The translations under genes were made by a program, and so were the position numbers. A stretch of 64,000 nt of DNA from Cladocopium goreaui. Taxonomy: Eukaryota > Sar > Dinophyceae > Suessiales > Symbiodiniaceae. The stretch's first letter is position 1. The number at the start of each line of letters is the position of its first letter. This document shows, piece after piece, positions 1 to 64,000 of this stretch. Under the pieces are notes generated by a model. The model did not search any database, was not told the DNA's origin, and was given only the letters and a program-made list of their open reading frames with translations. Where the stretch lies: contig CAMXCT020001023.1 of NCBI GenBank assembly GCA_947184155.2, forward strand, positions 62,001 to 126,000. The letters run 5' to 3'.

Positions 1-1146
1 GTCTGGATGGGTTACAGATATACATGGAATGGAGTTCATCTCAAAAGGGGGTGTGAAAATTTCCGACATCTGTGGTGAGATGAATCCATTGGTCTTTTCT
101 GCATTGGAAGAAGTGAATTTGGTTTTCATCTTGATGATGAGCTCAGCCGTGATGGTTGACATCGTATTTGCACGTTTCATGTTTTGCACGTTTTATTGGA
201 GATGACGAAACCCAACAACGATATACTTTTCGTCTTCTTTGAGTACTTTGATTGCACGGAGAACATCATGAGGATTTGAATTTGTATAGTGACATGGAAA
301 ATCAAACCATTTTCCATATGTTTTGCTTTAGTTTTGCCGGCAGAATGATTGCAGAATCATCGCAGAAGTGCACGAAGGAATCGTGAGAAGATCGTAGAAT
401 TCATTTTTGTGACTTCGGAAGAAGGAACTTTGTTTGACATTGATTGGAGAAGAGTAGTGTGTTTTGTCTCTCAATGATGATAGCGAGAGCAACGTTCTGA
501 AAGGCATTCAGAACTGGAGTTGCTAACAGATCTGAGGGAGACATCATGAATCATGTTTTGGTGCTTGAAATGTTTCAACGTTTTTCAAACACTCAAACTT
601 ATTTAACCAAACAAACCATGTCTTGATGTAAAGACTTTTTGTGAGGACATGTGTTTTTGATCGCTTTTGTGAAAGTTAGCAGAAAGATGCTGACTGGCGA
701 CTCCGCATCATTTTTGTGTCAAGGCGTGACACACCAACAAGAACCATAGCGACATGAGCAAGACATTTCTCCTTGTTGCTTGTGTGTTTGGTAAAAGTGG
801 CTGAGCTCTGGGAGTGGTTGACTTGGTAGCGTGGACGGTTCTAGTGAGTTAAGGACGACGTCCTGGACGCTGACCCAAGGGTTTCGAAGGTTGTGTACCT
901 TCTACAAGGAGTTCTGTTTGCTGCAATAAGGCATGGGTGCAAACATAGTCCTGCAAAAGGAGGAGATCTTCTAGATATATAAAGTGGCCAATTAAAAATG
1001 TTACAATTGTCACCCTCCCCCTTTCTCCCTTCCCATAGTTACAAAGGCAAGCTTACCACCTCGTCAGCTCCACAAGGCAGTAGTTAACCATGGGTACCCC
1101 ATGGTGACAGCACCTATCTACACCTATCTACCACAGTGGTTCCCTG
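1..1146. other. Non-coding flank, possible relict of a related LTR element
   Basis: No convincing coding region is seen. A polypurine run (AAAAGGGGG) near 46-54 is followed by TGTGAAAATTTCC, which resembles the polypurine tract plus LTR start of the element at 1442-11339. An 86-base stretch at 465-550 is shared with that element. This suggests the tail of a related, older LTR element, but its ends are not resolved. Confidence 0.35.
465..550 (+). repeat. Dispersed direct repeat, second copy at 8586-8672
   Basis: The two copies share about 87 bases with a few substitutions. One lies left of the LTR element and the other inside it, upstream of the 3' LTR. It is the only clear match between the left flank and the element interior and supports a family relationship between the two. 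Confidence 0.7.
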
Positions 1147-1441
1147 TCATGTGTGGCAACCGTGGGTACCCCACGTTGACCGTGTGAGACTACTGGAACT
1201 GCACGGGCTGACTGGCGCTGGGGTGTTCGTGGCTGCCGGTGCTACTGGCTGTGCTACTTGAGGGGGTGGGTCACCACTTCCTGCTGGTTTGATCATTTGC
1301 GGGATAAGTGGATGGCTTTGCTTTGCAAGCAGAATCCTAGTCATTTCGCGAGTGAAAGCTGCAGGGTCGTCCACTAGTGCCTTCGCTTCCGTCAGTGGTC
1401 TGTCAAGGACAATGGCAATGAGCATTTCTCCGCCATCTTTC
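1147..1441 (-). pseudogene. 3' fragment of an unrecognised gene cut by the LTR element
   Basis: The minus strand encodes a segment (MLIAIVLDRPL ... DDPAAFTREMT ... QMIKPAG) that is closely matched by the minus-strand ORF at 12531-13121. The similarity stops exactly at the left edge of the 5' LTR at 1442 and resumes at 11340, so this is the downstream part of the gene whose upstream part lies at 11340-12520. The C-terminal residues after the conserved PPP differ from the other copy. I do not recognise the family. Confidence 0.65.
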
Positions 1442-3012
1442 TATGGAAATTTGACGCCCTATGGGAACACCCTTTGGATAAGGGTGAAGCGACATGCCAT
1501 TCATCATGGTTGTATAGTTTATGCACAGAAGATACGTGGAAGGCTACGGCAAGAGTTCATCGCGTCATGGAAGATTGGTAGAGAACACTCTACTTATTGC
1601 GGAAGGAATCTTGTATGTGACCATCCTGTATCACAATATTCTATTGGTCTTCGGACTTATCATTTCTGACATCAGGATGATGTCATTGATCAGGTCAATA
1701 CTGTGATTGTGGTATATTGATCAGTTCTACATCTTATTCTGGATTCGACTTGAGTCTGGTACAGCTTATTGCTTGAACTGAAGATACCTACATTGGTTTG
1801 ACATTGGAATTGTTTATTGTGTCTTCGACGCTGAGAAGCTCATTCTCTCCAAGTGATGAGAACACAGCTAGAAACTCTTGGAGAAGAGGTGAAGCTAGCT
1901 GGAAATACCTGATGGAGAGAACCTATTATACTTTGAGTCTTGGACCTTGAGATACATTGGCATTGTGAAGACAATGACCATATTTGGGCATCTTATTTGT
2001 CTGAGAATTTTGTGATGAGATGTTTCGGTATTGTGAGGACAATACCTACATCATCGTCATCGTGACCTATGGATCATACACTTGATCTTATGGTGTGCTC
2101 TTTATCGTTCCTGGGATGACTTTGGTTATCTCTATGAGGACGACATTGCTTTGAGACGACTTTGGTCTACATTGTGGATTGGCTATTACAGTGGTCGAAA
2201 GACTTCAGCGATACAACTGTATTTGGCTGACCTACATTGACAATGTCGAACAGAACATTCTATTCTACATTGAGGTTGGAAACTGTGAGATGCTATCTCT
2301 ATGTGGAAAACTGATTTGGAGAAAGAACTTTGTGTTCTGACTATGTTTGTATCCAGAAGAAGGTTGTACAGATACCTTGTGTGAATCACTTCGTTCTTGA
2401 GAAGTTAGTCAGCTTTGACTAATGAGCTGGTTATTCACGTTTGGATGAGAACCAGTTTGATTTGAGAACTTTTGGAAGTGTTTCGATGATTTTGAATTCA
2501 TCTAGTGAAATTGAGTTTTGTAGACTTCTAGCAGCTGGAATAGTTTCAACAAACCTTTATTTGAAGAACTTGAGGTTTGTTAACTGGAAACCTGGAATCG
2601 AGTTTACCAGTTGAGACATCGGCTCGAAGGACTGGTGTCAGAAGTTCATTTAATGAACAAGAGCTGCTGTGTCACATAACTTGACATAAGACAGATCGAC
2701 AGAGGGAACACATTAGCTTCCTGTTTTGGTTTGTTTTCCTGTTTTGTTTGTTTGTTGTGTTTGTGTTTCCCTTTGACTGATCATGTTGCGTCTGGAGCGA
2801 AAAGAAGGAGCTTGACGTCAGCATGTGGGAGTCGAGGAAGAAACATTCCTTTTGACACGGTATTGCTTTAGTTTAATTAATTTAGGGATTTACGCTCTGC
2901 GCTTGTGTTTGGTGTGCGTGGTTGACGTACGCGTCCGCCTGCGTAGTTCTGTAGGAATTTTGGAAGAAGCGTTGGATCTGACCGCAGATCTGTGCACGGC
3001 GCTTTTTCTACA
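1442..3012 (+). repeat. 5' LTR
   Basis: This copy starts TATGGAAATT and ends TTTTTCTACA. It matches 9759-11339 nearly base for base, with scattered small indels. It contains no plausible gene. The high identity of the two LTRs indicates a fairly recent insertion. Confidence 0.9.
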
Positions 3013-3024
3013 TGGTAGCGGAGC
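3013..3024 (+). other. Primer-binding site for LTR element
   Basis: TGGTAGCGGAGC abuts the end of the 5' LTR. It resembles the classic initiator-methionine tRNA primer site of Copia-type elements (TGGTATCAGAGC). The complementary tRNA was not checked. Confidence 0.75.
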
Positions 3025-3340
3025 TCTACGGAGCTACCCACACCATTCTCCGCTGACCCTTGTTGCAGTGTACTAAGGACACCATCTAAGGTGAAGCTGA
3101 GATGTTTGTATTGAGCTCCTGGATTTTCGCGAGATCTGTGTTGAGCTTATACTAAGGATTTGCAGTCGACACTAGGTTGGTACATTGTTGATGTAAAGTC
3201 AAGGGCATCGAAGAGCTTGAGTATTCTTGATTTAGATGATGTGTGTTTTGTTTCACTTTTTGGCATGTTGGCTGTGAGGTCATTGGTTGAAGGTGACTTG
3301 TCAATTGATTGCCGGAGATGACATGTTTTGGAATGTTTGG

Positions 3341-3530
3341 AGTATCTCGACAAGCTGAGGTTGGGAGTAAGTCCTGGAGACACAAGTGAGGTGTTTGGAC
3401 AGTGAAGACTCCGACAACTTGCCTGGAGATGAGCATTGAGAATATCTCGATAGGCTGAGGTTGGGAGTAGGTCCTGGAGACACAAGTGGAGTGTTTGGAC
3501 AGTAGAAACTCCGACAACTGGCCTAGAAGT
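3341..3530. repeat. Tandem duplication, 100-bp period
   Basis: Two units begin at 3341 and 3441 and share phrases such as GGTTGGGAGTA and CCTGGAGACACAAGTG. They lie just inside the 5' end of the LTR element interior. Confidence 0.8.
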
Positions 3531-3623
3531 CTTTGAAAGTGAAAGTTGAGAAACCACTGGAGTGTGAGTGGAACCGAGGCGTTTAAGCTCAAGAAAGGTG
3601 TTGCCATACCATCTGCACTAAGA

Positions 3624-3917
3624 ATGGACAACCGTCGTGAGAACCGTCCATTACGTGAAGCAATGGAGGAGCGTTACATTGAGTGGATTATCGGTTTAGA
3701 GAGGGTGACCAGCGTCTTGAGACTGGTACAGACTCTGATTGTTCTCATGGAATGGCTTTTGCCGTTGCTTGAAGATGTTCGTCTGAATGCGAACCAGCGA
3801 GACATCATGGCAATGTTCCGTGATCATCTCAGAGAGTTGGAAACCGAGATGCAGAGGCAGATTTGTGAGATGCGTGAGCATATCTTGGGTAGATACCACA
3901 GGTCATTGCAAGGTTGA
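3624..3917 (+). CDS. Hypothetical small helical ORF in LTR element
   Basis: An ATG-started ORF of 97 codons with charged heptad-like stretches (ERVTSVLRLVQTLIVLMEWLLPLLEDV, given here only as position 3690-3780) and a C-terminal region rich in Glu, Arg and Met. It could be a remnant of a Gag-like coiled coil or a chance ORF. No family is recognised. Confidence 0.3.
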   Translation: MDNRRENRPLREAMEERYIEWIIGLERVTSVLRLVQTLIVLMEWLLPLLEDVRLNANQRDIMAMFRDHLRELETEMQRQICEMREHILGRYHRSLQG

Positions 3918-4081
3918 AATACCTGTGACCCATTGCTGCGTGATAGATTTTGCCTACATCTGGCGATAGGGTTCCTGGCAGTAGTGGTAAGCGTGGAAAA
4001 TAGGTGACAACGACTGAGCTGCATGTGAGAGTAGGTTGCAGTTGCACTGCATGTGAGATTTGCAGTTTTGTTGTGTAAGAG

Positions 4082-4195
4082 GCTTGGTGACTTTGGCAAG
4101 AAAGAGAGAGAGAGAGCCTGGAGAGTCACTAGGAAACTAGGAAGCTTGGTGATTTTGGCAGAGAGAGAGAGAGTGCCTGGAGAATCACTAGAAAG
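4082..4195. repeat. Tandem duplication with GA-rich cores
   Basis: Two units of about 61 bases (from 4082 and 4144) share GCTTGGTGA.TTTGGCA followed by a GAGAGA tract and CCTGGAGA.TCACTAG. Confidence 0.75.
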
Positions 4196-4376
4196 CATTT
4201 GAAAGAGTGAGAAAGAAATGGGCTGGACGGCAGGGTGCTGCATAGGTCCATATTAGAAAAGTAAGAAAGAGTTACATCTCGACAGGTTGGTCAGGTTGTA
4301 GTTGACCCTGGACGCACGGAGTGCACAGTGCGTGGTGCTACTGAGCCTGGCGTCATGCCTGGAGATGGCAGTTAGA

Positions 4377-4571
4377 TTGAGAAAGTTTGGCATGAGAACC
4401 ACGGAGGGTCGGTGACCTTGGTTTAGTTGCCACAGAATTGAGAAAGTTTGGCATGAGAACCACGGAGGGTCGGTGACCTTGGTTTAGTTGCCACAGAGAA
4501 AGAGAAAGTTTGGCATGAGAACCCGGAGGGTCGAGTTTGCTTAGTCAGTGACCTTGGTTTAGTTGCCACAT
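4377..4571. repeat. Triplicated 61-bp unit
   Basis: The phrase GAGAAAGTTTGGCATGAGAA recurs at about 4379, 4440 and 4503, each followed by GGAGGGTCG and TGACCTTGGTTTAGTTGCCA. The first two units are identical; the third carries an insertion. Confidence 0.85.
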
Positions 4572-5736
4572 TTGTAATGTAATGCGTGAATAATGGAACA
4601 CCTGAGGTTCAGTAGTGTGCAGGAGCAGTGGAGCTTGACGGATGTTTGCACTGACTGGTAACCTGGAGATTGAAGCCTGAAGCATTGTTGTTTGCCTGGC
4701 AGTATAGGTACTGGAGTGCTGAGAGAGAGAGAGATAGGAACCGTCATGGCACTGAAGGCACAGTGGAACTTGGTGTTGAGACTGTTGGTTGACAACAGGT
4801 GGTGAGTAAGAATGGCCAGAGTGTTTGGGAGCGTTGATTTGATTTCTCAGATGCATCAGGTAATCAAGGATGTTGGTTTGGACTGCAGTTGTGGAAGTGT
4901 TTGAGTTGAGCATGTATTGCTGTAAGTCAATGGAAACGACCTGAACTGTGTAGGTAGTGGAAACTGTTTTGAACTGTATTTTGAAACGAAACGGGAAACT
5001 TTGTTGTGAGTTTGTTTTCATGTTTTTCTTTGACCGGAATCTGAACAGTTGTGCAGTGTCGCAGGCAGGTCAGGTATGACTTACGTTACTTGGATTGTTG
5101 CAGTTGCTTGTGAGACATGGAAAGGATGTAGTCGTGAGGACTGGGACAGATGCAGAGAAGGTACGTTGAACCCTGAGACAGGTAGGTACTCTGGAGTTGT
5201 TGTCAGACTGACTGGACTTTGTGTGAAGACAACTTGAATGCAAGTATTCCCTTTTGGCTTAGAGCAATCGTACCGTACCTCTCTAGATGGATGGATGAGC
5301 ACGGAGATATCTGCAAGCCAGTTTGGCTGTGAGACGAGCTCTATGGTCTTTATAGCCATGATTGCCAGTGTGGTTTGCCTACGTCGGGTATGGCACTTCA
5401 TTTGGTAGAAACGTAGTTGAGAACAAGATGCTTGTGATGTTAGTCGACCCTGGAGGGTTTCCTTTGCGAACCTTGGGCCATGTTGAGTGGACATCTTGTA
5501 CTACCAGAAGGCTGGCATGGAGTTTCACGAGATTTACAGCATTGGAGCTTTGCAGAGGATCCTGAGAGGGAAGTAGAACGGTAGTGTAGTTTGTGCGTTT
5601 GCGTGTTGCTCAGAGTGAAAAGCAAGAGAGGGAATCTGGGATTTGAGATTTGCAATTTTCTTTGAATTGAAGAGTTTTGACTTACAACAAAAGGAAAGAA
5701 ATGGGCTGGATGGCAGAGGCGCTGCATAGGTCCATA

Positions 5737-5778
5737 GGGAACTGGACGGCAGGGGCGATTACGACTTGCATAGGTTCC
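5737..5778. repeat. 42-bp repeat, second copy 5915-5956
   Basis: An identical 42-base sequence occurs at 5737-5778 and 5915-5956, and a related shorter phrase (GGGCTGGACGGCAGGG) near 4220. All lie in the interior of the LTR element. Confidence 0.8.
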
Positions 5779-6190
5779 GAAAAGAAAAGAAAGGTTGTAG
5801 AAAGTCAAAACGTGGACCAGATTGCAAGACGTTGCAAGGTTCACACATGGGCTGGATTGCAGACGTGCATAGGCTCAGATAACAGATTAAGTCAGAAAGA
5901 GAGAGAGAGACAAAGGGAACTGGACGGCAGGGGCGATTACGACTTGCATAGGTTCCAAAACGTGAAACTGACTGAAATGAATGTAAATGTGATGTCAGTT
6001 TGTGGCTCGACATACTGTCTAAGTGAGAGACGAAGTATGGAGCTGTCTATTATGCTGGACTTGACGTGACATTTTGTCTGGACTTCTCATGTTTGTAGAG
6101 GTTTCATTCCAACGTTGCTGTTTTATTATAAGACAACTTTGGCTCAGTGTTTTTGCATTTCAGCTGCCCTCACGATCGCTTTGAGATCCT

Positions 6191-6579
6191 ATGGCATCAA
6201 TGGCAATGGACTCCATTCGTCTTTGGTTGGCTCTGACTCCCAAGCAGTTTGAGGACTTGAACAATGGCAAGGAGATCCAGCCTGACGAATATTCCAAAAG
6301 GTTTGGACTACGAAAAGACCCGATTGCTGCCGTTGAGCGTGCGCAGTACTTCAATGATTGGACACCGGAAGGTCCCAAAGGTGAGTTCTGTGCCAAGGAT
6401 TATGTCCTTGTTGAGGTCGAACTGACCGCCATTGGCTATCTCCAAAAGGCCGAGGCGGGGTCCTTCTGAAGTATAAGCCTAACGAATATCGTTGGCAAGG
6501 CACGATGAAGGCTGTGGAGTTTGACCAGAATGGCAACTTATTATACAAGTTTGCCGCTGACGCTCACAGGATCGTCTGA
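6191..6579 (+). pseudogene. Frameshifted short gene fragment
   Basis: Reading from ATG 6191 gives MASMAMDSIRLWLALTPKQF ... and ends at a TGA near 6467. Moving one frame just before that stop continues as LKYKPNEYRWQGTMKAVEF ... to a stop at 6577-6579, making a protein of about 130 residues. A pyrimidine-rich stretch ending TTTTGCATTTCAG lies just upstream (about 6150-6162) and resembles a 3' splice site. It may be a captured host exon or a retroelement remnant; the family is not recognised. Confidence 0.45.
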
Positions 6580-7039
6580 GTGGAGAGGAAATTTCCTCCC
6601 AATGTATAGGTTTTTGCAATGGTTCCAGGCCGGGTGGTAGTGCTAGGCTTGGAAGCCGACGATAGCTGCGAGGAGAAATGCAAAAGCTGTGGTGAAATAG
6701 CTGTCAAGCTGAGATTGGAGTGAAATGACAATTTTGGGATGTCTTGGAACTTCAGAGTTTTGGACGATTTCGGACTGGACGGAACTTGGACTTGTGGAAC
6801 TCAGTTTGAGTGGTTTTCTGTCAGCTGTCATGAGCTTTGCATGAGTTTTCATTTTTGCTGCATGACATGTCTATGGGTTTTATACGCGCGGAAACCACTG
6901 TGATCTGTCTTGCAGTTTTGTGAAGAGTTGTGCATGCATTGGCAGTTGGATTTGGATTGAGTTTGCGGTTTGCCACAAGTTTGTATTATTTTTGTTTTGT
7001 CTGAGACATTGAAGTTTGGTCGATCACATATTACCTGTC

Positions 7040-7060
7040 AAGATGTGCGGCGCGCATCTT
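7040..7060. repeat. Short hairpin, paired with a second at 7108-7128
   Basis: AAGATGTGC and GCGCATCTT flank a GGC loop. The second hairpin, 68 bases downstream, is AAGGTGTGC-GGC-ACGCACCTT. The A-T pair at stem position 4 is replaced by G-C in the second copy, so pairing is kept. Function unknown. Confidence 0.6.
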
Positions 7061-7202
7061 GGGGTAGTAGTGAGTGTGATCTTTGGTGGAAGTGTGATTC
7101 ATCTGTTAAGGTGTGCGGCACGCACCTTAGGATGAACAATAAGAGAGAGTTTGTGCTTGGCATGGCATGAAATGGCTGAGTTGTAACCTGCATGGCCAGT
7201 AG

Positions 7203-8348
7203 ATGGATAGTCAAGTTGAATTGCAGATTATGCCCAAGCTGTATTTGGGTCCCGGCTTATCCCAGCGAGTGCATCAGGCCTTGTCTAGGAGACTCGAACA
7301 ATTCATGGCAGCGAACGCGGCAGCTCCAGCAGTCCCAGCGGCTCCAGCGGCAGAGGGAGAATTTCCCGTGTCTGAGAATCCAGCGCTGACGGCACAGACA
7401 GGAGCTGCTGAGACGGAATCAGAGAAAGAGGGAGAGCAGAACATTGCTACTGTGCCTGGAGAGGACAAGGAGGACAAAGAGGAAGGAGATGTTGGAAGAG
7501 ATGATGATAGATCGAGATCTCCAAGGTTGAGAATGCATGAGCCATTTGATCCCAATGAGGCGACAGACCTGTTGAGCTCTACCACGGGCTTGGCTGTGGG
7601 AATCACTTCAATGGTCGCTGCGCTGAAGGGTTCGACGGACAAGCTTGAGATCCTTATCAAGAGTACGCATACTCTTCAGCAAGACCTTTGCCGAAGCCTA
7701 GAGGCCGTGGGAGCGGCAGTCAACAACATGGCAAGGGCATCAGAATCATTGGCTGCTGGTGTGAACCACAACACCAGCCGCGTGGGTGCGGTCGTTGGTG
7801 AATATAACAAATTGAAAAAGCACCTGGAGTGGGCACTGGATGTCTCTATGGCAGACGTGCTCAAAAGAAACAACAAAGGCCCCACGGAACGCGACCAAGC
7901 TCTGCAGGATTTGATGACCCAGCTTTTCGAATCGATGGACAAGCTACAAGAAAATATGAAATTGGTTGCTGAGAGGATTGAAAAGGGGACACCGCCAGAG
8001 GCAGCTCCAGCATATGATCCTCCGCAGCCACCTACGGGACATCATGGCATGAAGCAGAGTAGCCCGCCATTGGCACCGATGACGCCGGCACCTGGCGTGA
8101 GTTTGAGCTCTGGCCACCTCCCGCCTCCACCGGCAAAGATGGGAGAAGTACCAATGAGTTATCCCCTGGCCCTTGAGGTAAAAGACCTTAAATCCCCACC
8201 TTGTCAGGTGGTCGATGAGGTCACGGGGCGTGTTAGATGTGTTTCACCTACTGCACGTCACGATCCATTGACGGGGACGGCAGCGTTCTCCCCTTTAGGG
8301 TATATGCAAATCCAGGGGACAAGAGAATACCGTAGGGTATACCCCTGA
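7203..8348 (+). CDS. Low-complexity, coiled-coil ORF in LTR element
   Basis: This is the longest ORF of the LTR element, 381 codons from ATG 7203. Residues 30-60 are rich in Ala and Pro, 75-105 are acidic, and a short RSRSPR stretch follows at about 102-107. The middle (about 115-260) looks helical, with spaced hydrophobic residues typical of a coiled coil. The C-terminal third is rich in Pro and Gly. It has no zinc knuckle, protease or polymerase motif. By position, between the primer site and the 3' LTR, it could be a structural Gag-like protein, but this is inference. Confidence 0.55.
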   Translation: MDSQVELQIMPKLYLGPGLSQRVHQALSRRLEQFMAANAAAPAVPAAPAAEGEFPVSENPALTAQTGAAETESEKEGEQNIATVPGEDKEDKEEGDVGRDDDRSRSPRLRMHEPFDPNEATDLLSSTTGLAVGITSMVAALKGSTDKLEILIKSTHTLQQDLCRSLEAVGAAVNNMARASESLAAGVNHNTSRVGAVVGEYNKLKKHLEWALDVSMADVLKRNNKGPTERDQALQDLMTQLFESMDKLQENMKLVAERIEKGTPPEAAPAYDPPQPPTGHHGMKQSSPPLAPMTPAPGVSLSSGHLPPPPAKMGEVPMSYPLALEVKDLKSPPCQVVDEVTGRVRCVSPTARHDPLTGTAAFSPLGYMQIQGTREYRRVYP

Positions 8349-9750
8349 TGTGCATACCTGAGCAGAGTGCCAAAGGCACCGGAATTCACCTGGTGTAACG
8401 ACAAGAGAATAGTTGATTCTGTCAACTCGAGGTTCACTTGTTGTTTTCAGAAAGGACGATATGGCTGAGCACCGGTACCAAGCTTGAGTTTAAAAGGGGG
8501 ACAAGACACGCTGATTGACGCAGTGGACACAATTTTGTCTGCATATTGGTTTTGTTAGTTGTTTGAAGTTTGTTTTGTTGTCATATGTCTCTCAATGACG
8601 ATGGCGAGAGCAACGTTCTTGAAGGCATTCAGAACTTGGAGTTGCTGACAGATCTGAGGGAGACATCATGAAGAAAGGTTGAAGTTGTTCTTGATTGGCT
8701 TGATTGCGATATTTTTCATGTTTGAGTTTTTGTGTGCATGTCTTGAGTTTTGTTTCTTGAAACATGGAACTTGATGTTGTGAGTGTTTTCACAAACATTT
8801 GGTATAATTGTGTTGTCATGGCACATGATGAGAACCTGGGAAGAAACTCGGATGGGATCTGAGTTTAAGTAATTGGAAAAATCTTCCGGGGAATCTGATG
8901 CCATGATTGCAGACATATTGCACCCTCATGTCATGATATAGACTCAAACAAGACATACCACACCTCCGAGATCATTAGGATGGATCAGACGTTGAAAGGG
9001 GGACGGCGATCTATGCGATGATGAAACTGTGAGAGTTGTTCTGTCCTAGAACGTCTCTCACCGCTTCCTCATTCTGTGCCAATCTTAGCTAGTCCTGACC
9101 CTGACTGTGAAAGATTTTCATTCAGAACATTTTGAATTTGTTGTGCAGTGACTGTGAACTGTACTTCACTTGCTTTGAATTTGAGATGAGTTGCATGAGT
9201 GATATTATTTCACTTGCGTTTTCTTTTCATACGCCTACCTTCTTCACGAAGGTGCGGATTAGCTGAAACAGTTGGCCTTTGTTTTCACGTTGACTCCGAT
9301 CGTGCGACGTTAGGTTTCGTCTTGGGTCTCGTGTGTGTGTGTGTGTGTTTGTTTTTGTTTTGTTTTGTTGTTGTTTTTTGTTTGTTGTAGGAAGACAACA
9401 GCACCGTAGATATATCGTTATCGACGCCATGGTTTATCCGAGGAACTGGATTTTGGAAGACAAGTTTAGTACTGGAAAGACCTCATGAGTCTTTGGACTG
9501 ATTCTGGTATTCCGACATCTGGTTTTCGCAACAGAGAAGATTTTGAATTTAGAAGTTACGACATTATGCATGAATCGAACGAGATGAGTTTTTGGATGAT
9601 GCTTTATCATCTACCTTGTGTTTTGGAAGACGTGTGCTTCTTTGGATATCTTTTGATCATGGATATGATCTGGAACGTGAACATTTTTCTGCGGATATTC
9701 GATTGGTATCCGTACCTGGCAGTGATGTGAGTGGATGAGATGTCATGTCG
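8349..9750. other. Non-coding 3' part of LTR element interior
   Basis: No coding region is supported. Two further polypurine boxes (about 8491-8500 and 8994-9001) precede the one used at the 3' LTR. The repeat shared with 465-550 lies at 8586-8672. A GT-rich microsatellite lies at about 9330-9380. Confidence 0.5.
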
Positions 9751-9758
9751 AAAGGGGG
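9751..9758 (+). other. Polypurine tract of LTR element
   Basis: AAAGGGGG lies immediately before the first base of the 3' LTR, the position where plus-strand synthesis is primed in LTR retrotransposons. Confidence 0.75.
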
Positions 9759-11339
9759 TATGGAAATTTGACGCCCTATGGGAGCACCCTTTGGTAAGGG
9801 TGAAGCGACATGCCATTCATCATGGTTGTATAGTTTATGCACAGAAGATACGTGGAAGGCTACTGCAAGAGTTCATCGCGTCATGGAAGATTGGTAGAGA
9901 ACACTCTACTTATTGCGGAAGGAATCTTGTATGTGACCATCCTGTATCACAATATTCTATTGGTCTTCGGACTTATCATTTCTGACATCAGGATGATGTC
10001 ATTGATCAGGTCAATACTGTGATTGTGGTATATTGATCAGTTCTACATCTTATTCTGGATTCGACTTGAGTCTGGTACAGCTTATTGCTTGAACTGAAGA
10101 TACCTACATTGGTTTGACATTGAGAATTACTTCTTGTGTCTGGACACTGAACATTGTGGAGTTCATTCTCTCCAAGTGATGAGAACACAGCTAGAAACTC
10201 TTGGAGAAGAGTTTAAGCTAGCTGGAAATACCTGATGGAGAGAACCTATTATACTTTGAGTCTTGGACCTTGAGATACATTGGCATTGTGAAGACAATGA
10301 CCATATTTGGGCATCTTATTTGTCTGAGAATTTTGTGATGAGATGTTTCGGTATTGTGAGGACAATACCTACATCATCGTCATCGTGACCTATGGATCAT
10401 ACACTTGATCTTATGGTGTGCTCTTTATCGTTCCTGGGATGACTTTGGTTATCTCTATGAGGACGACATTGCTTTGAGACGACTTTGGTCTACATTGTGG
10501 ATTGGCTATTACAGTGGTCGAAAGACTTCAGCGATACAACTGTATTTGGCTGACCTACATTGACAATGTCGAACAGAACATTCTATTCTACATTGAGGTT
10601 GGAAAGCTGTGAGATGCTATCTCTATGTGGAAAACTGATTTGGAGAAAGAACTTTGTGTTCTGACTATGTTTTGTATCCAGAAGAAGGTTGTACAGACAC
10701 CTTGTGTGAATCACTTCGTTCTTGAGAAGTTAGTCAGCTTGTGACTAATGAGCTGGTTATTCACGTTTGGATGAGAACCAGTTTGATTTGAGAACTTTTG
10801 GAAGTGTTTCGATGTTTTGAATTCATCTAGTGAAATTGAGTTTTGTAGACTTCTAGCAGCTGGAATAGTTTCAACAAACCTTTATTTGAAGAACTTGAGG
10901 TTTGTTAACTGGAAACCTGGAATCGAGTTTACCAGTTGAGACATCGGCTCGAAGGACTGGTGTCAGAAGTTCATTTAATGAACAAGAGCTGCTGTGTCAC
11001 ATAACTTGACATAAGACAGATCGACAGAGGGAACACATTAGCTTCCTGTTTTGGTTTGTTTTCCCTTGTTTTGTTTGTTTGTTGTGTTTGTGTTTCCCTT
11101 TGACTGATCATGTTGCGTCTGGAGCGAAAAGAAGGAGCTTGACGTCAGCATGTGGGAGTCGAGGGTGAAACAATCCTTTTGACACGGTATTGCTTTAGTT
11201 TAATTAGGTTAGGGATTTACGCTCTGCGCTTGTGTTTGGTGTGCGTGGTTGACGTACGCGTCCGCCTGCGTAGTTCTGTAGGAATTTTGGATGAAGCGTT
11301 GGATCTGACCGCAGATCTGTGCACGGCGCTTTTTCTACA
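9759..11339 (+). repeat. 3' LTR
   Basis: Nearly identical to 1442-3012. It ends CTACA and is followed by the duplicated target CTTTC at 11340-11344. Confidence 0.9.
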
Positions 11340-12520
11340 CTTTCTGGGGCCGGCCGGCCGGCTTGCATCTGTGCAAGAATTGCCACCGCCTTGTTTTCAC
11401 ACAGGCTGCGTTCCCATCCTCCAGGGCTCTTTGCGCCAGGGTGCCAGTTTGTGGTGGGACATTTTGAGCTTTTTTTGTGGTCGGCGCCCGTTGCCTTTCG
11501 GCGGGTCGCACTTGAGACTCCCGAGTGGACCAGCAGGGATTCGAACCACCACCGGCAGTCTGTCAGCGCTGGCAAGACCAACGCCATACCAACTGAGCCA
11601 TCGGGTCGCCTGTGGTGGGACATTTTGAGCTGCCGGTGTCCCCAATGCACGGATGAAGGGACTGTCAGGCAGCGTGGAAGATGGCAGGTTTGTGATAGCG
11701 GCTACTGCACGTGAAATGTCACCATCTTTGACTTCATAAGAAGGGGAAGATTTCTGCCCAATGGCCGGCTCGGAATCAGCCCAGAGTTGCCGCAGCGTGT
11801 ATCCTGTCTTCGGTTCCATGTACCTTCTGTTCCATACTGCGTTGTGAGACCATTGAGGTGCGTCATGGTTTATTTCAATTGAATCTCTTTTCATGTCATA
11901 TTCTTTCAGCATGTCATCAAGTTCTTGGTGGGTCGCAGATCGGTGAATACAACATTGCCTAACGGCACGATCGATGTGCAGTGGCCATCCCACTGGCATG
12001 TGGGAGTCTTCCAGAAGCCCATCACCATTTTGCTCGATGATTGTGCCTAGCATAGGGACATCAATTGTTGCCTTGAGGCTAACCTGCGCACGTTTGCACT
12101 TCCATGTATCTGGTGCGAGCAAGCCACGCGCGGCCAGTAATGAGTGCTGGGAATTCCGGTTGGTCTTTCATCGGTAGCATTTCTTCCTTAATGACTAATT
12201 TAAGACCGTGTAGCGGTTGGGGCTGCCCTTGGTCTGGTTGAGGCGTGGTCTCTTTGGGCACTGCGATGTCTTCAAACCAGGTGGGGCGGACCGACTGGAC
12301 ACCTATTGCACTGGCGGAACTTGCGTTCTTGATGCTTTCCCTGCGCAGGCTGTGGTAGACAGGAGGGATCATCCATGCGGGCACAAAAACAGTGATAAAC
12401 TGAACGTTCCAGATGACCTGCAGGTTCTGCGGCTTAATTTCAGGAGTGATGCATCTCAGTTGACCATCTATGACTCGCGTGTACGATTCGGAGCGGTCAA
12501 ACGATGCTGTGACTCCCGAG
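11340..12520 (-). pseudogene. Unrecognised gene A, split by SINE and LTR element
   Basis: On the minus strand a protein can be followed from about 12510 (VIDGQLRCITPE ... NVQFITVFVPAWMIPP) through 12080 and 11640 (EPKTGYTLRQLWADSEPAIG ... SPFIRALGTPAAQNVP). A frame change lies near 12100. The SINE at 11471-11610 interrupts it, after which it resumes at about 11440-11345 (LCENKAVAILAQMQAGRP) and, beyond the LTR element, at 1441-1147. The total is over 500 residues. A close paralogue (gene B) lies just upstream. No motif allows a functional call; it could be a host gene or the Gag of another element. Confidence 0.6.
11450..11631 (-). mobile_element. tRNA-derived SINE with 21-bp target duplication
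   Basis: The SINE body is 11471-11610 on the minus strand. It starts GGCGACCCGATGGCTCAGTT, with an A-box-like TGGCTCAGTTGG and a B-box-like GGTTCGAATCC typical of RNA polymerase III tRNA promoters, and ends in an A-rich tail. Perfect 21-base direct repeats at 11450-11470 and 11611-11631 flank it, as expected from LINE-mediated retroposition. A second copy lies at 13940-14081. It sits in gene A. Confidence 0.92.
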
Positions 12521-12530
12521 GTATAGTTCT

Positions 12531-13165
12531 CTAAACCAGTATTCTTTGAGCAACATAAAGGAAAGATGAGGTGCCCTCACTACCAATACGTGCGTTGCTG
12601 GTATCAGGAAGGTGACTAACCATTCGGCCACTGGCTGCGCTGTTTGAGGGAGGTGGGTCACTACTTCCTGCTGGCTTGATCATTTGCGCAATAAGTGGAT
12701 GACTTTGCTTTTCGAGCAGAATCTTGGTCATTTCGTGAGTGAAAGCTGCAGGGTCGTCCACTAATGCCTTGGCGTCCGCGAGTGGCCTGTCAAGGACAAT
12801 GGCAATAAGCATTTCGCCGCCATCTTTTTGGATGAGGGCCGGTCGGCCGGCTTGCATCTGTTCAAGGATCGCAACTGCCTTGTTTTCGCATAGGGTGCGT
12901 GGGACATTTTGGGCTGCTGGCGTCCCCAACGCGAGAATGAAGGGACTGTCAGGCAGCGTGGAGGACGGCAGGTCTGCGATAGCGGCTACTGCACGGCGAA
13001 TGTCACTATCTTTTACATCAGAAGACGGGGATGATTTGCGCCCAATGGCCGGCTCGGAGTCAGCCCACAGTTGCCGCAGTGTGTATCCTGTCTTTGGTTC
13101 CATGTATTTTCGGTTCCACACTGCGTTGTGAGACCATTGGGGTGCTCTGTGATTTATTTCATCAA
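12531..13165 (-). pseudogene. Unrecognised gene B, paralogue of gene A
   Basis: The minus-strand ORF (stop at about 12531) encodes WNRKYMEPKTGYTLRQL ... GTPAAQNVP ... ILEQMQAGRPA ... MLIAIVLDRPLADAKAL ... QMIKPAGSS, matching gene A and its 1147-1441 fragment. This copy lacks both the SINE and the LTR element, so it shows the empty sites. Similarity to gene A stops at about 13165, exactly where the reverse-transcriptase relict on the other strand begins, so the copy is 5'-truncated. Function unknown. Confidence 0.6.
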
Positions 13166-15230
13166 CCCTTTCGATTGGAGTTCTTCTCTACATTTAATCA
13201 GATCACCAGGGACGTTGATGCAGTGCTCCCTTCGTTGCTGCAAAATGGGGTGTCTACTGGCGTCCAGGCTAGCATTCCACCAAGCCAGGTTTGGATCCAA
13301 CATGTACCATCAGTGGATTTGGCTTCACAGCTGGTGTCTCATTTTGACAATTGCGGTCAGCTACAGATCACTCCGACATAGTGGCGCAACTTATTCAACA
13401 GAAGCTGGACGACCAATTCGTGGAATGCTTGGGCTTCACCACTGACCTGGACCCGGAAATGCGACAAAAACTTGTGTTTGGAAAGCCAGCTCGAATGTCC
13501 ACCAGGAAACCCAGATATTGTTGCTGTTGCGGCTGTGCGCTAAAGGTCTCACGGACATCAGCCACAGTTGGGTAGAAAACCTTCTCTTGGAGTTTACCCT
13601 GCTGATGGTGGTCTCTAAAACCAGACGGGGCTTGCGATTGTCGCTAAAAGCGACGCCTGCCCACAAATGCATCAAAGTGAAGCCCAGTGAAAGAGGACTT
13701 GCGGCCTTCACCTGGCAAGGCAAAGCAAGACGTGTAATTTCGGCGCCACATATTCTGCATACTGGTGGAGCCGTGCTTCTGCCATGATTCAAAGACACAT
13801 CCATATTCTTCTGTTTGGGTACCACAGATCATTTATATATGTCGACGATTCCTTTTTCCTCTTCAAACAGGAATGGGCATGCATTCAAGCTCACTTGCTC
13901 ACAGTTTATTTGCAAGTTTGCAAAGTTCGTATCAGCTGATAGGTGTCCTCGTGGCTCAGTTGGTAGGGCGTTGTTCTTGACGGCGCTGACAGACTGCCGG
14001 TGGTGGTTCGATTCCCTGCTGGTCCGCGAGTAAGCCTCAAGACCGTGGACCCGCCGAAAGGCAACGGGCTCGGGCAAAAAAAAAGTTCGTATCAGCTGAC
14101 ATAAAACCAAGCTCTCACTCCATCCTACCTGGCTCGGTTGGGATTGGGACCTGGTCAGCATGACTTTATCTTTGCCACCAGCCAAGTTTGCCAAGCTTCA
14201 GACACTGTTGGTAGAATGTCGCAGGCCACAGCTTTTGCGAAGGACAGTGGAGCGCCTTGTTGGCTTGTTGCAATGGATATGCCAGTGTTATATTTATTTC
14301 AGGCCATTTCTATCCGTGTTATATCAGGACTTGTCACATGGTGGCCTCACCCCAAGGTGGATGACTCGCGCGCAGGTCGAAAGCTTTCTGGCAAAGGTCA
14401 CCAGCGATGACTCTTTGACGCTTGGCGTAAACATGCCGCCCTTTTCGGCGGGCTGCCGCATTCTGAAGCTGGGTCAATTTGCAGTGACAACAAAAACCCA
14501 AGCGTTGCACGCCTTGCGCACCTTTACAGCAGGCTGGATTTTAATGTTTGATGTGCGCTTCAAACGGGTCAAGCTCTCGGACAGACCTCATCAGCTTGTG
14601 GTTTTCCTGCAGCAAGCCATTTCCCATAGCCCATTGCGGGTCAACCTTCGGCTGCCGTCAACGGCCACGTTCCCGATGGCAGCAGATGCGATGGCCACCG
14701 AACGTGCCGTGGGCATTGGCGCTTGTATTCAGCATCCAGCGAGTTCCCAGATTTTTTGGACAGCGCTTCATTTTGATATTTCTGATTTTCCAATTCAGGA
14801 TTGGGTGGCAGGGCGAACAGCTCAATTCCTCATAGCTTCCTTGGAGATGTTGGCGCAAATAGTGTTGGTGCATTTGATAGCTAGCATTCTGGGACATTTG
14901 CGGCTTCCGCTGAAGCTGGCCCCATTGAGTGACAATAATGCCTCGCTAGCAGCTGGCAACAAGCTCTTCACCACTTCATTTCCTTTGAGTGAGTTCACTA
15001 AACTGTTGACGTGGCATCTCCACCGTCATCACCTTCATGTTTCCCTTGACCGTGTGAGTTCTGAAGATAATGTCATTGCAGATTCTCTCAGCCGAAACCA
15101 ATTCGATATTTTACAAAATCTCAGAAACGCCCGTATGGTGGTCACGCTGGCCGACATCTGCTGGCCCATGCTGTCCACCCAAGGCGCGGAGGGGTTTCGG
15201 GGTTGGACACGTGCAACGCGGTGGGAGATA
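13166..15230 (+). pseudogene. Decayed reverse transcriptase-RNase H
   Basis: The upstream part reads LEFFSTFNQITRDVDAVL ... TGVQASIPPSQVW (13180-13290) and HKCIKVKPSERGLAAF (about 13665-13710). In another frame 13737-13880 gives FGATYSAYWWSRA ... FIYVDDSFFLF, with YVDD as the polymerase active site. A SINE interrupts it at 13940. From about 14110 one frame runs to 15233 with WLGWDWDLVSM and then an RNase H-like region: DAMATERAVGIGA near 14685, SLEMLAQ near 14838, LSDNNASLAAG near 14925 and SSEDNVIADSLSR near 15058. It is a different lineage from the YR-1 to YR-5 polymerases (YVDD rather than YFDD, and different flanking residues). Several frameshifts make it inactive. Confidence 0.8.
13922..14099 (+). 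mobile_element. tRNA-derived SINE with 18-bp target duplication
   Basis: The body is 13940-14081, with TGGCTCAGTTGG and GGTTCGATTCC as the two internal promoter boxes and a final run of nine A. The flanking direct repeats AAAGTTCGTATCAGCTGA lie at 13922-13939 and 14082-14099. It matches the minus-strand SINE at 11471-11610 along its length, including CCCGCCGAAAGGCAACGGGC before the tail. It sits in the reverse-transcriptase relict. Confidence 0.92.
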
Positions 15231-15398
15231 TAAGCACATGTTCCAACCATTCAGTGTTAAAATCTAAGTGTGGAATTTTGAGATCGACAGAAGTTTGTTT
15301 GCCCACAAGGAGTGGTAGTGGAAGAGAGATCGAATTCTCCCGCATTTGTGCCAAAATAATTGCGGAGTTGCGGGATTTGTTTCTGGCATCGAAACTTG
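15225..15398 (+). repeat. 174-bp direct repeat, second copy 16210-16383
   Basis: The two copies differ at one visible base (AAAATCTAAG versus AAGATCTAAG). They bound an 811-base interval (15399-16209). The right copy ends exactly where the AT-rich integrase-like island begins. They may be terminal repeats of a small element or mark a segmental rearrangement. Confidence 0.85.
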
Positions 15399-15643
15399 GA
15401 CCTGTCAGGTTTGGTCAGGTTAGGCGACAGGGAGAGTTTTGGATGCAGAACATCACGGATGAATTGTGGCTCTGAGTGAAACAAATCACATTTTGGAGAC
15501 CGCGGCCGGTCGCAGAATTTTAATTTTTCCCCCCCCCAACCTCAGTCCCATTTTATCCTTTGCGCCATGCTAGGCCTTTGCTCAACACCGGTGGAAAAAA
15601 ATCAATCCAGGCCAGGCTTGGATTTTTTTGGGGACCGGGCAGA

Positions 15644-15905
15644 GTGCCGCAGCACATGATCATATCACTCCACGCATGGAGGTAATTAAATACAATCACG
15701 ACTTATATCCGGCGATACGATTTTGGTTACACACTCCCCTGCCACTCAGGTGACTATCTTGAAGTTTTCTTCCAGTACACATTGTGCCGCAGCACATATC
15801 GCAAGCAGGACGCTTCAATGTTGACAGCAGACGGCCACATATGTTATCAAAATCAAACATTGAATGCTGTCAGCTGGTTCAGAAGGAAACATGGTGCCGC
15901 AGCAC
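15644..15905. repeat. Three GTGCCGCAGCAC boxes
   Basis: GTGCCGCAGCAC occurs at 15644-15655, 15784-15795 and 15894-15905. Each can fold as a 4-bp stem (GTGC/GCAC). No gene is supported around them, although an open minus-strand frame spans 15853-16224 with a CPQC pair and no recognised family. Confidence 0.6.
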
Positions 15906-16383
15906 CTTTAAAAAAAACTACGAATCCAACACGGGAATCAAAGTTTAGACCAGGAAACCGCAGTTTTCCCTTCGAGGCTACACGACCGCCGAGCCGCAGA
16001 CTCAAGTTGCAAATTGCAAAGGGACCGCTGTCCATTGAATCTGCGACTGATAATAACCTTTTAATATTAGCACAGTTGCATTGCGGGCAACTTGTCATTT
16101 CCTCATCCTTGCCTTGATCTTCGACGAACTTGCGGCCACATCTGATTTCCTCAGGCCAAACCTTCTCAGCTGCCCTCAGAAGTTTCACATCTGCTTCCAC
16201 TCCTCCTGAGAGATATAAGCACATGTTCCAACCATTCAGTGTTAAGATCTAAGTGTGGAATTTTGAGATCGACAGAAGTTTGTTTGCCCACAAGGAGTGG
16301 TAGTGGAAGAGAGATCGAATTCTCCCGCATTTGTGCCAAAATAATTGCGGAGTTGCGGGATTTGTTTCTGGCATCGAAACTTG

Positions 16384-16556
16384 TAGTTTCTTGTTTGCTT
16401 GTTCGGTTGTGCCCTCATCCATGTAGAAACCATATCCAAAGTTATGCCTATATCGACTCTTCTAGCCTTTTCGTACAAGTCTCTCACCGAACCGAAGCCC
16501 TCCTCCACGGCGTAGCATATTTTTTTCAAAACCTTTTCTTTTTCCAATCTTGTCAT
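16384..16556 (-). pseudogene. Integrase-like N-terminal fragment
   Basis: The minus strand from ATG 16556 reads MTRLEKEKVLKKICYAVEEG, then FGSVRDLYEKA and ITLDMVSTWMRAQPNKQTRNYK. The order (helical start, G-x-G/S with LY.KA, IT...V..W...Q, then a basic Q..NYK) resembles the N-terminal region of retroviral-type integrases of Polintons and virophages. At 16384 the frame runs into the 174-bp repeat and the catalytic domain is missing. The match rests on my reading of the pattern and is not proven. Confidence 0.45.
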
Positions 16557-16576
16557 TAAAGATACTTAGAGTATAA

Positions 16577-16604
16577 TTTTATGATATTTTCTTGTATCAT
16601 AAAA
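16577..16604. terminator. Perfect AT-rich hairpin between two minus-strand ORFs
   Basis: TTTTATGATA and TATCATAAAA form a perfect 10-bp stem around an 8-base loop. It lies between the zinc-finger ORF and the integrase fragment, both on the minus strand. Such intergenic hairpins mark mRNA 3' ends in Mimivirus-type viruses. That role here is inference. Confidence 0.55.
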
Positions 16605-16615
16605 TCATAGTGAAC

Positions 16616-16930
16616 TCAAACCAAGAACCTCTGGCACTTCTTCGTTTTCTTGTGCTTTGGCAAGTTTGATTTGCAGCTCACGGCAGAACCACACATATCA
16701 CATACACAAGGTTGCTTCGTTTTTTCTTGGTAATATTGTTGGAAGTACTTTTCATCGTTCGGTTTTTTGTTGTAGTGCCCGTTGTCCTGCTTCCTCCATT
16801 GGGGTTTTGTGGGCTTTTGGACTGATGAAGTCGCTTTATAGTTTTCTTCAGACGAAGAAGACGTTTCGCTGTCAATGAATTCTTTGTTGCCAAAACCGTT
16901 CGAAATAAAGTCAAAGGTTTCATTCGTCAT
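16616..16930 (-). CDS. Small C2HC-type zinc-finger protein
   Basis: From ATG 16930 the minus strand encodes 104 residues; the frame stays open about 95 bases further upstream. It begins MTNETFDFISNGFG, has a Ser/Glu-rich and then a Lys/Asn/Gln-rich middle, and ends with CDMCGSAVSCKSNLPKHKKT followed by KKC. This is a C-x2-C-x12-H-x5-C finger near residues 78-100. Such fingers are common in algal large DNA viruses, and the local AT-richness contrasts with both flanks. No specific function can be assigned. Confidence 0.55.
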   Translation of the reverse strand: MTNETFDFISNGFGNKEFIDSETSSSSEENYKATSSVQKPTKPQWRKQDNGHYNKKPNDEKYFQQYYQEKTKQPCVCDMCGSAVSCKSNLPKHKKTKKCQRFLV

Positions 16931-17229
16931 CGGGATTTCAACTCCACTACTTACAAAGTAACAAGGCACATTGTGTAAATAGTTAATTATATATTTCAAA
17001 ATTTGTTCAAGTATTTTTATCCTCAACAGGAAATATGTGTATCAGTTTGTGCTTGTGGCATCTCAAACAAATCCGTAACACACAACCCAAAACAGTTTCG
17101 ACATCAAAGTTTATAGGTTTGAGCATTTTACCCTTCCAACTTGCTACCGGTTGACTTCTTTTTAAAGACACCCAGTTTTAAATTCCTAAATCCAAACCCA
17201 AACATGCTTAGCGTTCAAAACAGTGAGAC

Positions 17230-17785
17230 TTGGGTTTTGTCCCAAGCCGACCCAAAAACCAAACCAATTTTCCACCAAACCGAACCAGTTTGTCCCAAAA
17301 AACGGAGCCTGTTCATCCCAAAAACGGAACATGTTTTTCCCAAAAACGGAATCTGTTTTTCCCAAAAACGGAGTTCCCCAAAGTCGGTGGCTGGTTTCCC
17401 CAAAGTCGGTGGCAGATTTTCCCAAAATCGATGACGGATTTCCCCCAAGTCGGTGGCAGATTTCCCCGAAAACGGAGCCTGTTTTTCTCAAAAACGAAAC
17501 CAGTTTGTCCCAAACACTGAGACGGTTTTTTTCCCAAACACGGAACCTGTTTTTCCAAAAACGGGGTGACGGATTTCCCCAAAATCGGTGACGGATTTCC
17601 CCAAAATCAGTGACGGATTTCCCCAAAATCGGTGACGGATTTCCCCAAAATCGGCGACAGGTTTCCTGAAAGTGGGTGGTTGATTTTCCCAAAGTCGGTG
17701 ACGGATTTTCCCAAAGTCGGTGGCTGATTTTCCAAAGTCGGTGGCTGATTTTCCCAAAGTCGGCGGCTGATTTCCTGAGAGCCCA
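17230..17785. repeat. 22-bp minisatellite
   Basis: Units of about 22 bases, such as TTTCCCCAAAATCGGTGACGGA or TTTTTCCCAAAAACGGAACC, repeat with variation. Because 22 is not a multiple of 3, several frames on both strands stay open, giving spurious repetitive proteins. It ends just left of the YR-1 insertion. I do not regard its ORFs as genes. Confidence 0.9.
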
Positions 17786-17818
17786 GCCTCGTTAGCCAGA
17801 ACCCCAACTCCCAAAGCC

Positions 17819-17960
17819 GATCAATTTCTAACGTAGTTAGACATCTCTTTATTTTAAACTTGTGAGTTCAGAAATTCAATCTTACTTCCGTTGCCATGGC
17901 TCAAGAAATTCTTCAAAACGCTCGAACATTTATTCATTCACAAACGTTACTTTCTTTTCC
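17819..17960 (+). repeat. A1 repeat of YR-1
   Basis: It begins GATCAATTTCTAACG and matches A2 at 43938-44079 with two substitutions. It includes an ATG at 17896 within a spliced-leader-like sequence, but the frame closes soon after the repeat ends. Confidence 0.9.
17887..17905 (+). promoter_or_regulatory. Spliced-leader-like sequence in A repeat
   Basis: TCCGTTGCCATGGCTCAAG resembles the dinoflagellate leader (TCCGTAGCCATTTTGGCTCAAG) with one substitution and a three-base deletion. It recurs at 44006-44024 in A2. It may record an ancestral trans-spliced RNA; chance similarity is possible. Confidence 0.4.
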
Positions 17961-19363
17961 TTTGCTGTTTTTATGCAATGCGTGACAATGGTGATGATGT
18001 ATTTGGCAACCCCCTTCCTCGCATTGATCGGCCTGTTCACGTGTTGACCTCTTGGACTCATTCATCGACGGTATCTACATCTACACCTTCTGGTTCCACT
18101 TTGCCAAGTTCTTTGACTTTACATACTACTTCTTCTTCATCTTCTACAACTCCTTTGGACGCTTTCATTCAATCAGTCCATCAAGCGCTTGCTTCTGGAC
18201 TTTCAAAGGAAACCTTGATTGCCAATATCTATTTGATTTCAGATGAACGCTCTGGAGATCGTCAACCTCCAAGCAATGATGACTTTCTTTCCCAATAATT
18301 CTCTGTTAGATCAATTGATCTGTCGATTGACTCATACCCAACAGAGATATTTCTACAGACTTGAGACTTTCCTCTTCCCTCATTGATCGATTGATCTTGT
18401 CAATTGACTATTCTTGGGAACATTGAGGAATATTGCTTTACAACAAAAAAAATGCTCTTGTCTCTCAGATTCGTTATTCGTTCTTTCATTGCAAATTCTC
18501 AATTGAATTTGACAATTTTTACAGGCTTGCATTCTTTCAATACTGCACTTGCCGCACATTCCATTGATCAATTGTTCACTATCTTTGTTCCGCTGCCGTT
18601 TTTGCATTTTCATCCGCAGCCATTTGCAAACCTCCGACGCTTCGGTCTCAAAATTGCAACTCTGATTTTGATTCTCTTTCTTCATCAATTGATGCGTGCA
18701 GTCATTCAATTTCATTTTCTTCAACTTCTTTCTTTTCGAATCGTTAGAATTACTTCTTTGTCTTCATGTGACAAGTTCAAATAACATTCACTTTCATTTT
18801 TGTCCTGTCAGGTTCATGCCGAGCGCCATCTCCTGCCCTCATCGACAAGTTCTTTCAGGACACTTCCCCTTTGCAATTGCAAACTGTCGTCATTCAATCA
18901 ATTGATTGCCACTTTTTCACAAAGCATTTGCTTGACTGTTTATTATCTCTTCATTTCCTCATAGATCAATTGATCACTCCACAATTGTGACAAATAACCC
19001 AGTTGGACAAAGCCCCTTCGGCTCAATTTCCAAATTCGTGCCCAGTTGCACTTTCCATATTTCTCCATATTTCCAGCCATTTTGTGCTGTGGTACAATTT
19101 CCAATTCTTTCACTGCAATTACAATTTTCTGGGTGAAGCCTCTGCATTGATTTTTCCTGGACTTCTTTCGGACGTTTTCATCAATTCAATTCACATTCAA
19201 TTCATTTTCAATCCTGCGTATTTGTCTTGGAGCTCGATCAATTGATCTGCCTTCCAATTGGAAACTGGCACAGCTTATCATCCTCTACTTGGACGAGCTC
19301 ACAACGACAATTTGTCAGTGAATTTTTCCGAAAAAAAAATCATTGGGCCTTGGCCAATTGACC
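17961..19363. other. YR-1 5' region with ATCAATTGAT palindromes
   Basis: No gene is supported. The palindrome ATCAATTGAT occurs at 18310, 18684, 18897, 18965 and 19237, with near variants at about 18386, 18400, 18567 and 19356. This is far above chance for a 10-base word in about 1 kb and suggests a binding-site array or a decayed tandem repeat. Confidence 0.7.
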
Positions 19364-20194
19364 ATGCAAGGGCCAGGTGTTGGATTCGATCCTTTGCCAC
19401 CGCCGGCAATTCCGCCTCCCCGGACGCCACCATGCCCTCCTGGGCTCAGCCGGTTAGGCAACACCACATTGGAACAAGCAGCCTCTAAGGCCTGGAGATG
19501 GTGCAACAAGACGACGGCGGCCTTCTTTAAATTGCTCATCTTGCCGGCGTACCTGAACGACCTGCTGTGCTCAACCACACCAACAGTGGTGATCCCTGGT
19601 TGGTTGGAGTCAGGCGGATCTGCCCGTGCTTCGTGCCAGCATCTCTTCCGCTCCCTGACCAACATCGATTTCCAATTACATTATCTGACTGGGCAGCTGG
19701 CTGATTATTTTCGATGGATACAATCACAGCTGCAGAAGCTTGCAGATGGTGGTCACGAGTTAGCACTCCGACTCGCACAGGTCGAGATCCTGGTCTTCAA
19801 CTTAGACGCCCTGATCGAGGGTTTGCAAGAACAGATCAGGTGGATGCCACAAAAGGATGTGCGGCCAAAGTCGCAACCGAAAGCCCATTCGAGACCAAGG
19901 CCTACAAGCATCATGCCATCCAAGCGCAACACCTTCAAGAGGAAAATGCAAAGATCCTTTTTGAAGAAAGTTCGCACCCACGAGGGCAGGCTCACGGACA
20001 TCGAGAAGACGGTCAGACGTAACAAACAACTGGTCAAGAAGGTGCAGGAGCTCGAGGACCAGCTGGAAAAACAAAGCACCCGCATCGCAAGACTCATGAA
20101 AGCTGCGAGGAACACAGAGCGATGCCTGCGCGAGAATGGGCTGCTCCCAGACGACCAGAGGCTATCAGACAGCAGTGGATCCGAGTTGGAGTGA
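19364..20194 (+). CDS. Basic coiled-coil accessory ORF of YR-1
   Basis: An ATG-started ORF of 276 codons ahead of the recombinase gene. The N-terminus is rich in Pro, Leu and Gly (PPPAIPPPRTPP at about residues 12-24). Residues about 175-225 are strongly basic, and about 215-262 form a long heptad-type coiled coil (VKKVQELEDQLEKQSTRIA). The C-terminus is acidic and Ser-rich. Its base composition is clearly more GC-rich than the surrounding YR-1 DNA, which suggests captured sequence. None of the other YR copies has a visible counterpart. Function unknown. Confidence 0.55.
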   Translation: MQGPGVGFDPLPPPAIPPPRTPPCPPGLSRLGNTTLEQAASKAWRWCNKTTAAFFKLLILPAYLNDLLCSTTPTVVIPGWLESGGSARASCQHLFRSLTNIDFQLHYLTGQLADYFRWIQSQLQKLADGGHELALRLAQVEILVFNLDALIEGLQEQIRWMPQKDVRPKSQPKAHSRPRPTSIMPSKRNTFKRKMQRSFLKKVRTHEGRLTDIEKTVRRNKQLVKKVQELEDQLEKQSTRIARLMKAARNTERCLRENGLLPDDQRLSDSSGSELE

Positions 20195-20606
20195 TTAAAA
20201 AGTGAATTGCCGCCGCTTCACCGTTTGTCAATTTTTGTTCATTGAATTTTCCAGTCATTTTGTCTGTTTTTGTTTTCTCTATATGCCCCTCTTCATGTAT
20301 CTTTTCTCTAATTCATTGTTCCCCCCTCGCTGGACCTTCATCGTGTTCAACTTCAAGCTGATCGTCACCAACTTCTTCTTCAACTTCTTCTCCATTGACA
20401 GGTCGTTCAATTTCTTTCGTCAGGACTTCTTTCTTCAAATTGATTCTGTTGACTTTGCATTGATTTCAATTGCTTGCCCTTGACAGGACCACGATTGTGG
20501 ATCCCCTTTGTCATCGGCCAATTGGCTTCGGACACGATTGTGCTCCTTTTCAAACTTGGTTTTTCCAATTCTCATTGAATTCAGGCTCAATTGACATTAT
20601 GGACTC

Positions 20607-22548
20607 ATGGACCATTCTTTGCGTACCGAATTTCAGGCTGCCAGAGCTTCCGTTGAACGCCATGGCCCTCAGCCATTGTTTCAATTGCCCTGGGAGAAAG
20701 GCATTTGGAGAAGGATTTTTAATCCATCTCCTACTCCTCTTGCTGTGATTAGTCGTTCTCTCCCTCTTCCATCTTCATTTCCAAGTTCTCCCAATTTTCA
20801 ATTCAACAACACGTTCAATTCTGATTACAATGTCAATTCTAATCCCAATTCATCTTTATTATCCAATCTTTCGTCTTCCGTTCCTCATGGCCATCCTCCT
20901 CACAAGATCATTCCTTCGAATCCTCCTCCAACTGAACCTCCAGCGGAATTCTGGTCGAAATTCTTTGGATACTCTGACGTACAAGAAGGACGTTCAGATG
21001 GTCTACGTCATCTCGCTATTTCAAGGTTCATTTCAATGTTGGCTTCTTCAGCAGGATCATCGATGTTTTTATCCTCGTCAGACCCTTGGGACCTTCACGC
21101 TAGTTTCAGTGCTGCCATGTCGATGAAAGCAACAAGCACTATCATCAAAAGATCTTTGGACCTCCTTCGATTCAAGAATTGGTGTGACTCTCATCAGAAA
21201 AAATTCGTTCCATTTTCAGAATGTATTCTTTGGCAATTTCTTCGGGAACTTCAACAAGTAGCTCGTCCTTCAGGCCCTCAATCCATTTTACAAGCTGTCA
21301 ATTTTGCAATCCATGTACTTGGATGCCAAGTTCAAGGACCCTCTTTGGCCTCAGTACGCATTAAAGGACTTTGTGCTGCCCACAAAGCATTGGCATTACA
21401 GATTAAACATGCGCCACCTTTGTCCGTCGCTCAGATCATTCTTCTTGAAAATCTTTGTTGTGCCACTACAGATATTTATTCTAAACTGCTTTATGGGTCG
21501 ATTCTCGTTGCGCTCTACGCTCGATCCCGTTGGAAAGACCTTCAAGGAGCTCATTCAATCGATTTTGATCCAGATGATTTTTCTCCACAATTTGTTGAAC
21601 TACCATCTCAACACTTCAAAACTTCAGCTATGTTGGCGAAGAAGCTTCACTTTTTGCCTATTACTGCAATTGTTTTCTCGTTATCAGGTCAACCTTGGAT
21701 ACATCATTTTATTCAAGCCCGGCGTCATTTACAAGTGGAAAATTCTGGCAGACTTTCCTCACCATTTTTTCCGAGAAGAATCGATGCTGCACTTTCTCAA
21801 CAACCAGTGACATCCTCTCAAATCACCAAACTTTTACGGGAAGTACTTCGAAGTGACACTGTACGATCACACTCGTTGAAACATACTTGTTTGAGCTTTG
21901 CTGCAAAACGTGGTCTTGATCCCCATGTTCGCAAACTCTTGGGCTATCATTTAGATCACCATGAAGTCACTTTGGCCACCTACAGGCGGGATCTACTTGC
22001 AGAACCTCTACGACAATTGAAAACACTTTTGACTGAAATCCAGTCCGGGATTTTTGTTCCTGACTACTCGTTCAGGATATCTTCCAGAACAACCTTCTCT
22101 TCCAATTCCTGTTGATGACAACGCTGAAACTGACGAATCGTTGACCTCTTCGTGGCAGGCAGTTGATCATTCTCATGACGTTATTGAACAACATGACACT
22201 GTTGAACCACAAGACACAACAGATCTATTCGACCGAGATTCATCATCTTCATCGTCTTCAGGTTCTTCATCATCTTCAATTGAAGATGATGATCAAGTAG
22301 ATTCTGTCCCAAATTTTCCTTCATATATGGGAGACAATTGTTATCCCCAAGCAGCAAAATTTCTTCCGGTTAAACATAGACAGACTCATCGTCTCCATCT
22401 TTTGGTGGACGCAGAGCACACTCGGCTCATTTGTGGTCGTGCACTTTCACAGACCTATGAACGTTTGGACCATTTTCCAACTCATCCATTGCCCACCTGT
22501 GTCCAATGTTTTGCCAGCAAATTAGTTGGCTCTTTCGACGAATGCTGA
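20607..22548 (+). pseudogene. Tyrosine recombinase of YR-1, one frameshift
   Basis: This enzyme would join the circular or linear DNA copy to its target by strand exchange. From ATG 20607 the frame runs to 22115. It has the N-terminal PWEKGIW.RIFNP box, the first catalytic Arg in LYARSRWKDL (about 21515), HSLKHT (about 21870), LGYH and the Tyr in TYRRD (about 21980). Near 22065 the sequence must shift frame to continue as TRSGYLPEQP, followed by an acidic Ser-rich linker and the family's C-terminal ICGR ... CVQCF domain, ending at 22548. Box II has Lys where most tyrosine recombinases have Arg. The frameshift removes only the C-terminal domain. Confidence 0.88.
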
Positions 22549-22678
22549 GAATTGAAAAAGTTGCGCTTTGCATTTTTATATATGTTCAATTTCTCTCTTT
22601 TGCTCTCTTACTTCTTTCCTTTTTCTCCTTCCGAGAATTTCCTCTCAAGGATATTTGTTTCCCATTGTTCATTTTGTC

Positions 22679-23938
22679 ATGGCGCTCCTGGACAGCAAGG
22701 CACAATACCTTTCTCGGGCTAAAGAGATTGGAATCTCTGCCCCATGTGTGGATTCTCTCCACAATCATGGCATTGATTCCTTGGGGGCCCTTGCTTTCGC
22801 TGTTGGGACCACACCAGGTGAATGTTCTTCGCAGGACTTTCAACAGTTCATTCTGGACAAACAGATCCAATTAACTGGATCAGATGAGTTCTTGTTGAAG
22901 AGATTGATCTTTGAATCACAGACCTTGTTTATGACATCCATTCAAAATCAGGTCCTATCAGCCGGATTGCCAGGGACTTCTGATTCAACCTCCAAGAAGC
23001 TCCCGCCAGTTGAAAGGCAAGCACGAATCACTGAGCAAAAGAACCGCTTGATTGGTATCATTATTCAAGGCGAGTCTGAGCCTTCATTTGAATTGATTGA
23101 CCTCGCATACTCAATGATCGAATCCAAGGCCATCAAGTTCATCCCACCACATCGTTGCACCAAGCGTGACACAGAACTTTTGGAGAATACTAGCAAAGAC
23201 AAAGAGATCCTTACAATCGAACAAGGTCGCTTGACCTCCAAGAAGTCGTCTTTGCCGAATACCTCGACTTCTGATGCCTTGAAGCTTTCAAACTGCTTCT
23301 TGCGACGTGCATTGGCTTTGGATTTAGCTCAAGTTACCTCCTTTACTCAGATTAACAAGTACCATCAACTTCTTCTAGCACAGCTCTCAGTGAAAGCTCC
23401 TATTGGCTATACAGCAGCTTCTCTTCAACAGATTATCCAAGCTGATAAATCCTTTTGGACGAAGCTTGCTGAGAAGGTTGGCATTGACATCTCGCCCACC
23501 AATGTTGATCCCATTATCCAGGAGATTATGGTGGGACCAGAATTGTCTCTTCATTTGTTACCACGACCTGAAGTTTCCTCTGCCAATCCTTCTTTGAAGT
23601 CATCCCCCAATGCATCCGCTTCACAAGGTAAGGGTGCTGACAGATCTCGACCTGAAAGAGATGGCCCCTACAAAGGGAAGCAGCATAAGGGCAAAGGTAA
23701 GGGCAAGAACAAACCGCCCTCCATTTCCATGCCCTTGCCCCTTCGAGGTTTGAATCCACGCACTCGGGACAACAAACCCAAGTGTTTTGATTTCAATTTG
23801 GCACATGGGTGCCCCAACAAAGATGATTGTCCCAAAGGACACCACTCTTGTATGACTTGGTCATGTGGAGACGCCAAACACTCCTACCAGAATTGCCATG
23901 CCAAGAACAAGAAGCCGAGTGGTGGGGGACAGTCTTGA
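22679..23938 (+). CDS. Gag of YR-1 with CCCH zinc finger
   Basis: The likely structural nucleic-acid-binding protein of the element. ATG 22679 is chosen because the other copies also begin M-x(2-5)-DS near their start (MALLDSKAQY here). The frame gives 419 residues. Conserved stretches include RLIFESQTLFM, PPVERQARI, EPSFELIDL, PPHRCTKRD and a LRRALALD-type segment. A Lys/Gly-rich linker (KGKGKGKNK) precedes a C-x8-C-x5-C-x3-H finger near residues 367-388 (CFDFNLAHGCPNKDDCPKGH). A strong pyrimidine tract lies at about 22585-22640. The stop TGA is directly followed by CTA and the frame continues into Pol. Confidence 0.88.
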   Translation: MALLDSKAQYLSRAKEIGISAPCVDSLHNHGIDSLGALAFAVGTTPGECSSQDFQQFILDKQIQLTGSDEFLLKRLIFESQTLFMTSIQNQVLSAGLPGTSDSTSKKLPPVERQARITEQKNRLIGIIIQGESEPSFELIDLAYSMIESKAIKFIPPHRCTKRDTELLENTSKDKEILTIEQGRLTSKKSSLPNTSTSDALKLSNCFLRRALALDLAQVTSFTQINKYHQLLLAQLSVKAPIGYTAASLQQIIQADKSFWTKLAEKVGIDISPTNVDPIIQEIMVGPELSLHLLPRPEVSSANPSLKSSPNASASQGKGADRSRPERDGPYKGKQHKGKGKGKNKPPSISMPLPLRGLNPRTRDNKPKCFDFNLAHGCPNKDDCPKGHHSCMTWSCGDAKHSYQNCHAKNKKPSGGGQS

Positions 23939-23941
23939 CTA
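23936..23941 (+). promoter_or_regulatory. Probable readthrough stop, TGA CTA (YR-1)
   Basis: Gag ends TGA-CTA and the same frame stays open through the methyltransferase domain, which has no ATG before its first motif. UGA CUA is a known leaky stop context. Confidence 0.7.
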
Positions 23942-24680
23942 TCCCATGATGATGTGGACACGGCCTTGCATGTGGAACCTTTGTCTTCGAAGAAAGACGT
24001 TGGTCAACCTTCAAATTCAACTACCAGTCAACATCCTTCTTCGATCAGTGAACTTCTCATCGTTGAGGTCTTTGCTGGCTCTTGCAATCTTTCTACAGCT
24101 TTTGTTAAGTGTGGCTTTCAAGCTTTAGCTATTGACCACATGCAGTCTCACAAATTTCGGACAATGATCCTTGACCTCACCATTCAACAAGATCGTTCCT
24201 TGCTTTTGGAGCTCATACGAACTCAGAAACCTTTCTTGGTTTGGTTGGCTCCGCCTTGTGGTACAGCATCGAGAGCCCGTAACATTCCCGTTAAGAACAA
24301 GTTCGGCAGACCTTTTGCTACTCCTTTACGTTCAGACCTTTTCCCAGACGGACTCCCTGATTTGGACAACATTGATTTTGATCGTGTTTTAGCTGCCAAT
24401 TCTTTATATGAACTTTGCGACAACATTTGTAGTCTATGTGACAGCCCGCACATCAAGTGGATTTTGGAAAATCCTTTTGACAGTTTCTTCTGGTACACCT
24501 CTTGGATTTCTGAACGTCATCGGGCATTCCAAAAGATTTTGTTTCACAACTGCATGTATGGAGGACTTCGTCCCAAACGCACTGGCCTTTTGGCTAATTT
24601 TGATATTTCTTCTTTGGAAGCAATATGTGATGATTCTCATGACCATGCACCTTGGCGCTCTATTTCTCATGATGAAGTTC
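23939..24680 (+). pseudogene. Pol of YR-1, methyltransferase-like N-terminal part
   Basis: This is the first part of Pol, in frame with Gag after the TGA. It carries motif I-like VEVFAGSCNLSTAF (about 24062), APPCGTASRAR (about 24247), LENPFDSFFW (about 24466) and RPKRTGLLANF (about 24571). The order FxG, PPC, EN and a basic box matches motifs I, IV, VI and VIII of cytosine-C5 methyltransferases, with PCG in place of the usual PCQ. YR-2 cuts it at 24680; joining 24680 to 41253 keeps the frame (codon CAG). There is no ATG before motif I, so readthrough from Gag is the likely route of expression. Confidence 0.82.
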
Positions 24681-25127
24681 GTTGCAACTCAGCTTGCTGA
24701 TGAGACTTTATTTCCTTTAGTACTAAAAAAGAAGTTGGGAGCAACTTCTAGTAGACACGCGGTCCTGCCCCTCGCCTTTACGCGTCCCTTCTCTACGCGT
24801 CTGCGACAGCATTCGGGTTCTGGTACTGCTCTGTTTACTTGGTAAACTCTGGCTGTACCTTGCTCAACAAACTGGGGTTTGTTGGTTTTTCTGTTGACGC
24901 GTTTTTTATGGTTCTGTTTTTACAGAACTTGTTTGTTTATCTGTGTGATGTTCTTGTTTTTTATCTGTCAATGAGTGCATGACTTTTAAAACAAGAACCT
25001 TTGTTTTCTGTAAGTAAAACATGTCACACTGGTTCAGAGGAATCTTCTTTTACGTGTGGCCGTTATCAGTCAAGGCCTCCTAGGGAGGGTGGGCGGGTTC
25101 GCACGTTTTTCCTGTGACTCGTTGTTT
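24681..25127 (+). repeat. A1 repeat of YR-2
   Basis: It begins GTTGCAACTCAGC and matches 40459-40907 except for one length difference in a T run. It contains no supported gene. Confidence 0.93.
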
Positions 25128-25368
25128 GTGGCACATGGGTGTATTATGGACCTAGCTTGGGACCCAGATCGTTACGACCAAATTTCAATTTGCAGAGTGT
25201 TCTCAGTCACGTGGTGCTTGTGGAATCATACAGAATTTTCTGCTGTTGTCACTTTGGCCTTTTTGGAAGTTGGTGACCTTTACTGTTTTTGCAGTACAGC
25301 ATATTGCATTTACGTGGACTTTCCGGACATCAGGGAGGAACTGGAGCGTTACAACCGTCATTTGAGAA

Positions 25369-26150
25369 ATGGCAGATCCTGATGTGGACAGTTTTCAAGA
25401 ACTGGTGAAGTCTGGAGCTCAAGATGCTGACGAATGTTTGCTGGGTAACCCAATGAATGCTAGTGGTATCTCTAGTCAACAGGATGGTGATGACCTTGGT
25501 GATTTGTTTGGTGCACAAACTGTCACGTCACAGGGATACGTGGATACTGCAGATGTCGAGGAGGCCAAACCTCTGCACCCACCTGGAGGTGATGTTGCGG
25601 TGCCAGTTGCTGATTACAATCGCATGCTGTTTGAGGCTGCAAGGTGTAGGAGATGCTGAGCTTAAAATGCCTTGGGAAACTGGTGTCATGAAAGAAATTT
25701 TTGGTGAGGATGATGATGCATTCACTTCAACTGGATTTTTTCCGTTCGAATATCTTGGCATTGAGATGGGCCAAGCGTCGGATGCTGCAAGTGCTTCTAC
25801 GGAAATCGCAAAGAGCTCGGTGGACACAAAGTTGGAGCTACCGTGTTATTCTTTTGCAGTTAAAGTTAGACCTGATTTGGATTTTCAAGCCATGACAGAT
25901 GCTCTATGGATCAAGTCAATTTCAAAATGGAATCAAGTTTTCGAAGTGTTGTGCTTTCCTGGAGAGCTTGGCAGTGCCCTGGAATTTGAGTGCCTATGTG
26001 GGGATGGCCCAGAACTTGGCGTGGTGCTCAGGGATGCTCTTGGCATCAAGTCGCCTAGGACGGCCGTCAAGCGTGCTCAGACGTTGTTGCAGTATTTCAA
26101 ATGGCTACAGGGTGCTTACACAGACTGGGATCCATGGGACCGCTCAAGAT
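25369..26150 (+). pseudogene. Tyrosine recombinase of YR-2, 5' part
   Basis: ATG 25369 opens an acidic N-terminal region (MADPDVDSFQELVKSG). Near 25640 a one-base shift is needed to continue as VGDAELKMPWETGVMKEIF, the PWE box shared with the other YR copies, and then the helical core-binding region (SPRTAVKRAQTLLQYFKWLQ). The frame is cut at 26150 by YR-3. Joining 26150 to 33907 restores a codon (TGT) and an open frame. Confidence 0.82.
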
Positions 26151-26508
26151 GGGAGCAACTCATTTCGAAGAAATGATGATCCCCTTATTTGTATAGAAGA
26201 GGAAAAATTTTGCGGCGACAAAATTAGGTTGGGTGTTTTTGACTTCCACCTCCTGTGTTTCACACCTGTGCGTAAACAACAAGAAAATTGTGAAAACAAA
26301 TCTGTTTAATTTTTCAAAGACGGTTTTCACGTTTGACACAAAACAGAAAAGGCTCTAGGTTTTTTGGTTTGTTGGTTTGAGAGGTTTTTGAACAAGATGT
26401 CAAAACCTTCCAAACATCAGCGACATAATTTATATGTGCGCGCACGCCTCAAACCAGGGTGGGTGAGGTGGGTTTTTCACTTCACTTTTTGAGTGGTTGT
26501 GAATTTTT
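26151..26508 (+). repeat. A1 repeat of YR-3
   Basis: It begins GGGAGCAACTCATTTCG and matches 33093-33449. Three differences are seen: GCGGCG/GTGGCG, GGTTTTC/GGTTGTC and a T-run length. Confidence 0.93.
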
Positions 26509-26541
26509 GCATGTGGGTAGCTTGTTCAATGTAGTTTAGTC

Positions 26542-28488
26542 ATGGCAGCTTCTGCAGATGATAGCTGTGAACGCCTTGAAGGGACTGAACAGCTCTTTGG
26601 AGACACGGAGAAGACAGACTTGCACCTCGTTCACGCAGATGGTTCAGGAGGTTTTGGTGACATTCATGCTGGTGTTACTGGAGAAACGCAGGAATCACAG
26701 TGGCATCTGGTGTCTTCAGATCTGTTTGGTTTGCGACAACATGATGAGGTTAGCTACTCACCATCAATACGGACCGATTTTTCAGGTCTTTTGCCGGAGA
26801 TTTCAACTGACGATGATTTGAACATTGCAGAAGGTTACAATCCGGAAGCAGTGGTACAATCAGCTTGGAAAAGTCTTGCCGCAGAGACACCCAAACTACC
26901 TTGGGAACGAAATTTCTGGGATAAGTTCTTGGACCCTAATGTTTCAGCAATGGATATGCTGGAGAAAGGATTCAAAAGACCTTTGCCTGCTCCAATTTGG
27001 GAGGATGATACTAGTGCACCCTCAACTGAAGTTGACAGAAGAGTTTTCCCGAAACCATTCAAAGAGGTCAAGGGCTTTTTACAACATGTTAGAGACATCC
27101 CTGAGCGCAGCTGGAGAGCTTCAGAAAATTTGCAGTGCTTTGAAGGGAGAAAAGATCCGTTTTCCTTGCAGAGAGGAACAGTTCTACGGCTTCTTGAAAC
27201 AGGAGTCGGCAAGGGGAGCACCTGCATCACGTTTGAAGTCATTCTTTGAAGCTTTAGTCTTTGTCAGGTACGTGTTAGGAGTTGAAACCTTGCAAGCGTT
27301 GACAGAGAGCCGCAGATGCACTGGCGCTGCGTTCAGTAGGAGTTTGAGTTGTCCGAGACAGGCTGACCCTTTCACTGTCAAACAGTTGCAAATGTTCCAT
27401 ACGGTTTTGCGTGAGTCAGAAGAAATATGGAACAGAGTGATGGCTGGCATGGTCCTTTTCTGCGTCTATGCAAGAGCCAGGTGGTCCGACGCTCAGCACA
27501 CTGAAGCTTTAATTGAGGATAGGGACGGTGAACAATGCATACAGTTTCTTGAAGCAAAAACTGCAGTGCACAAAACGGCCAGGGCTTTTCATGTCAGGCA
27601 TCAGTACTTGCCAATGGCTGCACCTCCTTTGGTGTCACCGATGACAATTGGGTTTTCAGTGGACTCATGCTAGAAGGGTTTTGAAGATTGATGATTTGTC
27701 AAAATTCCTTTGATGCCAGCGCCTGACAGCATGCTGGAACCTACACGTCGGCCCCTCAGCACACAAGAGGCAAAACTTTGGATGCATGAGTTATTGGGTA
27801 ACCTTGTCAGCAAAGCTTCAAAGATCACTAGTCATTCATGCAAATGCACATGTCTTTTCTTTTTGGCAAAGAGAGGAGCTTCGTTTGAAGACAGGTTGGT
27901 ACTAGGGTATCATGCCAATTCGATGAAAATGGCCTTGGTATACAGCCGAGACAGCGCGGCCAGACCCTTAGCTTTGCTGGCACACGTCCTGAATAAAATC
28001 AAGCAGGGCACCTTTGACCCAGACTGCACTAGGAGTGGCAGGCTCAAGGCCAATGCAATTCCTCTTGATCAAGTCGAAGCCTTTTCTTTCAATCCGAGTG
28101 GTCAACAGTTTCATAGTGTTGGGGCTTCAGCTCAGAATGTTGAAAACATGTCTGAAGGGTCCTGGCAGAAGGTTACAGTGGAAGGTCTCAACAGAGCCAG
28201 AGGCTGAAGACCTTGGACAAGGCCACATCACCACCGATTTTAAGTGACTCTTCAGGGAGTAAGTGCCAAGCGTATGCACCTGTGATTGGTTACTACTTGA
28301 TAGATGTACCAGAAGACAAGAAACTTTGGCTGAACAAAAATTCACGCAGGTTTCACCTTTCAGGAGCCGAGCATGTGAAGGTCCTTCTGTATGGAAGAAG
28401 GATCACGTCAGGGTTCAGAGAGCACCAGGGTGAAGTCAGGTATGACTCAGCCAAGTGCAAGCTATGTTTCAGGCTGAAAGACAGCTGA
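26542..28488 (+). pseudogene. Tyrosine recombinase of YR-3, several frameshifts
   Basis: From ATG 26542 the acidic N-terminus leads to LPWERNFWDKFLDP (about 26897). Successive frames carry ARGAPASRLKSFFEALVF (about 27210), the catalytic VYARARWSD (about 27466), and, after a break near 27670, SHSCKCTCLFF (about 27833), LGYH and LVYSRDSA (about 27937). The C-terminal domain ends RYDSAKCKLCFRLKDS at 28488, with CxxCF kept but Tyr-Gly-Arg in place of the usual CGR. At least three frame changes make it inactive. Confidence 0.85.
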
Positions 28489-28932
28489 GTGCAACGATCC
28501 GCAAAACGTGGAAAACTCTGATCCTAACGTCTTGTGTGGATCCCAGCTGAGATTCTTACTTTATCCTTAGATGTCATCGAACTTGGTTTGCACTCATGTT
28601 TCATCTTGGCACTTAAGGCAACAGGTGACAGGTTGTTTGATGAGTTGGCAAGTTGACTTCAACTCTGTGGCAGTATGCACTGCTCAATCAACGAGGAATC
28701 GTGAAGCTTGAAGGTTCAAGCGAAACGATAGGTCGTTGGATTGGTGGAGTTGTAATCATGAGTGCATGATGTCAAAGTTTTTTCACATCGATTTTCCGAA
28801 TCACCATACATATCAGTACATTCACGTGAGCACCACTTCAAATCAAAGATGGTCAGCACAGTTTTATTTGAAGAGGTTTGCAAAACGGCGGGAAACCGGT
28901 TTCAAACTTTTCAGCTCAATTTTTAGACCAAG

Positions 28933-30148
28933 ATGTCCCTCGCTGATTCAGAAGCGGCCTTTGAACAACATTGCAATATGCTGGTAGCTGACGGCAGTTT
29001 GGCAGCCCAGCTGGTCAACAATGAGATTAAGAGTTTGAGTACCCTGGCATTTGCGTCGGGGACACCTCAAGCTCCACCCACAGAGGAGCAGTTCAAGGAC
29101 TTTGCAACGCAGATAAATGGTGGAGTTGACATGAGTTTTGGGATGCAGGCGCACCTCAAACGCTTGCACTTTGAAGCCTCAGCAATAGTAATGGCAGAAC
29201 TGAAATCCCGAGCCACGGACACCTCTACAGATGGAGCCCGGAAACTACCGCTGGCAGAGAACGCTGGCAGAGAAAGCCGCCAGGCTCAAAGACCAGGAAG
29301 CAAGGTTGCCTGGTCTTAGGCTGAAAGGCGAGCTACAGCCTTCTTACGCTTTGGTGGACTTGGTGGCACAGGTCAAAGAGACCAATTGTATTACCTGGAT
29401 ACCGCCGAGCAAATGCAGCAAGAGAGACAGTGAAGTGCAAAGCAATCTCAAAGAGAAACCCATGATGCTTTCCCTGGAACAACAGATGGTGAAGCTTGCA
29501 ACACCAGCTGAGCCGGTGGTTGCTGACACCGCGACAGATTTGCAGTTACAATGGGCGCTTCAGCGTCGGGGATTAGCGTATGACCAATGCGCTCTCATCA
29601 AATACGAGGAGCACGAAGTTTGGGTGCAGCAGCTGCTAGGGCAGTTAACAAGAGAACCACCGCCGGGGTTCGCCAAAGTTTCGATCAACCAGGTCATCAG
29701 AGCAGATCGGGAATTGTTCACGATCATGGCACAAGAACTTCAAGATACAGTCCAACCTGACGCCAGGGGGAACTTTCCGATGGAAGTCAAGCTGAAGGAG
29801 CTGAGAACAGACCCCAGGGTCACCATGTTTTTGTTGCCGATGCCGAGGGGTAGCGCCAAGGAACCTGAGAAATCCAGCCCTTCCACAGCAGCGCCAAAAG
29901 CTGCCACAGGTCCGCCCATGAGACCAACCAAGAGGCCTAAAACCTCAGCAAAAGCAAAGGCAATGTGCCCCAGTGAACTGAAAAGTTATGCGCAAAGAGA
30001 TGCGAATGGCCAAGCTATTTGTTGGGCCTTCAATCAGAAGAGCGGATGCAAGATGGAGGTCATTAACGGGCGATGCAAAAAGGGGACGCATTGCTGCATC
30101 AAGTGTCACAAGAGCAATCACAGTCTGGTCACTTGCAAATCAAACTGA
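28933..30148 (+). pseudogene. Gag of YR-3, one frameshift
   Basis: ATG 28933 gives MSLADSEAAFEQHCNML. Near 29260 the frame must shift to the one that continues NYRWQRTLAEKAARLKDQEA through PPSKCSKRDSE and LQRRGLAYDQ to the finger ICWAFNQKSGC ... CKKGTHCC near 30017-30090. It ends at TGA 30146-30148, again followed by CTA, but the readthrough frame closes after nine codons at a TAA. Homology to the Gag of YR-1, YR-2 and YR-4 is clear in block order. Confidence 0.85.
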
Positions 30149-32747
30149 CTATCGCCGGGTGTGGACAAACAAGACTAAACAGCCCTCTTGAAGAGAAAGC
30201 TGTTGGACGTGAAAAAGGGTTTTTTTCTGCAAAAAGGTCAGACTAAGCCAGAGCGTCCGATTTCACCCCCATCAACAGTTGAATAACAACATATGGGAAG
30301 TGCGACAATTCCGGTAACTGGAGTGAAAGCAGAGTTCACCGTAGACAGCGCCCAAGGCGAGAAGAAGCTCACAGGCAGATCATTACATGATTTGCTTTTG
30401 TGAAAAATGTTTTTTCGGGACAGCAAGACTGTCAAAGTGGCATGGGAGCAGGGACTTGGCTTTTGCAGGTGGACAAAACTGCGGGCAGAGCTTCACAAAA
30501 TTCTCATAGCGAGCTATGATTTAACAAGCCCGGAGGAGAGGAGTTCACTCCTTTGTTTACTGGAAACCAAGAGAGACAGAATATGGCCATCCCTTGGCCC
30601 CAGCCTGCGGCACATCTTCCATGGCAAGAGAGAAGAAGCTTTGGAACTTTAGATACAAAGGGTTCAAAGAACCGGGCCCACTGCGTCTGAGGCAAAGCCC
30701 ATGGGCTTAGACAGCCTTGCCGGACTGGATAAAACTCGCTCTGAGTCAGCCAACATTGTTTATTTTGCCACTGCAGCCATCATCAAGTTCTGCTTTCTGG
30801 ACTGTATTTTGTGCTTGTTGGAAAAACCCGGAGAACTCTATTTGCTGGGACTACCCCGAAATAGCAGAGAGCCGGTAAGAATATGTTGGCTTCAGCGTTA
30901 TTTTCATCCCTGCATGCACAGGGGCACAAGAAACAAAAGACCCAATGGTGGGCTTCAGAGGATGTTTTAACCTTCTTTCTGTTTTTTGCGACAGAAATCA
31001 CAAACACACAACACGGAATCCCACGATAGTAGGAAAACAGCTCACCTTTCCCTCAGCGGAAGAGGCAGCACATCCAGTTTTGCTCTGTAAGCACGTAGTG
31101 GTTTTACTGGTACGGTATGCGATTTTTCATGGCGCACCACAACCTTAAACTTTGGAGGAGGAAACCCCAAGGACCTCCAACACTGCGCACTGATAGATCA
31201 TCGAGATCTTGCCCAAAGGCAAAAAGATGAGGCCTTTGGAAAGTGAGTTCCGAGCATACCGCAAGTTTTCGAGTCAACCGGAACAGAAGCAAAACAAGTT
31301 TTCCTACTACAACCAAATGCGACAGAGTGGTTCATCGACAGTTGAAGTGGGGTAGGATTCGGGTCGATGGCACAACAGTTTTTGGACGACAGACAAGAAT
31401 GAAATACAGCTGGAGGACAGAACCTTCCAAGAAATTTTTGACTGGAGGGCAAAGCATTCCAAGCCGAGCCTTTCACTGTAGGTGTACCCCGAGAATCGTG
31501 GGACTTTGTGGCACAAGCAGTTTAGGCGGGTCACCCAAGGTCAATGTCACTGTATGTGAACTCGGAAGTAACGGAAATGCTTCGAGAAAACTGTGAGATG
31601 TCCCCACACTTGGGGTGAAAGTGGGGGAAAAATTTCTAGCTTTTGGTCAAAGCGCTCGAATGAGCTTGAGACTGATGAGAAAGCTTTGCATGATGGTTTG
31701 GAACCCCACCTACGTTATGTGCTTCATGGCAAGAGGCTTTCGGTTTTCAAGGAGAGGTAGACTCTTTTGGATACCCGGACAAAACAAGGGTGAAGGACAC
31801 ACTTGCTGAGTTTCCTTTGTCAGGTAGGTTGCCGAAGTCGCATGTTTTTCCAGTGGAATGAAAAAGGCCGGCTCAAACCATAGAGGCCGCTTTGAAAGTT
31901 GAAAAGGGTATCAACAAAAGCATATGCAAGCGGGTGGCAAACAATCCTGACCATGACCTAGCGAAGGAGGTTGAGGAACAGACCCAGGACAAGTTAAGCA
32001 ACCAGAGTGCGGCTGTTTCGGCAGAATGTCTGGTCCAATTGCGGGGATGGCTACAATGGTTTGAGACCTTCTCTCAGGTCAGGATTGCTCAACAATCCCC
32101 TAGAGTAATAAGCAGCGTGGCATCTGTTGGGAGGAATGCGTGAAACTTTGGGGCCCGAAGAGATTGGGGCCTTTCAATTCCTGAAGGACCGTGTTTTGGC
32201 GGCAGCGCAAACAAAGTGACGGCGGCCAATTCACAGACCTGGTATGTTTTCCTAGATGGCGCCTGCTAAGGAGACGAAGGAAACTTGGGCCTGTTGGAAA
32301 CGTCCGGTGCGTTCCGATGGCGGAGTTACCTCTTTCATATATGAGAAAGTGCCCAAACAATGGATGGACAACTTCATGAAGGAGTCGCGTCACCCAGTGT
32401 TCGAGCTTGAGTTGCTACCCATTGTGATAGCTTTGTGTGTGTTTGGGAGAAATTCCTAAGAAATGGCCAAAGCATGTTCTATCTAGACAACGAGGCAGCC
32501 AGAGAAGTTTTGATCGACAGTGCAACTCCGATTGAATCTGGCGGCTGGCTGGTCAGAACCTTCACTGTTCATGAAATGCAAGGACAGTTGAGAGTTTGGG
32601 TGCAAGAGTACCTGTTAGCAGCAATGTGGCAGACAAGCCCGTCAGGCTCGATGTGACAGAGTTGGTAGCTGAAGGCATCGACAGAGTCAACATCGATTGG
32701 GGCAACCTTTGGGAGCGAATTCAGAAGTATCGATCTGATAAGTGGGG
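30149..32747 (+). pseudogene. Pol remnants of YR-3
   Basis: Only fragments survive. Around 30818-30875 one frame reads WKNPENSICWDYPEIAES, matching the ENP...W segment of the methyltransferase domain. RNase H pieces appear as LDGACEGDEGNLG (about 32253), HPVFELELLPIVIALCVF (about 32390) and MFYLDNEAAREVLI (about 32473). I find no YxDD box, so much of the reverse transcriptase is deleted or unrecognisable. Stops interrupt every frame. Confidence 0.7.
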
Positions 32748-33092
32748 TGACGGTTAAACGGGATCGTACTTTTTCCCCTTTGCTCCGAATGAAAAAAGGT
32801 GTGCCCCGAGTGATGTCAGCCATTTTTGGAACGCTTCATTTTGTGACAGCTGTTTTTCCGTGCCAGCATCCATTTTTGAGAAGACAAGAAAATTTTGGAG
32901 AAAATTTTTAAGAGAATGGACCAAGTTTCTGAAAAGAAACGTTTGGGGATCCAATTGCGAACGACGATGCGTACATGTGATATATTTCACATATATATAC
33001 ATGTGCACTCTTATATGATAATATACGCACAATAAGGTTACAGGTATAAGGTGGAAACTTCCACCCAGCCGGTTTCCTCGAGAAACAAATAA
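32748..33092 (+). repeat. B1 repeat of YR-3
   Basis: 345 bases, seemingly identical to B2 at 33562-33906. It ends AAACAAATAA, joined directly to the GGGAGC start of A2. Confidence 0.93.
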
Positions 33093-33449
33093 GGGAGCAA
33101 CTCATTTCGAAGAAATGATGATCCCCTTATTTGTATAGAAGAGGAAAAATTTTGTGGCGACAAAATTAGGTTGGGTGTTTTTGACTTCCACCTCCTGTGT
33201 TTCACACCTGTGCGTAAACAACAAGAAAATTGTGAAAACAAATCTGTTTAATTTTTCAAAGACGGTTGTCACGTTTGACACAAAACAGAAAAGGCTCTAG
33301 GTTTTTTGGTTTGTTGGTTTGAGAGGTTTTTGAACAAGATGTCAAAACCTTCCAAACATCAGCGACATAATTTATATGTGCGCGCACGCCTCAAACCAGG
33401 GTGGGTGAGGTGGGTTTTTCACTTCACTTTTGAGTGGTTGTGAATTTTT
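33093..33449 (+). repeat. A2 repeat of YR-3
   Basis: Second copy of 26151-26508. A 112-base spacer (33450-33561) with a GAAACCTT...AAGGTTTC inverted repeat separates it from B2. Confidence 0.92.
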
Positions 33450-33561
33450 CCCGCCCAAACTGTCAGTTCTCCCGCCCCTATTTTCCCGAAACCTTGGACG
33501 CTTCGCGCGAGGAAGGTTTCCTTCTCTTTTTACAGATCCTAGAGCCTAACCCTTAGCCGTT

Positions 33562-33906
33562 TGACGGTTAAACGGGATCGTACTTTTTCCCCTTTGCTCC
33601 GAATGAAAAAAGGTGTGCCCCGAGTGATGTCAGCCATTTTTGGAACGCTTCATTTTGTGACAGCTGTTTTTCCGTGCCAGCATCCATTTTTGAGAAGACA
33701 AGAAAATTTTGGAGAAAATTTTTAAGAGAATGGACCAAGTTTCTGAAAAGAAACGTTTGGGGATCCAATTGCGAACGACGATGCGTACATGTGATATATT
33801 TCACATATATATACATGTGCACTCTTATATGATAATATACGCACAATAAGGTTACAGGTATAAGGTGGAAACTTCCACCCAGCCGGTTTCCTCGAGAAAC
33901 AAATAA
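33562..33906 (+). repeat. B2 repeat of YR-3
   Basis: Second copy of 32748-33092. Its last bases AAATAA abut the resumed YR-2 recombinase codons at 33907. Confidence 0.93.
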
Positions 33907-35288
33907 GTCTGGCTTATTTGGCTGTATCTGATGGTTCAAAGGTTGCTGCATCTAGAGGTATGTCACTCTTGGAAGCTTTGCGGTTTGCCAGATTTGTCAT
34001 GCAGATTCCCATTCCTGACAGGCTGCTGAACGATGCTCAGCTCCGTGGACGTGCTCAGCGTCTTATGTCAACAAAGGTTGACTACAGGCCAGCGAGGCCG
34101 CTGAAGACAGCAGAGGTGGTCATGATGGAGAAAGGCATGGTTGGTGACATGGATACCATTGACAAGTACATGCTTGGTGCTGCACTTTTTTGTCTGTATT
34201 CACGGTCTAGGTGGAGTGACATTCAGCATTTGGACAGTCTCTGGGTTGACCGCACTGAACATGATGGTGAAATTTTTGGGTTCATTGAGACGAGGACAAT
34301 TCATCACAAGACTGCAACTTCTTTGAAGAAGAAGCGTGTGTTTCTGCCCATAGTCAGTCCCATTTTGGGAATCACTACAACAGATTGGACAGAGGCATGG
34401 TTTGCAGTTTTGAACGACCTGAAGGTGTGCATCGATGCGAGGCCTTTTGGCGCATTGTGTCGTGCTCCTACAGCAGATGGGGCGCTTTGTCTTAGGTCGG
34501 TTTCTTCGGATGAGATCAGTGCGTTTCTGAATCGGTTCTTGAGAACAACTGGAGACAATTTGGTGAGTTCACACAGCTTGAAACATACAACGCTATCATG
34601 GTGCAGTTCATATGGAATGGAGGAGCCTCTTAGGACTTTGCTTGGGCACCATGAGCTGCCGGGGTCAAAGAGTATGGCTGTTTACTCACGTGACATGCTC
34701 ACCAGATCGCTTCAAGCTTACTGTGCAATGCTTGCAAATATCAGAGCTGATCATTTCAGACCGGATGAATCTCGCACCTCCAGATTGTTGGACCTTATGA
34801 GGATTCAAGATGGTTCCGTTCAAAAACAGCATGCTGTTAGTGAAGCAACTGTGCCTGCTGACAGGACGCAGACGGAGGTGCCCATTGATGATTATGTGGA
34901 ACCGCCTACACCGTTGCCAAGCCCAACAGCACCGGAACCTGGCGTAGGGGGTGATGAAACTGATGACAGTGATTTGGCATCCACAAGTTCGGATTCCTCT
35001 CAGGACTCTCCCTCTTTTGGGGGGCGTGCAAGCTCAGCAGATTTCATTTCTGCACCTGTTTGGAGAAATTGCAAGAGTCATGTTGTGCACAAGTGCAGCA
35101 CCAGGCCCAATCAGACCATTTGTGGACGTCTTGTTTCGACCCCAAACTTTGAAATGTTGGAGAAGTGCTGCAGCACCGTCAATGCAAGGTGCAGTCGTTG
35201 CTTTAAGGGCGACGTGGTGTCTTCAGTGGAAGGCCTGGTGGACGCCTTGGATGCTGCAAAGAGCAAGCGTCTAAAAGTAGACAGCTAG
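33907..35288 (+). pseudogene. Tyrosine recombinase of YR-2, 3' part with active site
   Basis: The resumed frame reads CLAYLAVSDGSKVAASRGMSLLEALRF, then LYSRSRWSDI (about 34195), an intervening domain, SSHSLKHTTLSW (about 34568), LLGHHE and AVYSRDML (about 34676). The conserved set is Arg ... His-x-x-Lys ... His ... Tyr. After a Pro/Asp/Ser-rich linker (34850-35030) comes the C-terminal domain TICGRLV ... ARCSRCFKGD. The part after 33907 is intact, but the gene as a whole is broken by YR-3 and by the frameshift near 25640. Confidence 0.88.
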
Positions 35289-35731
35289 CAGTTGAGATCG
35301 AATGTCATGCGTTTGGAGGAAAAAGAAAAGATCTTCTCCTTCTTTTGGAAAGCCAAACGGTTGGTTGCATTTTCAGTGCACAGTGCTGAGCGCAGCACAC
35401 ACAACGGAAAGCCGTTCATCAGTTGTCATGTTGTGAGACAATTTGGATTGATGCTGAAAGCAGCATGGCATGAGTTGAAAGCAACCGCATGCCGGCTCAA
35501 AGGAGCGACCAGCGTTTGAGCTGGGACGTCAACCAGTGGCATAAGTGTCATTTTGGTTTTTTGTTTGAGCAAAGGTTCATTCCATGAGTGCTGAAAGACT
35601 GCTTAAATTTCGGGGGTCACCTTCCTGGGCACTATGTTTTTGCATCCAACTCCTTTTTCAAACCCTTGCACTGCAGTTTGAATTTGATAGGGGGTTTGCA
35701 CTGAGCAGACCGGACGGTATAGTGCGGTGAG
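35289..35731. other. YR-2 spacer between recombinase and Gag
   Basis: An open frame at 35292-35519 has no counterpart in the other copies and I do not call it a gene. A pyrimidine-rich stretch ending CACTGCAG at about 35677-35684 could serve as an acceptor for trans-splicing of the Gag message; this is inference. Confidence 0.4.
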
Positions 35732-36937
35732 ATGGCCCTGGCATCCATTTTGGATTCGGAGGCGACCTTCACTCAACAAGCTCAAGAGGTTGGCTTGACA
35801 GAGCCATGGATTGATGCTCTTAAGGCCAATTCATTGGCAACATTTGCAAAGCTGAGTTTCGCGATTACAAGTCCTGGAACGGTGGCTACAGACGAACAAA
35901 TCAACAGGTTTCTCAACACCATGCGTGGTGGAGCTGTGGCGACGATTGCAGAGTTATCTGCATTCAAGAGGCTGCTTTTTGAGAGTCAGACAATGATGAT
36001 GCATCGTTTCAAGTCAGTTGCCAAAGGCGAAGAAGCAGTGCCGAAACGTTTGGCGCCGCCAGAGAGAGAGGCCCGTTTGGCCCGGCAGAAGCAGCAACTC
36101 CGAGGTTTGGATATTTCTGGGCCGATGGAACCGGCACATGGCCTATATGACCTTTGTGCAGCAATGATCGAGAAGAATGAAATCAGTTACATTAGCCCAA
36201 CAAGATGTCTGACTCGTCAACAGGAACTTTTGGGAAACAAGCCAGAGAAGGAGATACAGCTTGATGCCACGAAAACGACATTGGTCATCAAGGAACAAGC
36301 GGCAGCACAGGAAATCAGCATCAATTCCGATTTGGCTTTGTATCAGGCTTTACAACGCAGAGCATTGGCTATGGATTTGACTGGCTTGGCAACTTTCGAA
36401 GTTTCAAAAAAGTGGATTGACCACATGTTTGCCATCTACGCCCAGGCCCCTGCACCGGGTTTTCAGAAGGTAAGTCAGTCACAGCTTCTTCGTGCAGATC
36501 GCCATTCTTTTGTCAGGTTGAGCGAGACGTTTACAGGTAATTTGAAAGTTGCTCCAATGGCGGGATTGCCGCTGGACCCATTGATTGAGAGGTTCGAGAC
36601 GGACATGTCCATCACCTATTACATGTTGCCCATCCCTGCCTCGCAGAGTGCGGCTTCTGTGGACAAGCCTGACAAGAAGCGACCTGAGCCGGCACCCAAG
36701 CAGGCGGCTGCGCCTAGCAAATTTCAAAAGGGCGGAGCCAAAGGAAAAAGCAAGGGCAAGAAACGTGAGCCGGTGCCGCAGGCTCTCAAAGGAATGCATT
36801 CTCGAACTCCCCAAGGAGATCCTATCTGTTTTGGCTTCAACCTTGGTACATGCAAACTTGGATCAGCATGTACGCGAAAACACGTGTGCGCTGTGCCCAA
36901 CTGCTACAAGAACCATCCGCAGACGGAGCACCAGTGA
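35732..36937 (+). CDS. Gag of YR-2 with CCCH zinc finger
   Basis: An intact 401-residue frame starting MALASILDSEATF. Family blocks are present: RLLFESQTMMM, PPEREARLARQK, EPAHGLYDLCAAMIE, SPTRCLTRQQE, LQRRALAMD and SQLLRADRHSF. A Lys/Gly-rich linker (GGAKGKSKGKK) leads to C-x7-C-x5-C-x3-H (CFGFNLGTCKLGSACTRKH) near residues 365-384. It probably coats the RNA intermediate. The stop TGA (36935-36937) is followed by CTT and the frame continues directly into Pol. Confidence 0.9.
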   Translation: MALASILDSEATFTQQAQEVGLTEPWIDALKANSLATFAKLSFAITSPGTVATDEQINRFLNTMRGGAVATIAELSAFKRLLFESQTMMMHRFKSVAKGEEAVPKRLAPPEREARLARQKQQLRGLDISGPMEPAHGLYDLCAAMIEKNEISYISPTRCLTRQQELLGNKPEKEIQLDATKTTLVIKEQAAAQEISINSDLALYQALQRRALAMDLTGLATFEVSKKWIDHMFAIYAQAPAPGFQKVSQSQLLRADRHSFVRLSETFTGNLKVAPMAGLPLDPLIERFETDMSITYYMLPIPASQSAASVDKPDKKRPEPAPKQAAAPSKFQKGGAKGKSKGKKREPVPQALKGMHSRTPQGDPICFGFNLGTCKLGSACTRKHVCAVPNCYKNHPQTEHQ

Positions 36938-36940
36938 CTT
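36935..36940 (+). promoter_or_regulatory. Probable readthrough stop, TGA CTT (YR-2)
   Basis: Gag and Pol are in one frame with only this TGA between them. The following triplet is CTT rather than the CTA seen in YR-1, YR-3 and YR-4. Here Pol also has an ATG at 36992. Confidence 0.6.
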
Positions 36941-39900
36941 TTACATTCACCTTTGGTTTCATCCCATGCTGCAAAGCGCAAAGCCGAGTCTATGAGCAAT
37001 GAACAGGCCAGTCAATCTGGCCATGTGAAACCACAGCTTGGTGCCAGCGGATATTTTTGCATGGAGCTTTTTTGTGGGTCTGGTAACCTGACTTACGCTA
37101 TGAAGCATTTCTTTCCGGATAGCTTTGGTGTGGATCATAAGGTTGGGAAACAGCATGTCAAAGTCATTTGTTTGGACTTGACTCGGGAGGATCATCAACA
37201 GCTTGTCGAGCAGTGGGCGCTGTCACCTCACTGTTTGTGGGTGCACTTTGGTGTGCCATGTGGTACAGCGTCGAGGGCCAGGTTCAAACGCATCAGCAAG
37301 ACAATACATGGGCCCCCTCCTTTGAGAAGCTTGAAATGGCCAGACGGATTACCCAATGTGAAGGGTACGAACCTTTTGCGTCTCAGGGCAGCCAATCGGC
37401 TGTATGCGTTTATGTCCAGGTTGATTATTAAACTGGATGATCGAAATATTACTTGGACTGTCGAGAACCCTTGGACCAGTTTGTTATGGAACACTTCGTA
37501 CTGGCGTCGTGTGGAATCAATGGTGAAGGCTTATTATGCGGAAGTGCACAACTGCATGTTTGGGGGTCAGCGCCTCAAGCGCACCTGTATTGCCTCAAAC
37601 AATGAGGCGGTGATGGCTCTCAATATTTTATGTGATGGTTCTCACGAGCATGCACCTTGGTCCATTCAAAATGGTGTTTTCGACACGGCTCGTGAGGCGG
37701 AATATACTCCGGCATTAGCCAAAGCTTTGGCAACAACAATTTTGGAGTCCTTGGCAGGCGAATATAAACTGACGAATGTGTCTCAGGTGGCCAAAAAGCT
37801 GAAGTTATCTCACTTTCAGGCCATAGCTGCCGGCAAGCAGCCCACCAAATCTTTGGCTTTTCCCACGGTCCCGGAGTTTGCTTATATTTTGGTTTTGGCC
37901 AATCTTCCGCAGACAGTTAATTTTTCTTTGCTGCGTGATGTTACAACAACTTGCACAACTTTGGATGTAGCAGGCACCCATTTTTTGGTGCCGTGTGGCT
38001 GCAAGCTCTTGCGAAGGACTACTAAGAGGGGAGAAAACCGTCCATTCAAGTATACAGTGGAGCACACTCCATCTCTCAGCTCAATGGGGGATATTGGATG
38101 TAACATGGATGAGTTTGCAACAAAGCGTGCTACCCCAGTTCTTAGTTGCATTGGGCATGGCGGTGATGGAAAGACTCGCTGTGAGGGTACTGCTGCCATT
38201 GCTTTTGTTTCTATGCCAACGGAAGGTGAAGTTCTCCAGGACTGGGTTTTTGGGGTCAGGTGGACACCGGAGTCTTTTTTGCAACAAGCAGTCAGTGTGG
38301 GCCATCCTTTCAAAAATTTTTCTGGATTATCTGATGATGTGAGGGCGGCTTGTGAGTTTGCGGCCAGTGCAGCACATGAGCAAGTGGTTGAGTTGAGATG
38401 CAAAAAATTGGGGTCGTGGCTTCAGAAAGTCAGAGCGCTTGAGAGTGAGGAGAAGTTGCTGAAGGAAAAAATGCCTCTGGAAAGGCGTCGCATACTGGAG
38501 TCCAAGCGTATTGCTTTTATGAGACATGTCATCCAGGAGGAGGGCTACGATGACAAACATTTGGCAGATGATTTGGAGCAAGGTTTCGCCCTTGTCGGTG
38601 AAGCACCGCGATCCTCTGTTTTGCCATCTAAGGTTGTGCCGGCGACGATCTCACAGCAGGATCTGGGTTTGCATTCTTCGAAGGCCAACAAGGCCTTGAG
38701 ATACATGACGCGCAGCTGCGGTGATGAGGCCTTGGACAATCAATTGTGGGAAAAGACTCAAGCGGAAGTTGCAAAGGGCTGGATGGTTGGCCCTTTGGAT
38801 TGGGATGCTCTTCCTCCTGGTTCGTCGGTTTCAAGAAGGTTCCCGCTGGCACAAGCGGGTAAAGTCCGACCAATAGATGATCTTTCTCAATCTCAGGTGA
38901 ATGCCACGGTGAGCACTTACGAACAAGCTACAGTGGATGGACCTGATGTCATATGTGCACTGGCAGTATATATGATGTTCTGTTTGCATGCCAATGGGCG
39001 GCCAACTGGGTTGAGAGGGCGGTCTCTGGACTTAGCATCAGCGTACCGTCAGCTTGCTATCGCTGATGATTCATTGGCCCACGCCTACCTATCAGTTTTT
39101 GACCCGGTCAAAGGAGAAGCTGCCCTCTTCAGGCAGGTTGCTTTGCCGTTTGGGTCGCGGACAGCGGTCAATGCATTTATTCGCTGCGCCAGATTCTTGC
39201 AGTGGGTTGCGGCACATTGTCTTAAGCTCCCCCTTTCTTGTTACTTCGACGACTTTGTGGCTTTTGCAACACCTCAACTATGTGGAAACTCCCAGGCGGT
39301 GCTGTGCCTGATGCTTGACCTGTTTGGCTGGAAATTCGACAAGGAGGGTCCGAAGAGCGACTCTTTTTCTGACAGGGTATCTGCCTTGGGAGTTGTGTTT
39401 GACCTTGCGCAGACTACGGAGGGTTCTTTGCAGGTTCACAATACAGAAAAACGCGTTGAAGATACAACACAATACATAGATGAAATTTTGCAATCAGGCG
39501 TCCTCAGCAAGAAAGGAGCACTGACGTTGAGGGGTCGCCTTGCCTTTTGTGATGCTTTCATTTTTGGGCGTGTTGGAAAGGTTGCTCTGCAGGAGATAAC
39601 AAGGCATGCGTATGCAGTTCCTTTTGCATCCGAGATGAATGCAAGACTGGTGGAATCTTTGAAGCTTCTGAAAAGCCGTGTGCTTAATGGTTCTCCGAGA
39701 TCACTGAGCTGTAAGTTGCTGGACACTTTTTTCCTCTTCACAGATGCAAGCTTCAACCGCGACACTGGTGCGGGGTTGGGGGCGGTCCTAATCTCGGGCA
39801 CTGGTCAAGTGCTATCCTGGTTTGGTTTGCAGAGAGATACAAAGTCTCTTTCCTTTTTCTTGACGGAGAACCGTGAGACGATAATTGGTGAAATGGAAAC

Positions 39901-40233
39901 GCTTTCAGTTTCCATGTCAATTCTGCTGTGGGGCGACCTCCTACATTCCTCTCAACTGGTGATTTATATCGACAACGAAGGTGCACGTTTTTCTCTGATC
40001 AAAGGTTACTCGGACTCACGTCCTATCACTGCAATTTGTGCGTTGACAGCGGTCGCATTAGACAGGCATGTGATTCTCCCCTGGTATAGCAGGGTCCTTC
40101 GAGTTCAAACTTGGCTGACTTCCCTTCCAGAGACACTCCACACCAACTCCTTCGAAAAGAAGCTCAGGCTCCGAGAGCGGAAGTCCTGAGAGTGTTTCAA
40201 GAAAGCTTGAACTTTCTTAGAAAGTTTGGATAG
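36938..40233 (+). pseudogene. Pol of YR-2: methyltransferase-like, reverse transcriptase, RNase H
   Basis: One frame runs from the Gag stop to 40189; the first ATG is 36992. Methyltransferase-like motifs are MELFCGSGNLT (about 37061), VPCGTASRAR (about 37253), VENPWTSLLW (about 37460) and RLKRTC (about 37573). Reverse transcriptase motifs are SRRFPLAQAGKVRPIDD (about 38830), SLDLASAYRQL (about 39023), LPFGSRTAVNAF (about 39150) and the active site CYFDDF (about 39238). RNase H shows FTDASFN (about 39736), EMETLSV (about 39891) and YIDNEGAR (about 39965). Near 40093 a one-base change shifts the frame: the other frame continues PSSSNLADFPSRD to a stop at 40231-40233, so the last RNase H Asp is lost from the main frame. 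Confidence 0.9.
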
Positions 40234-40260
40234 CCACCTTGACATGGGTGGGGTCCGTGG

Positions 40261-40458
40261 CAAAAGACGGGCTATGGACTTCCCCAATGTCTAGGAGTGA
40301 AAAAGGCGTGTGGTGCTTCGGATGTCAGCAGATGTTTTCATGTTTTTATTTCCAGTGAGAGGGTCTTTTCACGATGGCGTTTTTTTTCCGGCGTGCGTGG
40401 CAGGCGTAATTTTTAATAAGGTTTATGTGTCTACGGTTTTTAGTACGTTTGGAAATAA
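40261..40458 (+). repeat. B1 repeat of YR-2
   Basis: 198 bases, one substitution from B2 (41055-41252). It ends TTTGGAAATAA, fused to the GTTGCAACT start of A2. Confidence 0.94.
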
Positions 40459-40907
40459 GTTGCAACTCAGCTTGCTGATGAGACTTTATTTCCTTTAGTA
40501 CTAAAAAAGAAGTTGGGAGCAACTTCTAGTAGACACGCGGTCCTGCCCCTCGCCTTTACGCGTCCCTTCTCTACGCGTCTGCGACAGCATTCGGGTTCTG
40601 GTACTGCTCTGTTTACTTGGTAAACTCTGGCTGTACCTTGCTCAACAAACTGGGGTTTGTTGGTTTTTCTGTTGACGCGTTTTTTATGGTTCTGTTTTTA
40701 CAGAACTTGTTTGTTTATCTGTGTGATGTTCTTGTTTTTTATCTGTCAATGAGTGCATGACTTTTAAAACAAGAACCTTTGTTTTCTGTAAGTAAAACAT
40801 GTCACACTGGTTCAGAGGAATCTTCTTTTACGTGTGGCCGTTATCAGTCAAGGCCTCCTAGGGAGGGTGGGCGGGTTCGCACGTTTTTTCCTGTGACTCG
40901 TTGTTTG
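40459..40907 (+). repeat. A2 repeat of YR-2
   Basis: Second copy of 24681-25127. A spacer of about 147 bases separates it from B2. Confidence 0.93.
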
Positions 40908-40933
40908 TGCCCCCCTCCCCCCCTACAGTTTTT

Positions 40934-40968
40934 AAGAACGGTTGCGGAATGCCGCCCTTACCGTTCTT
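40934..40968. repeat. Hairpin in the A2-B2 spacer of YR-2
   Basis: AAGAACGGT and ACCGTTCTT form a perfect 9-bp stem with a 17-base loop. A related ACCGTTCTTTTTT string occurs at the end of the YR-4 A repeats. Confidence 0.65.
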
Positions 40969-41054
40969 TGGGAAAGCCTTTTTTCTTCATATATTTTCGT
41001 GCGGAACGCCGCCTAGGGTCATGGAACGCCATTATTTCCCTCTTTTTTGCGCCC

Positions 41055-41252
41055 CAAAAGACGGGCTATGGACTTCCCCAATGTCTAGGAGTGAAAAAGG
41101 CGTGTGGTGCTTCGGATGTCAGCAGATGTTTTCATGTTTTTATTTCCAGTGAGAGGGTTTTTTCACGATGGCGTTTTTTTTCCGGCGTGCGTGGCAGGCG
41201 TAATTTTTAATAAGGTTTATGTGTCTACGGTTTTTAGTACGTTTGGAAATAA
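41055..41252 (+). repeat. B2 repeat of YR-2
   Basis: Second copy of 40261-40458. The following base 41253 resumes the YR-1 Pol frame. Confidence 0.94.
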
Positions 41253-43621
41253 AGTTTCATACAAGCGAAGAAGCAGCATACCCTCCACAATTTTGCAGGG
41301 CAGTTGCTTCACTCATTGCGGAAATTGCAGTTCGCGAAGGCTTTGCTTTACCTCCCACAAACCTTTTCGATTTTGATGCACCTGACACTCTTCTCACCAA
41401 ACACCTTCTACGGGGCTCTGTGGGCATTCAACCGCGTGGTGCGCAATTCTCATTTCTTCCTTTTCTTTTAATGAACATTGGATGCCACAAGATGATCTTC
41501 CAGAACATTGCTTTCCAAATCAAAAGCTTCCTCTTCCATTTCCTAAGGGGTCAATTTTTCCCCCTGAGCTCCAGTTTGATGATGGGTCATGTTCAAGAGC
41601 TCAATTCAATACATCTTCGAAAGACGAGAGGAAGATGAAAGTGTTGATCCCTATTTCTCCAAAAGAATTTCTTGTGAAACTTGCCGGGACCAAACATCCC
41701 AGTCAATTAAGCATTTCCGCGTGGGGATGGTACCCACAAGCGATTGGAGAACTGTCCAGAAAGAAACAAGATGAATATCTCAGGGATCAAGCGAGGATGT
41801 TGACATCCATCCTTTCAAGAGCAAAAGAACTCTCGCCTTCGGAATCCAAGAGGAAGTTACATAGTGATGATGTGATCAAAACTGTCAATGTGAAGAAGAG
41901 GCTTTGCTTGCTTGAAGAGTTATTGCGTGCAGTGGACCATCCTGACATGAAAATAGTTGATGATCTGGACAGTGACAAAGGTTTCAGGTTGACAGGATGG
42001 CTGGAGCCTTCTGGATTATTTGGCAAACTTGTGACCCCTCCACAGATTTCGAGGGATACTCTGGAGGCACTTTCACTGTGTTTGAATACCGCGGCCATCA
42101 ATCGGTGTGAGCGTAACTCTTCAGACGATATGTCGAAGGTTCTCTTGGACATCACCCTTGATGAACTGAAGAGGAACTGGATTGTTCGTGAAGTTGATCT
42201 TGGTGACTTGGAAAAAGGAACGATCCTCTCTCCGAGGTTCATCATTCAACAAGGTGAGAAATCAAGAGCCATCGATGACTTTACCTATTCCAACATAAAT
42301 TCGACAGTTGGAACTTCTGAAAAGATCATCCTTCAAGGGGTTGATGAAATTGCTTCTTTGATCAAGCAGATTTTTGTCTCTGGAATCGATGACATCGTGG
42401 GAAGGACCTACGATATGGAGGCAGCATACAGACAGCTGCCGATACACCCAGATGACAGAAACAAAGCTGTAGTTTGCGTGTATGATCCCGCCAAAAAGGG
42501 AGTTAGAGGCTTTGAGATGGCCACGATGCCCTTCGGAGCTATAGCGTCGGTGCATGCGTTTTTACGAACTGCTGCTGCTGTGAACAATATTGGATGCAGT
42601 TTGTTAGACATACCAATGATCGACATCGTATTTCGATGACTTTACAGTGGTAACGAAGGCTGAGCTTTCGAAGGGTACTGGGCTTGCAGTGCAAACGTTG
42701 TTTGAGGTTCTTGGGCTCCATTTGAGTACATCTGACAAGAAGAACTTGGACTTCTCTAAAGTCTTCTCTGCATTGGGTGTTGCGTTCGACCTGCACAAGC
42801 AAGTTGACAACTCATTTTCTATAAGGAACACTGAACAGAGAGTTAAAGAACTTGTGGAAAGAATTGATGCTGTTGTTGCATCTGGGAAACTTGGGGGAAG
42901 AGAGGCTAAAGGGCTGAGAAGTCGTTTGAGTTTCGCATGCTCTCAGATATATGGTCGAACTTCCGCGTCGGTCATGAAAGACCTTGGAAGGTACGAGACG
43001 GCGCGACACCCGCTCAGGTTGAGTGGTAACACTCAAATGCTTCTTGATCTCATGAAATCACACCTCTTGGTTGGGATGCCTCGTAAAGTCACCTTTGGCG
43101 ATTCTGAAGTCGTGCGCGTTTTTACCGATGGGTCATTAGAAGGAGATGACTCCGCTGGAACGGTGGCTGGAATCGGAGCTGTATTGGTGGATGATTCGGG
43201 GAACTGTGTCAAGGCCTTTTCATACATCCCAAAATCCAATGACGTTGAAGTCATAGGCGGCAAAATACACCAGCTGGAAATTCTCCCGGTTGTGATGGCT
43301 TGTATCGCCTTCGCAGACGACATCAAATCGAAGAACATTTTCATTCACGTAGACAACACGGCCGCACAGTCCTCCTTGATTAATGCTGGCTCCACTAATC
43401 ATACCTCAAGATCCTTGGTCTACTTGTTTCTAGACCTCGAACAACGACTGCAATTCGTTCCGTGGGTCTCCAGGGTAAACTCCTTCTCGAACATAGCTGA
43501 CGGACCTTCGAGGAACTCGTTTGATGAAGTTATGGCCCTTGGCGCTGAATGTTTTGTTTTCCCTGAAGAAGTGTTCGACTTCATTATCAAAGAATTTCAA
43601 AGGAAGATGGCTTCAACTTAG
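41253..43621 (+). pseudogene. Pol of YR-1, remainder: reverse transcriptase and RNase H
   Basis: The frame resumes FHTSEEAAYPPQFCRAV, the end of the methyltransferase-like region. A shift near 41470 leads into the frame running to 42639, with SPRFIIQQGEKSRAIDDF (about 42229), TYDMEAAYRQLPI (about 42409) and TMPFGAIASVHAFLR (about 42521). A further one-base shift just before 42634 is required to read YFDDFTVV, the active site. That last frame runs intact to 43621 with RNase H residues in FTDGSLEGDD (about 43120), LEILPVV (about 43276), HVDNTAAQ (about 43347) and VNSFSNIADGPSR (about 43480). All catalytic residues survive, but the frame is broken twice. Confidence 0.88.
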
Positions 43622-43637
43622 CAGTCAAACATTTGAG

Positions 43638-43937
43638 GATGGGACGAGAGCGTTTGACAATTTGAATCTCATTGATCATTAATGGAAATTTCGAATTGTG
43701 ATTCTGCTTCGTTTGTTTCTGACCTTCAAATTTCATGTGTTCCATCCACATCTTTGGAGATATGCGACATTCAAATTTCAATTCCAACGTATGGATTTCA
43801 GAATTGATTTGAGTTCGAATCATCCCATCGAGGTTCAAAAAGTCGGAGTGTTGCAGCCATTGATTTGCGATCAATGTTTGACCGATGTCCTTCTATTTGT
43901 TTTGTAGAATTTCTTGAGCCTCCCAAATTTAAAATAA
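43638..43937 (+). repeat. B1 repeat of YR-1
   Basis: 300 bases, one difference from B2 (44824-45123). It ends TTTAAAATAA, fused to GATCAATTTC of A2. Confidence 0.93.
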
Positions 43938-44079
43938 GATCAATTTCTAACGTAGTTAGACATCTCTTTATTTTAAATTTGTGAGTTCAGAAATTCAATC
44001 TTACTTCCGTTGCCATGGCTCAAGAAACTCTTCAAAACGCTCGAACATTTATTCATTCACAAACGTTACTTTCTTTTCC
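43938..44079 (+). repeat. A2 repeat of YR-1
   Basis: Second copy of 17819-17960, containing the spliced-leader-like sequence at 44006-44024 and the start codon of the 44015-44791 ORF. Confidence 0.92.
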
Positions 44080-44791
44080 CCCACCCTCCACATCCCATTC
44101 TTTGCCAGGTGTTATGGATACTCTTTCCAATACTATCCGTGAGTGGCTTTCTATGACCGTTGACAACGGTACTCGACTTATTCGTCTCCTCAACATCCTC
44201 TCCTTCATTCTCGAGAACATTTTCGACAGCTTTTCCGGCAGGCACTGGGCATTTATGTGTTCAGTCATTCACGCTGCCTTTTCAGGTCATTTTGAACCTG
44301 TTTCCAATTTCTTTGTCGATCACCATTCTACTTCCATTTTCCTCTTCTCCTCTTCTCTTTCAAATTCCGGCCTTGATCAACTAATTGACGATCTTTCCTT
44401 CATGAATTGTTTGATTCGTGAATTGATTTCGTTTCACCAATTCAAGGGACTGCAAACTCCGGAACTTTTGTGCTCTGTGTTGTTTTCTGCTGCTGATTTT
44501 CTTTCGGTTTTGCTTCTTGTGAAATTTATTCGAAATGTCCCGCCGGTTTTGCCGGCTACGTCCAATACTGAGAACCCTGACTTCTCTCCAGTCCTCAGTT
44601 TGATCACAGAGTTGGATCAAACCAGTGCTCCTTCAGAAGAAGGTCAAAATGATTTCGATGCGCATCTCGAATTGCAACACGATTTAGACCTTCAAGAGCA
44701 AAACGCTCAAGATGTCGCAGCATTTAACGACTGGATCACTGGATCAGGCTACAATGGCCTCTTCTGGGACGAGATTGAACCTTCGTTGTGA
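44015..44791 (+). CDS. Unrecognised 258-residue ORF between A2 and B2 of YR-1
   Basis: An intact ATG-started ORF lies in the 744-base spacer between the terminal repeats, with its first 21 codons inside A2. The middle is hydrophobic and helical (LIRLLNILSFILENIF at about residues 57-72; LCSVLFSAADFLSVLLLVKF at about 152-171), and the last 60 residues are acidic. The corresponding ATG in A1 leads only to a short frame. YR-2, YR-3 and YR-4 have short non-coding spacers here, so this is an unusual cargo position. No family is recognised. Confidence 0.55.
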   Translation: MAQETLQNARTFIHSQTLLSFPPPSTSHSLPGVMDTLSNTIREWLSMTVDNGTRLIRLLNILSFILENIFDSFSGRHWAFMCSVIHAAFSGHFEPVSNFFVDHHSTSIFLFSSSLSNSGLDQLIDDLSFMNCLIRELISFHQFKGLQTPELLCSVLFSAADFLSVLLLVKFIRNVPPVLPATSNTENPDFSPVLSLITELDQTSAPSEEGQNDFDAHLELQHDLDLQEQNAQDVAAFNDWITGSGYNGLFWDEIEPSL

Positions 44792-44823
44792 CATTTTACT
44801 TTCAATTTCCGTTTCTCAATGTG

Positions 44824-45123
44824 GATGGGACGAGAGCGTTTGACAATTTGAATCTCATTGATCATTAATGGAAATTTCGAATTGTGATTCTGCTTCGTTT
44901 GTTTCTGACCTTCAAATTTCATGTGTTCCATCCACATCTTTGGAGATATGCGACATTCAAATTTCAATTCCAACGTATGGATTTCAGAATTGATTTGAGT
45001 TCGAATCATCCCATCGAGGTTCAAAAAGTCGGAGCGTTGCAGCCATTGATTTGCGATCAATGTTTGACCGATGTCCTTCTATTTGTTTTGTAGAATTTCT
45101 TGAGCCTCCCAAATTTAAAATAA
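44824..45123 (+). repeat. B2 repeat of YR-1
   Basis: Second copy of 43638-43937 and right end of YR-1. It is followed by an A run and unrelated sequence. Confidence 0.93.
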
Positions 45124-45527
45124 AAAAAATACCAACCGCATTTTTAACTATGTACATACTTGCTCAAAACACAAAAACAATGACGGATTTCCAGCCCGCA
45201 ATCCACTCGTGGAGCTTGCAGGAAAACGCAAACGAGGGTGAACCTGTGGATTTCTTGCGTCAGCACGTTGAAATGTATTTGCAAACACGGCACGCTTCCA
45301 TGCGCGGCTGGGTTTGATGTTCAGTTTCAAGCTTTGGGCTCAGCCTTTGCAGATGAATTCCGGGGCAACAACCCATGCCGCGCAGCTCAGTCTTACAGGG
45401 CTCAATTCAGAACGCATTGAACAAACAGTGTTGGGTAGCAAGAACGAAGAACTATTCCAAAAAAGTTGACAGAGCAGCGGTCGAAACTCAGTTTTGATTG
45501 CTTGATTGCGACCCTTTTTTCAGCGCA

Positions 45528-47434
45528 ATGGCTTCCAAGAGAAACATTTTTCAGCGCAATGGCTTCCAAGAGAAACACTTCAGCTTCTTGTGTGCGTCTT
45601 GCTGCAATTGGTTGTTTTTGGTCGGCGGCTTCCAAAATTTGACCTTCAGCATCCCAAAGCAGATAGAGGAAACCGCCCAAAACAAAGGCATCAGTCCCGC
45701 CCAATACTTGAAAGATGTGAGCAACAGAGCAGAACTCTACCAAAAGAGCGACGCGGTTGCTGGGCGAGAGGAGTTCGTGAAGACATTGAATGAGGCAGTG
45801 CGGTTGAGCTATGCTTTGTTTTAGCTTCGAGTGAAGAGGCTCAGTATGGTCAAGTAAGTCTTTCGGGTTGTGTCTGCATTTTTGTTTGGATATAGAAGGA
45901 CTTCAGCTCAACTAAATTGTGATACAATTCAAGATGTCACGCAACTTCGTCAGGCTATGGGAAAGTTTGGTTGGCACCTTGTCATCCCTCCTCGGAAAGA
46001 CCAAAATTGTGCAGACCATTGTTGACAATGCTGGCGATGAAACTCCTTTGCTCTACGTCAACATGCGTCTCCCGAGCAAAGCCCAGTCAACAGATGCATT
46101 GGAATGTCTGCAAGAAGAAGCTAAGCGAAGATGGACCGCAAAGAATTTGCCTCTCGGAGCAAAACAGCTGGTGGTCGGCCTTTCTGCGGTTGCTGGAGCA
46201 CTTGGCAAAGCGGACTGAAAGAAGGGTGATGATGTAGAGGGTGCAGTGGAAACTCTTCTCTCTTCGTTTCTCAACATCAACAAACCGAGGAGTTCATCAA
46301 CGCTTTTGTTGCGGCAACAATGGCTGCAGAGAAGGTTCCAGTCATGATCGTTGATGAAGCCAACATCGCCTTTCCCGATTGCAGTAGTAACGGTGGGAAT
46401 GGGAATGGCAGAAGAGAAGCAGCTTACAGAGCGTTCGCAACCTTTGTGGCACTGACACAGGAGCAGCGGAAGGCGCCTGTTATTCTGGTTGCCTCTGACT
46501 ATGCTTTCCCATTGGGACTACAAGTTCTTGGCTTCAACAAGTATGATGCCCTCAATACGATTGTAGCTCCGGAGGTTGAAGAGAAGCTTATGCTTTCTTT
46601 GCTGAAAGAGTGGGTTTTTTCTCAAGACTTTGGCACAGGAGCTATGAGCAACTTTGCGCAGTGCTTTTCTAAAGCTTGCTTTTGTTAGTTCATGCTCGTG
46701 CAAAACAGGGTCGAATTTTGGTGTTCTTTGTTTGGTTGATTTTCTTGAAATCAGTTCATCACGGGATGCATGGGTCGGAACTGTGTGCGTGTAATTTCCT
46801 GTCAAATCGGAATATGGCAAATGCTTTTGTGTTGTGGGCTGGCAGGAGTTCTATGAGACCTTCGGTGGAAACGTTTTCTTGTGCTCTTCGACCCTTTAAA
46901 CGTCCGAGGCAATGCCGGGCTAGGTGACCTCGTTGGCGACCCGCTTACTCGGAAGCACATGGAGAGCTTGGCTGAGAAAGGATGGTCGCCAGTAGAGGGT
47001 GGCGCTGCAGAAGAGGAGACGGAGAGCCAGAAGGATGCTCGCATCATCGCCAAGAAGAACTTCGGCGCCATCATCGGAGACAGACCGAAACTTTTTTTGA
47101 CGAAGCCTTGAAGGAAGATATGTTCAGAGACCCAGATGCTGAGTGGGTTCTAATTCCACCAACTACATATGCACGCAAGTACATCCAGCGGAAAGTGGAC
47201 ACGGCGAAACCAAGCAACTTGGACTTCAAAGAAAGACTTTCTTTTGGAGCAAGCACTCGTCACTATGAGCCCCAGTCATTTTGCAGTTTGTTTCTCAATC
47301 TTTCAGGAGCATTTATCAGGAACGCGAACCACTTTTTCTCCATCCCTTCTCGGTTGAACATGTTGAACGCAAGGCATCACCACACCACAAGCTGGAGCAG
47401 TGTGGGTGAGGCAACTAAAGGAGGACAGGAGTGA
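45528..47434 (+). pseudogene. P-loop-ATPase-like gene, broken or multi-exon
   Basis: Pieces in order: MASKRN ... LTFSIPKQIEETAQNKG and GREEFVKTLNEAVRLSYALF (45528-45824); LLGKTKIVQTIVDNAGDETP and LYVNMRLPSKA (45990-46085); after an in-frame TGA near 46216, KKGDDVEGAVETLLSSF; in a new frame VPVMIVDEANIAFPD (46335-46380), a Walker-B-like hhhhDEA, and PVILVASDYAFPLGL; then WQEFYETFGGNVF (about 46840), GDLVGDPLTRKHMESLAEKG (46921-46980) and EWVLIPPTTYARKYIQRKVD (47141-47200). A Walker A GKT is suggested near 46000 but is incomplete. Frame changes and one stop argue for a pseudogene, though unrecognised introns could explain some. A 31-base tandem duplication (45521-45582) repeats the start region. 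It is not related to the YR elements. Confidence 0.5.
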
Positions 47435-49011
47435 CCGGTGCCAGTCAGTTGCTCCACCAAGGAAGCACTATTGTATTGGGATCTACAATTTGAACAATCA
47501 TGTCTATGCCAACTCATAAAGCAGCAAATTACATGGATTGATGGTGTTAATGTAACTTTCCTCCCAAGCCAAACATGTGATTATGTGTAAGCCCGCTATG
47601 CGAAATAATACCGTGTAATTTTATGTTCTTGACACAGCTCAGCACTTTTTGGGGAGAAGATTGCAGGGTTGTTCATTCCACAGGATTTGCTAAAAGATAT
47701 GTTCCAAACGTTTTCCTTAAATTGATAGAGAGGATTTAGACTAAAGACTTTGCATGATTTTCTGCAATGCCCTTGTTCCTTTTCCATGCCCTTTTGTAAG
47801 GAAATGCCAGTAGCACAGGGTAGGAAAGGGTTGAATTTGAATGTCATGGCTGTCGACCTTGCAGGATGGCAGTGGCGGTCTTGAGTTTGTGGGCAATGCG
47901 TTTCAAGTCAAGGATAAGGACGCTAGAAAACTGGCTTGAAAGTGCCAAGAGTTTGGAGAGTGTGCATTTCCATTTGTCTTGCCTTGAAAAACAGCATGAA
48001 TCATGTGTCAGGACATGCAGAACATAGATGATTTGAAGAAGGTGCTGACCTCAAAAGAGAAATTTCGTTCGAATTTCGCTCGAAATTCGTTCATCTTGTG
48101 TTGGGAACATTTTTCAGAAGAGAAATGACAATAGAAAAGCAGAGTTTGTGCAACATGTGCTGTGGGTTCATGGTTTGCGTTGATGTCCAATACTGTGCCT
48201 TAGTTAACGTTGAGTAGAAGACAAAGCAGACAGCGATGAAAGCCAGAACATGTTTTCCTGAAAGTGTGTAAACATGCATGGGTGGTACTTTCGTTTTGCC
48301 GCGAGGCGATTAAGACGGAAGCCAAACTGTCCATTGCAGCTTTCAAGATCGACTTTTTTAGCCAACAGGACAAGCCATTGTGCCACGTGGCTTCAATGAC
48401 CAGTTCGTTTTCGTTTGAATGCCTTCTCCGCAGGACGGCAACTGGAGCAAGGAAGACGAAGAAGCTTCCATTAAACGCGGTGTCTCCAAGTCCTCCCCTC
48501 AGTAAATACATGTCAATATTGTTACTTACTTGTTACAAACGCCTTGCTGAAGTGCGGGGGTCAACTCGGGTCAAGCAATCATTCAGGTTGGACTGCTATG
48601 GATACCTCGTTCCATAGAGGCTGATTTGTTTGTGAGCAATGTGTGCACAGTGTGGCAATGCTTTTCTTTCTAAATGGTGCTTCTTGAAACAGTTTTGCTT
48701 TGTGAGGCTCTTCCTGACCCTGTGAGCATTGGACGGTTTCATTCCATGACGTGAGTGTTGTTGGCACCGTGGCACCGGTCCACGCAGGAGGCACTGCAGG
48801 AACTCGCGGGCTCTGCTCATGCATCGATCCTGTCAGAGGTGGGGAGGCATGGAATGGAACCGACATTAGATCCGACCAGACAGTTTTTGGAGGTTGTGGC
48901 ACTTTTTGTTGCTTCCATCATTTTGTTTTGGCCACCCTGTTTTCAGCTCGCAAAATATAAGGATATAACTTATGATTTGCCAAAGTAGGTGTAGGGTACA
49001 TACAGTGTCTG
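47435..49011. other. No supported gene
   Basis: Short open frames on both strands lack motifs, codon-use support or homologues within the window. A TTCGAATTTCGCTCGAAATT-type inverted repeat lies near 48066-48090. I see nothing else of note. Confidence 0.4.
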
Positions 49012-49530
49012 GGTACGGTTAAATGATGGTACGGTACGGTGGTGCGATGGAAGTGGTACGGTTAAATGATGGTACGGTACGGTGGTGCGATGGAAGTGGT
49101 ACGGTTAAATGATGGTACGGTACGGTGGTGCGATGGAAGTGGTACGGTTAAATGATGGTACGGTACGGTGGTGCGATGGAAGTGGCACTGTCAAATGATG
49201 GTAAGGTGGTACAGTGGTGGTGGTTCAGTGTTATCTGGTACAGTACGGTGGCATGGTGCGATTGAATGTTGGTATGGTAAATTGGTGCGATACAGTGGTG
49301 CAGTGAGTCGTTTGTGTTGCGGGATGAGATGCTGGTGCGGTACGGTGTTTTTGCGATGTGTTGGTAAGGAACGCGGGTGAGATAAGATGCTGGTACGCTA
49401 TGGTGATGTAGCATGATGTGGCATGTTGGTGCGACGAGATGTTGGTAGGGAATTCTGCGGTGCACTGTAATGGCGTGGTGAGATGCTGATACGATACCTT
49501 GTGGAAGATAAGCATCCCAAAGCAAAAACC
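49012..49530. repeat. 43-bp minisatellite and GGTACGGT-rich decay
   Basis: Four near-identical 43-base units begin at 49014, 49057, 49100 and 49143 (TACGGTTAAATGATGGTACG...). Degenerate TGGTACGGT-like sequence continues to about 49530. There is no spacer-repeat structure of CRISPR type. Confidence 0.9.
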
Positions 49531-50714
49531 GGTCAAAACTGGTGCCCAAAACAATGTAAAGGAGAGAGTGAGCTGGGGTAAAGTAATATTGATGTCTTAT
49601 GGTGTCTTAAATAAGGGGTTGCCATTGAGGGGGATTTAAGATTTTTAATGGTTTGTGTTTAAGTCTATGTCAATGTAGGTTCTAAAGATCGGAAATTGTT
49701 TTGCGCACATTGGATTGCGGGCACACAGTAAAACGCATAGTCTTTTTGAAAGAGCATGTCTCAGAATAAGAGGGCGTCACACTTGCCCGCATATTGGTGT
49801 GCAACTCCAACAAACAGTTCAGTGTCCTGTATCCTCTTAAGAAAGTGCAGTATTTGACCTTTGAGAGAAGTAAAATTATTGTATAATTCTTGGTTTTGAT
49901 AAGGGAGTTCAACTGATCATTCCTTTTTGACTATACAAATTTACATGTTATATAGATATGCCCAAATAAGATAGGCATACTCAGTACTCAGTATTCCAGA
50001 AACAGCGCTCAGTGATCATTTCTCTCAAAGAAGAAGTCTTCCTTCAAGAAAATAACTGTTCCGTTTCCACATGCGCAATGTTCTTTCGAAAGGGTATGCA
50101 ATTGTTTATAAACAAGGCCGGTTCTTTTCAAAGGTAAATACCTGAGGAAATATGTAGATTTCTGTGCAATAATGCAAGTTTATATAAAAGATGTCCATTC
50201 AAAACATGCATCTTTCTTCAATGGGTGCAATATTCCTCCAGGGCAGTGCTTTATGTACAAAACACATCGGCCAAATATGAAACATGGATTGAACCAATGC
50301 AATGTTAAATTCAAAAATGCAGGCAACATTCAGCAGATTTTCTGTTTGTATTTGAAGTATTCCTTTGAAAGATACAGCTGTCAGTTAAAGATGTGCAGTG
50401 TCTGAGACACACAGTTTTCATTTGAGAGATGCGGTGTTTTTCAAAGAAATAGTACTTGTTCAAAATATCAAGTATTCCCTGCAAAAAAACATGGAATTCC
50501 TTTTGACATATAGTATGCTATTCTGTCGACAACTGCAATGCTTAAACAAGTATTTCTTTGACAAATCCTTTTGAAAGGGTAGCGCTCTTCAAGTTCGGTG
50601 TTCTTTTCAAGCAGTGAAATTGCGCTACAAACCATTACAGTATTCCTGTCAGAAAGTGGTGTGTTTCTGACAATGCAAACTCGTAAACAACCAGCATTCC
50701 TTTCAAAAAAGTAC
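49531..50714. other. AT-rich non-coding DNA with recurring ATTCCTTT motifs
   Basis: No gene is supported. A loose motif (AGTATTCCTTT followed by AAAAG) recurs at roughly 40-100-base intervals between 49990 and 50710, and may be a decayed tandem repeat. Confidence 0.4.
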
Positions 50715-50828
50715 GCTACAGTGACATGTCACAAAGCTTTATGAAGTTGAAGACAGAGCGCCTGGTCTGTCAACTTTCGGTCCAAGAGGAGGGAGGGCGG
50801 GTTTGCCACCGTTCTTTTTTGCGATTTA
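50715..50828 (+). repeat. A1 repeat of YR-4
   Basis: It begins GCTACAGTGACATGTCAC and equals 58056-58169. It ends GCGATTTA, three bases before the ATG of the first gene. Confidence 0.93.
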
Positions 50829-50831
50829 GCC

Positions 50832-53326
50832 ATGGGAGATAGGTCTGTTTCCTCTCCACTGGGCATTCATTGGGCTGCATATTCTGATTCAGCACTCCTT
50901 CAGAGCATCAAAACAATTGCGGACGAGTTGCAGTCCAGAGCTGCAGCAAGAGCGGCAGGCGTTGGGCAGTCGTGGGACGCCATCACAGACATCCCTGCGG
51001 CAAAGGCTTCAGCAGTGCCCGGCCAAGGAGACAAGCCTAGCTCCACAAATGAGAAGAAGGTGGCAGAGCCAGTACAGGAGTGGTACTGAAAGCTTGGATG
51101 ACATGCCTTCCAACTTGCCTGTCAATCTAGATGGTGAAGAGTCACTGCTGGATGAGTTTTTGGGTCAATCTCCAGACGGAGTGGACCAGTTGGTAGGCCA
51201 GCAACAGGCAAGTGCGATGGGGCTTTTGTTTGGACCTCACTCAGATGATGCTTTTGCGAGTGGGGCCCATCAATCCCTTTTTGAACCCGCAGCTGAGAGT
51301 GGAAATGCAGACAGCGGTGTTAGTTTTGTGGAAGCTGGTACAGATTCTGCAGCACAGTTGGGCTCTTTTTCGCATGTGGGAAAAACCGCACCAGACACCA
51401 TTATTTCTGAAGCAATCAGGCTAACAGACAAAAAGCCTGTTCTGTATCCTTGGGAGAAAGGACGCATGGCTCGGATTTTTGGTGATAGAGGCAGACTGGA
51501 AACCAAGATGCCTCGACTGCATGCAAGTAGCAACAGTTTTGTCAAAGTGCATGTTCAAGTTGGTGAGGGTTTGCAATGTGCTGCATCCATTGGAGTGAAA
51601 CCTACCCGCACTGATGATGCCTTGTACACCAGCGTTGTTAAACAGGTCATCGGAGGATCCTACATTGAGGAGCGCGATGCCAAGCGCGAGCTAGCCGTCA
51701 GGTATTGGTGGGACCTTCTTAGACTGGATATGCAGTGTAGTGATCCAGGCAGGATCGCATTGCGAGAAAAGGGCCTGGCAGACATATACAAAAATGGGAT
51801 CGAGATCCTAGACGCATCGTTGGGCGTGAAAAGCCCCAATACAGTCATGAAAAGGTTTTATGCGGTGAAGACATATAACACTTGGGTGATGCGCCAATTT
51901 GGCAAATCCTGGCTGCCTGTAGATGAGAGGGTAGTATGGGACTACTTCAAAAACTTGAAGGCCGAAAAAGCTCCAGCCACGCGAGCTACATCGTTTCTAG
52001 AGGCTTTGAGGTTTTGCTTCTTTGTCTTCCGAGTGGATGGCTGCGAGGAAGCTCTTGGCAGCCTGCGGGTGAGAGGGCTTGCAGCACAGCTCTTTGCCTG
52101 CAAGCGACCTTGGAAACCAGCCGATCCTTTGACGGTGGCTGATGTGCAATTCTTGCACAAAGCGATGATGGACAATCGACGCTGCATGGTGGATCGAGTC
52201 TTCATTGGACACTTATTGCATATGGTGTATGCCAGAGCTCGTTTTTCGGACTTGCTGGCTTCAGTCAACTGCATGCTGGATGACGAGAACATGTTCCTTG
52301 AGCTTGATGCGGCAGTGCACAAGGGTTCAAGAACTGCAGCCACCAAGGCAATGCTATTGCCAGTGGTGGCGCCGGCCAATGGCATGCAACCGGGCTGCCG
52401 AATACCTTGCTCTGAGGAAGAAATCGGGGCTGGCTTTACCTGGTAAAGAACCTGAACCCATGTTGCCAGCTCCGGAAAAAGGTGGAGCAGGTTGGCAAAA
52501 GAGGTTCTTAACCTCACAGGAGATGAACTCCTTCATGAAGCGGCTTTTCATGGACGGCGGCATTCCATTGGAGGGCAGAAGGATCTCTACGCACTCATGC
52601 AAAGCTACATGCATTTCGTGGTGCGCTAAACATGATGTTTCTCCTGAACATCGTGCAGTGCTTGCACGCCATAGCACTGCTGCACAGGGACCTACTGCAT
52701 TGTACTCCAGGGATTTGGTGACGGCTGCACTTCGAAGTTTGGTCAAGGTCCTCGAAGCAATTCGACAGCAGGCTTTCTTTCCTGACAAATCTCGATCTGG
52801 AATGATCACTCCAGTTCCTGCGCCAAGGGCTCCAGGACCGATGATGCCGATGCCATCGACCCCAATGCCGTCTATGCAAACCGAGAACCAGGAGGTTGCA
52901 ATGGTTGAGGAGCAGCAAGATGTGGCCAGCGTGGCTCCGTCTCCAGAGAGTCCACTGCCTGAGACGCCAAAGTCGTGGCAGAAAATCGACTGGCCCACTG
53001 ATGAGGTGGTTGACGTTGAGTCGCAGGCACCCGATCCTCCTGACCTGTTGAAAGATTGGGACAGCGACTCCAGCAACTCTTGCAGTGACTCTGACAGTGA
53101 CAGTGACGTGGAGGTGAGCTTAGAACAGGCTGGTGAACCTGACAAAGCTTCTCAAGCCGCTGTGCCATCCACTTTGAAGTGGTATATCAATGGCGGCACC
53201 TTGGTAATCCATGAACGACGAAATGAAAAGTTGTTCAAGTGCGGAAGGGTCATTGGACCGCCATACTTCCCTGTGCACCAGCTGACTGGGCTGCGATGCG
53301 GACAGTGTTTTGCAAACACTCTGTGA
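50832..53326 (+). pseudogene. Tyrosine recombinase of YR-4, two frameshifts
   Basis: ATG 50832 opens MGDRSVSSPLGIHWAAYSDS. Near 51080 the frame changes to the one running to 52446, with VLYPWEKGRMARIFGDRGR (about 51438), a core-binding region and VYARARFSD (about 52226). Near 52385 it changes again to the frame ending at 53326, with STHSCKATCISW (about 52589), LARH and ALYSRDLV (about 52699). The C-terminal domain is FKCGRVIG ... LRCGQCFANTL. The catalytic Arg, His, Lys, His and Tyr are present. The gene begins three bases after A1. Confidence 0.88.
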
Positions 53327-53657
53327 TCCAGTGGTTGCCCACTGTGACAAAAAGAAGCGGTTTGCGCCGCTGTTCCGTTGTTTGTGCAACCGTGTTGAAG
53401 CTGGTATGTCCAGCCATGTGCACATTAAGACGTTTGATTGATTTGTCGTGTTTTCCCACTGAGGCATTTGCATGTCTTTTTCATGTTTGCAAATTTGGAA
53501 TGCTGTGGAACATTTGCGACTGGGAACGATGCTCATGTGCTTTATTTTTTGTGGCATTTGCATGTCTCTTTGTTGCATTGTTGGTTTTGGATATGTTGTG
53601 GTGTCAACACATGTGGTGCAATGCACGAAGTAAATGACCGTCAGTTTCCGGTTCAAG

Positions 53658-54872
53658 ATGGCAGGTATTGTTGACAGTGAAGCGCACTTTGAAGCGCGAG
53701 CCAATGAGTACGGTGTGCCAGCAAATTTCTTGCAGGCACTCAGACGCGAGGGCATAACAACTGTTGGACACCTAGCCTTTGCAGTGTTTAGGCCCGGTGC
53801 AGAGTTCAACGAGCGTGAATTTGATAACTGGGCTCAAGGAGTGAACAACAATGTTCCTTTAACAATGGGTGCAGCAGCAGCAGTAAGGCGACTCCACTAT
53901 GAGTGTGAAGTGATCATGACATCGACAATCAGGTCAACTGTGGAAACTCCCGACTCTTCCACGCCAAAGGCCATACCATTTGCAGAAAAGACAGCCAGGA
54001 TGGAGCAGATAAGGTTGAGGTTGCAAGGGTTGAACATCACTGGTGTTGGTGAACCTTCGCATTCACTTTTGGACGAGTGCGCACACCAATTTGAAACTAG
54101 AGTGCTCAAATATCTTGAACCTGCAAGATGTACGAGTCGGGAAAATGAAATTACATCAGGTCGTACCGACAAGAAACTCAAGTTGGACGCTGGTAGTTTG
54201 AGTATCAAGGAATCTAAATCGGTTCCAGACGAAGCAGTATCAACCACGTACAACCTTGCGGCTTGCCTGCGCAGACGTGGAATTGCATATGACTTTGCAA
54301 ACCTGATCAGCTTTCGATCACATGAATTGTATGTGGAGAAATTGCTACGTCATCTGTCGCTGGAACCACCGCCTTCATTTCAGGCTGTCACATTGGCACA
54401 AGTCATGAGAGCGGACAAGGAAGTGTTCACATACCTTGCACACAATGTACAGGACATTAGGCCTGATGCTGCAGATGTCCGACCACTTGACAACGCATTG
54501 GAAGATGCACTGAAGGACTACAACACAGCCTTCCATCTTTTGCCTCTGCCCAAAGCACAGGCAAGTGAACATGCGCCCAAGCGCAATTATTCAGAGCCAT
54601 ATCCTACACAGAACACCTATAAAGGACGTGGCAAAAGCAAGGGCAAGGGTAGCAAAAGTTTTGGCTCCAACGCTGCACCTAAAGGCTATCCTAGATGCGT
54701 TGGGAGAGATGGCAAAAACAGGCCAATATGCTTTGACTTTAATCTTAGTCAGTGCACCAAAGCCCCTGTTGGTGCTGCATGTGCCAAAGGGCGACACGTT
54801 TGCTTCAAAGCTGGCTGTTTCAAAGCCCATCCTTACACAGAAGGACATGCTGATGAAGTCAACAAGGAGTGA
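53658..54872 (+). CDS. Gag of YR-4 with CCCH-type zinc finger
   Basis: 404 residues from ATG 53658 (MAGIVDSEAHFEARANEYG), chosen by comparison with the other Gag starts; an in-frame ATG 24 bases upstream is the alternative. Blocks match the family: RRLHYECEVIM, EPSHSLLDE, EPARCTSRENE, LRRRGIAYDF and LAQVMRADKEVF. The linker KGRGKSKGKGSK precedes CFDFNLSQCTKAPVGAACAK with GRH, a C-x7-C-x8-C-x4-H finger near residues 358-380. The stop is TGA followed by CTAG. Confidence 0.9.
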   Translation: MAGIVDSEAHFEARANEYGVPANFLQALRREGITTVGHLAFAVFRPGAEFNEREFDNWAQGVNNNVPLTMGAAAAVRRLHYECEVIMTSTIRSTVETPDSSTPKAIPFAEKTARMEQIRLRLQGLNITGVGEPSHSLLDECAHQFETRVLKYLEPARCTSRENEITSGRTDKKLKLDAGSLSIKESKSVPDEAVSTTYNLAACLRRRGIAYDFANLISFRSHELYVEKLLRHLSLEPPPSFQAVTLAQVMRADKEVFTYLAHNVQDIRPDAADVRPLDNALEDALKDYNTAFHLLPLPKAQASEHAPKRNYSEPYPTQNTYKGRGKSKGKGSKSFGSNAAPKGYPRCVGRDGKNRPICFDFNLSQCTKAPVGAACAKGRHVCFKAGCFKAHPYTEGHADEVNKE

Positions 54873-54876
54873 CTAG
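54870..54876 (+). promoter_or_regulatory. Probable readthrough stop, TGA CTA G (YR-4)
   Basis: Gag ends TGA-CTAG and the same frame stays open into the methyltransferase domain, with no ATG before motif I. UGA CUAG is the strongest widely known leaky stop context. Confidence 0.75.
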
Positions 54877-55919
54877 CCCAAACAAGGCTAGCAGATGCCA
54901 AACCTGATTTTTTGACGTCCAGTGAACATGTTGTGGTCCTGGAACTCTTTTGTGGAACTGCAGGCTTGAGTGCTTCGTTGAAACGACCTGGACTCGACAT
55001 TGTTGCAGTGGACAAGACCAAACCCAAAGCGCCTAAGGCGCTTGTTACAAAACTTGACCTGACGCTTGTCTCAAATCAACTTTTGGTGCTCAGCTGGATT
55101 CGAAACCCACAGATTAAAGCTGTCTTCATGGCCCCACCTTGCGGTACTGCCAGCGCAGCTCGTAACATACAAAGAGAAGATGACCCATTCCTGCCGCAGC
55201 CCCTGAGAACAAAAGAATTTCCTGACGGTCTGCCAGGTCTACAGAACCTGGATTTCTTGCGTGTGCAACAAAGCAATGTGCTATATGATTTTTCTGCAAC
55301 AGTTTTTGATTTATGCTGCGAGCTTGGCAAACTATGCATGTGTGAAAACCCACGGGACTCACTCTACTGGGACACCACCCCATGGATGGAACGACAACAC
55401 CAGGCCACAGACTGCGCACAATGTCACCAAGCATGTGCATATGGTTCATCACGTCCGAAGTGGACAAAATTGCTGGCAAACTTTTCAGAAGTTGAGCAAA
55501 TAAATGCAGTTTGCGATGGCAAACACAAACATGAAGCATGGGGATATCAATTTCAAAACGGCAAACGACTGTATGCAACCACTCTGGAAGTTCATTATCC
55601 CGCTGCGCTTTGTGACAAAATCGCTGCAACATTTTTACTTGCATTACAAAAGCGTGGACTTGCCGTTGCTGTGCAAGTCCCTATCAACTTTGCTGCGCGT
55701 ACTCTTGCCCAAGATCAGCCAGCCAGCAATAAAATAGCACCACTGGTACCTGAGTTCAAAAGCAAATGCATTGCGCTTTTTCATGGTGACTCATGCATAT
55801 GGCCGCACCACAGTGAATTTTTACAATGTTCAAAAGTCCTGCAAAAAGTTCAAATGGGGGGGAAAACTTGCAGTCCTTGTGCAACAATATCAATGACCAA
55901 TGTCGAGTTTGGAATATAG
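54873..55919 (+). CDS. Methyltransferase-like part of YR-4 Pol
   Basis: In frame with Gag after the TGA. It shows VLELFCGTAGLSASL (about 54936), the acidic turn VAVDK, APPCGTASAARN (about 55130), CENPRDSLYW (about 55340) and RPKWTKLLANF (about 55455). These match motifs I, IV, VI and VIII of cytosine-C5 methyltransferases, with Cys as possible nucleophile and PCG instead of PCQ. It may methylate the element's DNA copy or its target, but activity is unproven. The frame ends at 55919, overlapping the reverse transcriptase frame, which lies in -1. Confidence 0.82.
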   Translation, partial: LAQTRLADAKPDFLTSSEHVVVLELFCGTAGLSASLKRPGLDIVAVDKTKPKAPKALVTKLDLTLVSNQLLVLSWIRNPQIKAVFMAPPCGTASAARNIQREDDPFLPQPLRTKEFPDGLPGLQNLDFLRVQQSNVLYDFSATVFDLCCELGKLCMCENPRDSLYWDTTPWMERQHQATDCAQCHQACAYGSSRPKWTKLLANFSEVEQINAVCDGKHKHEAWGYQFQNGKRLYATTLEVHYPAALCDKIAATFLLALQKRGLAVAVQVPINFAARTLAQDQPASNKIAPLVPEFKSKCIALFHGDSCIWPHHSEFLQCSKVLQKVQMGGKTCSPCATISMTNVEFGI

Positions 55920-58018
55920 ATGTGCGGGTTGATCTTGAACCCACCATTTGCAATTTTCCGTGCGTTTTGGAGTTGAAGCTTTGTGGATTGTTCTGGAGTG
56001 AGCAAGAGTTTGTTGAACAAGCTATGAAAGCAAAGCACCCACTCTCTTTGGACTCGGCAGTGCCGCAGCAGTTGCTGGATGCGCTCCACTTTACTATTGA
56101 AAATGACGAAGCCACCGTTGCAAGAGTGAGAGCCGAGTTCTTTTCTCATTGGACCCGTAGGGCTTTACAGTTGGAGAGTGATGAGAAAAACTTCAAGAAA
56201 AGCATGCAACATGATGTCGCAAATGCGGTTAATGGCAAAAGAATTCTACTTTTTGAAGAAATGTTGAAATCAACGGGTTATCCTGACCTTGGCGTTGTGG
56301 ATGAGCTTAGATGTGGCTCAGATCTTACGGGTGTGGTGCCAGTTACAAATATGCTCCCCAAGAAGTTTGAGCCAGCGCTGATCTCCGAAAATGAGCTCTG
56401 TGCTAATGCGGAGAGAATGAGGGATGCTGCAGTGAGGGAAGTAAGGAGCTCGGGTGACAGTGAGATTGATGAGACTGTTTGGAGAAAAACCCTGGAAGAG
56501 GTAGACAGAGGGTGGTTAGTGGGCCCTTTAAGTGACGGCATGGTACCAGCTGACCGCCCACTTTCACGAAGGTTCGGGTTGCGCCAACGCCATGACAAAG
56601 TTCGATTGATTGATGACTATTCTGAGTCAGGGGTGAATGCTTGCGTAACCGTTTCAGAGTCTCCCATGTTGCACACAGTAGATGTGGCTTGCGCGCTTTT
56701 GATGATTTGGTTCAGTGCATGCAAGGAAGCCAATGTTGATAGTGATTTAGCTGTGCGTACGTTCGATCTGGCGAGCGCCTACAGACAGGTTGGTTTGAGC
56801 ACAAAGGGTCAGCAATTTGCTTACCTCCGGGTTTTTAGCCCACGGAGCAAAAAGGCTAGTTTCTTTCAAAGCCTTGTTTTACCTTTTGGAGCAGTGCGTA
56901 GTGTACACTCTTTTCTGCGACTTGCGAGGGCATTGTGGTGGCTGGGTGTTACAGGATGCTGTTTCATTTGGACGTCATTCTATGACGACTTTATTTCATT
57001 TAGCCGGCCGAAACTGGTTGGAAGTACTGAGCAGGCGGTTACTGCACTGTTCAGGCTACTGGGATGGATCTTTGCTGAAGAAGGTGAGAAAGCACAGCCC
57101 TTCGACTTGCATTGTTCTGCCCTTGGTGTTGTCTTTGACCTTGGCTCGGCATCAACAGGCAAAGCCTTAGTGTGCAATACAGAGTCAAGGCGGATAGAAC
57201 TATGTGAAGAACTGCTAAAAGTTGTGAAGGAAGGTCGCTTGACTAACAAACAGGCGCAACGGATGCGTGGCAGGATGCAACTTGCGGAATCTCAATTGTT
57301 TGGCCGTACCGGCAAAAGATGCTTGCGTGTTCTTGCTGATTTCGCGGAAGGCAAGAGATCTGCGCTCACCGACAAAGACAAGTTCTTTTTGCAGATGTTT
57401 CGCAATCTCATGGAGGCAAATGTTCCTAGAGAAGTTCAGGCTTTGTGTTCCGAGAATGTGTTGGTGTTCACAGACGCTTGCTATGAAGCGGGGCATCCCT
57501 CCTGGCCTTGTGGTCTTGGCGGGGTCATGTTTGCCGGAGGACAGGTGAAATATTTTTCATTAGCAGTTGATCAGGAGATGCGCAGACTGTTTGGAGAGGG
57601 TATCAAGAAGCAAATTATTTTTGAGGTGGAAACCCTTGCAGCCTTGCTGGCTGCTGACTTGTGGCAAGCTGAATTTGGAAACAAAAGAGTTGTGCTGTTT
57701 GTGGACAACGAAGGCACGAAGTTTTCTCTGCTTAAAGGGCTCTCTGACAATCCTTGCGTTGATGCGATGGCTGAGTACTTCGCTACCCTGGAATGTAACC
57801 TCCACTCCATGATTTGGATAGCGAGAGTGCCTTCAAGCAGCAACGTGGCCGACCCGCCCTCCAGAGGCATAACAAATGTTTCCCTACTGGCAAATGCAAC
57901 TGACTCTTCTTCTCTGGCAAAGGAAAAACTACTTGCAATCGTCACACAGATTTTTGAGTTGGGGGAGAAGGCTGAGCGACGATCCCCAGATGAAAACAAA
58001 AGTCATTGCAGCGCTTGA
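55826..58018 (+). CDS. Reverse transcriptase-RNase H part of YR-4 Pol
   Basis: This frame lies in -1 relative to the methyltransferase frame and overlaps it by 94 bases. A run of seven G at 55856-55862 lies in the overlap and could be a slippery site or a homopolymer indel. Reverse transcriptase motifs are SRRFGLRQRHDKVRLIDDY (about 56566), TFDLASAYRQVGL (about 56761), LPFGAVRSVHSF (about 56881) and SFYDDFIS (about 56977), where Phe replaces the first Tyr of YxDD. RNase H has VFTDACYEAG (about 57466), FEVETLAAL (about 57619), FVDNEGTKF (about 57697) and RVPSSSNVADPPSRG (about 57826). The first ATG is well inside, so expression probably depends on the upstream frame. Confidence 0.88.
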   Translation: MFKSPAKSSNGGENLQSLCNNINDQCRVWNIDVRVDLEPTICNFPCVLELKLCGLFWSEQEFVEQAMKAKHPLSLDSAVPQQLLDALHFTIENDEATVARVRAEFFSHWTRRALQLESDEKNFKKSMQHDVANAVNGKRILLFEEMLKSTGYPDLGVVDELRCGSDLTGVVPVTNMLPKKFEPALISENELCANAERMRDAAVREVRSSGDSEIDETVWRKTLEEVDRGWLVGPLSDGMVPADRPLSRRFGLRQRHDKVRLIDDYSESGVNACVTVSESPMLHTVDVACALLMIWFSACKEANVDSDLAVRTFDLASAYRQVGLSTKGQQFAYLRVFSPRSKKASFFQSLVLPFGAVRSVHSFLRLARALWWLGVTGCCFIWTSFYDDFISFSRPKLVGSTEQAVTALFRLLGWIFAEEGEKAQPFDLHCSALGVVFDLGSASTGKALVCNTESRRIELCEELLKVVKEGRLTNKQAQRMRGRMQLAESQLFGRTGKRCLRVLADFAEGKRSALTDKDKFFLQMFRNLMEANVPREVQALCSENVLVFTDACYEAGHPSWPCGLGGVMFAGGQVKYFSLAVDQEMRRLFGEGIKKQIIFEVETLAALLAADLWQAEFGNKRVVLFVDNEGTKFSLLKGLSDNPCVDAMAEYFATLECNLHSMIWIARVPSSSNVADPPSRGITNVSLLANATDSSSLAKEKLLAIVTQIFELGEKAERRSPDENKSHCSA

Positions 58019-58055
58019 CATTCAGTATTTTGCTTGAAAGTGGTTCAACGAATAA
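57966..58055 (+). repeat. B1 repeat of YR-4
   Basis: 90 bases, one substitution from B2 at 58234-58323. It starts inside the Pol C-terminus and ends CGAATAA, fused to GCTACAGTG of A2. Confidence 0.92.
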
Positions 58056-58169
58056 GCTACAGTGACATGTCACAAAGCTTTATGAAGTTGAAGACAGAGC
58101 GCCTGGTCTGTCAACTTTCGGTCCAAGAGGAGGGAGGGCGGGTTTGCCACCGTTCTTTTTTGCGATTTA
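58056..58169 (+). repeat. A2 repeat of YR-4
   Basis: Identical to A1. A 64-base spacer follows. Confidence 0.93.
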
Positions 58170-58233
58170 CCCTCCATCCACCCCTACTACCACCAACAGG
58201 ATCAACATAGCAGTTTAAGCCGACCCACAGCCA

Positions 58234-58323
58234 AGAAGGCTGAGCGACGATCCCCAGATGAAAACAAGAGTCATTGCAGCGCTTGACATTCAGTATTTTG
58301 CTTGAAAGTGGTTCAACGAATAA
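58234..58323 (+). repeat. B2 repeat of YR-4
   Basis: Second copy of 57966-58055 and right end of the element. Confidence 0.92.
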
Positions 58324-58727
58324 AAATAGTTATTGCAGCTGAAAAGTGTTTTTTGCTTTTAAGACTAGTTTTCCGGAAGTCTTGGCTCCCCTGCAGAAGA
58401 CAAAGAATATCAAACAAATAATACGAAAGGTTTTGCAGGAGTCTTGATTGAGTCTTGGTTTCAACAAGACATTAAATATACCAGAAACATCCAGAAACAC
58501 GCTGTTCCAGAAATCCTGAGATTGGGGTTCTAGGAGATCAAGACAAAAAACTAGACGACGGATGGCCCGAGAGCGTAGAGGAGCAGGTCTTCTCTTGTTA
58601 GTATGGAGACACCATATTAGAAACAATATATATATATATATAAAGATGTCATATAGGCAGTCGAGAAGAGGAGTATTAAGACAAAATAGCAGAAGTGCAA
58701 CACAATAGTTTGCATCGCAAACGCACA
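58324..58727. other. No supported gene; short AT microsatellite
   Basis: An (AT)n tract lies at about 58628-58643. Nothing else is recognised. Confidence 0.4.
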
Positions 58728-59362
58728 CAGACACTTTTACGCACAGACGCTTGTACACACAAAAGCTTTCACACACAGAAGCTTTTACAGACAGACACTT
58801 TCACACACAGACCCTTTTACGCACAGACGCTTGTACACACAAAAGCTTTTACACACAGAAGCTTTTACACAAAGACGCTTTTACACAGACACTTTTACAC
58901 ACAAAGCTTTTACACACACACAGACGCTTTTACAGACAGAAGTTTTTACACACATACGTTTTTACACAGATGCTTTTACACACAGACACTTTTACACACA
59001 GACGCTTTTACACACAGACGCTTTTACTTTACACACAGACGCTTTTACACACAGACGCTTTTACACACAGACGCTTTTACACACAGACGCTTTTACACAC
59101 AGACGCTTTTACACGCAGAAGCTTTTACCCACAAACACTTTTACACACAGACGCTTTACACACAGACGCTTTTACACACAGACGCTTTTACATTCAGACG
59201 CTTTTACACACAGACGCTTTTACACACAGAGGCTTTTACACACAGAAGCTTTTACACACAGACGCTTTTACACACACACGCTTTTGCACACAAACGCTTT
59301 TGCACACACAGTCTTTTACACACAGACGCTTTTACACACAGACGCTTTTACACACAGACAAG
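58728..59362. repeat. 16-bp minisatellite (GACGCTTTTACACACA)
   Basis: About 40 units of 16 bases, many perfect. Since 16 is not a multiple of 3 all three forward frames remain open, giving repetitive HTDAFTHRRFYTQTLL-type translations that I do not regard as genes. Confidence 0.93.
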
Positions 59363-59368
59363 TCCGGC

Positions 59369-59499
59369 ACAAGTAAAATCGCAATTTTTCCTCAGTTTTT
59401 GCCGATCGACCCTCATTTCGTGCGAAAGGGTTGCTCGGGGACAAGTAAAATCGCAATTTTTCCTCAGTTTTTGACGATCGACCCTCATTTCGTGCGAAG
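59369..59499. repeat. 72-bp tandem repeat, two units
   Basis: Units begin ACAAGTAAAATCGCAATTTT at 59369 and 59441. The same unit forms a three-unit array at 60463-60668. Confidence 0.9.
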
Positions 59500-59550
59500 G
59501 TTAGTGTACTTGTTCACTTTGTTTTGCAAGGATCTTCTTTGTTCCTGTTT

Positions 59551-59565
59551 CCATTTTGGCTCAAG
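59551..59565 (+). promoter_or_regulatory. Dinoflagellate spliced-leader 3' end
   Basis: CCATTTTGGCTCAAG equals the last 15 bases of the dinoflagellate spliced leader; the preceding bases diverge. Such relicts arise when a trans-spliced mRNA is reverse transcribed and inserted. The downstream 850 bases hold no gene I can recognise. Confidence 0.6.
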
Positions 59566-60462
59566 GACTTTCATTTGTATGTTTAACATTTTTGTTTTCC
59601 CTCCCCCCTCACCTGTTGCGTTTTCTTTTGGGGTCTGTGTTCGTGTGATTTATTTCTTTATCACCACTCTTTCGATATTGATGCATTCGACATGCATGCT
59701 GGATTTACTTTGGATGACAAAGTCATCATCCAGATTTATGCTCATATTGTCTGCAATTTATGGCAAGACTCAGATCAGCTCGTTTAGCTGCACCATCAAC
59801 TTTCGCTGGCCCTCCGGGTCTATATTTGCAGTTCTGGGTCATCTCTCCGAATTGGAGATGATCTCTATCAACTATTTGGCAATGTCAGTCCATCTCCACT
59901 GTGAGGTTCAATGGACCTATCATTTCGAATTGTCTGGGATGTTTGTGATTCCATCTTTAGTTTGTCTTCTCAAGGTGGTTCTGCTGTTGTTTTGGCGGTT
60001 TTTGGTCTCTGGTGGACATCCTATGGATTTCAGGTCGCCAAATCTTGATCAAATCTGTGATATTCATGTCTGTGAGAGTCACATCGGACTATGATCCCGT
60101 GCTCTCTTATTTTCAGACGATCAACACTTTTCAGTGAGTCTCCAGGACACTTCACGTGGCGTTTGTGGCGTTTTCCAACATTTGTTTGATTGCTATTCCT
60201 GGTCAGATTCCTGTACATCCAGAATGGGTGGTTTGTGCCATCTGGATAAATGGTTCAGAACTATTGGACCCTGCGTGTTTTGATTTCGAATCTGACATAT
60301 CCAGCAGATGAAAAAGAGCGATGACTGCGAAGACAGTGACAGAGAACGTTTGAATGGATGTACTTTTAACGGTTTGTTTTATTGAACTGATTTGGGAATC
60401 TAGATTTTAACTCTAGGCTCAAACAACAAATGAAAGTCCTTGAAGAACAGGGTTGCTCCGGC

Positions 60463-60668
60463 ACAAGTAAAATCGCAATTTTTCCTCAGTTTTTGACGAT
60501 CGACCCTCATTTCGTGTGAAAGGGTTGCTTTAGCACAAGTAAAATCGCAATTTTTCTTCAGTTTTTGACGATCGACCCTCATTTCGTGCGAAAGGGTTGC
60601 TTTAGCACAAGTAAAATCGCAATTTTACCTCAGTTTTTGCCGATCGACCCTCATTTCGTGCGAAAGTT
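60463..60668. repeat. 72-bp tandem repeat, three units
   Basis: Units start at 60463, 60535 and 60607. They match the two-unit array at 59369-59499, so the 950 bases between are flanked by the same satellite. Confidence 0.9.
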
Positions 60669-61187
60669 TCACTAGGCGCTAGCCTTGTTACCTTATCAAC
60701 TCGCAGGTGTGGCGTGTGCCACCTCAACCAAAAAAAACAAAAACCTGAACCCCCCCAAAAAAAAAAGTAGGAGGGGGTTGGTGGCCTGAAGAAACACTCT
60801 GTGTTTGCGAGAGACTTTTGTGCTTGTGTTTCTTTTAACCGCTGTTTTGTTTAAACACCAACTGTTTGAAACATTCAACCTGGTTTGTGGAATGTTTGTT
60901 TTCTGGGGTCACTGCGTAATGTGTGAATGATGCAGTTTCCCCTCAAGTGAGCTTGTTGGCATTTGGCCAACTGTTTTTTGTCGACTTGCGTCGTTCCATG
61001 CCCGCACCCTTTCGCACTGCTTCAGCCATCCAGAAAGGCCGTGTCGCAGTTCAGACTTCATCAGTGCATGTGTCTATTTCTTGCTTTTCACGTTTGTGCT
61101 GCTGTGGCCTTTTGGCATTCATTTGGGGATTCTTCACTGCCATTGCCTATTTACTTCGATTTGAAAGTGGGGATGAGCTGTAATAAC

Positions 61188-62972
61188 ATGGATGCCTTCG
61201 AGTCACATTTAGCTTTCTCGAGACGTGCAGTGTGGGGGTCAATTTTCAATCCAATTTACGTTGTGCGCCCTCCAATTTCAATTCCTGGCAGCAGCTTACC
61301 CTTGGTCCCAAGACCGTGTGGGGTCATCGCAGTGGCCTCTCCTGAGCATGAGGCGGAAGAAGACAGCCCTGACAAACATGAGGCTCTGAGAGTTTTCAGG
61401 GCCAAAAGGACTGTGACAGGACGATCTTGGGAGGCCCTGTTGAATTCACAGAGAGTTGCTGCAATTCGGAAGTGGGCTGGAATTATTATGATGTATTTGA
61501 ACTCATTTGAGATTGGCAGACAATGGGACCGCTTGTCACCTATGGGGCAGGCATTGGGCGATGGTTTGAGGCACATTTTCGCGGGGAAGGCTACTGGCAC
61601 TTTACATGCACGTGCCAGCCCAATTCTGCGATACGTCATGTGGTGTGACAAGAAGGGCAATCTTGCCTTCCCGTTGGTTGAGGCTACGATTTATCAATTC
61701 ATGTGTGAACATGCTGACACTGCTGCTCCGACATTTTTGCGGTCTTTCCTGGTGGCAATTAGATTTTCTTTTCATGTCCTTGGGGTTACAGGTGGAGACT
61801 TGGTACTTGCAAGTAAAAGGATTGAAGGGTGTGCGCGTGAGGCGTACCTGAGGAAAAGGCGTACCCTGCAGAAAGATCCTCTCAGTGTGGCCATGGTTGA
61901 GCACTTGGAGAAAGTCGTCATGGCAGAGAGGTATCCAGATCGAGACAGGGTGGCTGCGGGGTGCTTTTTGCTGTGCGTATTTTTCAGGGCCCGTTTTTCA
62001 GATATGATGAACTTGCAGGACCTCATTTTGGATGAACTGATAGTGGACGGCACTGCCCAGGGTTACATCGAAGGGAAGGTTGGTCGAACAAAATCAGCCT
62101 ACACCACTGAAATGAAAACGAGGTATCTTCCTATGGTTGCACCGCGTTATGGTGTTACTGGGCAAGACTGGTTCAGTGCATGGCAAGAAGCTTGTATCAG
62201 ATGTGGCAAACCCAAGGGTGAGTCAATGCCAATGCTCCCATACCCTTCTAAGAGCGGTTGGACGAGGACGCCATTGGGTGCTGGAGAAGGTGCTGACTGG
62301 CTGCGACAGTTATTGCAGGTTTCTGGCATTCCAAGTGGATCCATGGGAAACATTGGAACTCATTCCCTCAAGGCCACGACACTCAGTTGGATGGCTAAGT
62401 TTGGGGCGCCCATCAGTATCAGGCAGCACTTGGGTTACCACATGCCGAGTGCTGACAAGATGGCACTTCTGTATTCTCGTGATGCATCAGCTGGACCCAT
62501 CCGTAAGCTGGAAGAATGCCTTGCTGAGATCAGGGCAAAGTCTTTTCTCCCAGATGCCACACGATCTGGTTATTTTCCGATGCAGGCACAACGACCTGAT
62601 CCTGATGTTGAGCAGGGCCTTTCTGGACGTGGTTCAAATGGGCATGACTGGGCAACTGATTTCAGCGATTCAGATTCGGAGGATTCGAGAGATGATGAGC
62701 ATGCCTTCGAAGAGCAGCAGTTGAATGAGGAGGCCATGGACCACGTCGTAGGCCCTTGGGATGAGCATGCAACACTGGAATCCTTGGGCCTTCATGAAGA
62801 TGCCCCGCTCTTCAGGAATCGTTTTACCAGATACATTCATTTGCTTGCAGAGGAAGGGGGTAACAAGTTTCGATGTGGCAGAGAGGTGAATTGTAAATAT
62901 GAGGAACTTGAACGAAGGCCCAAATTCATGTCGCCACAGTGCAGCCAATGCTTCAGAGATGTTGTCAGCTGA
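61188..62972 (+). CDS. Intact tyrosine recombinase of YR-5
   Basis: The enzyme expected to integrate the element. ATG 61188 is chosen because MDAFESHLAFSRRAVWGSIF aligns with the start region of the YR-1 protein; the frame is open further upstream, with ATGs at 61173 and about 61068. The protein is 594 residues. The N-terminal ...VWGSIFNP box is followed by a helical core-binding region, LLCVFFRARFSDMM (about 61969) with the first catalytic Arg, GTHSLKATTLSW (about 62356) with His-x-x-Lys, LGYH (about 62428) and LLYSRDAS (about 62467) with the Tyr. An acidic linker and the C-terminal domain FRCGREV ... PQCSQCFRD complete it. It is the best copy for defining the family. Confidence 0.92.
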   Translation: MDAFESHLAFSRRAVWGSIFNPIYVVRPPISIPGSSLPLVPRPCGVIAVASPEHEAEEDSPDKHEALRVFRAKRTVTGRSWEALLNSQRVAAIRKWAGIIMMYLNSFEIGRQWDRLSPMGQALGDGLRHIFAGKATGTLHARASPILRYVMWCDKKGNLAFPLVEATIYQFMCEHADTAAPTFLRSFLVAIRFSFHVLGVTGGDLVLASKRIEGCAREAYLRKRRTLQKDPLSVAMVEHLEKVVMAERYPDRDRVAAGCFLLCVFFRARFSDMMNLQDLILDELIVDGTAQGYIEGKVGRTKSAYTTEMKTRYLPMVAPRYGVTGQDWFSAWQEACIRCGKPKGESMPMLPYPSKSGWTRTPLGAGEGADWLRQLLQVSGIPSGSMGNIGTHSLKATTLSWMAKFGAPISIRQHLGYHMPSADKMALLYSRDASAGPIRKLEECLAEIRAKSFLPDATRSGYFPMQAQRPDPDVEQGLSGRGSNGHDWATDFSDSDSEDSRDDEHAFEEQQLNEEAMDHVVGPWDEHATLESLGLHEDAPLFRNRFTRYIHLLAEEGGNKFRCGREVNCKYEELERRPKFMSPQCSQCFRDVVS

Positions 62973-63385
62973 GGTTTGAAAAAAGAAAAAAAAAACGTTT
63001 CAGTTGAAACCAAAAAAAATGTGGATCGCCTTGCTTGATTCAAATTTGTAGAATCAAAGATTTGACTGCATGAGCAGACTTGCTATGTGCACATGATTTG
63101 AACCGAAGATGCCACTTGGGCATAGACCACTTGGGTCATTCAACATTTGGTTGGTGTGCGTGGTTCAAGCGGCGTAATTGACGCCATGTTGGGTATCCAC
63201 TTGGGATCCCGTGCAAGTATGTGTGCAAGATACTTTACAGTTGCCCCTGTTTGAACCCATACCCATAGTCCACCTTTCCCATCACCAGGTTTGACTTCAT
63301 ACCCATAGTCCTCCCAGTGTATAGTGGATGAAACAAAACTCATGAAATGAAAAATTTCTTTTTGCTGCCTGGATTTCATTTTGCA
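62973..63385. other. YR-5 spacer between recombinase and Gag
   Basis: No gene is supported. Direct phrases TACCCATAGTCC recur at about 63260 and 63299. Confidence 0.4.
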
Positions 63386-64000
63386 ATGTCACTCACCGAC
63401 AGCGAGCCAAACTTCAGGGCCCGTGCGGCTGCGCTTGGGTTGACAGATGACGTCGTTGAAGCCTTGTGCACCAATGGTGTGAACACACTTGCAAAGTACG
63501 CCTTCAGTTCTGCATATGTCCCAGGAAATTCAGATGAGGCCCCATTTGTGACAGCCATGACAACCGCTTTAGGTGCAGATCCAACCCTTGGACAACTTGC
63601 ATCACTAAGGAGGCTTTTCCATGAGGCCTACAGCCTTACAGCAGCGGAGCTCAAGCACTCAGTTGAACGGGTCGAAGACATGCCAGTAAAGAAACTAGCC
63701 CAGCCTGAACGTGCAGACAGATTGAAACGTCAGCAGTCCAAACTGAAGGGTATCCGTATTGAAGGAAAACTTGAACCAAGCGACAGGCTGGTAGACCTTG
63801 CAGTGTCCTTGTACGAGGAGAACAGACTGCAGCATGTTGAACTTAGCAGGTGCACTTCGAAAGAACAGGAGGTCTTGAACTCATCCCAGCGTGAAGACAA
63901 ACATGTTGCAATTGATGCAAGTGGAGCTGTCCGCATTCGCGACAAGGAACACAAAATGGAAGCAGATTTATCATCAGACATGTTTGTCAGGTTGGCTTTG
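63386..64000 (+). CDS. Gag of YR-5, partial
   Basis: ATG 63386 opens MSLTDSEPNFRARAAALGLT, matching the other Gag starts, and the frame runs off the window. The blocks LRRLFHEAYSL, QPERADRLKRQQ, EPSDRLVDLAVSLYEE and ELSRCTSKEQE are in family order. The zinc finger and the TGA junction lie beyond the edge. Confidence 0.9.
   Translation, partial: MSLTDSEPNFRARAAALGLTDDVVEALCTNGVNTLAKYAFSSAYVPGNSDEAPFVTAMTTALGADPTLGQLASLRRLFHEAYSLTAAELKHSVERVEDMPVKKLAQPERADRLKRQQSKLKGIRIEGKLEPSDRLVDLAVSLYEENRLQHVELSRCTSKEQEVLNSSQREDKHVAIDASGAVRIRDKEHKMEADLSSDMFVRLAL

What the first reader, a model, noticed from the sequence alone, without database searches (positions are those of the whole stretch)
22679..55919. 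Gag and Pol share one frame across a single TGA, mostly TGA CTA: probable stop-codon readthrough
At 23936 (YR-1), 30146 (YR-3), 36935 (YR-2) and 54870 (YR-4) Gag ends in TGA and the very next triplet is CTA, CTA, CTT and CTA(G). In YR-1, YR-2 and YR-4 the same frame stays open into the methyltransferase domain; in YR-3 it closes after nine codons through decay. YR-1 and YR-4 have no ATG before the first methyltransferase motif. UGA CUA is an established leaky context. Four independent copies with the same stop and almost the same context point to selection. I know of no YR retrotransposon described with this strategy.
Basis: partly seen in the sequence, partly recalled or inferred. Interest (0 to 1): 0.88.

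Follow-up and report, generated by a model that had tools for sequence, protein, structure and literature searches.

The report
Leaky stop links retrotransposon Gag, Pol
In tyrosine-recombinase retrotransposons of a dinoflagellate alga, every readable copy examined has one UGA stop codon between the shell-protein frame and the enzyme frame, often in a sequence setting known to let ribosomes slip through, so the enzymes are most likely made by occasional reading through that stop.

Summary
Confirmed and extended. The four window junctions read as described: TGA CTA, TGA CTA, TGA CTT, TGA CTA. The window lies in a 1.17-Gb assembly, by its DVNP genes a dinoflagellate. Of 179 stretches examined (175 elsewhere in that genome, 4 here), 171 have a readable Gag/Pol junction; all 171 have TGA, and in 166 Pol is in frame with Gag. 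In 91 clusters the next codon is CTA in 38, the +4 base C in 79, CTG or TTG in none. Pol ends in 20 relatives: TGA 13, TAA 4, TAG 3, never TGA CTA. On a Gag tree the codon after the stop changed at least 38 times, the stop never. 71 of 161 copies have no Met before the methyltransferase motif. Two small clades carry partly compensated RNA stems starting 8-10 bases after the stop. Best explanation: programmed UGA readthrough makes Gag-Pol. Translation was not shown, and one genome was seen. The elements resemble published SymbioDIRS-Dnmt3 in architecture; my searches found no report of readthrough in YR retrotransposons. CTA is the commonest context, not the rule.

The parts
22679..23935 (+). 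YR-1 Gag ORF (CCCH-like zinc finger near its end)
23936..23944 (+). YR-1 junction: TGA CTA TCC
23939..24680 (+). YR-1 Pol, methyltransferase part; interrupted by YR-2 from 24681
41386..43621 (+). RT-RNase H part taken as the rest of YR-1 Pol beyond the nested insertion (two overlapping frames)
28933..30145 (+). YR-3 Gag, decayed (first part in another frame)
30146..30154 (+). YR-3 junction: TGA CTA TCG; frame closes after nine codons
35732..36934 (+). YR-2 Gag ORF
36935..36943 (+). YR-2 junction: TGA CTT TTA
36938..40189 (+). YR-2 Pol: methyltransferase-like, RT, RNase H; 1083 codons open
36956..36962 (+). YR-2 clade: 5' arm (GTTTCAT) of a putative long-range RNA stem, 18 bases after the stop
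37025..37031 (+). YR-2 clade: 3' arm (GTGAAAC) of that stem
53658..54869 (+). YR-4 Gag ORF (open from 53634; start taken from homology)
54870..54878 (+). YR-4 junction: TGA CTA GCC
54873..58018 (+). YR-4 Pol: methyltransferase-like, RT, RNase H (frame change near 55.8-55.9 kb)
50830..53326 (+). YR-4 recombinase gene (two frames), upstream of Gag
33908..35288 (+). YR-2 recombinase gene, part beyond the nested YR-3; its first part lies before 26151
20595..22115 (+). YR-1 recombinase gene
50702..50828 (+). YR-4 split direct repeat A1
57966..58323 (+). YR-4 split direct repeats B1 (57966-58055), A2 (58044-58169), B2 (58234-58323)
24681..41256 (+). YR-2 as inserted: A1 24681-25130, B1 40261-40461, A2 40459-40909, B2 41055-41256
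26151..33907 (+). YR-3 as inserted in YR-2: A1 26151-26508, B1 32748-33093, A2 33093-33449, B2 33562-33907
17819..45123 (+). YR-1 with the other two nested in it: A1 17819-17960, B1 43634-43937, A2 43938-44079, B2 44820-45123

Best explanation
These are DIRS-like tyrosine-recombinase retrotransposons whose Gag ends in a UGA that a minority of ribosomes read through, giving Gag and a smaller amount of Gag-Pol (methyltransferase-like, RT, RNase H) from one frame. Shown: one TGA in every readable copy examined, in the same place after the Gag zinc finger, with the following bases biased to C and to CTA, and coding-type constraint right after the stop. Supported in a few clades: RNA stems 3' of the stop. 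Inferred: that ribosomes do read through, by a near-cognate tRNA, and that the ratio matters for particle assembly as in retroviruses.
For: TGA in 171 of 171 readable junctions of 179 stretches; Gag in frame with Pol in 166; 43 distinct linker lengths, 13-145 codons, in the 161 copies with a measured linker. Codon after the stop, majority in 91 clusters: CTA 38, CTC 13, CAA 8, CGG 5, CTT 5, rest 22; CTG and TTG none, although they are 56% of Leu codons in the Gag tails and CTA 4.5%. Controls: Pol-end stops of 20 copies TGA 13, TAA 4, TAG 3; +4 C in 2; CTA in 0. In 25 pairs (each copy used once) the stop differs at 0 of 75 sites, the next codon at 1 of 75, codons +2..+14 at 113 of 975, 53 of these at third positions. 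On a tree of 90 Gag tails: at least 38 changes of the codon after the stop, 41 of the codon before it, none of the stop. Stems with changes on both sides of pairs. Four of the 20 loci have recombinase, Gag and Pol frames otherwise open and still carry the TGA, so it is not decay. UGA followed by CUA or CGG is the type II context (PMC3542737, passages); UGA-CUA alone gave 1.5%, and UGA-CUAG genes about 3.5 to 31%, in reporter assays in human cells (PMC4132726, passages).
Against: No translation data and one genome only. In 35 of 91 clusters the codon is not CTA, CTC or CTT, and 12 of 91 lack C at +4. TGA alone is weak evidence in the YR-4 clade, where the upstream recombinase frames of 500 codons or more also end in TGA (15 of 15, none followed by CTA). 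The 25 pairs include repeated comparisons (L010-L012 and L011-L013, L019-L025 and L020-L026), so their p value is optimistic. Stronger folding is not concentrated in clusters lacking CTA (p 0.96) or CT (p 0.88), so 'structure replaces CTA' is not shown. The downstream folding excess is modest (mean z -0.82, n 88, against -0.26, n 91, upstream). The YR-2 stem shows no compensatory change, and L148 of that clade breaks it. Tca2 of Candida has a gag UGA whose local sequence did not direct readthrough in S. cerevisiae (PMC2194720, abstract).
Confidence: 0.87

Rival explanations
1. Pol is made on its own, from a trans-spliced or internally promoted RNA or by reinitiation after Gag, and the TGA simply ends Gag.
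For: Dinoflagellates trans-splice (recalled); the Tca2 gag-pol junction holds a minor promoter (PMC2194720, abstract); 90 of 161 copies do have a Met codon between the TGA and the methyltransferase motif.
Against: It does not explain why the frame is kept in 166 of 171, why the stop does not vary while the 20 Pol-end stops do, or why C and CTA follow it. 71 of 161 copies have no Met before the motif; in the YR-2 clade the candidate Met is Val, Leu or absent in several members. Third-position bias is seen in the first codons after the stop.
Confidence: 0.08
2. UGA is a sense codon in this alga, wholly or by context, so Gag-Pol is simply one gene.
For: An Amoebophrya, a relative of dinoflagellates, is reported to use all three stops as sense codons (PMC6394959, listing and start of abstract).
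Against: UGA ends Pol in 13 of 20 copies and 15 of 15 upstream recombinase frames of 500 codons or more; many Pol frames run over 1000 codons without an inner TGA.
Confidence: 0.03
3. UGA is read as selenocysteine.
For: Selenoproteins exist in dinoflagellates (recalled).
Against: The codon sits in a poorly conserved Gag tail and linker; the C and CTA bias fits readthrough contexts. SECIS structures were not searched for.
Confidence: 0.01
4. The TGA is an old decay mutation inherited by all copies.
For: Many copies are decayed.
Against: Four of 20 loci with the other frames open carry it, and it stays while the codons on both sides change.
Confidence: 0.01

Closest known systems
SymbioDIRS-Dnmt3 retrotransposons of Symbiodinium (de Mendoza et al. 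2018, PMC5890265; section 6 and passages seen)
   Same: Dinoflagellate host, tyrosine recombinase in its own ORF, a cytosine-methyltransferase domain in the Pol ORF with RT, A-coding-B-A-B repeats; the paper notes two architectures with shuffled order of integrase and Pol, and an RT that fits Pfam badly.
   Different: The main text has 'gag' 0 and 'readthrough' 0 times. Here only YR-4's methyltransferase part matches Pfam DNA_methylase, below the curated cut-off, and has PPCG where such enzymes usually have PCQ or PCN (recalled). No sequence of that paper was compared.
Type II stop-codon readthrough signals of viruses, and UGA-CUAG in vertebrate genes (PMC3542737, PMC4132726; passages)
   Same: UGA followed by CUA or CGG; a stem starting around 8 bases after the stop in some.
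   Different: Here in a retrotransposon, between Gag and Pol, with wide context turnover (CTC, CTT, CAA, CCC, GGA, AAA also).
Gammaretrovirus gag-pol UAG readthrough (PMC3542737, passages)
   Same: Gag and Pol in one frame across one stop.
   Different: UAG-G with a compact pseudoknot there; UGA, mostly UGA-C, here.
Tca2, a retrotransposon of Candida albicans (PMC2194720, abstract)
   Same: A UGA between gag and pol.
   Different: An LTR element; its local junction did not drive readthrough in yeast.
Ngaro elements of Cafeteria (PMC8547959, passages)
   Same: YR retrotransposon with A1-ORFs-B1A2B2.
   Different: Order Gag, RT-RH, YR; HxxR motif; 'readthrough' 0 times.

Membership tests
Tyrosine-recombinase (DIRS-like) retrotransposon | Tyrosine recombinase instead of DDE integrase | tested here: inconclusive
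   Invariant R, K, H..K, H, Y in 12 of 12 aligned ORFs (reading as active site recalled; HxxR is HxxK); Phage_integrase E 0.21 in 1 of 4; structure model unusable (mean pLDDT 38.6).
Tyrosine-recombinase (DIRS-like) retrotransposon | RT with RNase H | tested here: inconclusive
   RVT_1 E 0.041 and 0.026, under the cut-off; DD of the RT and RNase H-like acidic residues invariant in the 6-sequence Pol alignment (motif reading recalled). PMC5890265 says Symbiodinium DIRS RTs align badly with Pfam.
Tyrosine-recombinase (DIRS-like) retrotransposon | Split direct repeats A1-coding-B1-A2-B2 | tested here: met
   The four window elements; not tested in the other loci.
SymbioDIRS-Dnmt3 | Dnmt3-clade methyltransferase in Pol | tested here: inconclusive
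   DNA_methylase E 0.0067 in YR-4 only, a DNMT2 chain at E 0.94; no tree made.
Type II readthrough signal | UGA stop | tested here: met
   171 of 171 readable junctions.
Type II readthrough signal | CUA or CGG after the stop | tested here: inconclusive
   43 of 91 clusters (CTA 38, CGG 5); not met in the other 48.
Type II readthrough signal | RNA stem starting about 8 bases after the stop | tested here: inconclusive
   Good in L104/L108/L170, fair in L169/L174/L177/L183; many CTA families show no such stem.
Programmed readthrough | Measured production of the fusion protein | not testable with these tools
   No expression data.

The most novel reading that the evidence does not exclude
A whole superfamily of dinoflagellate YR retrotransposons depends on one fixed UGA readthrough for Pol, while the stimulating signal around it has been replaced dozens of times: leaky CTA(G), CGG plus stem, CAR-YYA, and clade-specific downstream RNA structures. 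It would be the first YR retrotransposons known to do so and a natural library of readthrough signals in an alga.
Probability: 0.65. Interest if true: 0.82.

Novelty: new variant of a known kind. Interest (0 to 1): 0.74.

Why it matters
If true, YR retrotransposons join retroviruses in setting a Gag to Gag-Pol ratio by leaky termination, in a eukaryotic group whose translation control is little known (recalled). The first looks of the three searches gave 4041, 3181 and 3865 candidates (overlapping, mostly unscored), so one alga may offer a large evolved set of contexts to test which bases and structures make UGA leaky. Annotation that ends Gag at UGA and starts Pol at the first ATG would miss the N-terminal part of Pol.

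Tried and rejected
Structure replacing CTA: tested, not supported. Relatives in viral contigs and in prokaryote genome contigs: none confirmed, so all evidence is from one genome. Protein database search: switched off. Structure prediction of the recombinase from four window sequences: unusable. Profile search of the methyltransferase, recombinase and Pol against solved structures: nothing significant. NCBIfam: nothing convincing. A query spanning the junction, to tally stops in many more copies: not completed.

Rows dropped or added before counts: my pattern left out 13 of 179 rows; five frameshifted ones were recovered by hand (L029, L033, L052, L058, L062); six others had been added by eye because a damaged, short or odd finger failed the pattern (L022, L050, L056, L059, L114, L160). 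Eight stay uncounted as partial, at a contig end or rearranged (L034, L054, L060, L061, L139, L150, L161, L180); the first in-frame stops met in L150 and L180 are TAA, in rearranged sequence and inside the linker, not at a Gag end. Pol ends: 25 picked among the first 115 copies, the first 20 fetched. Structure counts: the YR-2 alignment omits L141 (near copy of L140) and L148, whose 5' arm does not fit; the long-linker CTA alignment omits L071, L073, L075, L084 and L094 of the group of 18, which lack the hairpin. The structures were chosen after seeing the sequences.
Full report
What is there. In each, Gag and the next frame are the same frame. The Gags share a zinc-finger tail shortly before the stop; in three of the four the methyltransferase-like domain follows in frame, and in YR-3 the frame closes after nine codons.

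The elements. Self-comparison of the window shows split direct repeats for all four: A1 - coding - B1 - A2 - B2. YR-3 (26151-33907) lies inside the recombinase gene of YR-2 (24681-41256), which lies inside YR-1 (17819-45123). This would explain why the YR-1 frame ends at 24700: YR-2 begins at 24681, and an RT part that would complete YR-1 Pol lies at 41386-43621, where it matches YR-2 Pol (29% identity over 299 columns). The recombinase lies upstream of Gag in YR-1, YR-2 and YR-4, in YR-3 by eye from the ORF list, and in the nine loci aligned. The aligned recombinase frames, nine loci and three from the window, share invariant R, K, H..K, H and Y (12 of 12); reading these as active-site residues is recalled.

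The organism. The window belongs to an assembly of 1.17 Gb in 6202 contigs. Pfam DVNP, a dinoflagellate nucleoprotein family (recalled), matches 34 places there and none of 14 control genomes.

Sampling. A search with the YR-4 methyltransferase gave 116 scored places of 4041 candidates; I took all 115 outside the window's own. From the lists (150 rows; 126 rows) I took 60 more, chosen for spread over families and not by their stops. With the four in the window that makes 179 stretches. Of these 171 have a readable junction; what was dropped and added is told in Tried and rejected.

Result 1: the stop does not vary. TGA in 171 of 171. In 166 Gag and Pol share one frame; the linker has 43 different lengths, 13 to 145 codons, in the 161 copies where it was measured. 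Ends of Pol in 20 relatives: TGA 13, TAA 4, TAG 3; 91 of 91 clusters against 13 of 20, Fisher p 2e-6. A limit: in the YR-4 clade 15 of 15 upstream recombinase frames of 500 codons or more also end in TGA, followed by TCC, TGC, TAT, ACC or TGA, never CTA. There the context, more than the stop itself, sets the junction apart.

Result 2: what follows is biased but not fixed. Codon after the stop in 171 copies: CTA 80, CTC 32, CTT 10, CAA 9, CAG 6, CGG 5, then CCC, AAA, GGA 4 each and rarer ones. In 91 clusters (80% identity, single linkage): CTA 38, +4 C 79. The +7 base is G in 22 of the 38 CTA clusters. CTG and TTG, 56% of Leu codons in the Gag tails, are absent; CTA is 4.5% of Leu codons. Other TGA trinucleotides in the Gag regions are followed by CTA in 9 of 576. 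The YR-2 clade shows CAG, CCC, CTA, CCA, CTC, GGT, GAT, CAT, CAA and CTT, and a clade of three copies has AAA or AAG.

Result 3: it is under selection. In 25 pairs, each copy used once, the stop differs at 0 of 75 sites and the next codon at 1 of 75, against 227 of 2100 in the flanks, Fisher p 2e-6; some pairs repeat one comparison, so the p is optimistic. Differences in codons +2 to +14 fall 30, 30, 53 on positions 1, 2, 3 (p 0.002 for the third): the Pol frame looks coding from the stop on, though less constrained than the Gag tail (16, 23, 75). On a tree of 90 Gag tails the codon after the stop changed at least 38 times, the codon before it 41, the stop never.

Result 4: no start codon is kept for Pol. 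71 of 161 copies, and at least one member in 39 of 86 clusters, have no Met between the stop and the methyltransferase motif; 90 of 161 copies do have one.

Result 5: RNA structure in some clades. Downstream folding is stronger than upstream on average (mean z -0.82, n 88, against -0.26, n 91; p 0.011). In one clade (L104 UGA-CAA, L108 and L170 UGA-CGG) a hairpin of 9 to 11 pairs starts 8 to 10 bases after the stop, with changes on both sides in 4 of 11 pairs and 93.9% of cells paired (2 of 500 shuffles reach that percentage; three sequences only). In another (L169, L174, L177, L183; AGG, CGA, CGA, CGG) an 11-pair stem starts 10 bases after the stop, 93.2% paired, two pairs changed on both sides (70 of 500 shuffles reach the latter). 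In 13 of 18 sequences of a long-linker CTA group a hairpin with an AAAG loop has 17 cells changed on both sides (0 of 500); five of the group lack it, and it may also serve a basic protein motif. In 15 sequences of the YR-2 clade GTTTCA is invariant and GTGARAC complementary to it, with no compensatory change; L148, left out, breaks it. Against a simple trade-off: clusters without CTA or without CT do not fold better as a group (p 0.96, 0.88).

How it most likely works. Most ribosomes end Gag at UGA; a small share insert an amino acid and make Gag-Pol. UGA followed by CUA or CGG, often with a stem about 8 bases on, is the type II signal of viruses (PMC3542737, passages); UGA-CUA alone gave 1.5% (PMC4132726, passages). 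CAR-YYA, the type I motif, follows the UGA in one family (L047-L049). The fraction and the need for a ratio are inferred. How Gag, which lies behind the recombinase gene, gets its message is not known; trans-splicing is a guess.

What is known. The closest elements by architecture are SymbioDIRS-Dnmt3 (PMC5890265; section 6 and passages): DIRS-like, a cytosine methyltransferase in Pol, A-coding-B-A-B repeats, two gene orders. That main text has 'gag' 0 and 'readthrough' 0 times. Library searches for DIRS with dinoflagellate, for DIRS and tyrosine recombinase with readthrough, for dinoflagellates with stop-codon readthrough, for retrotransposon gag with stop-codon readthrough, for DIRS gag with stop codon, and for Symbiodinium with retrotransposon and readthrough listed no report of this. 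I saw listings, and passages or abstracts of the papers named and of PMC3537659 only; the library lacks most subscription papers. Novelty is likely, not proven. A caution is Tca2, whose gag-UGA-pol junction did not by itself cause readthrough in yeast (PMC2194720, abstract).

Verdict. One genome only, and no translation data.

Noticed in passing
17819-45123: Three YR elements nested in one another (YR-3 in YR-2 in YR-1), each with its own A1-B1-A2-B2 repeats.
   Followed up: yes
window YR ORFs and nine of the loci L010-L028: The recombinase motif HxxR is HxxK in all 12 aligned frames; unusual for tyrosine recombinases (recalled).
   Followed up: partly
window elements and nine loci: Gene order recombinase-Gag-Pol; better-known YR retrotransposons put Gag first (recalled; also PMC8547959).
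   Followed up: partly
58723-59335: Array of 16-base tandem repeats, open in three frames.
   Followed up: no
L035-L053, just after the junction: A GGTTTCAC stretch (7 of 11 sequences) like the YR-2 clade's GTTTCA but in another reading frame.
   Followed up: no
60951-62972: A further long recombinase ORF (YR-5); a Gag of its own would lie at or beyond the window end.
   Followed up: no
G000:C1225:598030-617938: DVNP matches in tandem at about 1-kb spacing, with one gap.
   Followed up: no
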